Origin: Sycon ciliatum
Lineage: Eukaryota > Porifera > Calcarea > Leucosolenida > Sycettidae
NCBI RefSeq assembly: GCF_964019385.1
Contig: NC_088646.1
Location: 5,538,233 to 5,602,232, forward strand
Length of the DNA: 64,000 bases
Direction of reading: 5' to 3'
Shown: piece after piece, positions 1 through 64,000 of the stretch
Position numbering within the stretch: the first letter of the stretch is position 1
Layout: the number at the start of each line of letters is the position of its first letter
Notes under the pieces: generated by a model
The model's input: only the letters and a program-made list of their open reading frames with translations
Databases searched by the model: none
What the model was told of the DNA's origin: nothing
Program-made: the position numbers and the translations under genes

Positions 1-683
1 AGGTTTACCAGAACAACAGCCACCAGCTGCCTACAGGATCGTACTGGAAGCAATGTATACCTGCACTGCTAGTCCGGCATGTACCAGGCATTGCTATTCC
101 TATGCAGGCTACTATACTATCGTAATACTCCTTAATGAAACCCCAGGGGCGACAATTTGGAGACTAATTAAATTGCAATTGCAGTGGAAGACCTTGGTTG
201 TGAAGGTGTTGGAGAGATAACAAGCTACTGTCCTTGCAACAATGGACTCTAGACAAAGGAAACCCGATAAGCCTGTGCTACAGTCCAGGATGCTCATGTT
301 CGTCGATGATCACCATTCTTGTGAAGGGTAGCCTGCCCAACGGAGGGTCAGTCCGTTTCGAACGGCAGTGGTCTGCCTAGGCAGAACTTAGGAGTCGTGA
401 GTGTATGCTGGCATTTGAAACCAACCAATGCTAATATTACCCAACCGACAGTTATTCGGTTGAGCCGACCGGTGCTGACTATTTCCCTGCTCTATGTATC
501 AGAACTCAGTGTAATGGCAATTGCTAGCAGGTCAACCAGATAACTACAGCCACCTTGATCACAACTAACACAGTTATGCTCATCATCGATCACGTCCGTG
601 CTATACGCTAGCTCCTCAGTGGTATTGACATGCCGGGTATGGCAGGACATTACGGTTCCAACATACTGCTACATGTATCTGTG

Positions 684-756
<73 letters not shown>

Positions 757-2175
757 GTGTGTGTGTGTGTACTAACCTTCACTGCCATGTTGAAAGGTGG
801 CGGTATTCTCCGGTGGTGAGCACTACACCAGAACATGCAAACACAACAGCCAGCCAGGTAAGTAGAGGATAGGCATGTTAGAGGGCATCTGCAGGCATCG
901 AAAAATTAAGAATCAGTTTTAGTGTAAAACGTCCTGTAACCTCCCCCCACATTTTCAGGCAGAGTTGCCACAGCAGGTCGAGAGGTACTTTATTTTCCAC
1001 ATTTGTAGGTTGTACTAGGTCCCCAACGTTCTTTCTGCTGCCGGGAAGTGCTCAATGTGTTCCACTTGGCCATGAGCACCGCGCGAATCACTTCCCTGTC
1101 TTCTGGCTCGATCGCTTCAGTGGGCTGTGCTGAAAACGTGACCTCCGGCTATGCTGTCACCAGTACTCTGTACCCAGTACGCCATACACCATCACACTAA
1201 TCATGTAGCGTATCTACAGTGTTCAGCGTCACGCAACCAATTGACAACCGTGCCTGCGAACCACAACGGTGCTCGACTCTACGCTGTGCCTGATCTTCGT
1301 CCTGCAACCAGCTAGATCAGAGCAATAACGTACTACGTTCACACAGCCGACCCTGACTATGTCCTTCCCCTCAGGCATGGAGTAAATCTGTAGCTGTATG
1401 AGTATGGAAACATAAGTCGATGCAATCCCTTCATGCACCACAAGCAGCCAGGGTCAGCAACACAAGCAGGATCATTACATGATGCATACTTTAAACGGCA
1501 TGGGCCTAAGCCAATGAATGCACGGTAGTAAACACACCGGGAGGATGAAAGTCACCCAATATAACTCACCGATAAACCGTGCCCCCATTGCCATGGCCAA
1601 GAATCTCAAGATATTGAATATCACTTGGTTCGATCTAGAATGAAAAACACACACACAACACACTGCAGTGAAACGAGACACTGACAAAACTGATCAAATA
1701 CTCCAGAAGGGACTTAGCATTCATACGCTCTAATTTACACGGCCCATTGAAACTACGGGCAACTGGTGCACACACTGACAAAGAATGTGCCATGCCACAA
1801 TGGAGATAATCACCAGCAGGCAACACAAGAACTTGGGACAAAACAGAGATGCGAAAGCCAGAACAGCGCAGTATCTTACAGGTGCTGACTGCAAGATTTC
1901 CATGATGTCGACGGCATTGGAGCGTTCACTGCGAGGCGGTCTAGAGGGAAACAAAGCAAATAAATTAAAAAAATGAATTGTGCATATTGAAGACTGATTT
2001 CCATGGGCATGTGAGTCAAGCAGGGCTGCCGGTTTGGTTGGTGTTGAATTTTTGATTTGCTTTCCTCCAACCAAGAATCAATTCAGAATTTCCTGACACA
2101 TGCTCACAATGCACAAAGACGTTTGCGTAAGGGGTCGTCGCAAAAGTTTTTTGTCGTCCCTGAAACGAACATGAT
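1..2175. other. Non-coding stretch at the window start
   Basis: Apart from the GT array at 680-769 I see no gene, RNA or mobile element. Open frames are short, on both strands, and lack convincing splice sites. It could be downstream flank of the minus-strand gene at 2941-9162. Confidence 0.5.
680..769. repeat. (GT)n microsatellite
   Basis: About 90 bp of GT dinucleotides with a few GC interruptions. Long open frames over it are repeat artefacts. Confidence 0.95.
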
Positions 2176-2179
2176 TCAT

Positions 2180-2201
2180 TGGGGGGGGGGGGGGGGGGGG
2201 A
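2180..2201. repeat. Poly-G tract
   Basis: An uninterrupted G run of about 20 bases. A short sequence ending in ACGACCCCT flanks it: CGTTTCAGGGACGAC motifs occur near 2150 (inverted) and near 2340. This suggests a small inverted repeat of about 250 bp (2127-2382) centred on this region. Confidence 0.7.
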
Positions 2202-2455
2202 GGGGTGTGAGCCAAAATCGCAAGTCGACCGACACTGTACATATGACATGTACATGAATGCGATTTCCGTCGTCCAGCATAGCAAGCTGTGTTCGTTTCA
2301 GAGGGAGGGGAGGGGTCCGAGTACAAAATGAACGATGTTCGTTTCAGGGACGACAAAAAACTTTTACGACGACCCCTAAGCAACTTGCACTGAATACAAT
2401 TGAGAGAAATGCTGATACTGACTGGAATTCGGGCATACAGTGAGTTCATTCTGTG

Positions 2456-2457
<2 letters not shown>

Positions 2458-2488
<31 letters not shown>
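2458..2488. repeat. (CA)n microsatellite
   Basis: About 30 bp of CA repeats. Confidence 0.9.
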
Positions 2489-2491
<3 letters not shown>

Positions 2492-2629
2492 CCAGTCCTC
2501 GGTTTTCTTCATAGTAAGCATGGTCATGTGAGGAACACTTACGGCCGGACTTCTCTGACAACGGGTGTCGGACGCGGTGGTGCTGCTGGGTTTACCTGCA
2601 GGAACAGTTAGAAACAAGAGAGCAGCACA

Positions 2630-2812
2630 CACGCACAATGACCACAGTACCCACACACACACGATGACCATAGTACCCCCCCCCCCACACACACACACAC
2701 ACAATGACCATAGTACCCCCCCCCCCCCCCAACACACACACACACACACAATGACCATAGTACCCCCCCCCACACACACACACACAATGACCATAGTACC
2801 CCCCCCCCCCCC

Positions 2813-2846
<34 letters not shown>

Positions 2847-2890
2847 GACCATAGTGACGAGGACATTACCACACACACAATGACCACAGA
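2630..2890. repeat. Compound minisatellite: CA tracts, C runs and a fixed word
   Basis: Six or more units, each built of ACAATGACCATAGTACC, a C run of 7-14 and a CA tract. The fixed word ATGACCATAGTACC is almost invariant while the C and CA parts vary in length. The array is therefore expanding by unit as well as by slippage. It gives long artefactual frames on both strands. Confidence 0.85.
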
Positions 2891-2940
2891 ACCACGAACA
2901 ACAAGAGGATTAAAACATTCACGGAGCGGGTGAGGCTCGG

Positions 2941-3029
2941 TTAGACTGACTTTTCCGCAACCGTCAGAGCGCCACCAGCCGCAAGGATCAGAACAACACC
3001 ACCAGCAAGGATCAAGGCACATGCACCTC
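2941..3029 (-). CDS. Possible last exon with a transmembrane segment
   Basis: Behind an acceptor (GGCTGTCACTTTAG) the frame reads GGACALILAGGVVLILAAGG, a clear Gly/Ala/Leu membrane helix, then a charged residue pair and a stop at 2941-2943. This would make the product a type I membrane protein. The exon needs one leading base from the previous exon, whereas the 42-bp exon ends in phase 0. Either a small exon between them is missed or this exon is not part of the gene. A strong donor near 3184 (GTAAGTG) hints at such an exon. Confidence 0.3.
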
Positions 3030-3922
3030 CTAAAGTGACAGCCAATGGGAAGTGGATAAATTTCACCCTCTAAACGGTTATGGCTATGCGACATTGAGCC
3101 GAGCAAAAACTACATCCCAAGGTTCCACGGAATGCTTGCTTAGGACGATGACTGGACGACACAACCATTGGATGGTACACTTACCACAGCTAGACGACGC
3201 AAAAGCAACAACCACCCAACCTCGGAGGCTTAACACAGGTACAGTCAAACGTCTTCGAATACCAAGGACTAATGGTATTTATTCGCAATAACGGGAGTTC
3301 TTCTTATCCATATTCTATACCCAGTGGATACACAGTGGTTATCGGATAGAGTTATGAACACTAGTTCTTCTAAAGCGAAAGTCACCGTTGTCTTATTAGT
3401 GTTCTTCTTAACCAGCTTTCACTGTATTTGCACAACTATGCAGACCATCAGGGTCGTGTGTTGATGTCTGCAACCCTGATACTCTCCACAGTTTGTAAAG
3501 ATTCGTTGGATGCAAATCTTTCTGAGGAGAACTGAAAGAAACATTGGTATGCTTCGATATGGATATTAAGATTTCACAATAACGTTAACCTTCACTCGCA
3601 CAATACTGGCCGAAAGCCCCGGCTCTTCATCCAGGCATGGGCATAACAAATTCAAACTAAGTCTACACAGATACCGTAGTGTCTTGTATTAAAGCCTGTT
3701 TCGTGTAGACGCCGGTGTAGACGCCTGTTTTGAATACAAGCCTGATTTTAGTATTGACATACATAGAACTACCTGGTTTGAATACAAGCCCGATGTGAAT
3801 ATAAGCCTAGCCCTGACATCGTCTTCTTCAGGAAAAGGCCCGCTGTAATACGCGACATTACGGTAGTTGCAAGAAATGATGGACGGATGAGTGTAGACTC
3901 AGTGCCTCATACACACACTTAC

Positions 3923-3964
3923 CGTCAGACCAAGCGGATTGCGTCTCTCAGTCGTGCTGAACAG
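3923..3964 (-). CDS. 42-bp candidate exon of the same gene
   Basis: It starts after an acceptor-like CCTGTGTGTATTAGGCCAG and ends at a strong donor, GTAAGTGTG. It is phase 0 at both ends, matching the 61-bp exon, and encodes 14 residues (LFSTTERRNPLGLT). The acceptor choice (AG at 3966-3965 rather than five bases upstream) is set by the reading frame, because the alternative meets a stop. Confidence 0.4.
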
Positions 3965-4287
3965 CTGGCCTAATACACACAGGAGTCGCAGAAAGGTAGC
4001 AAAATACACGTATATTGCCGGCATTTCGGGCGGAGTATATTTTACTACTACTTTTTGAGGAATCCCATACAAAAATACACAGTCCATGTTTCGGAGTGTG
4101 GGATTGCCATACAAGTAAAAAGTCCATGTCTTGAGGTATGAATGGACAAAAGAAATTTTGCCTGGTACCCTGCTTAATATGTTCCATAATTTTCAATGCA
4201 GCCATTTCTCAGTACGGTGACTAGCACCTTTGCTCTGCCCACACAGTACGGTGACTAGACATAACAGTACATGACTATTGTACTCAC

Positions 4288-4348
4288 GTGGATAGTGAGG
4301 GTATATCTGCAGAGAATATTCTCCTTGCCGCTGACACTCCCAGAAGTA
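4288..4348 (-). CDS. 61-bp internal exon of the same gene
   Basis: The acceptor is a GT-rich tract ending TTTCTTGCAG, partly supplied by the CA/GT microsatellite at 4359-4387. The donor is GTGAGTAC. The first base completes the Tyr codon of the previous exon and the remaining 20 codons are open (TSGSVSGKENILCRYTLTIH), ending in phase 0. It is too short to find by length, but both splice sites and both phases agree with its neighbours. The GT tract in the acceptor could make splicing sensitive to repeat length. Confidence 0.6.
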
Positions 4349-4355
4349 CTGCAAG

Positions 4356-4358
<3 letters not shown>

Positions 4359-4387
<29 letters not shown>
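4359..4387. repeat. (CA)n microsatellite next to a splice acceptor
   Basis: On the minus strand this GT tract runs straight into TTTCTTGCAG, the acceptor of the 61-bp exon. Confidence 0.9.
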
Positions 4388-4388
<1 letters not shown>

Positions 4389-4712
4389 ATGTACATTGTA
4401 GGTGGGGCAGGACTGATGAGAACTATTCATTGCTAGCATGAAAGAAACACTGTCACTCAGATGCAGGACAATAGTGCTTACTCGACTTCACACCTGGATC
4501 CTGTGACTAAATTTGTGCAGAGAGGAAGCATGGCATGTGGAGAGTGGAACAAACACGGCTGTCCCGTATGGTCATGTGATTGGTGTGAAACCACTCTATA
4601 GCAAGAACTTGTTCGAACCCATATAGCCTGTCCAGTGCCATGCAGCATCATACCAACAATACAAGCAGCACCATGGAATGGTGAAAAAGCAATACAGCAT
4701 GCCTTAACTTAC

Positions 4713-5064
4713 TATGTACTGAAACCGAGTTGATAGCAAACTTCAAGCATCAGAATAGAATTGTCAATACCGGTACTCCAGAAATCTGCTTTTAAGTGGC
4801 TAGTGATGGTATGACTGATAACGCCTGCATTGGTGTATTGTCCTGGTGCACAGCTTAAAGATTCCCCTGGAATGTTTTCCTGACTAACATGAATCCTAGC
4901 AGTGTCTGCTGTTGGTATGATGGTCGATCTGGGGAGCACTACAATTGGTCTATAAGTGGTAGTAGATGCTGCTGCCATGCTAACTGAGGAACCTACCGCT
5001 GCAGTCATAGCAGTCACTTCATCGTCACTTCGGACTGTCACTCGATCATTCTCATCATCCAAAT
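4713..5064 (-). CDS. Internal exon of the same hypothetical gene
   Basis: This 352-bp open stretch has a strong acceptor (CTGTTTCTGCTTGCAG just upstream on the minus strand) and a consensus donor (GTAAGTTAAG at 4712-4703). It begins with two bases finishing a codon, then encodes an acidic start (LDDENDRV) and a Ser/Thr/Ala-rich stretch. Next comes a segment with spaced cysteines and alternating hydrophobics that looks like an extracellular beta-rich domain. It ends after two bases of a codon, which the next exon completes as Tyr. The apparent TAG stop spans the donor and is removed by splicing. The function is unknown. Confidence 0.6.
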
Positions 5065-8000
5065 CTGCAAGCAGAAACAGAGGAATCAGTTAGCATACTC
5101 TAGTACATGTTAACATGTTACTGATTGTAAATGCACTTCCAAGCATCAAACCTAAACTAAAGACAGCTTAGGATAGCATCCCAGTGCCATAGTAGAGCAG
5201 CTGTGCAAGTCAGAACCTTGCAAAACTAATTTCGGCCGCAACAAATTTTAGGCCAAAATAGTCGAAAATAAATTTGCGCCGAATATTTGTTGATTTACAG
5301 TTCACATTCCCCTTGCAACAGACATACACCGGACAAGAAGCGAGGAGTGTACGAGGAGAGCTTATCAGTACTTCCACGCAAATGTAGTCAGCTGCAAACT
5401 GAATACTAGTGCTAGTATTCAATGAACGCTGGAGTTGGTAAAAGCAGGTAGGGCCATGGCCGTGACCTGGCCTGCCAGTGGCGCCAGCCCTGAATCACCT
5501 TGACTGCTATGCGGAGTTTACACCATGCAGCCAGAGTCCGGAAATAACTAGGAACCACTTCAAATTCACCGCTGCCTATGGCCCTGTAGTACATCCTGAA
5601 CCGCCAACCTCACACCTCACAGCCCATGAAAAACCTAGAGTAATGTACTGAAAGTTGCAAGCGGTGTAAACAAATTCAGGACAATCGGTACGAACATCGG
5701 CATAATAATACTCACTGCACAATAATGTGTACTGCAATGCCAGCTTGCCTAAGCCAGATGTGGGAGGTATGTACACACCACTCGCAATACGCATTTAACC
5801 ACAACAGCAGGAGTCGGCCGCTTCCGAATTCGCTGGGCGATGCCGTCAGGCCTCTACAGCCTCAACCAGTGCATGTGTCAGGTGCGGCCACATAATGGCG
5901 GTGTGGCAGCACAGTGCCAGCTACTGGAACCTACTTCTGCAGATTTTCAGAGTTCATGAACGCTGTAGTACTGTGTGCTGGGTGTGTGCTGGTATGCTCT
6001 GCCGCCGAAATAACGAACTGAACACTCGCACCATGCCTGGATCTTGTGGAGCCGTACGAAATTTCCAAAAACTACGAGATAGATCGGCTGAAACTGATCA
6101 CTGCATTCGGCAACTGCCGGGCCGATTCGCTTCAACACCCCACAATCCCCCCCCCCCCCCGACACCCAATCCAGCAAAGTGCAGTAAGCGTTCAGCACAG
6201 GTGAATGACTTACAATCGAAGGCATTGGGCTTTTCCGCAGTAACACTAACACGTTCCAGGAGACCCTACAGGAAAAAAAATACACCAACCATGAGACTCG
6301 GCAGCAAAGTGATCGACCAGCAAAAAGGGTACAACCAGGATGGGGAGGTAATTACAAAACAAAATCACTTGTTCCATCACGTACCAGGACTTGCCCGAAA
6401 GACACGGGCTTGCTAACGTTGTAATCATAGGCGATCGTGTCGCCACTGCTCTGAACCACGATCTGCAGGCGCATAGGATGCGGAAACGTCTCCTGTGCCT
6501 GATGATCGCCCATGGCTGAGCGCTGTGAAGACTACGCTGCACGCTTTCCAAGCACAACTCCGTTTCCCACACAGCTCACATGCACGAGATTATGTTGACT
6601 GGCCTCACTGCCTAGTCATAACCAGACCGCTCAAGACGACCTGAGCCGAGCTGCTCAGTGCTGCCCTTGGCCTGGCGAAACGCAAGAAGTCTAGCTGTAG
6701 GCTGTAGATCTCAGACTACGATTTTTGTAGTGTTGATTTGATTGCTCTCCTGTCCGTCGGACCACTTCGACAGAGCGTGGACGAATAACTAATAACACTT
6801 ATCGCGAGCACTCGATGGACCAGCGCTAGCTAGCGATTGAACATTGAAATATCTAGGCAAGTAGGAGTCCAGTCCACCGATATCCAGCAGAGAGCTTCAT
6901 CAATCCGCAACTACTACTAGTACTAGTATTTTAAAACTTCGCATTCTGATGTGATAATGTTCTTGGCATTATTTTATGAAAATACTACCGTACTATACTG
7001 GGTAGTCTACATGATGTAGACTCACAGTAGAGTCTCGAGGACGTTTCTTACAACTCGTCGACTTTTCCGTACAGATCTACTATCTAGCATATTTTCAAGT
7101 ATTTGAGGCATTCGCTAGTTTGATCGACTTGCGCGCAAACAGCGTTGACCGTCTTTTCGCGCGGCCGCGTGAAGCATCGACGATGCCGCGCATACTCGTA
7201 CCGCCGGTAGTCTACACTCAGTCTGACAGTGACACTGCACTGTGACTGTGCCTCAGCGTGGATCTACGACAGTGCGAGTCGTAGAAGTACATGTGGATCA
7301 GGCCATGCAGGGCCATAAATCAGACATGTCATTATCTGACTGCCTGCAGGTCATGTCAGTACAGAGTCACTGGATAAAACGCATGGTAAATCTCAGCTCA
7401 GATAATTCAATACACAGAGCTAGAGCCAGTCATTACAACAAACAAAACCTATTTGGCGATTGTTTGTTACGATGACTACAATAATTATGGTCATGTGTGT
7501 TGGCAAGCGCTCAGTGCAGACAAGTCATAACCATGCTAACCATGATAACGCTAGAGCGATGATCCATTAGGGTCAAAACAGTTCATTCAGTTAGCCTTGA
7601 TGTTAAAATGTGATGGGTGCGTACCCCGTCACAGACACAGACAGTCCTTGGCACTTTCGTTATGTTCGCTTCCTTGTTGTTGAGCATCTCTTCTCGTTTG
7701 GTTACTGCGTTCCAGTGTAATGGCTGTATGACCAAGGCTGAACAGTACAATACAATCATGTACTCTAACTGTGCAATCATGTACATATACATGTACAGTC
7801 ATTTACACATTGTACATGACTGAGTCTGTACATTGTACGTGACTGAGTCTGTACATTGTACGTGACCATGGTGACTGAGTCTGTACATTGTACGTGACTG
7901 AGTCAGTACATTGTAAGATGAGCTCAGGATGAGGGGTTGTTTTTTTTTAACCCTAGCGAACAGAGCCCTCCAGTACGAAACCCATTCCTAAACACAGCCC

Positions 8001-8269
8001 TACTATCAGGGAAAGAGGACAACTGAAGTGACACGATAATGACTGAAGTGACACTGGAGAGCAAGACAAAGGGGAGTGGGAGCGATGTACCGATGTGGTT
8101 GGCGAGGCTCATGCGACCTGAAGTACAAAGTACATTGTTACAATGTACTTTTACATGATGTGGCTTACTCATGAGTCATGGCCCATGCGTGAAGTCTCCA
8201 AGTGTGGCGTAATCATGGTAATGCCGACGAGTCTGGATTTACGGACCACAAGCTTTGCACGGTTCAATG
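5065..8269. other. Intron-like non-coding stretch
   Basis: This lies between two phase-compatible minus-strand exons. It contains a C run near 6150 and a few donor-like sites on the minus strand (for example GTGAGTATT near 5722), so small exons may be hidden. I see no protein domain or RNA gene. Confidence 0.4.
7810..7915. repeat. Tandem repeat of about 24 bp
   Basis: Four to five copies of a unit around GACTGAGTCTGTACATTG, one interrupted by a short ACCATGGT insertion. GTACATGTAC-type words are common throughout the window. Confidence 0.8.
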
Positions 8270-8277
8270 CTTCTCAG

Positions 8278-8311
8278 CAGGAGTAGTAAAATACCGGTAT
8301 TTTACTACTCC
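8278..8311. mobile_element. Micro-palindrome, CAGGGAGT family, 34 bp
   Basis: A near-perfect palindrome with half site GGAGTAGTAAAATACC and its complement. It is flanked by CTTCTCAG (8270-8277) and CTTCTCGG (8312-8319), an 8-bp duplication with one mismatch. Compared with the copies at 41695 and 48077 it has lost a G near the left end and the last TG. Confidence 0.7.
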
Positions 8312-8329
8312 CTTCTCGGTTTTGTTGTT

Positions 8330-8400
8330 GTTGTTGTTGTTGTTGTTGTTGACTTTTATTTTACTTCGCCAATTGCACAGGCATGATTGCCTTCTCACCG
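8330..8400 (-). mobile_element. LINE 3' end remnant with (CAA)n tail
   Basis: Read on the minus strand it ends GGCGAAGTAAAATAAAAGTC and then (AAC)n. The same GCGAA.TAAAATAAA end followed by a short tandem tail is found at 15385-15410 and at 52597-52632, behind recognisable LINE coding remnants. Confidence 0.5.
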
Positions 8401-8852
8401 TCCGGCCATAGGTTCGGTTTTCACAAAGATGAAGGAGTTTTCGACCAGAATCTGTCAATGTTTTGGAGCATTTTCCGCTAAGGCCCACTGCAGGGCGAAC
8501 ACATTGCGAGCCCATCATCATTATGACGTTCTGGAGACCCACACCTTCCCCTACCCCCTCCCCCTGGGAAGACCCCACTCGCCCGCCTGCCCCACCCCCA
8601 TCCCCCACCCGCCCCAGTTCATCATGTACAGTACATTCAACACTGTGCATCTTGGATGGCGAAGTAAATCACCACAGGCACAGAGTTAGTTTTAGCAAAA
8701 CTACTGATACCGGGCCACTAGGCAATACCAGTAGTAGTAGATCTACAATAATTACGTACGGGTACTTCAACGTGCCACATGAATTGGTATGGCGCTACAG
8801 TTGGCCGCACCATTAGAGTGTCGTCCATACTATTGTAGTGTTTGCTACTCAC

Positions 8853-9162
8853 CAGTCATATCAGAGGCGTGGCGCGCCTTTGAGCACCAGCCTTCTAGAT
8901 CCTTCCCGGTCTTGCAGTGGACGCTGAGGCCACCGCCCTGTAGCCGAAAATAGCACAGCAAGCCGATGGCAAACAGAGATGACGCAGGAGTGTGACAGAC
9001 GACAGACATGTCAATCTCGCGCATGCCACCTGCCTCCTTGTGGCCAGTGGCCTTGACAGTAGGTCGGGGAACCACGAGATCCTTGGCAAACTCCCCATGG
9101 CCAAAACCCAAAACGGTCCGCAAGCATGCCAATGTGATAATCATAAACAGCTGGATTAACAT
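8853..9162 (-). CDS. First coding exon of a hypothetical secreted or membrane protein
   Basis: The reading frame opens with ATG at 9162 and a hydrophobic leader (MLIQLFMIITLACLRTVLG) followed by a Gly-rich junction, a good signal peptide. About 80 residues with several cysteines follow. The frame runs into a consensus donor (G, then GTGAGTAG) at 8852-8851 after the first base of a codon. The exon at 5064 begins with the two bases needed to complete that codon (Asp), so the two exons are compatible in phase. An in-frame GTG precedes the ATG, but ATG is preferred. I do not recognise the family. Signal peptide and donor are seen directly; membership in one gene with the exons below is inferred, and more exons could lie in the 3.8-kb gap. 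Confidence 0.5.
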
Positions 9163-9169
9163 CACTTAA

Positions 9170-12100
9170 TCGTCTTGTCTGGTGAACTGTATGTTATGAT
9201 TGTTACACAACGTACATAGAATTGTACTCAATAAGTTTCATGGGGAAACATTGGTATTGAAGTCGATGTCCGTACAGTCTATTGGTTCATACTTCTCCAT
9301 GTCGCAAACTGTCTAGTAGATGCTCTGTAGTGGATTTGGCGAGGAAAGCACTGGTCGGTTGAGTTCGACAAGCAGAAGTAAATAGGTATAATATGCCCTT
9401 ACTGAAGGTTGCGCAGCAGCCAAACAAATTGTTGGCCTATTTCAGGCAGCAATGTTTCTTTGAGTTCCCCGCACTCCCTTCACTATGTACAAGAGATGAT
9501 GCACTGCAACAAACTGTGACCTCACTGGTTCCTTCTGGGATTGATGTAATGACATAAAAACAAGCTCTGATCGATGCACTGAGCATGAATCGTTATGGGA
9601 AACCCAGTCGACGAGGCAGAACATAGAGCATTAATTATTTTGTAGATTCACCTGTACCCGGCATGATCAATGATGATGCGCCTTTGATAATGGTGCGAAG
9701 GTATCTAGACTTATGCTGGGTTTGACCCATCCTTAGGTAGTGTATGCATAAGAATATTCTATGCAAACGCGACGAATAAAATGTGTTCATGGGGACTGTC
9801 CCTTACTCTGGGATCTATTTGCTCCAGGAGAATTGCTCAAATAAGTATCGGAACGGATTGCTAGAATGACACAGCCCAGAGGACATAACAGTTGGTAAGG
9901 ATGGGCAGTTTTCGAAACTCAACAGTAAATTAACCTTCATGAGACTCATTCGGTCAGCTACCTCCACTGTATTATCTTATTTTTTAAGCGAGGCCAATGC
10001 AGTTGCCCATGCCATACAACAAGTAAGCTCCTACCATCTTTGGTCCACCGGCAAACAGGTGTTGAGCTCTTACTGCACGGTGGTTATGTTGTCCATGTTT
10101 CACGAGAAAATTGCTCCATTACTCGCTCTGTTCTGCAAACACGTCCAGGGGGAGGGGGGGGGGGGGGGGAAGAGAAGAATCACAAGGAGACAAGTACATG
10201 TATGGTTGTATTATGTAATTGCACAGGGGACAGAGGGCATGGGCACGAAGCAAGAGACCTTGCCCCAAAACGATCTCAGGCCTTGTAGTGTATGGCCTGA
10301 TGCCCAGTTCAGGACAGCAAACACTCTAGCTAGACAATCCTTCGTCAAAGTCCTTGGCATATTGCGTTGCACTGCAAGGCAACGCATCTAACAATCACCT
10401 CATACACACAGTTGTGCGTCGTCTTCCACTCAAATACCGGTAGCTGAAATACTATCAAGTCTCCCGTGCAGAAGAACGGAAGCTTGTAAATTTGTCACCA
10501 CAACACGTAGAGGTGTAATCATGGTTATTGGGGACTATTCTGTCAATACTGTGCTCTCCATCTGACCCTTGCAAACGAGCTCAGTAATGGTTCATAGCAT
10601 ATTACATTTTAGTGCGTTAGAACACTTCAGACATGAATTGCGCCCATGGTAGGTGGGGGAGAAGCGAAGAGTTTGGCACGACTTCGCAGCCTTGAGACAC
10701 AGATAGCATATGTAGCACAGTTACTGCGTATAAACGTTAGAGCAAATGTGGGTGAGAACTAACTTGAAGTGACAATTCTATAGTTCCTTTAGATTAGCGG
10801 TGCGGATCTAAATTTACACTGCTATAGTGTTCCCAATCGGTTGCCCCAATCTCCTTGGCCGGTATTTTTTGCAGATGAGTGGGAATTGACATCGTGCAGG
10901 GTTTTCTGCTCCTGGAGCACCCGCAAGTACCGCCACACATTATTGTTGTCTTGAATTGTATGGCTACCAGCACATCACCTGCAGATCTCCCAGGCCGTGA
11001 AAGTCGGAGTGGTAACTATAATTTCCCTCCCCCTCCCCCCTCCTGTGCATTGTCTTGAATACACATTTGCATGTAAGCATGCAGATAATCGTATTTCAGC
11101 TTAGCATGTTCGTGAAGATCGCGGATGTGTCGTGACACTCACACATTCGCGAGATTTAGAAAGCGCAATTATTCAGAAGCTCTCAGGATGGTCTTCAGCA
11201 GATAAACATGTGTCTCCTTGTAGTGATATGCTGCCTGTGTCCCTGGAAATCTCCCCCGGGGTCCTTCCCTCTTTCCTAACAGTCCTCACAGTCCTCTCCC
11301 TAGGCCTGCAGTATGTTGACAACCAAACCACTCCATGTAAGGAATGTGTTTATAAATTTCCATTCGGTGATGAAGGGATACGAGTAGAAAATACGCGCAC
11401 AGTTGCTTGTAACCGTTGGGACCGTCATGTGTGACCGTTGGAGAAGAAGGTGGAGCATTGCCACTTCACCGCTGCCAGCTAAATCGTACGAGTAGAGACT
11501 CCTGTTGGCATGATATCGTTCCGCATAACACAGTGAGATAATACAGATGCTCCAAACAGAGCAGCGTGGCACTGACCGTGAGCCCTGAACCCTTGCCCAG
11601 GCTCAACACGCTTACCTGACTCCATGATGATGCGATATTATACGCGTTTCGAACTTCCGTAACATAGACAACCAAGACCTTGTTCACAGAATTATTCCTG
11701 CGTCAACCAACTCGCCTGACTACAGGTCGGAAGCTACTACTAGTTTATGTTGTCATCGTCCTTCTATGCCAGCGACCATTCCTCGGATTTTTCAGAAAAT
11801 ACGGTTAATACTACCAGAGCCTCACGGGTCACTTGAAAGAGTCGAAAAGGCAAAATCTAGCGATGAAATTCTGCTTTGATGTTGACCCATTTCAAGTCAC
11901 CGCACACAGTTATAAAGGACTGCGCGTGTCAAATACCGCCTCGATTGCATGGTTGTGTCCACACCCTTGCAAGTTGCGTATATTCCTGCAAGGGAGCGGC
12001 CACTAGAAGTACTAACATCCACAGCAGCAGCTGTGTAACAACAACGCTGTGAGCCGGGGGGTGGAGGTGCGCGTGAGTTACGGCAAGGAATGAACGACCC

Positions 12101-12890
12101 TGATGAGAAAGCCGTCCAATTATCACCGTACACCACACCCAGCTTGCATTGCCTTGACTCATCCTACTTGAACGTTCGTCTGTGCTCTCCCCGGATCTGC
12201 CGGGCTCAGGACTAACGGCAGATATCTTTTAGTTGTACCAGTAGTCCGCATTTTCCAACCAGCACCCTTCCTTCAGTTACCTACCTTGAGTCGGCCTATT
12301 TTAGGCACACCCTCACGTGACCAGCTCGAGTTGGGTGCGGACATTAGAAGCCCGGAGATGAAAATGGGAACTGCTTGGTGAGTCCCCTATATTACCGGTA
12401 CCGACGACTGCATGTACATGTACATTTTACATTTAGTAGTATCGCGGTGCTCTTAGAAAAGCCAGCACGCATATCCCTCAGCAAGACTGCGTGCGCTGTG
12501 TTGGGACCATTCGCCTCTCCTCAGGAGCACATTGATTTTATGATTATGCTCTAGGCTAGCTTGGTAGGGCAGCCTCGCTAGGTCCTGAGCGTCTGCATGA
12601 GGGATTGACGGTACGTATAAAACTATAAATCACCTACTGTCGTCAATCGATCTCTACTTGACTAGCACTTTCTAAAGCCAGCATCCTCCATGAGCTAGCA
12701 GGATTTTTCAATAAAAAATATTGTTCCACTGATGCACATTTCCTTTTTTCTTAAAATTAAATCAGAATTCCGAACACGCAACACATGGTCTCTGTGCTGC
12801 AGAATAAAAGTGCAGATGTCACTTCAGGGTCACCAAAATTTGGGCGTGGCCCATTATCAGGGTAAAACAACAAAACGTTTCTATGCACAT
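9170..12890. other. Non-coding stretch
   Basis: No convincing coding region, RNA gene or mobile element seen. A G/C homopolymer lies at about 10148-10169. This may be upstream flank of the minus-strand gene that starts at 9162. Confidence 0.4.
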
Positions 12891-12904
12891 ATCAACAGAA
12901 AAAA

Positions 12905-13225
12905 GTATTTTGGCTTTGGAAATTTATTTTTCATTGCTATCAGGCAAGTTCGGCTCATTTCCCCTGTGCTGCGCTGATGAGTCAACAAAGGACGAAACAG
13001 TTCTGTCCGCAGATTGAGTATTTCGCTCCTGCTCTTGTAGCAGTTGAGCACTCTCGTGTGAGGTAGTGCCTTTGCTGTTTGCGTTATGCAGAGCTCACTG
13101 ACTTGTCAGTTTGAGCATTCTGGCAAGGTACGTTCGGGCCTGGTTTAAAAATCTGGCTTTGGAAAATTTATTTTTCATCGGTATCAGGTTCGGCCTCATT
13201 TCCTCTGTGCTGCGCTGATGAGTGT
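12905..13225 (+). repeat. Direct repeat of about 75 bp carrying the hammerhead
   Basis: The segments 12905-12982 and 13148-13222 share GGCTTTGG.AA.TTTATT, TATCAGG and TGTGCTGCGCTGATGAGT. The first copy continues into a full hammerhead; the second is cut off inside it. This resembles tandem long-terminal-repeat-like ends of Penelope-like elements, but no coding part is nearby. Confidence 0.55.
12969..13012 (+). ncRNA. Hammerhead ribozyme motif, type I order
   Basis: All conserved parts are present in order. Stem I 5' strand CTGCG (12969-12973); core CTGATGA (12974-12980); stem II GTC/GAC around AACAAAG (12981-12993); core GAA; stem III ACAG/CTGT with a TT loop (12997-13006); cleavage base C (13007); stem I 3' strand CGCAG (13008-13012). 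All three helices pair without mismatch. Small hammerheads of this kind are known from Penelope-like elements and retrozymes. The upstream 75 bp is repeated at 13150-13221, where the motif breaks off after GATGAGT. Confidence 0.75.
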
Positions 13226-13814
13226 TTTCATGCGCATTATTATCTCTCCTTTATTCACTTCTTTCGAAGGCGATAAGCCAGACCCACCGGGAAATATTTC
13301 CATGGGTGGGACAGCAAAAAGAAAGTGAAAAAACAAAGAAAAATAAATAAATAAATAAAACCTAAAAACCAAAGGGACAAGAAATAGTTGAAGGAAGAGG
13401 AAGAAAGGAAAGAAACTCAATCCGAACTCCAACATCAAAACAATAATAAAGAATTTGCAGCGACAGGCAAAATACATCAACCAATGAAGGGAGTAACAAA
13501 GGAAATATCAGTCTTTATCAGTCGTTATTCAAGTCTCTTAGCTATTGAACATGCAAACGCAGCAGAGGTGCATCTACATGTTAAGGATAGTTCTTAGTAT
13601 TTTAATCGAACCTTGTATAGCCTCCTGTTGTACAATTATTATTATTATTATTTAAAAATTCGACGAGGAGACAATAATTTTAATATGGCAATAAGTAGGA
13701 CGAGCTGAAGCGACATGTGGACTACTTTATTAACACTGTAAGCGATGGAGACGATGCAAGAAACAACCTAAAGGGTAAGGAAAAATACATGTAAGAAGAA
13801 AAAGGGCTGATAAA

Positions 13815-13885
13815 TATGGTGGTAAAGACACACCTGGCAATATGGCGGTAAACACACGCCTGCCCACACACGCTCTCTAGGCTTC
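13815..13885 (-). repeat. Partial copy of a dispersed repeat (also at 48533 and 63151)
   Basis: On the minus strand it reads TAGAGAGCGTGTGTGGGCAG, then GCGTGTGTTTACCGCC and CCACCATATTTATCA. This matches the 3' parts of the plus-strand copies at 48533-48731 and 63151-63385. Its nature is unknown. Confidence 0.7.
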
Positions 13886-14338
13886 ATTCTCCCAAGAGAA
13901 AGGGCAATGGAAAAAAAAAGATGATTCGAACAAGTTTTCGTACAACACTCTTCAGGAATCACCGTTGTACTAAAGAACAAAATGAGAACAAAGGAAATAA
14001 TAATTTATAGCAATCAAGGTAGGGTGACACGATACAATGACAGCACTGGAATATCGAGGTGCGATTTCTCACAAAAGTGTGCAGAAAACAAGGGTATACA
14101 AGTAAGAACTAAGCGTGACAAGTGTGTATCAGCAACAAAAACAAAAAAGTGAGAACGAATGATAATAATAACAATACCAGTTAATATTTTATGACTTGGG
14201 GCTCCCCGCGTGCTAGTTTGTACGTGAAGTGTGTGGGTTACAGTGAGGGCTGCGTCCCACCCGCCTGTGTGGATTCACAGGAAGTGTGAGTTACGAAGTC
14301 TGAAGAAAATGTTGAACGGCCTCTGCTGGGATGACGAC

Positions 14339-14488
14339 TACACCATAGCTCAGTGGTTAGAGCATCGCTGGCTACAAGCGAGGGTCCCTGGTTCGAGTCC
14401 TGGTGGTGACAGTCAACTTTTTCTTCGGACTTTTCCCGTTTGTCTCTTTCCCGCAAACCAGTTAATATTATTATTATTATTATTATTG
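14339..14488 (+). mobile_element. tRNA-derived SINE
   Basis: An A box (TAGCTCAGTGG, 14346-14356) and B box (GGTTCGAGTCC, 14390-14400) lie in a tRNA-like fold. The D stem GCTC/GAGC and the 5-bp anticodon stem TCGCT/AGCGA pair. The acceptor stem pairs in 5 of 7 positions and the T stem has one mismatch. Base 33 is G instead of U, so it is unlikely to be a working tRNA. A non-tRNA body of about 50 bp and a (TTA)n tail (14464-14488) follow, the usual SINE layout. Confidence 0.65.
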
Positions 14489-14520
14489 TTTGAAACTCGG
14501 ATGTTGAGCCATAAATAAAT

Positions 14521-15016
14521 GTGGAAGAGAAAAGGACATATGGATACGAGTTAAGAGTAACTCTCCATCACTGTAACATGATACTATATACAGTCAGAAA
14601 GTGCAATAACTAGGCACAAAACTGACAGAGTACTGAAACATTCGACGTCCTGACACCTAGCTTCAACACATCTCCGTAGCGCTAACCGACAGCCTTCCAA
14701 CTTGGAAGGTTCAAGGTTATGGAAAAGACCAAAGAGGGGAAGGCAAGCGCAACGAAAACGAGCAAAAGCTACAGTCCCAACGTTGCGCTTGCCTTCCCCT
14801 CTTTGGTCTTTTCCATAGCCTTGAACCTTCCAAGTTGGAAGGCTGTCGGTTAGCGCTACGGAGATGTGTTGAAGCTAGGTGTCAGGACGTCGAATGTTTC
14901 AGTACTCTGTCAGTTTTGTGCCTAGTTATTGCACTTTCTGACTGTATATAGTATCATGTTACAGTGATGGAGAGTTACTCTTAACTCGTATCCAATTATG
15001 TCCTTTTCTCTTCCAC
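14521..15016. mobile_element. Long near-perfect inverted repeat (foldback element)
   Basis: Arms 14521-14754 and 14781-15016 are complementary over about 235 bp with only a few differences, around a 26-bp loop. The arm end GAGAAAAGGACATATGGATA is repeated once more at 15046-15070. The arms share the words TACGAGTTAAGAGTAA and ACAGTCAG.AAGTGC with the shorter hairpin at 50775-50908. The left flank AACTCGGATGTTGAGCCA also recurs there (50744-50762), so both belong to one family. No coding capacity. Confidence 0.85.
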
Positions 15017-15384
15017 ATTATTATTGTTGTTGTTGTTATTGTAGAAAGGAAAAGGACATATGGATACGAGTTAACTTGTTAGTCCCTACCCCTTTTTAAA
15101 GTTGCCATAAAAGCAGTTGTTATTGCTTGTTAGTGAAGTTGTTACTGCACAGTACAGCACGAGTACCGTGCATGCTACTTGTGCATGTAGCTGTACATGT
15201 ATTTGGCGCTGAAATATAATTATGGCATGGAATCATCTGGACTATACCAATGAATACGGCAAGAAACCCAAGCGACCAGTGCATCATTGATGCATGGATC
15301 CACGGATTCGTCTTGCCTCCAGTTGGTTTCTTTGCTGTTTATATTGTCGGCTGAATTTCTCGATGTGGATAGTCGCTGGCTTGT

Positions 15385-15861
15385 TGTTGTTGTGTTTATT
15401 TTAATTCGCAAACCAAACGGGCAGATCTGCCCAATGAAAAGGTGGCGAATGCAGATAGAAAGCAGTAATAAATGAAATTGGGGACTGATGTAATTAGGAT
15501 AGAGGTGGAGAAAAACTAAGCCAGCTGATCATCAAACAGGACGTTTGGTACTCTAAGTACTAAGGCCAGTAAGTGTGTGCGGGATCATGCTGGCGCGGAA
15601 CTGGCGGAGCGTGGAGATGGCACGTACATCGCTGGGTAATGTGTTCCACAGCTGGGCGCCCCGGAACGCGAGGCAACCCTTGCCGAACCTGGTGGAAACT
15701 GGCGGTTGGCGCAGACCCATGGTGGAGTGCAACCTAGTAGGGCCAGCTGACGAAGGAACTAGGAGGGCTTGCAGTTCAGAACTTGCGTGCTCATTCCGAG
15801 ACCTCCAGACCAGAACGATGAACTTCTGCCTGAATATCTCGGATACTCTGTAGGTGTCCAA
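15385..15861 (-). mobile_element. LINE 3' fragment: reverse transcriptase C-terminus plus 3' UTR
   Basis: An open frame at 15861-15553 encodes the typical end of CR1/L2-group LINE proteins, including the motif FRGAQLWNTLPSDVR followed by a short tail and stop. The 3' UTR continues to a GCGAATTAAAATAAAC end with (ACA)n at about 15385. It is strongly 5' truncated with no catalytic region. A related 3' UTR, including TTCGC..AACCAAACGG.CAG, is at 56028-56103. Confidence 0.7.
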
Positions 15862-16164
15862 TTGCAGCAGGAGGGTACGCGCGGAGGTGTGATTCCAGGA
15901 GTAACTCTGTGATTTAAACTTATTTTCTCCATTCCAGCTCTTCTCTCCGCCTGCGTTGACCCGTTAGAGATTGCCCTACGGTACTGATCCATTGCAACTA
16001 TAATGTACACACTTCGTTGACAAAGGGACAGATGACAGGAACTCCAGGTGAACTCCAGCTGACTATCATTTCCAGTGCATACACACATTTTTCCTTTTTT
16101 TTCTCTCTCTCTCTTTTTTTCTTCCCTCTTCGCTCGCGCTATATATGCTACCTTTGGCAAGAAA

Positions 16165-16210
16165 TTCCAGTTTGGATTTTGCGAAGTAAAACAAACTAAA
16201 AATACACAAA
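16165..16210 (+). mobile_element. LINE 3' end remnant
   Basis: The words TTTTGCGAAGTAAAACAAAC match the terminal motif of the LINE tails at 15385 and 52597. Only the last bases remain. Confidence 0.35.
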
Positions 16211-16247
16211 ACTCCAGTACATTGTATGTGAGTGATTGACAAATACA

Positions 16248-16278
<31 letters not shown>

Positions 16279-16644
16279 CTTCTTCTTCTTCTTCTTCTTC
16301 TTCTTCTTCTTCTTCTTCTTCTTCTTCTTCCCGTTACTGTCTAAAAAGCAGTCGAAACGGTTTTTATCCACCATTTGATGGTGAGCATTTCCCTTCTTCT
16401 TCTTCTTCTTCTTCTTCTTCTTCTTCTTCTTCTTCTTCTTCTTCTTCTTCTTCTTCTTCTTCTTCTTCTTCTTCTTCTTCTTCTTCTTCTTCTTCTTCTT
16501 CTTCTTCTTCTTCTTCTTCTTCTTCTTCTTCTTCTTCTTCTTCTTCTTCTTCTTCTTCTTCTTCTTCTTCTTCTTCTTCTTCTTCTTCTTCTTCTTCTTC
16601 TTCTTCTTCTTCTTCTTCTTCTTCTTCTTCTTCTTCTTCTTCTT

Positions 16645-16675
<31 letters not shown>
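16248..16675. repeat. Long (CTT)n microsatellite in two blocks
   Basis: Block one is 16248-16330. Block two, 16392-16675, is about 284 bp of pure CTT, separated by 61 bp of ordinary sequence. It gives meaningless Ser, Leu or Lys homopolymer frames. A pure array this long is near the size where triplet arrays become unstable. Confidence 0.95.
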
Positions 16676-17169
16676 TAATATTATGAAAATGACTGTGAGA
16701 GTACAGTGTACATTATAGCAATAAAAACTGCTTTATGGCAGTTTTCTAAAAAAAGTTATTGTGTTCTAGTCCATGGACCCCGTCTAAAAAGTAAGAAATT
16801 AACGAAATGTGATAGCCGAAAATTAAAATTTCACACAAAACCTCACAATAATCACAACACTTGAAATGCTGCTTTCAACACTAAACTTGTACTGCACCAA
16901 CAATTGGACACATGCATGCATAGGAAAGAGGATCACAAGGAGAAAAGGTCTTCTACGGTACATGTAGCTTTTCATTCTGTGTGTGATTATTGTGAGGTTT
17001 TGTGTGAAATTTTAATTTTCGGCTATCACATTTCGTTAATTTCTTACTTTTTAGACGGGGTCCATGGACTAGAACACAATAACTTTTTTTAGAAAACTGC
17101 CATAAAGCAGTTTTTATTGCTATAATTTCTTTTGTTTTTTCTGTCACCAATTAATGGAATGCCCTATAT

Positions 17170-17200
17170 CAAGAGTGCATAAACAGTTTATGGACTCTTG
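17170..17200. mobile_element. Micro-palindrome, CAAGAGT family, 31 bp
   Basis: CAAGAGTGCATAAAC and its mirror, ending TGGACTCTTG, flanked by exact 7-bp CCTATAT on both sides (17163-17169, 17201-17207). Copy E of the host repeat has the empty site CCCTATATCAATATG, proving a clean insertion. Confidence 0.9.
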
Positions 17201-17538
17201 CCTATATCAATATGGAAATGATGGCCTTCACATCAATACCGTATTATACGCGCATGATGTGCAAGCCTTTTCTTGCAGAAAATGGCACTAGCATAATGCA
17301 TGTTCTTCGGCAGGGAAACATGTGAGTCGTGGTCTGGTGGTGGTGATACTTTTTTTATACGGAGGTCATTCTGTGCATGTTGCAACTTGCTGTTGCAGAA
17401 TTTCATGACTCTGTCATAAAATTGTCTTGACTTTCAGATATTTCAGATTTCCCCACCCTCGATCAGATTTATTTGAGAAATGTAGCCAGGTGCGTGTCGC
17501 AGATGTTTTTGTTGATTCTGTGTTCATAATGGTTTATA

Positions 17539-17835
17539 CCGTATATTCTCTATTATAAGCGCCGTGCTTATATATTTTCAACACCCCTCTACCCCGTGCT
17601 TATATTGGAGACCGCGCTTATATTGGAGACCGTGCTTATATTTTTTTCAACCAATACATCCATAGAGAGCAAGAAGAAATACATGCTGGATATCATGCAT
17701 GCAGCATTGATTTCCACCAAGACCGTGCTAATAATAGAGACTGTGCTTATAATGTTTCGAAAGGTGCTCACAGTGTGCTAGTATTAGAGACTGTGCTAGT
17801 AATGGAGACCTGTGCTTATAATAGAGAATATACGG
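17539..17835. mobile_element. TA-flanked MITE with CCGTATATTCTC ends
   Basis: The terminal inverted repeat CCGTATATTCTCTATTATAA is flanked by TA on both sides. Copies C and E of the host repeat lack it (TTTATAATCATGG-type empty site in E). The interior is a loose tandem of GAGACCGTGCTTATAT-like units. A second copy is at 47652-47972. The TA duplication fits Tc1/mariner-type mobilisation by inference. Confidence 0.8.
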
Positions 17836-18333
17836 TAATCATGGGTTATCGTGATAAGGTCATCCTGCATCATATTGCACTGAAATGGTAATCCTGTTGA
17901 TGCCGATACAACTTTTGGAAGTAGTTCAATGACTTTAAACTGTTAGTCCACGATTTTCTAAAACAACACAGCAAAGGAGGAACAATAAACATGTATTAAA
18001 ATGTAAACGAATACATTGCTGAGTCCAAAACCTCGTTCCAACAACTACACTGATCCTGAGGAGAAAAGGGGCAAGGCTATGGTTGGAGGTACTCAGAGAT
18101 AAACAAGGCACTCCACAATAATAAAATCTGACACATCTTTTGGTGAGTATGAATGATATCCAGTCGAACCTCTTTAGGACGAACACCAAGGGACCGATGG
18201 TATTTATTCTGTGATCTTAACCTATTTTATAACCAGAGAATACAATAGACATACGAATAGATTTCTTCTACAGCGAAAGATTCTAAGCCACACAGACTCA
18301 TTGACTCGTCTCGTATGAAACAATTGAGTCACT

Positions 18334-18601
18334 AGAGAGATTCTGCAAAACGAAAATGCGTACAAACTTTCGCTCTACATCATGAAGTGCGAAACTTCGC
18401 ACCTTTGGACGCGAAACTTGCAGGGAACGCGAAATAAACTGTCGTAGGAAAGTTCGTGAGATCGGGTCATGGCGTACGTGCACTTGGCCCGCGCAAACTA
18501 CGAAAATGTGCAGAACGCAAAGTTCGTGCAAAAATTCGCACACACTTTCGCAAGGACTGTCGCGAAACTTCGTTCGAATTTTCGTTTTGCAGAACCTCTC
18601 T
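18334..18601. mobile_element. MITE with AGAGAGRTTCTGC ends, in copy A
   Basis: The inverted termini AGAGAGATTCTGCAAAACG are flanked by ACT on both sides (3-bp duplication). The interior is rich in CGAA/TTCG words. The same insertion sits at the same site in copies C, D and E but is absent from copy B (GAGTCACTGAACC at about 24005). Confidence 0.85.
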
Positions 18602-19793
18602 ACTGAACCTTTCTCTAGCAACATGACGGCAACTGAAACAGCAACAGAGAAAGTACGATACATGTACTCCACATTCTTACAGGTACTACAAACAGATTGC
18701 AGATCGTAATTCTTGCTTTGGCGGCACGAAACATTATTTGGGGCAGTGCAATCTCGGCAGTACTCACAAATCAAACAGCCCAGACTTGAGTAAACAAATC
18801 CAATCATAAAAGTACGAGATTTTCACGAGACGAGACTGCACCCATTGGCTTGTTTCGTATGAAACAAACAAGTTACTAAACCTCTCCACAATAGAGATTT
18901 CCCCTGATATGCGAATTTATTTTGCAAACTCGGTCAATTGGTACTTGAACCTTTCCCTCCAGATTCGGAACTGCCAACGATAGTATGCCACTGACCAGTG
19001 CCTTACTTGTAACGTACCAATGTACAATGAATATGAGTATTTCGACAACACATCTAACATAAGCCTTACCGTCAAGAAGTTGAATTCGCGTTCTTCGCAC
19101 ACTGTAGACAAGGGCAAAGAGATAAAAATGGATCTAAATCCGAATAAAATCAGCACACGTTTCCGTAAATGAAAGGTGAACATAAGCAAATGAATCGAAG
19201 GAAACCGGTCAACTTAGAGATCACCTGTCATCGTCTCATCGAGTACCGGTTCCGTAAAAGGAGGCCTCGCAGCTCGGCAGCAGAAAAGCAAAATTTAGAA
19301 AAGAGATCCTGTCAACTTTTCCATTATTTATTGCATTCCGCCCCCAAATCAGCACACTTTTCCTGAATGAAAGAGTCAACACAAGCAAATGAATGAAAGG
19401 CAACTGGTCAACTCACCTGTCATTGAGTAATATTCCGCTAAAGGAGGTCTCAGCAGCGCCGAAACGAAAATAATCATTAGACGAAATATCCGAAACAGCT
19501 CATGCAAGAAGCAGTTCCAAAGAAGGAAGTTCCTCGCGCATGCACATCCGAACACACGGATCCGCGGACTGCATGCACTGAACACAATGTCTGCCGTGCA
19601 CGCGCACAGCACACGGCTACCACGCGTTGGTAGATCTATTACCGAGCACCTTACGTAGAGACTTACGTAGCCTAAGTGAAATACCGAGCACCTTACGTAG
19701 AAACTTACGTAGCATAGCGATGTCGTTTTTTCTGCCATGTGAACACAATAATAGAAAAGCTGACAGGATCGCTTTTCTAAATGTAGTAGAAAC

Positions 19794-21045
19794 TTAGATC
19801 AGTTTCTCCAGTTGCAAGAACTGGATAGCTTCTGATGGTTGTGTGAGAATTGCCTCCCTGACTGACGTGAAGGTACATAGACGTGTACCTGCTCGACTGC
19901 TGTGTCTGGCAGGGCAAGCTAGCAGGAGGTGGGCAGCATCATCAACTGTTCCAGGACAGTGAGCGCAATCAGGTGAAGGTGCCGCCTCAATCTGGAACAA
20001 GTACTTGTTCAGCAGGCTGCAGTGGCCAGTGAGGAGCTGATTGAGGATGGTGGTCTCATGCCGGGACGGAGGGCTGCGGAACTTGCTGGTGTTGAGTAAT
20101 GGCCGGGGGTATGCGGTTGCAGACCGAATTGAAGCCTTGGCAGCTTGGATAGGTAGCTTAACCTGGGCCTGTACACACTGTGTTCCATTCCGGGCAAGGC
20201 GATCCGCCTTGTCATTGAGAGCAACACCGCAGTGGCTGCTGATCCAGACAAGGTTTATGGAATGAGCCTTCCGAGCAACCTCTGTCAGAGCATCGAACGC
20301 AGCAATGGTGTCTGGGCTGATCCTGTATGGGTCTCCACGGAGGGCATCTACGAGGGAGAGGCTGTCAGTGACCAGCACAACGTCCGTCTCCATGGTGGTA
20401 AGGTCGTAGACTGCTCTCAGGCCAGCTGCTGCTGCCGCTACTTCGGCAGTGAAGGATGTTGCGACAGCGCCAGCTGGTAGACACCCAGACAGTATCTCTG
20501 ACCGCTGGGTTGCAGTGGTTTCCATGACAAGAAAACCACCTCCACCAGCGTTGGTGTCAGGGACACTGCCATCTGTCCAAATGTCTAGACGCCGCGAGGA
20601 ACAACAGGAGCGATAGGCTTCCTCCAGGCATACTAGTGCCTCTACAAGTCGTACAGTAGGAGGGTCAGACCGGGTGCAAGCGGACTTGAACACAGATAGG
20701 TTCGGAACGGAGGACCAGGGTGGAGGACGGGATGGCAGAGGTGCAAGGGATGGTGGAAGATGCCGCTCTGCCATTTGTCTCCATGTCTCCTTGGTTTTGC
20801 GGATCCGAACAGGGGTATGTTGACTGCAACACGGCACTAGCTGGTGTAGGAGCACTATGACGCTTCGCGATATTAGCTAGGCCGCCTGGCGCTCGACTTT
20901 CAGCTGGATAGTTGGTGCACCAGCTATTTCACGGAGTTGATTCGTAGGTGTTGTCTTCGTGCACCCAGTGGAGAGGCGGAGGCAGCTATTGTAGGCAACA
21001 TCAAGATGATGCTGACCTTGCTTGGTGGCAAGACCATACAAATAC
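19794..21045 (-). pseudogene. 5'-truncated LINE with RNase H domain
   Basis: Reading on the minus strand, about 45 residues of reverse-transcriptase thumb/connection (LDVAYNSCLRLSTGC) are followed by one in-frame TAG at 20877-20879. An open frame then runs to the stop at 19794. The latter has the RNase H signature in order: TDGSVPD, ..TAEVAAAAAG, VLVTDSLSLVDAL, SSHCGVALNDKADRLA (D, E, D, H/D), then a C..C..H zinc-like tail. RNase H downstream of RT is typical of I-, Tad- and Jockey-related LINE groups. The 5' end is lost and the 3' UTR is cut by copy A. It is a recent relic, with only one inactivating stop seen. Confidence 0.8.
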
Positions 21046-21183
21046 AACGTACATGTACATGATTGTAGTTCCCATTTCCAGTGTACACTCTGGATTGACA
21101 CTCAGTGTCAAATTCAGGAACGGTCGATGCTCCTGGTGTTGTTGTCGGAGTGTGTGATGGTGAATCGTCGGTACAGGTATTGG

Positions 21184-21332
21184 CAAGAGTATAATAACTC
21201 CCCAAGAGTGTGCAACTCCTGATACCCTTTCTATGGGGTACGCCAACGGCGAAAACTCACATCACGTGGTGCATTGTCTCAGTTTTACGTTTCCAGCCCG
21301 TTTTTAGCGAGCAGGTTATAATTATACTCTTG
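21184..21332. mobile_element. CAAGAGT-family element, 149 bp
   Basis: The ends CAAGAGTATAATAAC and TTATAATTATACTCTTG are flanked by exact 7-bp GTATTGG (21177-21183, 21333-21339). The second block, AAGAGTGTGCAACTCCTGAT, is shared with the element at 37705. It carries extra internal sequence but no coding capacity. Confidence 0.85.
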
Positions 21333-21689
21333 GTATTGGTTGTTGAGATGGGCAACAAACCGGCCCAGAGCCACAAGTCCACGTCGCCACAGCATGATTA
21401 TATCATCGATGTAGCGCTTGAAAATGCAGGCGTTGGCGGATGTACATGTACATGTATGTGCTTGTCCTGGAAGTGGAGTTGGAAAGTGCTAAGGAAATGT
21501 ACAGTCTACACTGGAATATGCAAGCAATGCTTATGTACACAGTCTGCGACAACATGAATGATTCTCTCACCCGCATCTCTCCCCGTTCATTGCGCACTGT
21601 ATTTGGCTACCCACCCACCGCAGATGTCCAGTGTATTCTGTCTCGAAACAACCTCACACCCATCCTTTTCTGCCTTCGTGCCAATTCTG

Positions 21690-21895
21690 AGGCACGTAGC
21701 CGCACCTGCACAAGGTCTCAAGTCTCGCTTGGACTTGTACTGTCACGAGCCTCCTCTCGGTTTGGTTATTCCTCTCTTTCTTATTTAGCCGCTGACCACT
21801 GGAACTCAGTTCCGGCATCGGTCCGCCTTGCTGCTTCACCAAGTCAATTTCGTATCGCAATCCTAGATTGGCTAGGGTACCCCGTAAGGAGACCA
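21690..21895 (+). pseudogene. LINE reverse-transcriptase C-terminal fragment
   Basis: An open plus-strand stretch carries the pattern SSRFGYSSLSYLAADHWNSV and then PASVRLA, which resembles the conserved C-terminal WN.LP..R motif of CR1/L2-group proteins. No catalytic part is present. It is cut downstream by the AT-rich foldback element at about 21925. Confidence 0.5.
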
Positions 21896-21929
21896 TATAG
21901 GTCTGTGGGGACTGCCCTAGAGAAATATG

Positions 21930-22575
21930 TATCTATTATTGCACGATTAAAGAGGTCTATATATGAAATATAGAACGAGTAAAAGACCGAGGTCCCCCGA
22001 GGTCTTTTACGAGGTCTATATTTCATATATTGACCGATTATGAGGGCAATAATAGATTTATCACGACATAGCATACCTAAAACTGTTTTTGCTTTGCTAT
22101 AGGAAGAAAGGAATACTATTGTAATAGTAGAATAGTATGTACATGTACATATGCCGTGTACATTGGACATTACTTCTGTGTAAACCAAAGTTTCCAGTTG
22201 TCTCTTGTAGTATATTCCCCAAGTTCTTTGACTGAGAATCTGACAGTTTGGGTTCAAATCCCAGCATTTGGCTTCAGATTTTCTTCTTTCAGTTCTGATT
22301 TTTTTCTAAGTTGAGGAAAAAGTTCTAAGTCCTCGGGCTAAGTGGTAAATAATAAGTGGTCAATATAAGCAGTCAATATATGCTGATATTTGACCGCTTA
22401 GAGATCACAAGTTTCTGTGGGGGTCAATAATAAGAGAGTGATAAGAATATTTATCACTCTCTTATTATTGACCCCCACAGAAACTTGTGATCTCTAAGCG
22501 GTCAAATATCAGCATTTAGAATCAACTCGTAAAAACTCCAAGTCAATCTCCCATTGACACAAACCTCGTTTATTC
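21930..22575 (+). mobile_element. AT-rich foldback element Q, copy 1
   Basis: It begins GTATCTATTATTGCACG and contains hairpins around GAGTAAAAGACCGAGGTCCC (21975-22030) and a 60-bp-arm hairpin at 22383-22517 (TGATATTTGACCGCTTAGAG). A tRNA-like B box, GGTTCAAATCC, is at about 22251. Other copies are 29597-30579 (+) and 30966-31460 (-). Confidence 0.7.
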
Positions 22576-22584
22576 AACATAATT

Positions 22585-23268
22585 ATAGCAATAAAAACTG
22601 CTTTATGGCAGTTTTCTAAAAAAAGTTATTGTGTTCTAGTCCATGGACCCCGTCTAAAAAGTAAGAAATTAACGAAATGTGATAGCCGAAAATTAAAATT
22701 TCACACAAAACCTCACAATAATCACGACACTTGAAGATCTTATAGTACGGCACTTGTTTATTCCGACACTTGTACTTGTACAAGTACATGGACTGCGCCA
22801 ACATGCTTGCATGTGAAAGAGGACCACGAGGGGAAAAGGTCGTCTCGCATCCTGTGTGTGATTATTGTGAGGTTTTGTGTGAAATTTTAATTTTCGGCTA
22901 TCACATTTCGTTAATTTCTTACTTTTTAGACGGGGTCCATGGACTAGAACACAATAACTTTTTTTAGAAAACTGCCATAAAGCAGTTTTTATTGCTATAA
23001 TTTCTTTTGTTTTTTTGGCTCAAGGATATTATTATTATTATTATTTTATTTATTTTACTAGGGTGTTTCCCACAGACCTATGGTCTTCTTACGGGAGCCC
23101 CTATGTACTACATGTACGTGTATCATATCAAATTCAATACCGTATTATACGCATTGATGTGCAAGCCTTTTCTTGCGGAAAATGGAACTAGTCTTGCGTA
23201 TGATGACAGATGTACACTGTATTCAGGTTCTTCTGCCGGGGAATCATATGGGTAGTGCAGTGGCGGTG

Positions 23269-23307
<39 letters not shown>

Positions 23308-25587
23308 TCTTTATTAGGATGACCCGATACCTTTTTTATACGCAGGTCATTCTGTGGATGTTGCAGAATTTCATGACTCTGTCATAAAATTGTCTTGTCT
23401 TTCAGAAAATTCAGATGTCCACACCCTAAATCACATTTACATGAGAATTGTAACCAGGTGCGTGCCGCAGATGTTTTTGTTGATTCTGTGTTTATAATTG
23501 TAGTCATGGGTTGTCGTGATAAGGTCATCCGGCATCATATTGTAGTGAAATCGTAATCCTGTTGATGTCGATAACACTTTTGGAAGCAGTTCAATGACTT
23601 CAAAGTGTTACAAGTCCACGATTGTCTAAAACAACACAGCAAAGTAGGAACAATAAACATGTATTAAAATGTAAACAAATACATTGCTGAGTCCGACACC
23701 TTGTTCCAACAACTACACTGATCCTGAGGATATAAGGGGCAAGGATATATGGTTGGAGGTACTGAGAGATAAACAAGGCACTCCATAATAATAAAATGTT
23801 ACACGACTTTGGGGGAGTATGAATGATATCCAGTCAAACCCCCTTAGGACGAACATGAAGGGACCGATGGCATTTGCTCTGTGAGTTTGTCTTAACCCTA
23901 TTTTATAACGAGTGAATACAATTATTTCTCCAATAGAGACACGAATAGATTTCTTCTAAAGCGAAAGATTCTAAGCCAGACCAAACCATTGACTCGTCTT
24001 TTATGAAACAAATGAGTCACTGAACCTTTCTTTAGGAACATGACGGCAACTGAAACAACAACAGAGAAAATACGATACATGTACAGCACATTCTTGCAGG
24101 TACAACAAACAGATTGCAGATCGTAATTCTTGCTCTACCGGCACGCAACTTTATTTGGGGCAGTGCAATCTCAGCGCTACTCACAAATCAAACAGCCCAG
24201 ACTCGAGTAAACAAATCCAATCGTACGAGATTTTCACGAGACGAGACTGCACCCAGTAGGGAGGTTCTGCTCTACGTTTTGGGAACGCGACGCAAAGAAT
24301 CACGCGAACTTTCTTCGCGTTCCCGTAACGTAAAGAAATGCTGTTCTGCTCTACGTTTCACCTAGAGAAGTCACGTGGAATGTGTACTGGGAATTTTCCC
24401 TTCCATTTGGCAGTTTTCTGCATGCAGTTGATCGATACCCAGCAAATTTTCTCTGCGTGTGCCACAACGTAGAGAACCCCATCTCCGCGTAGAAATCTGG
24501 AGCCAAAACACGCGAAGCCGTAGACTCTAACCCAGACACCTGCTCTCTACGTGATTTCTCTACGTTTCACGTATAGCAGAACCTCCCTATTGGCTTGTTT
24601 CGTATGAAGCAAACAAGTCACTGAATGCATGAACCTCTCCATAATGGAGATTTTCCCTGATATGCGAATTTATCTTGCATACTAGTCCTGGGCCAATGCG
24701 TCCTTGAACCTTCCCCTACAGATTGGGAACTGCCAACGATGCTATGCCACTGCAAAATTCAGATTCTACCCTATGATCGGGGCACGGAATGCCGGAAGCA
24801 ATCATGACCAGTGCCTTACTTGTAACGTACCAATGTACAATGAACATGAGTATTTCGACAACACATCTAAGCCTCAGCAGCAACATACAATGTAAGCCTT
24901 ACCGTCAAGAAGGTGAACTCGCGTTCTTCGCACACTGTTGGCAAGGGCAAAGAGATACGAATGGATCTAAATCCGAATAAAATCAGCACACGTTTCCGTA
25001 AATGAAAGGGTGAGCATAAGCAAATGAATCGAAGGAAACTGGTCAACTCAGAGATCACTTGTCATTGAGTATTCCGTAAAAGGAGGCCTCGACAGCAGAA
25101 AAGCTAAATTTAGAAAAGAGATCCTGTCAGCTTTTCCATTATTTATTGTATTCCACCTAAAATCAGCACACTTTTCGTAAATGAAAGAGTCAACACAAGC
25201 AAATGAATCAAAGGGAACTGGTCAACTCACCTGTCATTGAGTAATATTCCGTGAAAAGAGGTCTCAGCAGAGCCGAAGCGAAATAAGCCAGGACACGAAA
25301 TATCCGAAACAGCTCATGCAAGAAGCAGTTCCAAAGAAGGAAGTTCCTCGCGCATGCACATTCGAAAACGGACTGCATTGCATGCAACACAATGTCTGCC
25401 GTGCACGTGCACAGCACGCGGCTACCACCCGTTGGTAGATCTAATACCGAGCACCTTACGTAGAAACTTACGTAGCCTAAGTGAAGTACCGAGCACCTTA
25501 CGTAGAAACTTACGTAGCATAGCGGTGTCGTTTTTTCTGCCATGTGAACACAATAATAGAAAAGCTGACAGGATCGCTTTTCTAAAT
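22585..25587 (+). mobile_element. Hairpin-capped 3-kb element, copy B
   Basis: Same architecture as copy A: a palindromic cap at 22585-22998, internal inverted terminal hairpin at about 25108, right end CTTTTCTAAAT at 25587. It lacks the AGAGAGG insertion found in copies A, C, D and E at about 24010 and instead has a related element at 24258-24588. A (TAA)n array lies at 23267-23308. Confidence 0.85.
24258..24588. mobile_element. MITE with AGGGAGGTTCTGC ends, in copy B
   Basis: Inverted ends AGGGAGGTTCTGCTCTACG, flanked by AGT on the left and ATT on the right (empty site in copies A and C: CTGCACCCATTGGC). Relative of the AGAGAGG elements but with a different body. Confidence 0.75.
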
Positions 25588-26009
25588 CATATCCTATCCA
25601 ATAAAAACAGTTCATAAAAGCAGTTCATAAAAACAGCTTTTTAGGATCGGACCCAGTCCGCATAACCAAGAGAGCTAGCTCCCTTGGCTGCTGTTGGAAT
25701 ATGCAAGAATGGGCCTTCCAGATAAGGTCTAACAAGGAGCAGTGGCTATAGTTATGAAATGAACACCGGTAACCATGGAGACAGACCACACTCTCATTAT
25801 AGATACTGGTTATAAATAGACCGAATAAGGAAAATGATCTGATAGCCTATGAAGACTAAAAGAAATTGAACCAATGACAACAAATACTCGTCCAGCACAC
25901 GGGTTGTCATAGCAACACAAATAACAGCTGTCCGCTAATTTTGTTGTTGGAGATTGAGTAGGAGTTTTTACTGGTTGATTCTAAATACAATAAATGCTCC
26001 GGCCTTGGG
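25588..26009. other. Intervening sequence between copy B and the nested hAT
   Basis: No coding region. Words near 25603-25660 (AAAAACAG, AGCAGTTCATAAA) resemble degraded terminal hairpins. From about 25960 it matches the end of element Q in inverted orientation (GAGTTTTTAC..GTTGATTCTAAATAC). Confidence 0.4.
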
Positions 26010-26090
26010 TTTATGACTAGGGCTCAAACGGTCACGGTTTTACCCCTGACGATTAACTGCTAAGCTAACGGTCGGTTAACCGGTTATAAC

Positions 26091-26446
26091 CAAGAGTCCA
26101 TAACCCAAGAGTATGCAACTGTGATCTCTTTTCTATGGGCCAGATGCGCGGCGCGCTGCCTTCATTACATCATTCAGCTGTAGTCCGCGCACTGCGGAAA
26201 ATCAAACACCGCACTTTCCCTCCAGTTTGAAATGAACTTTCGTACGGAACTGGAGTTCACGCGCCAGAATTCAGAGATCGTGTAGGTACTGGAACGAATC
26301 GAACAAAAACGGATGGGCTCGTGCGAGAAATTGAGAGTTTGAATGCATACTTTCAGAGCGTGATGAAGGCAAGTTACGTAATGAAGGCAGCGCGCCACGC
26401 ATGCAGGCATAATCACAGTTGCATACTCTTGGGTTATGGACTCTTG
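26091..26446. mobile_element. CAAGAGT-family element, 356 bp
   Basis: Ends CAAGAGTCCATAACCCAAGA and the mirror ending GGTTATGGACTCTTG, flanked by exact 7-bp TTATAAC (26084-26090, 26447-26453). The arms extend over 35 bp (AGTATGCAACTGTGATC). The largest undisturbed member here; no coding capacity. Confidence 0.9.
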
Positions 26447-26577
26447 TTATAACCTATAAGCCACGGCAATCCTGCGGACTCTTTTTTAACCGTATATTTG
26501 ACTATACTCATTCAAAAAATGTACCCTGTTCAGTACAACGCGCACTTGTGCATTCTCTTGCATGCTCATTCATACAT

Positions 26578-29324
26578 ATAGCAATAAAAACTGCTTCATG
26601 GCAGTTTTCTAAAAAAAGTTATTGTGTTCTAGTCCATGGCCCCCGTCTAAAAAGTAAGAAATTAACGAAATGTGATAGCCGAAAATTAAAATTTCACACA
26701 AAACCTCACAATAATCACAACACTTGAAATGCTGCTTTCAACACGAAACTTGTACTGCACCAACAATTGGCAACATGCAGTCATGCATGCATAGGAAAGA
26801 GGATCACGAGGGGAAAAGGTCTTCTACATGTAGCTTTTCATTCTGTGTGTGATTATTGTGAGGTTTTGTGTGAAATTTTAATTTTCGGCTATCACATTTC
26901 GTTAATTTCTTACTTTTTAGACGGGGGCCATGGACTAGAACACAATAACTTTTTTTAGAAAACTGCCATGAAGCAGTTTTTATTGCTATAATTTCTTTTG
27001 TTTTTTTCTGTCAGTGTCACCAATCAATGGAATGCCCTATATCTATTCAAAATTTAATAATAATAATAAATGATGGCCTTCACATCATATCAATACCGTA
27101 TTATACGCAGTGATGTGCAAGCCTTTTCTTGTAGAAAATGGCACTAGCATGTTCTGCTGCGAGGAAACATGTGAATAGTGGTGGACCGTGGTTATACTTT
27201 TTTATACGGAGGTCATTCTGTGCATGACTGCATGTTGCTGTAGCAGAATTTCATTTATTTAAGATTTCCCCACCCTCGATCAGATTAATTTGAGAAATGT
27301 AACCAGGTGCGTGTCGCAGATGTTTTTGTTGATTCTGTGTGTATAATGGTTTATAATAACGGGTTATCGTGATAAGGTCATCCTGCATCATATTGCACTG
27401 AAATCGTAATCCTGTTGATGTCGATACAACTTTTGGAAGTAGTTCAATGACTTCAAACTGTTAGTCCACGATTTTCTAAAACAACACAGCAAAGGAGGAA
27501 CAATAAACATGTATTAAAATGTGAACAAATACATTGTCGAGTCCGACACCTCGTTCCAACAACTACACTGATCCTGAGGATAAAAGGGGCAAGGCTATGG
27601 TTGGAGGTACTGAGAAATAACAAGGCACTACATAATAATAAAATCTTACACATCTTTTGGTGAGCATGAATGATATCCAGTCGAACCTCTTTAGGACGAA
27701 CACCAAGGGACCGATGGTATTTATTCTGTGAGTTTGTCTTAACCTATTTTATAACCAGTGAATACAATTATTTCTCCAATAGACATACGAATAGATTTCT
27801 TCTACAGCGAAAGATTTTAAGCCACAACAACTCATTGACTCGTCTCGTATGAAACAAATGAGTCACTAGAGAGGTTTTGCAAAACGAAAATGCGTACAAA
27901 CTTTCGTTCTACGTCATGAAGTGCGAAACTTCGCACGAACTTTCTCAACTTTGGACGCGAAACTTGCAGAGAACGCGAAATGAACTGTTGTACACATTTT
28001 CGTGAGATCGGGTCATGGCGTACGTGCACTTGGCCCGCGCAAACCACGAACATGTGCAGAACGCAAAGTTTGTGCAAAAATTCGTACACACTTTCGCAAG
28101 GACTGTCGCGAAACTTCGTTCGAATTTTCGTTTTGCAGAACCTCTCTACTGAACCCTTCTTTAGCAACATGAGGGCAACTGAAACAACATCAGAGAAAGT
28201 ACGATACATGTACAGCACATTCTTCCAGGCACTACAAACAGATTGCAGATCGTAATTCTTGCTTTTGGCGGCACGAAACTTTATTTTGGGCAGTGCAATC
28301 TCGGCGGTACTCACAAATAATAAATCAAACAGCCCAGACTCGAGTAAACAAATCCAGTCATACAAGTACGATATCTTCACGAGATGAGACTGCACCCATT
28401 GGCTTGTTTCGTATGAAACAAACAAGTCTACTGAACCTCTCCACAATGGAGATTTTCCCTGATACGCGAATTTATTTTGCAAACTCGGTCAATGGGTCCT
28501 TGAACCTTTCCCTCCAGATCGGGAACTGCCAACGATAGTATGACCAGTGCCTTACTTGTAACATACCAATGTACATGTACAATGAATGTGAGAATTTCGA
28601 CAACACATCTAACATAAGCCTTACCATCAAGAAGGTGAACTCGCGTTCTTCGCACACTGTAGACAAGGGCAAAGAGATAAAAATGGATCTAAATCCAAAT
28701 AAAATCAGCACACGTTTCCGTACATGAAAGGGTGAGCATAAGCAAAATTAATGAATCGAAGGAAATCGGTCAACTCAGAGATCACCTGTCATCGAGTATT
28801 CCGTAAAAGGAGACCTCGGCAGCGGAAAAAGCTAAATTTAGAAAAGAGATCCTGTCAGCTTTTCCATTATTTATTGCATTCCGCCCAAAATCAGCACACT
28901 TTTCGTAAATGAAAGAGTCAACACAAGCAAATGAATCAAAGGAAACTGGTCAACTCACCTGTCATTGAGTAATATTCCGCGAAAGGAGGTCTCAGCAGCG
29001 CCGAAACGAAATAAGCCAGGCCAGGAGACGAAATATCCGAAACAGCTCATACAAGAAGCAGTTCCAAAGGAGGAAGTTCCTCGCGCATGCACATCCGAAC
29101 ACGGACTGCACTGCAAGCATGCAACACAATGTCTGCCGTGCACGTGCACAGCACGCGGCTACCACCCGTTGGTAGATCTAATACCGAGCACCTTACGTAG
29201 AGACTTACGTAGCCTAAGTGAAATACCGAGCACCTTACGTAGAAACTTACGTAGCATAGCGGTGTCGTTTTTCTTGCCATGTGAACACAATAATAGAAAA
29301 GCTGACGGGATCGCTTTTCTAAAA
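26578..29324 (+). mobile_element. Hairpin-capped 3-kb element, copy C
   Basis: Left palindromic cap at 26578-26989, right end CTTTTCTAAAAT at about 29324. It is inserted in the hAT element. It carries the shared AGAGAGG MITE and the tandem CACCTTACGTAG motif (about 29185-29260). Confidence 0.85.
27868..28147. mobile_element. MITE with AGAGAGGTTTTGC ends, in copy C
   Basis: Same site and same family as 18334-18601, flanked by ACT on both sides. Confidence 0.85.
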
Positions 29325-29596
29325 TTAATACTCTCACAGCAAGTGACCAGATATGACCGAGTTGACAGCCCAGAAATTGCGTACCCGTGCGACAGCCCGC
29401 GAAAGTGCACACTTTGCAACGACCTGATACTTGAAAAATTGACTGAAAAGTTACTGCGCAACCGTTATCTTTATCGGTTAACCGTTAATTCTTCGTAACC
29501 GGTCTGAAACCGGTTAATCGGACTAATCGTTTGAGCCCTATTTATGACCAATAAAAACTAATTATAAAAACCTCGGGGGACCTCGGTTTTTATAAG

Positions 29597-30579
29597 TATC
29601 TATTATTGCACGATTTAAAGAGGTCAATATATGAAATATAGAACGAGTAAAAGACCGAGGTCCCCCGAGGTCTTTTACGAGGTCTATATTTCATATATTG
29701 ACCGATTATGAGGGCAATAATAGATTTATCACGACATAGCATACCTAAAACTGTTTTTGCTTTGCTATAGGAAGAAAGGAATACTATTGTAATAGTAGAA
29801 TAGTATGTACATGTACATATGCCGTTTACATTGGACATTACTTCTGTGTAAACCAAAGTTTCCAGTTGTCTCTTGTAGTATATTCCCCAAGTTCTTTGAC
29901 TGAGAATCTGACAGTTTGGGTTCAAATCCCAGCATTTGGCTTCAGATTTTTCTTCTTTCAGTTCTGATTTTTTTCTAAGTTGAGGAAAAAGTTCTAAGTC
30001 CTCGGGCTAAGTGGTCAATAATAAGTGGTCATTAGGGAGGTTTCGCTCTACGTAATTACTAATTACGTATGAAAATCCGTATGTCGTACGCGCCGGGGAT
30101 CGAGGGCAACTTTCATACGTAAATCTCTCTACGGATTTCCGTAGGAAAGCTCTTTCCTAGATCCTACGTTAAGCGTTGGGTCCTCCGTAGGACTTTTTGA
30201 AATATCTTTCGCATTTTCCGCATTTGTCCATGGCAACGTTCAAGCCGCGCGAAACACAAGGTACACACACCGTACACCATGGTACACCACGTGCAAAATA
30301 AGATGGAAAACGCGGTTTCGGTTCATGGTGCACGCGGTGGGCGCATGCAGCCAACGCGTCTCCAAAGCAACAACGCATGTTTAGCAGTCGTGGAGAAATC
30401 ACGTAGAACGAAACCCAACAGCTCTGATTTTGACGTATGAAAATTCCGTGCAGTTCCTACGTTATTTTCATACGTAATTCCGTAGAGCGAAACCTCCCTA
30501 ATATAAGCGGTCAATATATGCTGATATTTGACCGCTTAGAGATCACACGTTTCTGTGGGGGTCAATAATAAGAGAGTGA
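29597..30579 (+). mobile_element. AT-rich foldback element Q, copy 2, left arm
   Basis: Nearly identical to 21930-22440. It is interrupted by a MITE at 30034-30499 and then by another at 30580. With 30966-31460 it forms a large inverted repeat. Confidence 0.75.
30034..30499. mobile_element. MITE with AGGGAGGTTTCGCTC ends
   Basis: Inverted ends AGGGAGGTTTCGCTCTACGT and its complement, inserted in element Q. The empty site GTGGTCAATATAAGC is in copy 1 at about 22353. The left flank ATT and right flank AAT fit a 3-bp duplication only with one change. Related to the AGRGAGG elements in copies A-E. Confidence 0.75.
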
Positions 30580-30962
30580 GGCCAAACTAAAGAAGGTGTG
30601 TGGTTCGACTCACCCGACCGACCGTACAATTTCAGCCCGACCGTAACTTTTTTTCGGCGGGCTGTCGTGTGACTGACGTACGTGGACTGAACACGTCCAC
30701 GTCTACGTGCTGTGCGGCGTGAGTCTGCGGACGCTAGGCGGCTCCTTTTGGACTTGACTTGTAGTTGTACTGCAGTGCAGTGCAGTGAGTGGTACGACTG
30801 CTGCCTTGTGCTGGTAGTACTAGTAGAGTCTACTCGATACGCGTACGGTATACAGTGTATTTACATGTACTAAAAAATATATTAAAAAAAAAAAAATCCG
30901 CCCGCCCGCCCGTAAAAAAAATGTCCATGTTAGTCGAACCACACACCTTCTTTAGTTTGGCC
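30580..30962. mobile_element. MITE with GGCCAAACTAAAG ends, 383 bp
   Basis: Inverted repeat GGCCAAACTAAAGAAGGTGT (31 bp in all) flanked by TGA on both sides. Copy 1 of element Q has the empty site GAGAGTGATAAG. The 3-bp duplication suggests PIF/Harbinger-type mobilisation (inference). The interior has CCCGACCG and CCCGCCCG clusters. Confidence 0.85.
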
Positions 30963-30965
30963 TGA

Positions 30966-31460
30966 TAATAGTTTTTATTGGTCATAAACCCTCGGCCTCC
31001 TCATTTATTGTATACATATTGAACGCTTATATTGACCACTTATTATTGACCACTTAGCCCGAGGACTTAGAACTTTTTCCTCAACTTAGAAAAAAATCAG
31101 AACTGAAAGAAGAAAAATCTGAAGCCAAATGCTGGGATTTGAACCCAAACTTTCAGATTCTCAGTCAAAGAACTTGGGGAACATACTACAAGAGACAACT
31201 GAAAACTTCGGTTTACACAGAAGTAATGTCCAATGTAAACGGCATATGTACATACTATTATACTATTACAATAGTATTCCTTTCTTCCTATAGCAAAGCA
31301 AAAACAGTTTTAGGTATGCTATGTCGTGATAAATCTATTATTGCCCTCATAATCGGTCAATATATGAAATATAGACCTCGTAAAAGACCTCGGGGGGACC
31401 TCGGTCTTTTACTCGTTCTATATTTCATATATTGACCTCTTTAATCGTGCAATAATAGAT
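30966..31460 (-). mobile_element. AT-rich foldback element Q, inverted arm
   Basis: Reverse-complement copy of 29597-30030 including the CGAGGTCC hairpin and the GGTTTGGGTTCAAATCCC-like word. Ends at GATACATAC, about 31460. Confidence 0.75.
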
Positions 31461-31464
31461 ACAT

Positions 31465-31876
31465 ACTATAAACATTTAGACACGCTAGAACTAGGGGAGG
31501 ATTTGTGAGTAGTTTGTTTAGCTCCTGGAGGACAACATCTAGCTTCCCTTGATGCAGCAATACAATCGTGGCTGGCTCAGCACTACTCCTTGAAGGATAG
31601 GGCTGTAAGCCAGGTACAGCCTGCACCCTGCCAGTAGTTACAGATACACATATTGGTCGAGCCTGGCATACCCATGACACAGTCCAACCTGTAATACATT
31701 AAGTTAAAAACCGTCATAATGATAAGTTTAGCTGGTCCATGATCTATTCCAAGTTCATTCCTATAGGCAGTTGTGTTTCCACGACCTTGCTTCTTCAAGT
31801 AGATGATCCTGGGTGCACTGTTACTCACTGGAGCATTGTTAGAGCGTGGGTAATGAGTAGCAATCACAAATACGGA
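31465..31876. other. 3' flank of the GT31 gene
   Basis: On the minus strand 31692-31465 is open behind an acceptor-like TTAATGTATTACAG and ends at GTATGT. It could be an exon cut by element Q, but the GTATGT coincides with the element boundary, so I do not call it. No clear AATAAA seen close to the GT31 stop. Confidence 0.25.
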
Positions 31877-32965
31877 CTAAAGTTGAAAGCAGACTGGTTT
31901 GCCTGCTTCTTCATTAACCATCATCTTCACTAGAACCCGGCTCGGTGCATTGCCTAGAACGAGTATCAAAGTATCGGCCGAACATTTCTCATCCATGTAG
32001 TGAATAAAACCTGGTTCATCACGCAGGCTCACTCCTGTTGAGTTTGCAAGTCCTCCCACCATGGCATCCTCAACGCGACCAGGAAGACCATCGCCATCCA
32101 TAATGTACTGCAGCGCGTCCTGCACAATCAGTGAAACCACGTCACGAGAAAGCATATACGCAAAGCCTGCTGCAAAAGGAGCGTAAGTGCTTCTGCCTTT
32201 CAGGAAAGCTGGGAGTTTCTTGATGCAGTTTGGATTTCGTGGATCAGCTGAGCATAATACAACAGGAACTAAATTATTATTTCCATGCCGATGTCCTGAG
32301 TAGAGACCTTGTCTAGGCTGACGCAACAGCCACGGTAGGAGCTGACGGAACACTATGTATGTATCATCATCAACCAGCATGATGTAATCGTATGGCTTCT
32401 CCCTTTGAAGACTCCACAGCAGTGTCCACTGTGTTTTGGCCGTCATCCTGTGATAATTATCCACGAACGGTGCCAGAAATATGTCACCTTTGGTCTCTTT
32501 CTCCTTTCGCAGTGCTTCCATGACATCTTTCTTCTCTGAAACTCCAGCAAGGAACAGACACTCCACATTCACATCCTTTAGAAGCTGGTGTTCTGTCCAG
32601 TTTAGAGACTTACTGTCACCAAAGAGATCACCGCTGGTACATCTAGAGAACCACAGGTCCCGTGTGATTTGTCGTCGCTTGAAGTAGCCAGGACCTGTCT
32701 TCACGATGAGTAGGACAGACAGAATTGAGCCATCCGGTCGAATATGACGCCTGCCTTCTTTTGACATCACATTTCGTTCTTCCCATTTTCCAGTACTGTT
32801 CCTCGACTGCTGAAGGCCAATCCTTGTTTCCAGTTGGCATAGAGCAGATTCCAGCGGTGATGTTACGTGTAGCAGTTTCCGTCCGACACTGAAGAAAGCG
32901 AGTACCGGAAAAATGCAGACCAAACACAGCAGAGCAGTTACTGTTCTTTTGACTCCTAGGTCCAT
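31877..32965 (-). CDS. GT31-family beta-1,3-glycosyltransferase
   Basis: A single-exon frame of 362 residues. A type II membrane anchor (about residues 9-27) follows a short basic N-terminus, as for Golgi glycosyltransferases. The GT31 motifs are in order: RRQITRDLW (about 97-105, the R..IR.TW motif), the metal-binding LVDDDTYIV (DDD 199-201), YAPFAAGFAYMLS (about 261-273) and EDAMVGGLA (299-307, ED..VG motif). There are three N-glycosylation sequons. The family transfers galactose, GlcNAc or GalNAc in beta-1,3 linkage; the donor and acceptor cannot be read from sequence. Start: ATG at 32965, directly behind an acceptor-like TTTCACTGCAG, suggests a 5' UTR intron. An upstream in-frame TTG is less likely. 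No disabling change seen. Confidence 0.85.
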   Translation of the reverse strand: MDLGVKRTVTALLCLVCIFPVLAFFSVGRKLLHVTSPLESALCQLETRIGLQQSRNSTGKWEERNVMSKEGRRHIRPDGSILSVLLIVKTGPGYFKRRQITRDLWFSRCTSGDLFGDSKSLNWTEHQLLKDVNVECLFLAGVSEKKDVMEALRKEKETKGDIFLAPFVDNYHRMTAKTQWTLLWSLQREKPYDYIMLVDDDTYIVFRQLLPWLLRQPRQGLYSGHRHGNNNLVPVVLCSADPRNPNCIKKLPAFLKGRSTYAPFAAGFAYMLSRDVVSLIVQDALQYIMDGDGLPGRVEDAMVGGLANSTGVSLRDEPGFIHYMDEKCSADTLILVLGNAPSRVLVKMMVNEEAGKPVCFQL

Positions 32966-33150
32966 GTCGTCAGCTGCAGTGAAATGTCGCCTTCTATGTC
33001 TACTATATTGACGAAACAGTTGAAGGAAATCCAAGAAGAATTGTCTTAGCTACAAAATCCCACCATTGTTGCAGGCTCGAAGGCTCGAGTCGAAGCGCCC
33101 ACCATCAGGGAGCCCTACATGTACACATACATGTACCATAATTATTAGTA

Positions 33151-33445
33151 CCGTAAAGTACCGTTGATCCGCCCCCTCTCTAATTCCCGCCCCCTGTCGA
33201 TTTTCTCCTTGTGAAGCGACTTCGGCGTATACAACGAAATACGATGTTGAACCGACGCATACACTGCTGTACACAATACTTGCCAATCCAGGATCAAAAT
33301 GTGCACAATCCAGCACATTGAGACTGATCCTCTACGTTGTTGTACATCGTACTGCACTTGACAGCCTTGATCTAATTCCCGCCCCCTGCCGAAAACCCAG
33401 CTGGGAAGCGACATGGCGTGGGGGCGGATCAACGGTACTTTACGG
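33151..33445. mobile_element. TA-flanked MITE, CCGTAAAGTACCG ends (1)
   Basis: Inverted ends CCGTAAAGTACCGTTGATCC..CCCCC and complement, with TA on both sides (33149-33150, 33446-33447). It lies just upstream of the GT31 gene. A second pair of internal repeats, CTAATTCCCGCCCCCTG, occurs in both halves. Confidence 0.8.
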
Positions 33446-33449
33446 TATA

Positions 33450-35970
33450 TTACCATCAAGAGTACTTGACTGTACTCGTGTGTGGTTGTACAATGTAGGG
33501 CTCCCTGCCGGCGCGCCACCCTCAACCCCGAGGAAGCGACGAGGCCAAAGTACTGTCAGTCCGTGCGCCAAATTCAAAAAAGTCGTCTAGAAGTTGCACT
33601 TTTATTTGCAACCGCGGGAAATTTGAGAGGTCTGGAGAAGAAAATTCTCAATGGGACTCAAAATTGACAAACAAGACGACGACCAGCGCTCGAGCATAGT
33701 ACCTTTTCGCCATTCCTTCGTGCATGATACCTATTCTTATTGATAAACACTACCCTCATGTTTCGTTTCATGCGCAACGGACGAAGCGAAGTGTCTTTTT
33801 TCGTCCACGAAAGAAAGGTAAGGAAATTGTCGTCTTCGCGACACCCTTCGGATTATTTAGTGGGGCATTGTGGGCCAAGGATATTTTTTCTTTTTCTTTA
33901 CAACTGTCCCCAGGTACTGAGACGGCGCTGATATCCTAGGAGTTCTGTTAGTGCAAAATGCCAGGTTACTGACTTATGGCGAGGTTTGTCCACCCAAAAA
34001 TATGGGAGATTTCTTGGATAACATACACACATAATACAGTGAATGGTATTGCAGTGGGCATCCGAAACGGTTGAACCAAACAAATATGGTATGATACCTA
34101 GAGGCTAGGCACACAAAAATCACTCAGGAATTGGACGCAAGTCCCGGGACCTTGGTGCGTCATTACACCCGGACATTGAATGTTTGCCGGCACACGGCTT
34201 TTGCTCCACCACTTCATACAAGTTTACGCACTCACTCAATTCGAAAGACTGGAACGAGACCAAACCGAATGTGACAACTAAGAGCGAGTTGTGCATTTGT
34301 TGGAACAACGTTCGGGCATTGCGAGAAGGATATCAGCAGGGTCCAACAATGGCAGCAACAGCACCAGGTGATTATGGAGTACCAAGGAGCTTGTATCATG
34401 CACATTACAGTGAGCAACAAGAGAAACCGTACTGTGGTACGTGAAATCAGAGCCTGGGCAGGATGATCGACACTGTACACTGTGCTACAGCGCCTCAATT
34501 GTGCGAGAGAAAACAAACAGACCAGCAAGCACAGATCATGAACTGGTACACAACATTGACAAAGCACAAACCGCACAGCAAAGTTACAGGGCATAGCCGA
34601 GCGTTTTGTTGCCAATGAATTGCTTGAGAAGGGAGCAGTGTTCCTTGTAACATTGCATGGAGTAAACGAGAACGCAGAGTCAGAACCAGGCGTAACAAGG
34701 CAAGACGGCTACTGTACAGGGGCAGGCTTGACGATCACTTGCATACTCGCAATTTTGGTACAACCAGGAAATTAGGCATCACGTCATACCGAAGTGGCTT
34801 CAACACGCTACATTGCATTCATAGCTGTACGGTGAACCTGTTACACGAGCTTCTGTGAAACATACAGCATGCCAATGACCTGCAAGCACCAACAAATGCA
34901 GCCGGTAAAACAAACGCAGCCGGTAAAACAAACGCTACATAACTGCCCAACATAAACTTGTACATGCTGATGAAAAGCAAGAATGTGCTTGATGTTGGAA
35001 GTTATGCTCGCATATTCAAAAACATGCATGGAAAAACATCAATGACATTGTTCACGAATACAACAGAAACATCATACAGGGAGAGTAAGTAATCCTTCCT
35101 CCGTTTTGTATACGCGCACGCGCGCGCGTGTGGTAGATAAATCCGTTTGGCATGACTTTCGATCGAGGTTGCGTTCACCGTAGAGATAGGTGAACTCGAA
35201 GCCAACACCTCTCACTTTCGCTCTACTGCCCCTTTGGGGCCGATGCGATCCTTGTGCTAAGTTGTGGTAGTGGCTCAACAGAACAGGACAGGTGTGTGTG
35301 TGTGTGCACACGCGCGGGTGCGCGCATGTGTGTGTGTGTGTGTGTGTGCGTGCGTGTGTATGTGTAAGTGTGGTTTCTGAACTTTTCTCACAATCGTATA
35401 AGTTTCAAATTTTCGTGAAAACCCAGCTACACTGTGACCGGTACAATCGCATGTCGTTTACTAGTATCGGGCGGTCAGTCACATGGCATGTCGGGTATCC
35501 AACAGCACCGCACTGACAGCTTATAGACCTTATATTTAGTATTTATAGTCCTACTTCAAGTAAATGTAGACAGTCAGCATCATGAAAGTTGCCATTACGT
35601 AGAGTTAAATACAAGCCAGTCTCTAGAGATGAGCACGACTGTCTCAGGGTAATACTAGTGATAAATACAGGTACTTCGAAGTACTGTCTTTTTTATCTGT
35701 TAAGTTAACACAAGATGGCTTTGTAGCTTCAGTCGTCCAGAATATTCATTTTATTCCGCGGTTGCCGCATAATCGACACGCAACTGTACTTGTGCAAATC
35801 TCCAAACGCTACGTAATTGGCCGACATTTACTTGTCCACGGTGATGAGAAGCACGGCTCCTAATTTTTAAATCATGAAAGGATTACATATGCAGGTACAT
35901 GCATACAATGTGCACTATCCTGAAGTCGTGCGCAAATATTCAAAATCATTCACCGAACACAGAGAGGCGC
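33450..35970. other. Non-coding stretch with GT/CG array
   Basis: No gene supported. A block at 33855-33895 (TTTAGTGGGGCATTGTGGGC) recurs at 36630-36660. CAGTCCGTGCGCCAA at about 33560 also occurs near 53470 and, inverted, near 37065 and 55810. A GT/CG-rich microsatellite lies at 35290-35367. Confidence 0.4.
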
Positions 35971-35975
35971 ACATA

Positions 35976-36281
35976 CCGTAAAGTACCGCGAGAGCGCCCC
36001 ACCTTGATTTTGCTGCGACAGATTTATATAATACAGCCAGGGAAAGGAAAATCGTGTGGCAGAGTGCAACGAAGTTCGTACGGTGTGAGCAACTTAGTGT
36101 ACTAAGGTCACACTAAGCAGGTTTTTGTGTGGAGCTCGTGTCCGCTCGAAGGCACAGATTGTCTGCAGAACGTGCAATATGTGTACAAAAATCGTGTCGT
36201 ATAACCTACAGACCGGAGACCACCCCCACAATACGACCCCGAAAGGACGAGATGGTGGGGCGCTCTGGCGGTACTTTACGG
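35976..36281. mobile_element. TA-flanked MITE, CCGTAAAGTACCG ends (2)
   Basis: Inverted ends CCGTAAAGTACCGCGAGAGC..CCCC and complement with TA on both sides (35974-35975, 36282-36283). Shares the outer 13 bp with 33151-33445 but not the interior. A lone right end (GGCGCTCTGGCGGGATTTTA) is at about 46372-46396. Confidence 0.8.
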
Positions 36282-36283
36282 TA

Positions 36284-37111
36284 CATGTAAATACGAAGGA
36301 ACCACATGCGCAGCAAGGAGATTAGTCATTACTTTACTTATGAGTTGATGGATAGAAGTTTCCTTTCAGCTGACCATTACCACTCATGAAAGCAATAGTG
36401 AGTGCTGTTGTTCTGATTCACAGGTATATATTCGGCACTTAGCGCAATGTGTTTTCGAAGCTAGGCACACGATTTGCATGAGGAAATCATGCAAAGATGT
36501 GGCATAAGGCCCTACAAACATGACCTAGGTAAAGGGATGCTATTATTTGCATTTGCAGTACTTTGCCATAGGATAATTTGTGTATGATTGTGTTGATCAA
36601 TTTCACATAATTTCACGACAGGTCATAGTTTATTTAGTGGGGTGTTGTGGGCCAAGGATCTACGACCATGTCTTTTGCATTTCGAACAAGTAGACACTTT
36701 CAACAATTCATACAAAAAATGCCTTCAGTGCAAAACATACCGTTCGGACACACCAGGCAGTCCTTTCCAGCCTTGATTTTCAAGTGCAGACGTATCCACG
36801 ATGACCTTCGAGTGAACTGCGGCTTGGAACACTTTGAATACGAACCACACACTCAAACTAACTAGACCACCGCATAGCTAGTGTATTCACGGAGCCAAAG
36901 AAGTCTCCTTCTGCCCCCACAGGGTCTTGGTTAGTTCTCTAGAAGGGACGAGAGCCATACCTAAATTCAATAAATTCTCCAATTCCAAAAGCCTCAAATG
37001 AAGGCGTCTTGGTGACTTCGTTTCCCGCGGTTGCAAATAAAATCAGCCCTTGAGTACCCCTTGGCGCACGGACTGCTGTAGACGCACTTCAAGTAACTAC
37101 TTAGTTCAAAG
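36284..37111. other. Non-coding stretch
   Basis: No gene supported. Contains the block shared with 33855 (at 36630-36660) and the GGCGCACGGACTG word shared with other loci. Confidence 0.4.
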
Positions 37112-37113
37112 TA

Positions 37114-37442
37114 CCGTACTGGCAATATATGTTGCCGCAATGAGGCCATGAAGCGTTACATTGGCACATGTTTGCCGCACGCAGGGCGTTACATGCAAAG
37201 TCGCACAGGAGCCGTTACACAGGTTTCTATATTGCCGCAGTCCTTTTTTGGCTATTGCCGCATCACTTTTTTTCTATTGCCGCATCATTTTTTTCTTTTC
37301 AAAAAAAAAAGATCGCCGCACCCCGCCGGATGGCGGACGCGCGTTACGAACTGAACGAAAATTTGTCGCACTAGCCTGGTCGCGCGTTACGCCGCACCCC
37401 CCTGCGTTACGCGTTACGCGGCAACATATATTGCCAGTACGG
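37114..37442. mobile_element. MITE with CCGTACTGGCAATATATG ends
   Basis: Inverted repeat CCGTACTGGCAATATATGTT GCCGC and complement. The left flank is TA, the right flank TG. The interior repeats short words GTTAC and GCCGCA many times and holds an A/T homopolymer pair near 37290-37310. Confidence 0.7.
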
Positions 37443-37470
37443 TGAAGTAAGCCTCTTGAGTCTTGTACGG

Positions 37471-37620
37471 AATCATAGAGGTCTGCTGATCTGGCAGGAC
37501 TTTACGGCTGAATCAAGGCCGAGTGCGTACGGCCAAGGAGCGTAGCGCCGAGGCCTGCGCCCGCGGCCGTACGCACGAGGCCTTGATGAAGGCGAAAAGT
37601 CCTGCCAGACCTCTACGATT
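37471..37620. repeat. GC-rich 150-bp hairpin
   Basis: Arms AATCATAGAGGTCTGC..TGGCAGGACTTT and the complement at the right, then GGCCGTACGCAC-type arms around a loop of GAGCGTAGCGCCGAG. Pairing is interrupted but long. It resembles the hairpin at 38848-39041 in design (AT ends, GC-rich centre). Confidence 0.65.
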
Positions 37621-37704
37621 TTTTTTTTTTAGACCTCTATGTATATGATGGTGTTTCAGGTTTTGTCTTTCGCTTTTCTGGTATAAAAGCAAGACACGTA
37701 TAGG

Positions 37705-38007
37705 CAAGAGTACATAACCCCCCAGAGTGTGCAACGCCTGATCCAGCTCTGCATAGGGTCTTGGCCGAGCGGAATCGGATCTTTGCGTCATAATACCGTA
37801 CACATCTGAGGGGAACCCGGGGAGTCGCGGGTACTCTTGCAGTCTTGGATCAAAAACAATGGTGCCCTGCCTCGAGACCAGCCTTGCGCGGGTGTGAAGT
37901 GTACGCATGACATCAGAAGATCCGATTCCGCTCGACCAAGACCCTATGCAGAGCTGGATCGGCGTTGCACACTCTGGGGGGGGGGGGGGGGGGGTTATGT
38001 ACTCTTG
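37705..38007. mobile_element. CAAGAGT-family element, 303 bp
   Basis: Ends CAAGAGTACATAACCCCCCA and the mirror ending GGTTATGTACTCTTG, flanked by exact 7-bp GTATAGG (37698-37704, 38008-38014). Long inner arms AGAGTGTGCAACGCCTGATC and AGCTCTGCATAGGGTCTTGG are mirrored at the right. A G run of about 17 sits in the right arm. Confidence 0.9.
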
Positions 38008-38039
38008 GTATAGGGGTGGTGGTCGGGGACGTGGTGGAT

Positions 38040-38104
38040 TCAGCTTTATTATTATTATTAATATTATGAAATGACCCAAAGGCAATGTGCCTATCGAGGG
38101 GTTC
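38040..38104 (-). mobile_element. Retroelement 3' end with (AAT)n tail
   Basis: On the minus strand it reads CCTCGATAGGCACATTGCCT, then TTGGGTCATTTCATAATATT and AATAATAATAATAAAG. The same 45 bp recurs at 47532-47577 without the long tail. Confidence 0.5.
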
Positions 38105-38847
38105 CGCTTGTGAGTTTCAGCTCCTTCAGCTTGTGAGTTTCAGGTCCATCTGCTTCTCATGGATGGGATGATCCTTGGTCCATGATCTTTCGCTTCCTCA
38201 AAATTATCAGAAAAGTTCGGCAACTCGTCAACTCCTTTTTTTAGTACCGCTACATGTAGAACAGAAAGTGGAAAACTGATCGCGATGTTTGCCACTTATT
38301 TCAGCTCTTTTATGCTCTTTCGCTTATTCACAACTATCGTAAAATTTCATCTCCACTCACGACAACAAGAACTTGAGTTGAAAACTGACCACGATGTGTA
38401 GACACTTTTCATGTTGCCGTTTTCGGACAGGCTGTTTCCAGGTACCAGAGCATGTTCACAGTCGAATGTGAGGTGCGAACTGAGCTGACAACGAAAAACT
38501 GCCACAGACCCCTGCAGAGCTAGGCTGACAGAGTACGGGGTGCCATTGACGACGGGCTTTATTGCTACCGTATTTTTTCCGTATCCATTGACCACGGGCT
38601 TTATCAGCTCATCAAGGCCACCGCGGGAACGTCGCTCATTGGCTACAACCATAGAAACGGTACGGTAAAAACCTGAACTTGCGTTCACTGTACTTGAATA
38701 CTTTCATCTCAAAAGTGGAAAGTCCTGACCAAACAAATCTGTTTGTGATGGACATTGCACACAATGTGACATTGCGGCATGTTGCCATTGCCAAGGCTTT
38801 TTTTTCTCTTTGAACATCTCCATATATGTGGGCCTTATCTGAACCGC
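38105..38847. other. Non-coding stretch
   Basis: Two related blocks with TTTCGCTT..CTCAAAATTATCAG (about 38188) and TTTCGCTTATTCACAACTAT (about 38318). No gene supported. Confidence 0.4.
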
Positions 38848-39041
38848 AATCCTACACAGTTGCATCGGGCATGACGCTCTGATCAGGCCCTCGGTCATGT
38901 GAGTGATCTTGCCCGCGGTCGCGACGCCCTCGGGGCTACGCCCCTTGGGCGTCGCGACCTCGGGCGTCGCGACCTCGGGCAAGATCACTCACAGACCTCG
39001 GGCCTGATCAGAGCGTCATGCCCTCGCAACTGTGTAGGATT
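38848..39041. repeat. GC-rich 194-bp hairpin
   Basis: Arms AATCCTACACAGTTGC, GCATGACGCTCTGATCAGGC and GTGAGTGATCTTGCC are mirrored at the right. The centre is a tandem of GGCGTCGCGACCTC. It lies 19 bp from the start of copy D. Confidence 0.8.
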
Positions 39042-40157
39042 ATGTATCTCTTGACCTTTTATTTAGAAAAGCGATCCTGTCAGCTTTTCTATTATTGTGT
39101 TCACATGGCAGAAAAAACGACATCGCTATGCTACGTAAGTTTCTACGTAAGGTGCTCGGTATTTCACTTAGGCTACGTAAGTCTCTACGTAAGGTGCTCG
39201 GTATTAGATCTACCAACGCGTGGTAGCCGTGTGCTGTGCACGTGCACGGCAGACATTGTGTTCAGTGCATGCAGTCCGCGGATCCGTGTTCGGATGTGCA
39301 TGCGCGAGGAACTTCCTTCTTTGGAACTGCTTCTTGCATGAGCTGTTTCGGATATTTCGTCTCATGGCCTGGTGTATTTCGTTTCGGCGCTGCTGAGACC
39401 TCCTTTCGCGGAATATTACTCAATGACAAGTGAGTTGACCAGTTGCCTTTGATTCATTTGCTTGTGTTGACTCTTTCATTCAGGGAAAGTGTGCCGATTT
39501 TGGGGCGGAATGCAATAAATAATGGAAAAGTTGACAGGATCTCTTTTCTAAATTTTGCTTTTCTGCTGCCGAGCTGCGAGGCCTCCTTTTACGGAATACT
39601 CGATGACAGGTGATCTTAGTTGACCGGTTTCCTTCGATTCATTTGCTTATGTTCACCTTTCATTTACGGAAACGTGTGCTGATTTTATTCGGATTTAGAT
39701 CCATTTTTATCTCTTTGCCCTTGTCTACAGTGTGCGAAGAACGCGAGTACAACTTCTTGACGGTAAAGCTTATGTTAGATATATAGATGTGTTGTCGTAA
39801 TACTCATGTTCATTGTACATTGGTACGTTACAAGTAAGGCACTGGTCAGTGGCATACTATCGTTGGCAGTTCCCAATCTGGAGGGAAAGGTTCAAGTACC
39901 AATTGACAGAGTTTGCAAAATAAATTCGCTTATCAGGGGAAATCTCTATTGTGGAGAGGTTCAGTAACTTGTTTGTTTCGTACGAAACAAGCCAATGGGT
40001 GCAGTCTCGTCTCGTGAAAATCTCGTACTTGTATGATTGGATTTGTTTACTCAAGTCTGGGCTGTTTGATTTGTGAGTACCACCGAGATTGCACTGCCTC
40101 AAATAAAGTTTCGTGCCGCCAAAGCAAGAATTACGATCTGCAATCTGTTTGTAGTAC

Positions 40158-40191
40158 CAAGAGTCCATAACCCATGGGTTATGGACTCTTG
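40158..40191. mobile_element. Micro-palindrome, CAAGAGT family, 34 bp
   Basis: CAAGAGTCCATAACCCA and its exact mirror: a perfect 34-bp palindrome, flanked by exact 7-bp GTAGTAC (40151-40157, 40192-40198). Copies A and C lack it (copy A, at about 18681: GGTACTACAAACAG on the other strand). Confidence 0.95.
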
Positions 40192-40277
40192 GTAGTACCT
40201 GTAAGAATGTGGAGTACATGTATCGTACTCTCTGTTGCTGTTTCAGTTGCCGTCATGTTGCAAAAGAAAGGTTAAGT

Positions 40278-40545
40278 AGAGAGGTTCTGCAAAACGAAAA
40301 TTCGAACGAAGTTTCGCGACAGTCCTTGCGAAAGTGTGTGCGAATATTTGCACGAACTTTGCGTTCTGCACATTTTCGTAGTTTGCGCGGGCCAAGTGCA
40401 CTTACGCCATGACCCGATCTCACGAAATTTCCTAGGGCAGTTCATTTCGCGTTCCCTGCAAGTTTCGCGTCCAAAGGTGCGAAATTTCGCATTTCATGAT
40501 GTAGAGCTAAAGTTTGTACGCATTTTCGTTTTGCAGAATCTCTCT
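40278..40545. mobile_element. MITE with AGAGAGGTTCTGC ends, in copy D
   Basis: Same site as in copies A, C and E, flanked by AGT (ACT on the other strand) on both sides. Confidence 0.85.
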
Positions 40546-41350
40546 AGTGACTCATTTGTTTCATACGAGACGAGTCAATGAGTCAGTGTGGCTTAGAGTC
40601 TTTCGCTGTAGAAGAAATCTATTCGTATGTCTATTGGAGATATAATTGTATTCTCTGGTTATAAAATAGGTTAAGCTCACAGAATAAATACCATCGGTCC
40701 CTTGGTGTTCATCCTAAAGAGGTTCAACTGGATATCATTCATACTCACCAAAAGATGTGTAAGATTTTATTATTGTGGAGTGCCTTGTTTATCTCTCAGT
40801 ACCTCCAACCATAGCCTTGCCCCTTTTATCCTCAGGATCAGTGTAGTTGTTGGAACGAGGTGTCGGACTCAGCAATGTATTAGTTTACATTTTAATACAT
40901 GTTTATTGTTCCTCCTTTGCTGTGTTGTTTTAGACAGTCGTGGACTAACAGTTTGAAGTCATTGAACTACTTCCAAAAGTTGTATTGACATCAACAGGAT
41001 TACGATTTCAGTTTCAATATGATGCTGGATGACCTTATCACGATAACCCATGACTATAAACCATTATGAACACAGAATCAACAAAAACATCTGCGACACG
41101 CGCATGGCTACATTTCTCAAATAAATCTGATTGAGGGTGGAGAAATCTGAAATATCTGAAAGGCAAGACAATTTTATGACAGAGTCATGAAATTCTGCAA
41201 CAGCAACATGCACAGAATGACCTCCGTTTAAAAAAAGTATCACCACCACTGCTCACATGTTTCCCCGCAGAAGAACATGCATTATGCTAGTGCCATTTTC
41301 TGCAAGAAAAGGCTTGCACATCAATGCGTATAATATGGTATTGGTATGAT

Positions 41351-41370
41351 CAAGAGTACATAAACTCTTG
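41351..41370. mobile_element. Micro-palindrome, CAAGAGT family, 20 bp
   Basis: The shortest member: CAAGAGTACATAAACTCTTG, flanked by exact 7-bp GTATGAT (41344-41350, 41371-41377). Copy C has the empty site (inverted, CACATCATATCAATACC). Copy E has a remnant at the same site (45734). Confidence 0.9.
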
Positions 41371-41694
41371 GTATGATGTGAAGGCCATCATTTACATATT
41401 GATATAGGGCATTCCTTTGATTGGTGACAGAAAAAACAAAAGAAATTATAGCAATAAAAACTGCTTTATGGCAGTTTTCTAAAAAAAGTTATTGTGTTCT
41501 AGTCCATGGACCCCGTCTAAAAAGTAAGAAATTAACGAAATGTGATAGCTGAAAATTAAAATTTCACACAAAACCTCACAATAATCACACACAGAATGAA
41601 AAGCTACATGCAGAAGACCTTTTCCCCTCGCGATCCTCTTTCCTATGCATGCATTTTGCCAATTGTTGGTGCAGTACAAGTTTAGTGTTGAAAG

Positions 41695-41721
41695 CAGGGA
41701 GTAGTATTGTACTACTCCCTG
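41695..41721. mobile_element. Micro-palindrome, CAGGGAGT family, 27 bp
   Basis: CAGGGAGTAGTATTGT and mirror, flanked by exact 8-bp GTTGAAAG (41687-41694, 41722-41729). Copy E has the empty site GTGTTGAAAGCAGCATTTC at about 46075. CAGGG ends and 8-bp duplication are hAT-like. Confidence 0.9.
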
Positions 41722-42541
41722 GTTGAAAGCAGCATATCAAGTGTTGTGATTATTGTGAGGTTTTGTGTGAAATTTTAATTTTCAGCTATCACATTTCGTT
41801 AATTTCTTACTTTTTAGACGGGGTCCATGGACTAGAACACAATAACTTTTTTTAGAAAACTGCCATAAAGCAGTTTTTATTGCTATATTTAGAAAAGCGA
41901 TCCTGTCAGCTTTTCTATTATTGTGTTCACATGGCAAGAAAAACGACACCGCTATGCTACGTAAGTTTCTACGTAAGGTGCTCGGTATTTCACTTAGGCT
42001 ACGTAAGTCTCTACGTAAGGTGCTCGGTATTAGATCTACCAACGGGTGGTAGCCGAGTGCGGTGCACGTGCCCGGCAGACATTGTGTTGCATGCAGTGCA
42101 GTCCGTGTTCGAACGTTCGGATGTGCATGCGCGAGGAACTTCCTTCTTTGGAACTGCTTCTTGTATGAGCTGTTTTGGATATTTCGTCTCCTGGCCTGGC
42201 TTATTTCGTTTCGGCGCTGCTGAGACCTCCTTTCGCGGAATATTACTCAATGACAGGTGAGTTGACCAGTTCCCTTTGATTCATTTCCTTGTGTTGACTC
42301 TTTCATTTACGAAAAGTGTGCTGATTTTGGGCGGAATGCACTAAAATTAATAATGGAAAAGCTGACAGGATCTCTTTGTTTCCTTCGATTCATTTTAATA
42401 TTATATATATATATATTTGCTTATGCTCACCCTTTCATTTACGGAAACGTGTGCTGATTTTATTCGGATTTACATGTAGATCCATTTTTATCTCTTTGCC
42501 CTTGTCTACAGTGTGCGAAGAACGCGAGTTCACCTTCTTAA

Positions 42542-43402
42542 AGGGGAAGTATACCCTAAAATAAAATTTTCACCAGTTGTAGTCTTCTGGGTGCTGAGTC
42601 GAATGGTCTTGGTCCGAGGAAGCTGAGACGCTCCCTTCCTCCTTTATTCCCAATCGAACTCTCGCACTTCCACCGAAACTGGGTGACTGCGCCCTACTAG
42701 ATGGAGATTTGTATGCAAAATGTCACTAAAAGCGCCATTTCGTTCTTATAAAAGCACGGATAACCGCGATTGGCCCATATGTTGTAGTCTTTGGGACGCT
42801 GAGTCGACTGGTTTTGGTCCGAAAAGGCTGCGATGCAGCGTTCCTCCTTTATTCCCAATCGAACATGGTTGAACAAGCGGTCACGTGCACCTGCGTACAC
42901 CTGTCACCTGGTCACCGTGCCTGCAGGGTACAACTTACTAGCCTGTTTGACCTTTTTTGGGTGCAGTCCTGTCACTCGGGTTGAACTCGAGTTGAACCTT
43001 GGTGTGAAAGTTGTCGCCTGCTGGCGCGGTGACCAGGTGATTTGGGCACCCAGGAGCACGTGACCGCCTTTTCGACCATGTTCGATTGGGAATAAAGGAG
43101 GAACGCTGCATCGCAGCCTTTTCGGACCAAAACCAGTCGACTCAGCGTCCCAAAGACTACAACATATGGGCCAGTCGCGGTCATCCGTGCTTTTATAAGA
43201 ACGAAATGGCGCTTTTAGTGACATTTTGCATACAAATCCCCATCTAGTAGGGCGCAGCCACCCAGTTTCGGTGGAAGTGCGCGAGTTCGATTGGGATTCA
43301 AGTAGGAAGGGAGCGTCTCAGCTTCCTCGGACCAAGACCATTCGACTCAGCACCCAGAAGACTACAACTGGTGAAATTTTGATTTTAGGGTATACTTCCC
43401 CT
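42542..43402. mobile_element. Long foldback element with TTAA duplication
   Basis: Arms of about 410 bp start AGGGGAAGTATACCCTAAAA and are mirrored at the right end, flanked by TTAA on both sides (42538-42541, 43403-43406). Copies C and D show the empty region (CTTCTTGACGGTAA). The arms contain two repeated blocks (GGAAGCTGAGACGC and AAAGGCTGCGATGC versions of one motif). TTAA duplication fits piggyBac- or Kolobok-type mobilisation (inference). No coding capacity. Confidence 0.85.
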
Positions 43403-43423
43403 TTAACGGTAAGGCTTATGTTA

Positions 43424-44187
43424 GGGTTGGTTCACATATCGCCGGTACGCGCCGGGAGTCACCGGCGGTGGGCTTCTTGCAACCTCTCCCGGCGCATTGC
43501 GATTGTGTGAACCCGTGCAGTCGTAACAAAATCATACGGTAAAATATCGCAAGAGACCGCCGGCAAAGTTGGACAGTGCCCAACTCTTGCGATCTGCCCC
43601 TGCGCCGATCCTGTACAATTTTGACCAAAAGTGGTTTGTGAACCGTTCGCGCCGGCTGCCGGGAGCCAGACTTTGTCAAAATATCAAACCAATACTTGTC
43701 CTAATTTTTCCTAAATTGAAGCTAGAGAGGAGGTCCGTTCGCTATTCTTGTAGTCGCTTCAAGCTGGCAAATAAGTCAGCATACCAGCCCGTCCTTCTCG
43801 GATGATCTGCTTGACCATTGTGCAACTTATGAGACAAATACAATTGAAACAAATAAAAAATATGATGGATACATTGGCAAGTCCTTGTGACTTCCCCAAC
43901 GTTTGCAAGCATAATTTCGACACCATCGCTTACTAGACTGCAATAAAATGTGTAGAAGTATTTTCATGATCTCCAGTAAAAGGTAGCACCGAGTGGCCAT
44001 CACCGAAAGACCTTGAACTACTGAAGAAACATAGAATTCAAGCTTCAATTGGCAAACCTGTCGTAGCATTTGGGCACATTCTGTACTATTGTAGTAGATT
44101 TGGTACTCGAACCGTATGCGCAACGGATCGGGAGCTGGCTCACCGCCGATGTCTTGCGGTGCCGATTTTGCTTATGTGAACCAACCC
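43424..44187. mobile_element. MITE with GGGTTGGTTCACATA ends, 764 bp
   Basis: Inverted ends GGGTTGGTTCACATA and complement, flanked by TTA on both sides (43421-43423, 44188-44190). Copy A has the empty site (AACACATCTAACATAAGC on the other strand). A TTA duplication is typical of PIF/Harbinger (inference). The interior has GCGCCGGGAG..GCCGGC blocks and a lone TACGGTAAAATATCGC end. Confidence 0.85.
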
Positions 44188-44657
44188 TTAGATGTGTTGT
44201 CGAAATACTCGTATTCATTGTACATTGGTACGTTACAAGTAAGGCACTGGTCAGTGGCATACTATCGTTGGCAGTTCCCAATCTGGAGGGAAAGGTTCAA
44301 GGACCCATTGACCGAGTTTGCAAAATATATTCGCATATCAGGGAAAATCGCCATTGTGGAGGGGATCAGTAACTTGTTTGCTTCATACGAAACAAGCCAA
44401 TGGGTGCAGTCTCGTCTCGTGAAGATCTTGTACTTGTATGATTGGATTTGTTTACTCAAGTCTGGGCTGTTTGATTTATTATTTGTGAGTACCGCCGAGA
44501 TTGCACTGCCCCAAAATAAAGTTTCGTGCCGCCAAAGCAAGAATTATGATCTGCAATCTGTTTGTAGTACATGTACCTACAAGAATGTGCTGTACATGTA
44601 TCGTACTTTCTCTGTTGCTGTTTCAGTTGCCGTCATGTTTCTAAAGAAAGGTTCAGT

Positions 44658-44919
44658 AGAGAGGTTCTGCAAAACGAAAATTCGAACGAAGTTTCGCGAC
44701 AGTCCTTGCGAAAGTGTGTACGAATTTTTGCACGAATTTTGCGTTCTGCACATTTTCGTAGTTTGCGCGGGCCAAGTGCACGTACGCCATGACCCGATCT
44801 CACGAATTTTCCTACGACAGTTCATTTCGCGTCCAAAGTTGCGAAAGTTCGTGCGAAGTTTAGCACTTCATGACATAGAACGAAAGTTTGTACGCATTTT
44901 CGTTTTGCAGAACCTCTCT
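44658..44919. mobile_element. MITE with AGAGAGGTTCTGC ends, in copy E
   Basis: Same site as in copies A, C and D; flanks AGT and GGT (one change). Confidence 0.8.
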
Positions 44920-46241
44920 GGTGACTCATTTGTTTCATATGAGACGAGTCAATGATTTGGTGTGGCTTAGAATCATCTTTCGCTGTAGAAGAAATCTATT
45001 CGTATGTCTATTGGAGAAATAATTGTATTCACTGGTTATAAATAGGTTAAGACAAACTCACAGAATAAATACCATCGGTCCCTTGGTGTTCGTCCTAAAG
45101 AGGTTCGACTGGATATCATTCATACTCACCAAAAGATGTGTAAGATTTTATTATTATGGAGTGCCTTGTTTATCTCTCAGTACCTCCAACCATTGCCTTG
45201 CCCCTTTTATCCTCAGGATCAGTGTAGTTGTTGGAAGGAGGTGTCGGACTCAGCAATGTATTTGTTTACATTTTAATACATGTTTATTGTTCCTCTTTTG
45301 CTGTGTTGTTTTAGAAAATCGTGGACTAACAGTTTGAAGTCATTGAACTACTTCCAAAAGTTGTATCGACATCAACAGGATTACGATTTCAGTGCAATAT
45401 GATGCAGGATGACCTTATCACGAAAACCCATGATTATAAACCATTATAAACACAGAATCAACAAAAACATCTGCGACACGCACCTGGTTACATTTCTCAA
45501 ATAAATCTGATCGAGGGTGGGGAGATTTGAATTATCTGAAAGGCAAGACAATTTTATGACAGAGTCATGAAATTCTGCTAGAGCAACATGCACAGAATGA
45601 CCTCCGTATAAAAAATGTATCACCACTGTCCACCACTACGTACTACTCACATGTTTCCCCGCAGAAGAACATGCATTTTGCCATTTTCTGCAAGAAAAGG
45701 CTTGCACATCAATGCGTATAATACGGTATTGATCTCTTGATATGATGTGAAGGCCATCATTTAGTTTAAATTTACATATTGATATAGGGCATTCCATTGA
45801 TTGGTGACAGAAAAAAACAAAAGAAATTATAGCAATAAAAACTGCTTTATGGCAGTTTTCTAAAAAAGGTTATTGTGTTCTAGTCCATGGACCCCGTCTA
45901 AAAAGTAAGAAATTAACGAAATGTGATAGCCGAAAATTAAAATTTCACACAAAACCTCACAATAATCACACACAGAATGAAAAGCTACATGTAGAAGACC
46001 TTTTCCCCTCGTGATCCTCTTTCCTATGCATGCATGACATGCATGTTGCCAATTGTTGGTGCAGTACAAGTTTAGTGTTGAAAGCAGCATTTCAAGTGTT
46101 GTGATTATTGTGAGGTTTTGTGTGAAATTTGAATTTTCGGCTATCACATTTCGTTAATTTCTTACTTTTTAGACGGGGTCCATGGACTAGAACACAATAA
46201 CCTTTTTTAGAAAACTGCCATAAAGCAGTTTTTATTGCTAT

Positions 46242-47280
46242 AATTTGGTCGGTGTACGAGATGCACGAACAGTTTTCGTAGGGTGAGTACTTTTCATGTA
46301 GCACTGAATGCGGCAAGTAGGACTCGCCCACCCGCCCCTCCCCACCTGAAGCGTCGAGGAGCTAGGAGGTAGGGGCGCTCTGGCGGGATTTTACGGTATT
46401 TTTTGGGGATCGACGCAACTGCGTTCTCAATACAATTACCAAGGTACAGCTATACCAAAAACAAGATGCTGCCTTTCTTTTCAATCCAGTCAAGGTTTGA
46501 GAGCAATGGAGCTCGGGAGACAAGTTGCATTTTAGTAGTTGGACTAGAAAAATGACGAAGATTGCACTGTTATAATACATAGTCATTAAATTTTGGTTCA
46601 AAGTAAGGGCCATACTTCAAGTCACGGCGAGATACCACGTCATTATGGAGGCTGGTGCTGACTTCCTTGTCATTGGATCGGCGTGGAACTTTCAACGGTT
46701 TGGGATCCTTGCTGAACACTGTCCGTGCAGGCAGTAACCACATTGTACATATCGTCGGACATTGGCACCAGTGAGTAAAGAAGTGCATTTCGTTGTATCA
46801 AGACTCTTCGTTGTATCACTATCGGCCACTATGCAATCAGAAGAACGTTGATCTTGTTATTATTATAGGCATACTGGATTTGTAGCAGCATCTACGTTTT
46901 AGATTGTTCTTGTGGTAATCGTACTGGATACAGTGTCATGATAATCATTGCAGGTCGCATCTTTCATCCATATCTTATCTACATCACACATGGATTGCTG
47001 AGCTCTTCAGTCTTCTTCTTTCACACTGTGGAATATTCGGCTCACTTTCACGTCTTGTACTTTTCGTGTTGTTACGGTATCTCTCCTTGCAATTATAATT
47101 AGAAATTTTCACTCGGATGGTGATACTTTGTGTAGTTTTCGAGTTTACAAAGAGTGAATGAGAACAGATGCACTTCGAAGTCTCCTTTGTGTCGTAGTGC
47201 TGAGTTGAATAGTGATTGGAGTTCGTTGTTTGTTTGTGTGGAATCTGGTTTTGGACGTTGTCGCGGAGGTAAGTTCTCTC
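46242..47280. other. Non-coding stretch
   Basis: Contains a lone MITE end at about 46372-46396 (GCGGGATTTTACGGTA). No gene supported. Confidence 0.4.
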
Positions 47281-47427
47281 CGTTCACTTTTACTGTACCG
47301 ACGGTGCACTCTGCATTGGCATGCTCCCACCCTCTCACGGTTCTGTGTAGTGCATTTTGTCGCTGGGTAGAGGGGGCGGGGACATGCCAATGCAGGGTGC
47401 ACCGTAGGTACGGTAAAAGTGAACCCA
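47281..47427. mobile_element. Small MITE with GTTCACTTTTAC ends
   Basis: Arms of about 45 bp (GTTCACTTTTACTGTACC, then GGTGCACTCTGCATTGGC) are mirrored at the right with few mismatches. AGGTAA words flank both sides (about 47269 and 47429), a possible target duplication. Confidence 0.6.
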
Positions 47428-47651
47428 GGTAATAATGAATATCATCCCGCGCGGGATTGTATTGGCTATTATTTCCCGGTCAGCAAGTCTCCTGATTGGC
47501 TGAAACAGGCCTATAGTACCGTACCATGGGAAAATATTATGAAATGACCCAAAGGCAATGTGCCTATCGAGGGGTTCATTTGACATCGTTGTGCCCGCGC
47601 TTGATGAGCCCACCCTTCATGCAATCAAGAGTACATAACCCCGGGGGGTTA

Positions 47652-47972
47652 CCTTATATTCTCTATTATAAGCGCCATGCTTATATTTTTTCAACACCCC
47701 CCTACTTATTGGAGACAGCGCTTATATTGGAGACCGTGCTTATATTTTTTCAACCAATACATCCGTACAGAGCAAGAAGAAATACATGCTAGATATCATC
47801 AAGAGTGCATAAACCGGTTTATGTACTCTTGATATCATGCATCCCGCATTGATTTCCACCAAGACCGTGCTTATAATGTTTCGAAAGGTGCTCACAGTGT
47901 GCTACATGTAGTATTAGAGACTGTGCTAGCTAGTAGTAATGGAGACCTGTGCTTATAATAGAGAATATACCG
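47652..47972. mobile_element. TA-flanked MITE (copy 2), inside the palindrome
   Basis: Ends CCTTATATTCTCTATTATAA and TTATAATAGAGAATATACCG, with TA on both sides. Same family as 17539-17835. It itself contains the micro-palindrome at 47800. Confidence 0.8.
47800..47831. mobile_element. Micro-palindrome, CAAGAGT family, 32 bp
   Basis: CAAGAGTGCATAAACC and its mirror ending TATGTACTCTTG, flanked by exact 7-bp ATATCAT (47793-47799, 47832-47838). The sister MITE at 17539 has the empty site GGATATCATGCATG (about 17688). Confidence 0.95.
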
Positions 47973-48076
47973 TATGTACTCTTGATGCAATCCAGACGAT
48001 GCTGTACGAAGGGAGAAAGCAGCTCCACAGCCATTGCAATCGCAAATAATATAACTGTACATGTTCTCGTACAATC

Positions 48077-48115
48077 CAGGGAGTCGTAAAATACCCGGTA
48101 TTTTACGACTCCCTG
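48077..48115. mobile_element. Micro-palindrome, CAGGGAGT family, 39 bp
   Basis: CAGGGAGTCGTAAAATACC, one C, and the exact mirror, flanked by exact 8-bp GTACAATC (48069-48076, 48116-48123). Confidence 0.9.
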
Positions 48116-48123
48116 GTACAATC

Positions 48124-48532
48124 TACATGACTGTATACAGCAGGACTCTTTTCTGTTTATTCTTTTTACCAGGCGTGGGCCATCCCCTGGACTATCAAAA
48201 TGGGTGCCTTATTATTTTTCTGAGTGCAATAAAGAGTTGTGTTACAGTAAAAAAAAAAATACAGCAGGACTCTTGAACCTTTGTACAACTTTGCTGTAGA
48301 AAAGCGGGATTCACAGAAGCATTTTTGCGATGCGACACACGATGTGACAGCCGCGAAACCGGGAAGTCTCATTCTTTTTTACTGTTGTTGCTGTTGATTT
48401 GCTACAGCTCGTACTCTTTTGTTTTCCCTCTCCTTACTTTTATTTTTCGCCGTGGTTGGCAATCACCCACTCTCTTTTAATGGCCGCCGCCGGTATTTCC
48501 ACCGAGTCTTGAGATGTTGTAATAAATAATTA
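48124..48532. other. Non-coding stretch
   Basis: Two copies of ACAGCAGGACTCTT (about 48136 and 48261) about 125 bp apart, the second behind an A run. No gene supported. Confidence 0.4.
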
Positions 48533-48731
48533 AATATGTCGTTGCTGTGTCATCTTCTATGTGCCATTCGCTACTACCAGCCTGCTATGTCGGATACATG
48601 CATCGACTAGGCTCCAGGCGCGAACTGATGGTGGTGGTGGTGAGAAGGAGAGCTCTGTGCCAAAACTAAGTTTGCAGCTTAGAGAGCGTGTGTGGGCAGG
48701 CGTGTGTTTACCACCATATTTATCAACCATA
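48533..48731 (+). repeat. Dispersed repeat, copy 2
   Basis: TATGTCGTTGCTGTGTCATC to ACCACCATATTTATCAACCA, about 90% identical by eye to 63160-63385 apart from small indels. Contains a GAT/GGT run (GATGGTGGTGGTGGTGAG). Function unknown. Confidence 0.75.
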
Positions 48732-48803
48732 AGTACAGCTGCAGTGGGTCTTCAACTTCATTCTCCCGAGTCAAGCTCCGTATGATATGAAGAAGAAGAT
48801 TGC

Positions 48804-48835
48804 CTGATGAGTCCAGCGGGGACGAAACGTACGTC
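48804..48835 (+). ncRNA. Hammerhead-like core, weak stem I
   Basis: CTGATGA (48804-48810), stem II GTCC/GGAC around AGCGG, GAA, then stem III ACG/CGT with a TA loop and cleavage base C (48835). The core and stems II and III are perfect, but the flanks (GATTGC before, GGGAAC after) pair poorly as stem I. A decayed ribozyme is likely. Confidence 0.45.
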
Positions 48836-48852
48836 GGGAACACGACAGGTCA

Positions 48853-49085
48853 AGCCTAGTTCACATTCGACGGGGCGCGACGGGACGCGACGTAAGGATC
48901 GACGGGAAGCGACGGGACGGTCTGACGGCGTCCAATGTGAACACCAGGAACGGGAACGCAACCGTACTACCGTACAGATCGGGAAGCGACGGGAAGAGTT
49001 GGATCGATCCAACTTTTCATACCGTAGACGGGGACGCAAGCGTACAAAACGGCTGCAATTCGAGTGTGAACAGGAGACGGCGTCG
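48853..49085. repeat. GC-rich repeat with inverted TTCACATTCGA ends
   Basis: Left AGTTCACATTCGACGGGGCG, right ATTCGAGTGTGAAC. The interior repeats CGACGGGAAGCGACGGGACG. The left end recurs inside the loop at 50271-50290. Probably MITE ends of the TTCACA type, but the boundaries are unclear. Confidence 0.45.
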
Positions 49086-49089
49086 TGCG

Positions 49090-50155
49090 CCGACTACTCC
49101 CGATTCGTACTTGGAAATTTTTAGCATTTCGAACACTGCGCTTCCCATAACTCACAGAATGGCTAGCACGACTTGAGTTGAATTTTTGCAACATAAGATC
49201 TCATGTCACTTATTGTATTTAGGGATAGTTCAGAAGCGTGACAGACGAACTATTCTATCATTTTCTGGGGCTATTATTTGAATGCCACAACTCTCAGGGC
49301 TAATTTTTTGGTCTTCATGGAAAACTGGTATTGTGAACTTGATTCCGCTTCTTTCAAGGAGAAATAATTGAAAAGAAGTCCCGAAAAACGAGAAATTAGG
49401 TCCGAAAGTCACCCCGTCAAGGACCGTGCCTTATGACTCGCGCCGTTCGACGTTGAACGTCGCAACGACTGCTGCATGTCGTGTCGTACGAATCGGTACG
49501 CTTTCCAACGGCCAAAGAGAGTTGGAAAGCTTGTGTCTTTGTGGGTAACTTGAACATTTGGGCTCATGCAAAATCGCACCGATTTTGGGATTTCCCCACA
49601 ACTTTTTGCGTCAGCAAAAATGTTGTGCTGGACCGCATTCCTGTCACTTCGCAGTGGCTTTTCGTTGGTGCAGTTTGTATCCCACCCTCCCACCCCTGAC
49701 TTCTGGGTGTGTGTTTATCGATATTATCGTATTGGTTTTTCTTATTGGCCATGTGGCTGTTGCAGTTACGACTGCTTTTCTTTTTTAGTTAAAAAACGTA
49801 GGGGTGGTGTGTGCGTCGTGGGCCATTGTATGGTTACATACAGCTTCAGATTGTATGGCTGGTGACAGGGGGGGTTGAGTCTGCAGGGGAAGAATACAGT
49901 GATTGAACTGAAGCTGGATGATGACCGTGTGGTGAGTGTGTGGGGGGTTTCGAGATGCCGTCCTGGGGCAGGGATGTTGGTCCTTTAGCTTGGACGGGTG
50001 TTGTTACATTCATTGTAACATTATGTAGTTTTCTGTGTGTTTTGCTGTGCGACTACAGTAGCAGCAGTGTCTTGTGCTAATTTTTCTTATCAGGCCCTAG
50101 GCTATGCGTACAATTATTCAAGGAAGAAAAAAAAAATCAGGAAGGAGATAATAAT
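49090..50155. other. Non-coding stretch
   Basis: No gene supported; GT/TG-rich towards 49700-50000. Short open frames overlap on both strands without motif. Confidence 0.4.
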
Positions 50156-50159
50156 AATA

Positions 50160-50437
50160 TCAATAATAAAGCCATTGCCGAGCCACCGTGCTCACAGCAG
50201 AGACTTCTGTGTGTGTTATTGTTGTGAAGTGGACCACAAAGACGTGTCCTGTCGTAGACCCTGGTGAAGCCTAGTTCACATTCGACGCAACGCCGACGGT
50301 ACGGGACGTAAGGGCTTGTCGGGAGGGCTGGGGTCAGCTGTAAAATCCTGTACGTCTTTGTGGTCCACTTCACAACAATAACACACACAGAAGTCTCTGC
50401 TGTGAGCACGGTGGCTCGGCAATGGCTTTATTATTGA
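50160..50437. mobile_element. Inverted-repeat element abutting the MULE end
   Basis: Arms of 85 bp (CAATAATAAAGCCATTGCCG to GGACCACAAAGACGT) are mirrored at 50352-50437. The loop contains CCTGTCGTAGACCCT, an inverted copy of the neighbouring MULE terminus AGGGTCTACGACAGG. That points to a rearrangement involving the MULE end. Confidence 0.7.
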
Positions 50438-51633
50438 GGGTCTACGACAGGTCACAGCGAGACAGCTCACAGCGCGACAACTCACAGCGAGACAAGTCAC
50501 AGCGAGACAACTCACAGTGTCGTCAACTCACAGTCAAGACAACTCACAACCAAGACAACTCACTGCGCGACAACTCACAGTGTCGACAACTCACAGCGTC
50601 CTTATTTTATGTAATGGTGCAATGAAGACCTGGAGTCTGTAGGGGTTGGTCCTAGTAAAAACCTACAATGTATATGATAATAATAACGCGACGTTCTCGG
50701 CACTTCCCTATTTACATGTAATGCAAAGAAGAAAATAACATGTAACTCGGATGGTGAGCCAATTAAACAATTCTGAAAAGAAGAAGGCCAAAATGTTACG
50801 AGTTATGACTAACTGTCCACCAACGTAACGAGATCTTATACAGTCAGCGAGTGCGACAAAATGTGGACACTTAGTCATAACTCGTAACATTTTGTCCTTC
50901 TTCTTTTCACAAGAAAAATAACAGAGAACTTTAATCGAGAAAGAAGACAAAGCCTGAACAAGAAGAAGACAGTAATGAAAATACAGTTAAAATATAAGAT
51001 AAAATAAAAATAACCTTGAAATTTCCTGTAAGAATCACATAATTATATGAAATGCCAAGTTCGCAGCAACTCCTCATAGAAACTCATCCTTCGTCATGGT
51101 CTCAAACGACCGGAGTATGGCACGAAGTCGCTTGTCCTGATCTTCATACTTCCTCCTCTTCTTCGGAGCCTCATAGCCTGCATTTTCCCTCTCCACACAC
51201 TGCTCCGCCATTGCCTGCTCGACAAAAATACCATCCAGGAATTTCCAAATTGTGGGATGATGACACAGTCGATGGTAGACAAAAACTTGCGGTACAGAAC
51301 ACAATAATTCTGTTGTCCACAGTTTCCGGTCCACTGTCGTAGAGAAGGAAGACGTCCCCACCCTTCGTTTCTTGATAGCGCTCCGGCAACTGGAGGTCTT
51401 GCAGTGTGCCTGGGTTCGGCGGAATGTTCTGAACCCGCAGCCGATCGCGGTGTGGCTGTGAATTGTCGCGCTGTGAGCTGGGGTGGCTGTGAGTTGTCTT
51501 GGCTGTGACTTGTCTCGCTGTGAGTTGACGACACTGTGAGTTGTCTTGGCCGTGAGTTGACGACACTGTGAGCTGTCGGCTGTGAGTTGTCGCGCTGTGA
51601 GCTGTCTCGCGGTGACCTGTCGTGTTCCCTCAA
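50438..51633 (-). mobile_element. Internally deleted MULE (1) with tandem-repeat termini
   Basis: Both ends carry ATTGAGGG, a short spacer and ACGACAGGTCAC, followed inward by arrays of 12-15-bp units (ACTCACAGCGAGACA type; 50448-50605 and 51430-51625) in inverted orientation. On the minus strand between them, a frame at about 51425-51300 shows the N-terminal MULE motif FLLYDSGPE..DNRIIVF. It then jumps directly to the C-terminal motif HPTIWKFLDGIFVEQ and KRLRAIL (to 51056). The whole DDE core is missing. Arrays of short repeats as inverted ends recall Drosophila Foldback/NOF elements, whose transposase is MULE-related (established); homology of the ends is not claimed. Confidence 0.75.
50746..50925. 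mobile_element. Short hairpin element inserted in MULE 1
   Basis: Arms 50775-50820 and 50863-50908 (GAAAAGAAGAAGG, ACGAGTTATGACTAA). MULE 2 lacks it at about 62823, where TCTGTTATTTTCTCCTTTGC is uninterrupted. GTTATTTT flanks both sides on the minus strand (8-bp duplication). Same family as the large hairpin at 14521. Confidence 0.75.
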
Positions 51634-51805
51634 TCCCGCTTCACCATGTTCACCACGAGACAGCTCACAGCCGACAGCTCATGACATAAGTCATAGTGTC
51701 GTCAACTCACAGCCAAGACAACTCACAGTGTCGTCAACTCACAGCGAGACAAGTCACAGCCAAGACAACTCACAGCGCGACAATTCACAGCCACACCAGC
51801 TTAGC

Positions 51806-52632
51806 AGTGTGGTTGCTTTTCATTGATTGGCTGCTTCTGATCACCAAGGTTGCCAAGAAAATTGGCGCCTTGTGGCGGGCACGCCGAAGCCTATCAAGAC
51901 GCTCTCGTCAGGTGTATGTGAAGGCGGTCATAATGCCCGACCTGCTTTATGGCTCCTGCTGTTTTTCAGCCGCAATGCGAGAGGGTCAACTGAAACGACT
52001 GCAAACCACGCAAAACAGAGCCATCCGCTGTATCGATGGCAACCCGCCCCGGACAGCCATGCAGCCACTGCTCACTCCCTGTACCGTGTCAGCGAGCTCT
52101 ACAGGCAGAAAATATTGATCACCATCTGGCGGTGCATCCACGCCCGCACCAGCCCTGTGCTCGCCCAGCTTCTGACCCCGGCACAAGGCACCCCTACCCG
52201 CCATCAGCAGTCAAATGGCCTACTGAGCCAGGCAAACCGTAGCCGCCGCGGTCAGCGGAGATTTTCTGTTGCTGGTGCTCTGCTGTGGAACGCTCTCCCT
52301 GGTGAGGTCCGCACAATTACCCGGCTACCTGAGTTTAAGCATGCATGTGTACCATACGCCTGTAGGGAGTAGTTCGAGTTGCTGCTGATTGCTCTGCTCT
52401 CCCTCCCCGTGCAGTTCAGTAACCCGCACGTAGTATCACAGATACATCGTGTTCTCTCTCTCCCCCCGTTTACCGGCAGTTATTAGTATCCTATTCTCTT
52501 ACTTTGTGCTCTCATAGCTTTTACTATGTTCTTCCATAGCCACTTCTAGGCTAAGCCTTCGCCGTCATTTTATTGGGTTGTCATCCCGTTTGAATGTGCG
52601 AAGTGAAATAAAAACCAACCAACCAACCAACC
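51806..52632 (+). pseudogene. LINE C-terminal fragment with frameshift and (AACC)n tail
   Basis: Frame one encodes a reverse-transcriptase tail (IDWLLLITKVAKKIGALWRA, later LKRLQTTQNRAIRCI). Near 52080-52090 it shifts to another frame that continues YRQKILITIWRC and ends with FSVAGALLWNALPGEVRT. The 3' UTR ends GTGCGAAGTGAAATAAAAACC with (AACC)n at 52604-52632. This places it with the CR1/L2-group tails at 15385 and 8330. Confidence 0.75.
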
Positions 52633-52639
52633 CTGATGC

Positions 52640-52990
52640 CTCTGCTGGAACATGCTCTGACACGTTGTCGCCAGAAATGGATCCCATCCTGGAGTACTTC
52701 GAGAAGAGTTACATTGGTACCCTTCGGCACAATGGTCAACGCAGAACGCCACTATTCACACCTCTATTGTGGAATGTCCACGACAGCACTCTACAAAATG
52801 AAGACAGAACGAATTACAGTCAAGAAGGGTGGCACCGCAAGTTTTCGTCTACCATCGACTGCCATCATCCCACAATTTGGAAATTCCTGGATGGTATTTT
52901 TGTCGAGCAGGCAATGATGGAGCAGTGTGTGGAGAGGTAAAATGCAGGTCATGAGGCTCCGAAGAAGAGGAGGAAGTATGAAGATAAAGG
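52640..52990 (+). pseudogene. MULE transposase C-terminal fragment
   Basis: Reading PEMDPILEYFEKSYIGTLRH, then PLFTPLLWNVHDST, RTN, EGWHRKFSSTIDC, HPTIWKFLDGIFVEQ. These match the conserved C-terminal block of MULE transposases (IG..R, F...WN, TNN..E.WH..F, HP.IWKF). One in-frame stop follows at about 52938. The frame resumes after the insertion at 56573 (KRLRAILRSFETRTKDEFLR). Confidence 0.8.
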
Positions 52991-55900
52991 CCTCTTTTAC
53001 GGGCAAACAGAATACAATTGACAGTGGCATGGCGAATGATTAGAACACAACACCAAAAAATGAAAACAATTGTATGTGTGAAAAAACGCAAAAAACGAGA
53101 AAAAGCAAAAAAAACAAAAACAAAAAAACAAAACAAAAAAACAGGAAATACAAGGGCACTGTCCTGCCCACTATCGTCTCCAAAACCTCACACCCGACCC
53201 TCCGAGATTGCCAACTCTCGCAATGCATTCACAGGACGATGATATGACGATCGGGCACCGCGGATGCACGTGATCGCCGACCGCAACAATGCAAACGCCA
53301 GTCGACACCGGACATATGTCATTGTCTCGGCATACAACTTCGTGTCCCCACTCGAAATGAGGCCACACAGGCGCTTGATAAATCTGGAGCACTCTGGCGC
53401 ACAACAACCGGCCGTGGTGAAAACTAGTGGAGTAAATGTCCCACGGTCCACATTGATGATGCGCTCAGCATACAGTCCGTGCGCCAAGGCCCTTGAGAGA
53501 CCGATTTTCATTTTCTCGCGGGAATCGTAGCCTCCAAGGCGCCGCACCTGCGGGCTTGTTTTCTGTTGATTTCGCCTATCTCCGAATGGTGAATAATTTG
53601 CTGCTTAGAGCCCTTCTAGTCTCGTCAGGAGACCTTTCCTACACTGGAGAGATGGCTCGGAGTGATGTAGACACCTATGGCCGTACCCTGGAAAATTATT
53701 TTGGAGCTTGCAGTTCGTGAGCAGCCACCAAGGACGAATGTCTCATTTTTGTAATTGCTGAAACGAGGAATATGGTCACCAATTTCACACCAGGTAAGGC
53801 ATTTACCCATCGCGGACACTAAAGCCGCTTTGTGGGGTGATAGACCAAAGCTTTATCTTTCGAATGCACGAGAAATTAGAGTGATACCTATGTGCCCCAC
53901 AATTGCACCCGAAATAAACCACGCCACAGGCAATATTGTGATTTTGTGAGAAGAGACAATTGAGCATGCTCTAAATCGTCATGACCTGTTGTGTTACTTT
54001 TCAAACACCACTCCAAGTGAGCATCTACCAATCCTTTATCAATTTTACAGGGACACTTGAGCTTAGGGGATAGAGGTGGGATATTTCACCAGCTGAAGTA
54101 CTAGATTTTTTTTCTGAATTTGTTGACTACTAGGTTGCATAGTGTAAATATGTCAGTATTATGTGCATTATTGTGGTGAAATTCTGAGCATCTAATTATT
54201 ATAGGCACAACAGCACTGGTGCCTGCCCTCTCCTAGATCCTGCTCTCTGACTTATTAATTTTCTTGCATTGCACGACTCAAATTCGTCGAATGAAATGAA
54301 GGAGTAAATTTGTTGCTGCCAATTAACTGCATCAATTAACTGCATCAGTTCTGTTTTCCTCTGCTGTTCTTCTTTCAGTGTGGTGACTTCTGATCCATGA
54401 GGCGATGGCATGAAGTCAATAGTTTGCAGTATGTGCAATATGCGGCAGTCTCTCTGTCAATGGACCTGTGACAGCTGAAGCCCAGATGTTGCAGTTTGAT
54501 GTCTATGGCCAGCAGCAATCTAATGTTGTTGCACCTTTCCTTCCACACACAGCAATGCGGAATATGTCATGGACAGACATTGCTAAACTGCCTCTTTCGA
54601 AGAAGCATCGCAATTCTTGTCTGCCAATAAACAACAGACTAGCCAGCTATAATTACAATTTGGAGGTCGGAGACGCGATCCGGTGAACGTATTGCGCCAA
54701 CTGTAATGAAGAAGGCCTTAGTGATCTGGATTTATTACCATTCTCGTGTGGATAACTATGGCGTTGTGATCCAAGTCATGCAGACTATAAAATGCCTTAG
54801 ACGTGAGATAGTGAAGGCACTGCCGACAGCAAGCCAACAGTGGATATGAACCACGCCACCAGCATCATTCTGCACACCAGGAGAATCCAATACATATAGC
54901 TGCCAACTCTGATGGTATAGACCCGATAACTTGTTTTCTTACTCTAAGATTGGTATACAATTATACATGTACTAGTGCAATCTCTATCCATATGCGTAAT
55001 GCACTGTATTTGTTTCCGGTGACTGGAGGTAGTTTATCATAGCACTGTTTTATGTCCTGGTTTTGTTGAAGATAAGCATTATCCAGTTAACTTGCTAGGT
55101 ACCGTATCAGTCAGCTCTTTTAGCATTTGGCTTTGTGTCAGGGGTGGTTGGCGGTGTCGCGGGTCATTCCACAGTCCGCAAAGTTGACGTTCTCGGCAAC
55201 GGAGCGACCCAGTAGGCAATTGATCACCGATAAATATATTGTCATTGGTATCACGGTGCACCACAATGGCATATGGTGTGAATATCATTATGTTATTCTG
55301 CAGCGAGTCCTTGTCGTGTAGCTTGCGAAAGTTATTGCATACTGTCATTACGTGGATAATGCATAGTACTGTCTGTACACTCAAGTTTCAAGTCCAGTCC
55401 ATTTTTGGAAATATGGGCTGGACACTAACGAGGGCCTGGTGACGTGTTCATAGGGCTGAGTTATGCCAAATGGTGCCATTGGCTGGGAGTGAAAGCCTTG
55501 CCCCACGCCTGCACCCTAAAAAATGTTTCGAAAATACTCAAATTCGACGACGGCTGAGAATCTAGGAAGATGCCGGACCACAGCGAAACAAGTCATCTGG
55601 CTGAAAAACGGAATACACCATTACGTTGCCACGGCTAAGCGCAATTTTTAGGCTCACCACACAGGTAGCGAAATGCCAAAACAAACGAGCCATAGACACA
55701 AAACCATTTTCCAAAATTGTCCACCATTGAGAATGCGACTCAAAAAGTACCCGCAAACTGCCCAGTGCGGAAAATGAAAAGTCAACTTTTAGACGACTTT
55801 TTTGAATCTGGCGCACGGACTGCATACTGCAGCTTCTTCTTCCTCTCATGCTCCGCCAACGTGGACAAAAATATCTCTGGCGTTGATTGCTTTCTTGCTT

Positions 55901-56572
55901 CGACTTCTGCCGCGCCTTTGTTCTCGTACTCCCCTTTATGTACAAGTGTTGTGCAGACCCTCCCTTAATATAGTCTGTCTCATTTTGTCCTGAGATGTTT
56001 TGATGCATAGTGATTATGACGCTCATCATTCGCTCCCTTGTCACTGGACAGTTCTGTCCGTTTGGTTTTAGCGAATTCAAATAAAGAAAACACACACACA
56101 ACAGTTTGTCGAGAGGTTTGGTGGCATAGGACGGAGCATCGGGATGAACCGGACATCCAGGAAAGCATTCTGTGCCCTGGTCCACAGCCCTCGAGCCCGG
56201 ATATCAGCACGAGCATCGTTGGCGGTGTTAGTTGAGGCTGCCAGAAACACCTCTCCCGAAACCGGAGCAAGCTGAGGCTCGACAGCGACATCCGAGCAAA
56301 CTTCTAGCCAGGTCAACATTCAGTAAAACCTGTAAAGGCACCACTCTATGATGTGCTCTCAGACACAGTCACGGCTTACCACTCAGTATGTAAGTCGGCA
56401 AGAATATCGCGAACTTCATTGTGCCGAATGGTGGGGAAACCACCAGTAGGGCAACACATGGCATGGGCCGGATTAAACGGTTGGCCACACGAGCAGGTAG
56501 AAGGCACATCAACCAATGCCCAGTCATACCGCAACGCCACCGCATCCCTGAAATCTCCCTAGTATGAAGTAT
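52990..56572 (-). pseudogene. Retroelement relic in MULE 2, itself split
   Basis: It is flanked by TATGAAGAT (9-bp duplication). On the minus strand 56565-56345 reads RDAVALRYDW..CSCGQPFNPAHAMCCPTGG..RHNEVRDILADL. The 56320-56105 part reads EVCSDVAVEPQLAPVSGE..ARADIRARGLW..FLDVR with a frameshift after DVR. The end, 53547-53190, reads YAERIINVDRGTFTPLVFTT..SRFIKRL..RLAFALLRSAITCIRGARS. This ordered domain is widely multiplied in sponge and cnidarian genomes next to reverse-transcriptase genes. The ARADI..DVR spacing could be a PD-(D/E)XK-type nuclease (inference). The host element type is not certain. Confidence 0.6.
53557..56103 (+). mobile_element. Insertion inside the relic, with LINE-type 3' end
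   Basis: The last 75 bp (TTCGCTCCCTTGTCACTGGA..TTTGGTTTTAGCGAATTCAA ATAAAGAAAACACACAC) match the LINE 3' UTR at 15385-15450. The rest, 53557-55950, has no recognised domain on either strand; TTTGTC/CTTGTT-like flanks suggest one insertion but do not prove it. Several short frames (55562-56185 minus, 55079-55384 minus) have no known motif. Confidence 0.4.
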
Positions 56573-56744
56573 GAAGATCGGGACAAGCGACTTCGTGCCA
56601 TACTCCGGTCGTTTGAGACCAGGACGAAGGATGAGTTTCTACGAGGAGTTGCTGCGAACTTAGAAGCCATAATTTGACCTGGTAGAGTAGGCAGCAAGTT
56701 TTTGACCTCCGAGAATCCGTGGGATTTTTGGGTTTGTTTCTAAA

Positions 56745-57815
56745 ATGTCGAGAGTGTGTTCGATACAGTTAGGGGAGGACCATCCAAGGAACGATCATGC
56801 GTTCTACGTAAAGCTGTTGCTGTCTGCTGGAGTAAAACCAGGAGATGTGAAGCAAGTAGATCTAAATGGCCGACGTGGATTCTGCAGAATTACATTTTGT
56901 AGCACTGAAGTAAGGGACGATGTTGTGACGAAAGGCCTGCAGGCTAACGGAACGCCTTTGACCTTGGTGGTTGGAGATGGTGCTGTAGTGTCAGTCCATG
57001 CTTTTGGCGTGGCTGAAGACGTTTCCCTCCCCTCCATTGTCTCTGCAATCGAGAAATTCGGCACTGTGATCGGCAAACCAAAGCGGGAGGTGAAAACCAT
57101 TGAAGCCTGTACCTTCACCACTGGAACGGTGTACGTCAGTATAGTACCGACCGTAGCTGTCCCCTCTGTGATTGTCTTGCCTGGCACACACCAGAGAATC
57201 CGTGTATGGCACAAGGGTCAGACCCCAACATGCTATAAGTGTGGGTCAAGCCACCACGTGTCCAGAAATTGCACTCAGCAGATGCAACGGGGCAAGAACT
57301 CTGCATCTGGTACGCTGTACTCCAGTATGGTAGGGTCAAGCGCAGGTCAAGCCAACAACTCTGTGCACCACAGCTCTGAACCCCAGCCACCACCTCCAGT
57401 ACTTGGCGCCTCGAGTTCATCTACGGATGCAGAGTCAGAGATCTCATCTCGACCTCGTGAACCTTGTACGGACCCAGCACAACCCCACGCGGATCCAAAG
57501 GACAAGCAGAGTACTAGGAATATATCGGAACTGTTGCAGCAGGCTCGCAATGAGACCACCAGTCCGAGCAGAACCCCAATGCAGGATATGAACAAATTCT
57601 GCAGAGGAAAGACAGCTCACCAGTCACCTGACGCTGAGGGCTTCACCCTGGCTTCTGGGAAACACACCTTCCCAGCACAGTCCAGGACTGCACTGCACAG
57701 CACTGAAGGATTTTCTGAAAGTAATGAACTGCCAGTTGGAAATGCAGATTCACAAGAGGATGCAGACAGCAGCCTGGCGAATGTTACAATCGGTGGGATA
57801 ACCTTTGAGTACTGA
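56745..57815 (+). CDS. LINE ORF1 protein with zinc knuckle
   Basis: 356 residues. The N-terminal half (about 15-155) has alternating strands and helices of the RRM-like type common in LINE ORF1 proteins. A CCHC knuckle CYKCGSSHHVSRNC follows (C163, C166, H171, C176). The C-terminal half is polar and Pro/Ser-rich. ORF1 proteins bind the element RNA and form the retrotransposition particle; this is family knowledge. ORF2 starts 23 bp after the stop. Confidence 0.85.
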   Translation: MSRVCSIQLGEDHPRNDHAFYVKLLLSAGVKPGDVKQVDLNGRRGFCRITFCSTEVRDDVVTKGLQANGTPLTLVVGDGAVVSVHAFGVAEDVSLPSIVSAIEKFGTVIGKPKREVKTIEACTFTTGTVYVSIVPTVAVPSVIVLPGTHQRIRVWHKGQTPTCYKCGSSHHVSRNCTQQMQRGKNSASGTLYSSMVGSSAGQANNSVHHSSEPQPPPPVLGASSSSTDAESEISSRPREPCTDPAQPHADPKDKQSTRNISELLQQARNETTSPSRTPMQDMNKFCRGKTAHQSPDAEGFTLASGKHTFPAQSRTALHSTEGFSESNELPVGNADSQEDADSSLANVTIGGITFEY

Positions 57816-57838
57816 TTTGATCTTCTTTTACATAATCT

Positions 57839-60736
57839 ATGACAGAGTCAAACCCAACTGCCAGACTCCAACCCACTTTTACAAGAACAGCCATGTCTTC
57901 ACTTAACCCCCTTGCTGACTCATTTAGTCCGTCAGTTCCACTACCTTCTCCTACCCACCCAAGTGCACTTCGCGTTCTATTTCTCAACATCAGGAGCCTG
58001 CGTAACAAACTCAATGACATCCTACTGCTCACACAACAACTCAACGCCCCGGATATAGTCTGTGTCAACGAAACCTGGCTCGACGCCACTGTTTCGGACC
58101 AAGAAATAGCCCTGACTGGATATAGTGTAACACGCAGAGACCGTAGTGGTCGAGTAGGAGGAGGAGTTTGCATATACTGGAAGTCATGTCTTCCGGTAAA
58201 ACCAAGAGACGACATAACAACTGATGGTGTGGAAAGTTGCTGGTGTGAAGTCGCTTGCAAACCCCGCAGTTGTCTTGTTGGAACGATCTACCGCCCTCCA
58301 TCTGAACCTGTGGGTTACTGGGACAAGCTAGACGAACATCTTTGCGCTGCTCTAAGGCCACAGCCAAATGCTATCGTTTGTGGTGACTTTAATGTGAATA
58401 TTGACCTAAGTGCCAGGGACCCTCAGTATCACTACTTATCTGACTTGCTGAACAGCTATGCTCTGCATCACGGTGTCAACAAGTCTACGCGATTTAGCTC
58501 AACAGGACAAGACAGCACCCTCGATTTGATACTGAACAATTTTGATCCTTCCACTACAGCGAAGATCATCCCGGTCGCTTTCAGTGACCATGCTGCCGTG
58601 GCCAGTGACTTTCACCTCATTGTGCCTCGTGGATCTGACACCACACGTTTATACCGCAACTATCACCGGATAAACCACGATCACTTCCGGCGTGACTTAA
58701 CCCAGAAGAACTTGTGTAGTATTACCGGCAACCCAAGCGCCATGTGGACCGAGTGGTCTAGCCGGTTTATTGAGGTTTTGGATGTCCATGCCCCACTTCA
58801 AAGTAATCACAGAACGAAGAAGCCTTCAGTGCCATGGATTGACCGGCAATTGTTGTACTTACTACACAAGCGGAATAGGTTGCACCGAAAGTGGCTCTCT
58901 GCTAAGACACAGGAGACTTATGATGAATTTAGTACAGCCAGACGTGCGGCAACTAGCTACAACAGGACCCGGAAACAGGAATTCTACAACTCCAAATTTC
59001 AGCAATGTACTGGAAATGCCAGAGAGACTTGGAAAATAATCAAGGAGTTGACAGGCAAACAGTCGACGTACAGGGATCCACAGTGCACGGTGGATGCGAT
59101 TCGAGACACTTTTTCGAAAGTTGTGGAAGATCCAGCTCGCCCTGCACAGCTACGCCTACCCCTTGGGCCTCCACCTGCGGTGCACTTCTCGGAATTCTTG
59201 CCAGTCTCCATTGCAACTACTCGGAAAATGTTGGAACAGTTGGACACCAGAAAAGCCACTGGGAGTGATGATATTCCAGCAAGTCTCCTCCAGATGCATG
59301 CTGACATCCTGGCACCGTCACTCACGCTACTATTTAATAAGTCATTGAGAGAAGGACAGTTTCCTGCGGCAATGAAGGTGGGTAAGATACGGCCTCTGTT
59401 CAAGGCTGGAGACCCCAGCCAACCCAAGAATTACCGACCAGTCTCCCTATTGCCGATAGTGTCGAAAGTGCTTGAGCGTATTGTTCATAAGCAGCTTCTG
59501 CAGTACCTCAACACGAACAATTTCTTGCCTACTAGTCAGTTTGGTTACAGACACCAGCATTCCACAGCAGATGCCTTAGCGCTAGCTGTAGAGAACATCA
59601 ATGAAGCACAAGCCGCTGGGCAGCACACAGGAGTAGCATTTGTCGACATGTCTAAAGCCTTCGACAAGGTAAAGCATAGCATTCTGGTTGAGGACCTCTT
59701 TGAACTGGGTCTCACTAGCACTGCTTTGCAATGGTTTTCAGACTACTTGATGTATCGCCGGCAATACGTGGAGACAGGAAAAACCAGAAGTACAACTTAT
59801 GACAGCCAGTCAGGGGTTCCTCAAGGGTCAGTTCTCGGACCTTTGCTCTTCGTTCTGTATGTGAGGGATATTGCCGGCGACCTTGCCCCTCATGACGTCA
59901 CCACTATTCAGTTTGCTGATGACATCTCGCTGCGTGCGAGCAGTCCACAGCCAGAAGTTGTCTCCCAGCGCCTCACTGCAGCAGTTCAGTACCTGGCCAC
60001 TTGGTTGAAGAAACGTGGACTGATCCTTAACGAGACCAAGACGCAGATACTCGCCATACCACACCATAGAGCTGCAGCCCTCGACATCAATGTTGTATGC
60101 AATTCACAAGTCCTACCAGTAGTCACATCTGCCAAATACCTTGGCCTGCATTTTGACTCGGACATGAGTTGGACCACAATGGTGGACCATGTTGCTCGTC
60201 GTGTTGCCGGCAAAATTGCTGTCCTGCTGCGACATGCTTCCTCGCTGCCGTATCCATGCCGACTCACCTACTTCAGATCTATCGTTTTGCCTGAATTTTT
60301 GTATGCTTCTATTAGTTACTACCCGTATTTGACAGTTGCCCAGGAACAACGGCTACATAGGCTGTTCAAACGTGCCGCTCGGGCAGTCTGCAAGTCGCCA
60401 CCGTGGACCAGTACTGCTCCCCTGCTAAATCGAATGCATGTATGTGATCTACAGGTTTCTGTGCACTTGAATATGTTTTGTTTCATCTGGCGATGTTTGC
60501 ATGATGCATGTAGCACCCTGTTTGAGTCCTTTTTTGCTGTCGTGCCCTCAACTCGCACTCGGGGAGGCCAAAGCAACTTGCTTGTGGTCCCACCTGCTAG
60601 CACTGCTCGTTCTGCTAAGCGCCTAACGCACGCTGGAGCCATTATGTGGAATAGATTGCCACCAGCAGCAAAATGTTCAAATAGGTATTTGGATTTTAAA
60701 TCTCAAGCTTTGCAGTATATATTATCAGCGACATAG
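57839..60736 (+). CDS. LINE ORF2: endonuclease and reverse transcriptase
   Basis: 965 residues without interruption. The apurinic-type endonuclease has N50 (LNIRSLRNKL), E78 (NETWL), GDFN at 182-185, TLDLIL at about 227 and SDH 249-251. The reverse transcriptase has RPVSLLP (about 533), FVDMSKAFDKV (catalytic D603), GVPQGSVLGP (659-668) and FADD (692-695). The C-terminus has IMWNRLPPA. No RNase H domain. The order and motifs fit the CR1/L2 group. It nicks target DNA and copies the element RNA at the nick. All catalytic residues checked are present. Confidence 0.9.
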   Translation: MTESNPTARLQPTFTRTAMSSLNPLADSFSPSVPLPSPTHPSALRVLFLNIRSLRNKLNDILLLTQQLNAPDIVCVNETWLDATVSDQEIALTGYSVTRRDRSGRVGGGVCIYWKSCLPVKPRDDITTDGVESCWCEVACKPRSCLVGTIYRPPSEPVGYWDKLDEHLCAALRPQPNAIVCGDFNVNIDLSARDPQYHYLSDLLNSYALHHGVNKSTRFSSTGQDSTLDLILNNFDPSTTAKIIPVAFSDHAAVASDFHLIVPRGSDTTRLYRNYHRINHDHFRRDLTQKNLCSITGNPSAMWTEWSSRFIEVLDVHAPLQSNHRTKKPSVPWIDRQLLYLLHKRNRLHRKWLSAKTQETYDEFSTARRAATSYNRTRKQEFYNSKFQQCTGNARETWKIIKELTGKQSTYRDPQCTVDAIRDTFSKVVEDPARPAQLRLPLGPPPAVHFSEFLPVSIATTRKMLEQLDTRKATGSDDIPASLLQMHADILAPSLTLLFNKSLREGQFPAAMKVGKIRPLFKAGDPSQPKNYRPVSLLPIVSKVLERIVHKQLLQYLNTNNFLPTSQFGYRHQHSTADALALAVENINEAQAAGQHTGVAFVDMSKAFDKVKHSILVEDLFELGLTSTALQWFSDYLMYRRQYVETGKTRSTTYDSQSGVPQGSVLGPLLFVLYVRDIAGDLAPHDVTTIQFADDISLRASSPQPEVVSQRLTAAVQYLATWLKKRGLILNETKTQILAIPHHRAAALDINVVCNSQVLPVVTSAKYLGLHFDSDMSWTTMVDHVARRVAGKIAVLLRHASSLPYPCRLTYFRSIVLPEFLYASISYYPYLTVAQEQRLHRLFKRAARAVCKSPPWTSTAPLLNRMHVCDLQVSVHLNMFCFIWRCLHDACSTLFESFFAVVPSTRTRGGQSNLLVVPPASTARSAKRLTHAGAIMWNRLPPAAKCSNRYLDFKSQALQYILSAT

Positions 60737-61272
60737 GTTTTCCAATGCTTACTGGATTGATATCTGTTCGTTGCAACCAACCTTCCGTCATTTTTCCTTT
60801 CTCTTTTTCTCTTGTATCTACTTTTTTTTTTCCACAATATCCTTTAACATGTTATTCACAGTGGGTCCAATGTTATTAGGCATTTGCCTGTTTTGATTTC
60901 CACTATAAACAAAGTATACAAAGTATACAAACTTGGCATTTCATATAATTATGTGATTCTTACAGGAAATTTCAAGGTTATTTTTTATTAATAGCTATGA
61001 AAAGTATGAATGCCGCAGACATCACCACGCAACATGACAATTTGTTCAAGGTTTGGTTTTGTGTGTTTCCAAAATCGATTTTCACGCTCCGATCATCAGT
61101 GGAAATACGGAACTAAAGAGATCAAGGGAAAAACAAAGGTTAAAAATCCAAAGAAGTGTGACACATGACGGGTAACTTGTGGTAAGTATTACAAAAGGTG
61201 AGAACTAAAATAAGGAGTAAGTGTGACAAACGGGCATGAACAGTGCAGAAACAACTCATGAACTGCTAAAAC

Positions 61273-62406
61273 ATGTTCTTTTTGCTTACACAAATCGGGC
61301 TTATGCGTACGAATACAGCGTTCACGGTGAGGAAGGATGTCCTACCATCCCACCTATTGAGCCACTTGGTCTACCAATTTGAGTGCCGGAATTGTGATAG
61401 CCGGTACGTTGGTAGGACCCTTCAACACCTGAGCGCACGTATCAAGCAGCATGTACCACTTCACATGCTGCCGGACGCAGCAAAAGCGAAGCGCCCGAAG
61501 CGGGGAAGACCACGCAAGAACCCGCTCCCTCTACCACTGACACAACCAGAGCAAGTCGAACACACGGTGCAGAGGAAGAGTGGTGGATCACTAAGCCAAC
61601 CGAATGTGCCTTCTCCACCGTTGCCCTTGCCGCCACCGGAACCACCACCAGTGCCGTTGGTGGCTGGGGTTGGGGAGGAGTCGGCAACAACGGCAGTACC
61701 GCCAATCACAGAAATTGATTCCATTTCTTTGACACAGTATCCGGCTGTGCGGACACCGCAGCACCCTCCGGCGCTTGATCCGTGGGTCCAGAGACCACGG
61801 AGGTCGACCGCCAATTATTCAACCGAAATATATGCTAGGAATGGCCAAGGCCCACGCGGAGCATCGAAGGAGACCGGAAGCCGGGGGCAAAACGGAACAC
61901 AATCTCGGGACGTAGATGAGGTAAGGACAGTGGCACGGGACAGACGTAGGAAGGAGAACATGGATGGTATCAGACGACTGACTGGTGGTGAATATGAGTT
62001 GGGTGATGATGCAGCCGATGACGAGAATACAGATGACGACGAGGCGGATGACGGCGAGGATACAGATGACGACGAGGCGGGTGATGACGAGGCGGCGGAT
62101 GACGACGAGGCGGATGACGATGAGACGGCTGGTGGTGATGGTGGTAAAACGGACGAGGAGGAGTCAGGTGGCAGGGAAGGTGATGGAGCTGATGAGGGTG
62201 AGATTCGTAAGAAGTCAGCTGTGTACTTGCATTTGTTATCTCGTCCCGATTGTTTGAGTGTGTATGATGATTCCCACTTCTCTGTACTGTGTCGTGCCCG
62301 TTATGTCCAGCAGTTGAAGGTCCTTGAAGCTGTTTGTATTCGTACGCATAAGCCCGATTTGTGTAAGCAAAAAGAACATGTTTTAGCACTTAGGTTATTT
62401 TCGTGA
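61273..62406 (+). CDS. GIY-YIG endonuclease fragment with a large acidic insert
   Basis: 377-codon frame. Residues 1-14 are an artefact of the inverted arm. Residues 31-60 hold the GIY-YIG N-terminal half (HLVYQFECRNC, RYVGRT, L..RI.QH). Residues 76-84 hold an AT-hook-like KRGRPRKNP. A Pro-rich stretch and then a DDDEADD-type acidic tract (about 243-310) follow. The C-terminal half (about 313-377: SAVYLHLL, then KVLEAVCI with the catalytic Glu at about 352, KPDLCKQKEHVL) is the usual end of Penelope-like endonucleases. In the relatives I know these two halves are close together; here about 250 residues separate them. The true start codon and upstream RT are missing. Confidence 0.7.
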   Translation: MFFLLTQIGLMRTNTAFTVRKDVLPSHLLSHLVYQFECRNCDSRYVGRTLQHLSARIKQHVPLHMLPDAAKAKRPKRGRPRKNPLPLPLTQPEQVEHTVQRKSGGSLSQPNVPSPPLPLPPPEPPPVPLVAGVGEESATTAVPPITEIDSISLTQYPAVRTPQHPPALDPWVQRPRRSTANYSTEIYARNGQGPRGASKETGSRGQNGTQSRDVDEVRTVARDRRRKENMDGIRRLTGGEYELGDDAADDENTDDDEADDGEDTDDDEAGDDEAADDDEADDDETAGGDGGKTDEEESGGREGDGADEGEIRKKSAVYLHLLSRPDCLSVYDDSHFSVLCRARYVQQLKVLEAVCIRTHKPDLCKQKEHVLALRLFS

Positions 62407-62577
62407 GTTTGCACCCCGTGTTCATGAGTTGTTTCTGCACTGTTCATGCCCGTTTGTCACACTTACTCCTTATTTTAGTTCTCACTTTTTGTAATACTTA
62501 CCACAAGTTACCCGTCATGTGTCACACTTCTTTGGATTTTTAACCTTTGTTTTTCCCTTGATCTCTTTAGTTCCGTA

Positions 62578-62617
62578 TTTCCACTGATGATCGGAGCGTG
62601 AAAATCGATTTTGGAAA
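62578..62617 (+). ncRNA. Hammerhead-like motif in the Penelope-like 3' arm
   Basis: Stem I TTTCCA/TGGAAA (62578-62583, 62612-62617), core CTGATGA (62584-62590), GAA (62600-62602), stem III AATC/GATT (62603-62610) and cleavage base T (62611). Stem II (TCGGAGCGT) pairs only in two inner positions with a T-T mismatch at its base, so activity is doubtful. An identical inverted copy is at 61066-61105. Hammerheads are known in the terminal repeats of Penelope-like elements, which supports the assignment. Confidence 0.6.
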
Positions 62618-63150
62618 CACACAAAACCAAACCTTGAACAAATTGTCATGTTGCGTGGTGATGTCTGCGGCATTCATACTTTTCATAGCTATTATTAAAC
62701 TTTTATCTCCACGTAGATTATTTGTTTATTTTTTATTTTATCTTATAATTTAACTTTATTCTCATTACTGTCTTCTTCTTGTTCAGGCTTTGTCTTCTTT
62801 CTCGATTAAAGTTCTCTGTTATTTTCTCCTTTGCATTATATGTACTTCAAAAGTAAATAGAGAAGTGCCGGGAACGTCGCGTTATTATTATCATTATACA
62901 TGTACATTGTACGTTTTTACTAGGACCAACCCCCACGGACTGCAGGTCTTCATTGCACCATTACATAAATAAGGACGTTGTGAGTTGCCTCGCTGTGAGT
63001 TGTCGACACTGTGAGTTGTCGCGCAGTGAGTTGTCTTGGTTGTGAGTTGTCTTGACTGTGAGTTGACGACACTGTGAGTTGTCTCGCTGTGAGTTGTCGC
63101 GCTGTGAGTTGTCGCGCTGTGAGCTGTCTCGCTGTGACCTGTCGTAGAGA

Positions 63151-63385
63151 GCTATGTCGTTGCTGTGTCATCTTCTATATGCCATGCGCTACTTGATGTA
63201 CCAGCCTGCTATGTCGGATACCGCCAACCATGCATCGACTAGGCGCCAGGCGCGAACTGATGGTGGTGGTGGTGAGAAGGAGAGCTCTGTGCCAGAACTT
63301 TGCAGCTTAGAGAGCGTGTGTGGGCAGGCGTGTGTTTACCGCCCTATTGCCAGGTGTGTGTTTACCACCATATTTATCAACCATT
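63151..63385 (+). repeat. Dispersed repeat, copy 3
   Basis: Follows the MULE 2 terminus directly. Same sequence as 48533-48731 plus an extra GTTTACC..CC duplication near 63338-63370. Confidence 0.75.
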
Positions 63386-64000
63386 GGTAGGAATTATGCG
63401 AAAAATTATGCTAGCATAATCCGTCAAGGCCTAACAATCATAGAAGCAAGGGCGTGTTCGGTCACTCATTGGGCTACCTACAATCATAGACACAAGGGTG
63501 TGTTACTTGAAAGTTGTTCTTGGTAGATGCATGTACTTCGCAAATAATGAGCCTAAATTTGAAAATATAGTTCAAAAAACATGTATTGCAAAGCTATCAG
63601 TGTTCAACTTTTAAATAACAATAATAATGTATAATAAAAGAGGGTGAGATTCGAAACAATGATAATAAGCACACCACAATGCTCCATGGCTTAGGGCAGG
63701 ACACCTCCAGGCTCGTGTTCCAATAAAACAAATTGGAGATGAAACTCGAATCCACATTACATGTTTACCATAATAGCCCATCTGGAGGCAGAGCACTCTG
63801 GCTCAGAATCCGCTCATTATTTCCTGCTGTCTGTACTGACCAATTATGAGTCGAAACATTAAGATTCGTCAGTATCAACGTGTGCTCCTGCTGCGTGGTC
63901 CGGCAATCTGCTGGTGTATATGATGGATTCTCTAGCTTGACCTAACATCACCTTTGCTGGTGTGTCATCGTATGGTGCATCAAGCTCTTGCTTCACGTAG
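63386..64000. other. Non-coding stretch at window end
   Basis: No gene, RNA or mobile element supported. Short AT-rich runs near 63616-63645. Confidence 0.4.

Follow-up and report, generated by a model that had tools for sequence, protein, structure and literature searches.

The locus and its insertions

The 64-kb window (the whole stretch of Sycon ciliatum DNA analyzed here) carries eight insertions with CAAGAGT...ACTCTTG ends and exact 7-bp direct repeats on both flanks. All eight were checked and agree with the original prediction of perfect 7-bp duplications, which differ in sequence while the ends form a single family. These insertions, a MITE nested in one of them, and two palindromes with other end types are as follows:

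17170..17200, strand., 31-bp candidate scar, duplication CCTATAT
21184..21332, strand., 149-bp insertion with variant ends CAAGAGTATAATAA, a short non-autonomous element, duplication GTATTGG
26091..26446, strand., 356-bp MITE, end CAAGAGTCCATAACCCAAGAGTATGCAAC, duplication TTATAAC
37705..38007, strand., 303-bp MITE, left end CAAGAGTACATAACCCCCCAGAGTGTGCAAC, duplication GTATAGG
40158..40191, strand., 34-bp candidate scar, 17 + 17 nt of two ends, duplication GTAGTAC
41351..41370, strand., 20-bp candidate scar, 13-14 nt of one end and 6-7 of the other, duplication GTATGAT
41695..41721, strand., 27-bp CAGGGAGTAGTA... palindrome of a related third end type, 8-bp duplication gttgaaag
47626..47984, strand., 36-bp candidate scar split by a TA-flanked MITE, duplication ATGCAAT
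47652..47972, strand., 321-bp TA-flanked MITE inside the 36-bp candidate scar, sister copy at 17539-17833
47800..47831, strand., 32-bp candidate scar inside the TA MITE, duplication ATATCAT, sister MITE copy empty here
48077..48115, strand., 39-bp palindrome of a second family, CAGGGAGTCGTAAAATACC ends, 8-bp duplication gtacaatc

The 13-mer CAAGAGTNCATAA is a longer form of the end and is absent from some window ends: the 21184-21332 ends match in CAAGAGT/ACTCTTG only, the right end of 41351-41370 is shortened, and 47972-47984 carries one mismatch. The insertion at 47626-47984 had been listed as a member, and its ends and duplication bear this out, but it is not a long member, being a 36-bp palindrome split by the 321-bp MITE. 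The latter is judged, by its TA duplication alone, to be probably of the Tc1/mariner type.

Empty sites, with a single 7-mer and no insert, are present in related copies for 5/8 insertions, where at least four had been predicted among sister repeats. They lie at window 41461-41370 (reverse complement) for the 17170 insertion, at L023:5764-5883 (99% identity) for 26091, at window 27143-27015 (reverse complement) for 41351, and at window 17636-17774 for 47800, and there are four for 40158 (window 18740-18621, reverse complement, and three others). In the window and the loci compared, no empty site was found for the 21184, 37705, and 47626 insertions. Another window copy, 45679-45816, carries only CTCTTG at the position of the 41351 palindrome (alignment read by eye), and locus L061 has a different 34-bp palindrome at the same repeat position as that at 17170.

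Genome-wide abundance and target sites

In the 538-Mb genome, CAAGAGTNCATAA occurs 16,767 times (8,806 + 7,961), versus 136 occurrences (77 + 59) of the reversed pattern used as a control. Grouped by inner gap, pairs of ends number 1,559 at 0-30, 116 at 31-61, 33 at 92-122, and 464 at 270-300, with none in the controls; since both the 13-mer and the micro-palindromes so exceed their controls, the insertion family is real and not a product of chance. The size distribution is bimodal with a trough between the classes, and of the 19 sequences listed from the 31-61 bin, 11 consist of two consecutive palindromes of the short kind, 8 separated by exactly 7 nt. Members sharing the end measure 280-356 bp, 3.1 kb, and about 6 kb, the last judged by their two ends. 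In the second family, whose duplications are 8 bp long, there are 1,224 palindromes at gap 0-30 and 11 at 31-61, with a peak at 38 bp (30 of the 50 listed).

The 7-bp duplications largely extend beyond the window: among the first 40 micro-palindromes listed, 29 have at most one mismatch (19 exact, 10 with one) and 11 depart from the prediction with two or more. A displaced copy is seen by eye in four of these 11 (L041, L052, L058, and L059) and none in the other seven. The duplications are less perfect genome-wide than they are inside the window. The consensus is RTANTAY, with T at -2 and A at +10, and 20/34 duplications are within two mismatches of GTANTAC, versus about 4% of random window 7-mers. 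At the 34 sites with exact duplications, the palindromic target is wider than the duplication itself, with 3.09 of 7 complementary pairs versus 1.71 in random window stretches.

A P-type transposase adjoins the end

The genome contains 44 loci matching PF21787, the P-superfamily transposase. The exact CAAGAGTNCATAA end lies outside the ORF in three of eight sampled 5' flanks (L085, L087, and L088), thus placing it upstream of a P-superfamily ORF in three related lineages whose proteins are about 50% identical to each other. All three proteins score above the Pfam cut-off for PF21787, and Pfam recognizes in them only TNP-like_RNaseH_N, the N-terminal RNase H domain, and no GTP-binding insertion domain. 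The L085 lineage has four copies with open frames of 839, 839, 839, and 683 amino acids; in all four the end is within 1 bp of its expected place and the flanks differ, and the opposite end is listed for two, 6,000 and 5,912 bp away. The longer relative with these ends and a transposase gene that had been sought is represented by a P-type ORF beside the end, with both ends located for 2/4 copies.

A 3.1-kb derivative, L021:1386-4480, has the exact duplication GTCACAC, and its two ends share about 33-35 bp; the inverted arms of the short MITEs are longer. Eight open-frame fragments from it have no significant Pfam match (one chance match, E 0.26), which is explained by its being a derivative interrupted by a nested insertion. 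A scan for the THAP spacing pattern, covering part of each element at nine loci (L021 and L081-L088, without the 3' parts L089-L091), gave a sole match, in L083, that resembles C2H2 fingers; the sequence examined there contains no recognizable THAP domain. Against solved structures, phmmer with the 839-aa ORF (minus its first 14 residues) found nothing, and a profile of the three proteins matched only an acyl carrier protein (E 0.76) and no P transposase.

The CA...TG ends and short duplications could also be read as those of a hAT-type family, and the duplications do show the pattern nTnnnAn, one base shorter than that of hAT elements. We regard this as exceedingly improbable, as the end adjoins P-type transposases and the duplication is 7 bp, not 8. 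The excision of hAT elements leaves little of the element ends. Out of 150 hAT loci that were scored, the 20 best, each with 3.2 kb of sequence, all lack the exact end; in two of them, L001 and L020, the end is matched with one mismatch on one side. The element family belongs to the P superfamily, as seen in its transposase, its 7-8 bp duplications, and its palindromic target.

Among P-superfamily elements, there is a close likeness to Galileo of Drosophila, for which the available portions of PMC2775673 and PMC4168063 describe 7-bp duplications with the consensus GTANTAC and a palindromic target; the duplication here is likewise 7 bp and near GTANTAC, though RTANTAY. Galileo ends are described as unusually long and internally repetitive, whereas the two ends of the 3.1-kb copy have only about 33-35 bp in common, and the text available on Galileo mentions no excision scars of the kind discussed below. 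The original prediction that no named family combines this end with a 7-bp duplication overlooked Galileo, although in the literature as far as it was available none was found with this end sequence. Zebrafish Pdre2/THAP9 has a P-type transposase and Pdre2 ends begin with CA as here, but the Pdre2 end sequence is otherwise different, and both Pdre2 and the Anopheles P-MITEs have 8-bp duplications rather than 7-bp. Short derivatives exist among the Anopheles P-MITEs, as here, judging from the accessible text. For molluscs, no useful paper on P-type MITEs with 7-bp duplications turned up.

The short palindromes as probable excision scars

Among 50 listed short palindromes, the retained end is at most 21 nt long in 98/100 ends, the two exceptions being 24 and 25 nt (24 and 28 using the other end-type set), and these lengths suggest a stagger of about 17-19 nt inside the end. 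Their centers are variable, 44/50 sequences being distinct, and the junctions have no filler in 20, 1-3 nt in 10, and more in 20.

We think it very probable that these 20-40 bp palindromes mark the donor sites of P-superfamily transposons, as scars of their excision, and are not mobile elements. P transposase cuts with a 17-nt stagger (PMC7776569, in the part available); because one of its two cuts falls 17 nt within the element, excision leaves both duplications and up to 17 nt per end. Fly P{wa} excision junctions, as given in the accessible part of PMC2895639, comprise the target duplication, up to 17 nt per end, and microhomology or templated filler, with a join at the self-complementary AT tip recurring in 14 isolates in one table. 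The layout is the same as here; the Drosophila P element scars are, however, experimental, from one site, and with an 8-bp duplication, whereas those here are natural, at many sites, with 7-bp (or 8-bp) duplications and other end sequences. The element would insert and duplicate 7 bp of target, and its transposase would later make two staggered cuts, on the transferred strand at the tip of the element and on its partner about 17-19 nt further in. Upon departure, the donor would retain both duplications and the single-stranded 3' tail of each end, and end joining (by microhomology, blunt, or with filler) would seal the tails into a near-palindrome that is itself immobile. Some 7-bp copies seem to have served as targets a second time, which would account for tandem scars with a common duplication.

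The excision-scar explanation is not free of discordant observations, namely the 11/40 palindromes without a clean duplication, the two deeper ends in 100, and, for the transposase, the recognition of the N-terminal RNase H domain alone, with no THAP domain in the sequence examined and no P transposase matched among solved structures. Nor did any locus turn up where one copy holds the complete element and another a scar.

The main competing view, that the bare palindromes are mobile micro-MITEs moved by a P-type transposase, seems to us quite unlikely. It gains from two filler-free sequences among 40 fetched that recur at unrelated sites (a 34-mer at L049, L059, and L061, and a 32-mer at L047 and L064) and from the 38-bp peak of the second family, but recurrence is what one would expect of the simplest joins, and we infer that a self-complementary CCGG tip can account for the peak. 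The predominance of distinct sequences also argues against mobility, as do the two filler-bearing sequences that recur among the 40 fetched (L056/L073, with L063 related, and L074/L075), each at copies of one site. Moreover, the end lengths required by deleted P elements in flies are 138 and 216 bp, and the about 100 bp that may suffice in Anopheles is still far above 17 (PMC1562414, in the portion available). The original suggestion that a transposase mobilizes or creates bare palindromes is thus half sustained: a transposase lies behind them, but their own mobility is not supported, the two repeated filler-bearing sequences among the 40 each lying at copies of one site.

It had also been suggested that long members collapsed after insertion, through replication slippage or hairpin deletion. 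Deletion at palindromes is well known and the members have inverted-repeat ends, but collapse predicts a size continuum and any retained length. The trough (116 and 33 versus 1559 and 464) and the 21-nt ceiling of 98/100 ends contradict it, as does the filler in 30/50 junctions, and the second family, with different ends, points to a similar ceiling (mode 38 bp; 1224 versus 11). We therefore set collapse aside as highly unlikely.

Implications

The mechanism proposed for these scars is known, the transposon family is new, and the scale is unusual; among papers on genome-wide natural excision footprints, none on P-type scars was found by title or abstract opening. We lean, by a narrow margin of confidence, toward a broader reading in which the genome preserves a naturally formed record of germline repair after P-type excision. 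Such a record would comprise about 2,780 scar-like palindromes (1,559 + 1,224) from two families, with the tip of the 3' tail dictating the scar (CCGG giving mostly 38 bp; C-rich giving diverse junctions whose filler is theta-like) and successive rounds of insertion and excision at one 7-bp target producing tandem scars with shared duplications.

The bare palindromes (1,559) outnumber the one short-element size class counted (464 at gap 270-300), so genome counts of "micro-MITEs" can be counts of departures. The family adds a P-type transposon lineage with 7-bp duplications alongside Galileo. If the excision-scar explanation is true, each palindrome documents a single germline break, which had long 3' tails, and the way it was joined, and end-joining spectra and transposon turnover would be readable from an assembly without experiment.

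Insertions in the window and their targets

All eight CAAGAGT insertions in the original prediction (17170-17200, 21184-21332, 26091-26446, 37705-38007, 40158-40191, 41351-41370, 47626-47984, and 47800-47831) carry CAAGAGT and ACTCTTG at their ends in the window sequence and are flanked by exact direct repeats of 7 bp, and related copies provide empty sites for five of them. The insertion at 47626-47984 is not a long member of the family, but a 36-bp palindrome interrupted by a 321-bp MITE that has a sister copy elsewhere in the window:

47652-47972, TA-flanked MITE within the palindrome, ends C(C/G)(T/G)TATATTCTCTATTATAAGC
17539-17833, sister copy of the TA-flanked MITE, same ends

More than one state is seen at a given repeat position: one sister copy lacks any insert at 17170, where L061 (a fetched palindrome locus) carries a different scar, and at 41351 sister copies variously have no insert, a scar, or a remnant CTCTTG. 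No sister repeat with a full element at either of these multistate sites was found. We note separately that two long open frames at 56706-60736 resemble, by eye, a non-LTR retrotransposon.

Among 34 sites with an exact duplication (the eight in the window and 26 selected for exactness), the target consensus is RTANTAY, with symmetry extending beyond the duplication. Galileo, a P-superfamily element, likewise has 7-bp duplications, with the consensus GTANTAC (PMC2775673, PMC4168063).

P-type transposases associated with CAAGAGT ends

A Pfam search with PF21787 (P-type RNase H domain) identifies 44 loci in the genome, and the 5' flank was read at eight of these. A search for a longer relative combining these ends with a transposase gene had been suggested, and at three of the eight (L085, L087, and L088, whose proteins share ∼50% pairwise identity) the exact end CAAGAGTNCATAA is directed into the open reading frame (ORF). 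L082 has a close variant, CAAGAGTATATAA, L086 has CAAGAGTGTGCAA, L083 has an end similar to that of the second family considered below, and no recognizable end was found in the 5' flanks of L081 and L084.

Four copies make up the L085 lineage; their open frames are 839, 839, 839, and 683 aa long, and in all four the end lies within 1 bp of its expected position, with differing flanks. Among the first 100 of 117 listed places, an opposite end was located for two copies, at 6,000 and 5,912 bp; these putative boundaries are set by the ends rather than by a duplication. A derivative of the same lineage, 3,095 bp long and flanked by the exact duplication GTCACAC, lies in L021. This element has a nested insert (L021, ∼1580-3810) with what by eye is a decayed THAP-like start, MPKRCYAPECTS; Pfam gave no match. 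C2H2-like fingers occur where a THAP domain could be expected at two other P-type loci (L082:1371-2999, and the minus strand of L083 around position 2423, counted on the reverse complement).

Abundance and anatomy of the palindromes

In the 538-Mb assembly (313 contigs), CAAGAGTNCATAA has 16,767 matches, versus 136 for the reversed pattern. Inward pairs of exact 13-mer ends, counted in four bins of inner gap, number 1,559 (0 to 30 bp), 116 (31 to 61 bp), 33 (92 to 122 bp), and 464 (270 to 300 bp), with reversed controls of zero throughout; the pattern requires 13 nt per end, so shorter scars escape these counts, and scars of 19 to 23 bp are present in fetched loci. There are thus two classes, short full elements and bare palindromes, with few pairs in the two intermediate bins examined. 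Of 19 printed pairs from the 116 in the 31- to 61-bp bin, 11 are two successive palindromes, eight of them spaced by exactly 7 nt.

The first 50 listed palindromes, a nonrandom sample all from contig C1, comprise 44 distinct sequences. Scored against five end types taken or inferred from full elements, 98 of the 100 retained ends are 21 nt or shorter; the exceptions are 24 and 25 nt, and a separate reading also gave 98, with exceptions of 24 and 28 nt. Twenty junctions have no filler, 10 have 1 to 3 nt, and 20 have longer filler, part of which appears copied from element ends.

The 7-bp duplication is less perfect outside the window: among the first 40 palindromes with flanks, it is exact at 19, has one mismatch at 10, and has two or more mismatches at 11. 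By eye, a displaced copy of the duplication is present in four of these 11 (L041, L052, L058, and L059) and absent from seven (L050, L053, L055, L060, L065, L069, and L072). Also by eye, the scar at L050:1-122 is flanked by inverted, not direct, repeats over ∼14 bp, and L044, L051, L059, and L077 each have at least two tandem scars with one 7-bp duplication in common. The tandem scars look as if one target was entered and vacated repeatedly.

Mobility of bare palindromes was one possibility raised in the original prediction. Four sequences recur among 40 fetched palindromes: two with filler each sit at copies of a single site (L056/L073 and L074/L075), and two without filler sit at unrelated sites (L049, L059, and L061; L047 and L064), as would be expected if each was formed anew.

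A second family with 8-bp duplications

Elements with CAGGGAGTCGTMAAATACC ends and an 8-bp duplication likewise yield bare palindromes. Those with CAGGGAG-type ends, selected for flanking 8-bp repeats that differ at no more than one base (one is mismatched), represent a second, perhaps also a third, scar family:

48077-48115, palindrome with end CAGGGAGTCGTMAAATACC
41695-41721, palindrome with a related end
L035:563-600, CAGGGAG-end palindrome
L023:4362-4393, CAGGGAG-end palindrome
L031:7074-7119, CAGGGAG-end palindrome

Genome-wide, there are 1,224 at gaps of 0 to 30 bp and 11 at 31 to 61 bp, and 30 of 50 listed are 38 bp long. A P-type ORF of 983 aa is present in four copies, all preceded by a similar end, CAGGGAGCCCTACACATACCGG, and by resemblance the two end sequences would belong to one clade. 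For two of these copies, opposite ends lie at 7,392 bp (contig C14) and 7,643 bp (C12); candidates for the copies on C9 and C3 are ambiguous because a 40-bp palindrome is nearby. CCGG at the inner edge could allow two 3' tails to anneal mutually, giving 38- or 40-bp joins; the search pattern for CAGGGAGCCCTACACATACCGG-type ends is itself biased to the 40-bp form.

Probable excision of P-superfamily transposons

The P transposase is described as cleaving one strand 17 nt within the end (PMC7776569), and repaired fly donor sites keep the duplication on both sides and, between the two copies, at most 17 nt of each end, joined at microhomology or through filler (PMC2895639). The sponge palindromes have this same layout, and the window 34-mer is exactly 17 plus 17 nt of the two ends. 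The scars suggest a stagger of ∼17 to 19 nt, with the counts blurred by C-rich ends, and the filler points to possible joining by a theta-type pathway.

Searches of an open-access library listed no natural archive of P-type scars, but we do not assert that none has been published. The palindromes are real, and excision scarring by P-superfamily transposons is a good explanation for them. That mechanism is already known; new to us are the family, with this end and a 7-bp duplication, its abundance, and the apparent tandem reuse of targets.
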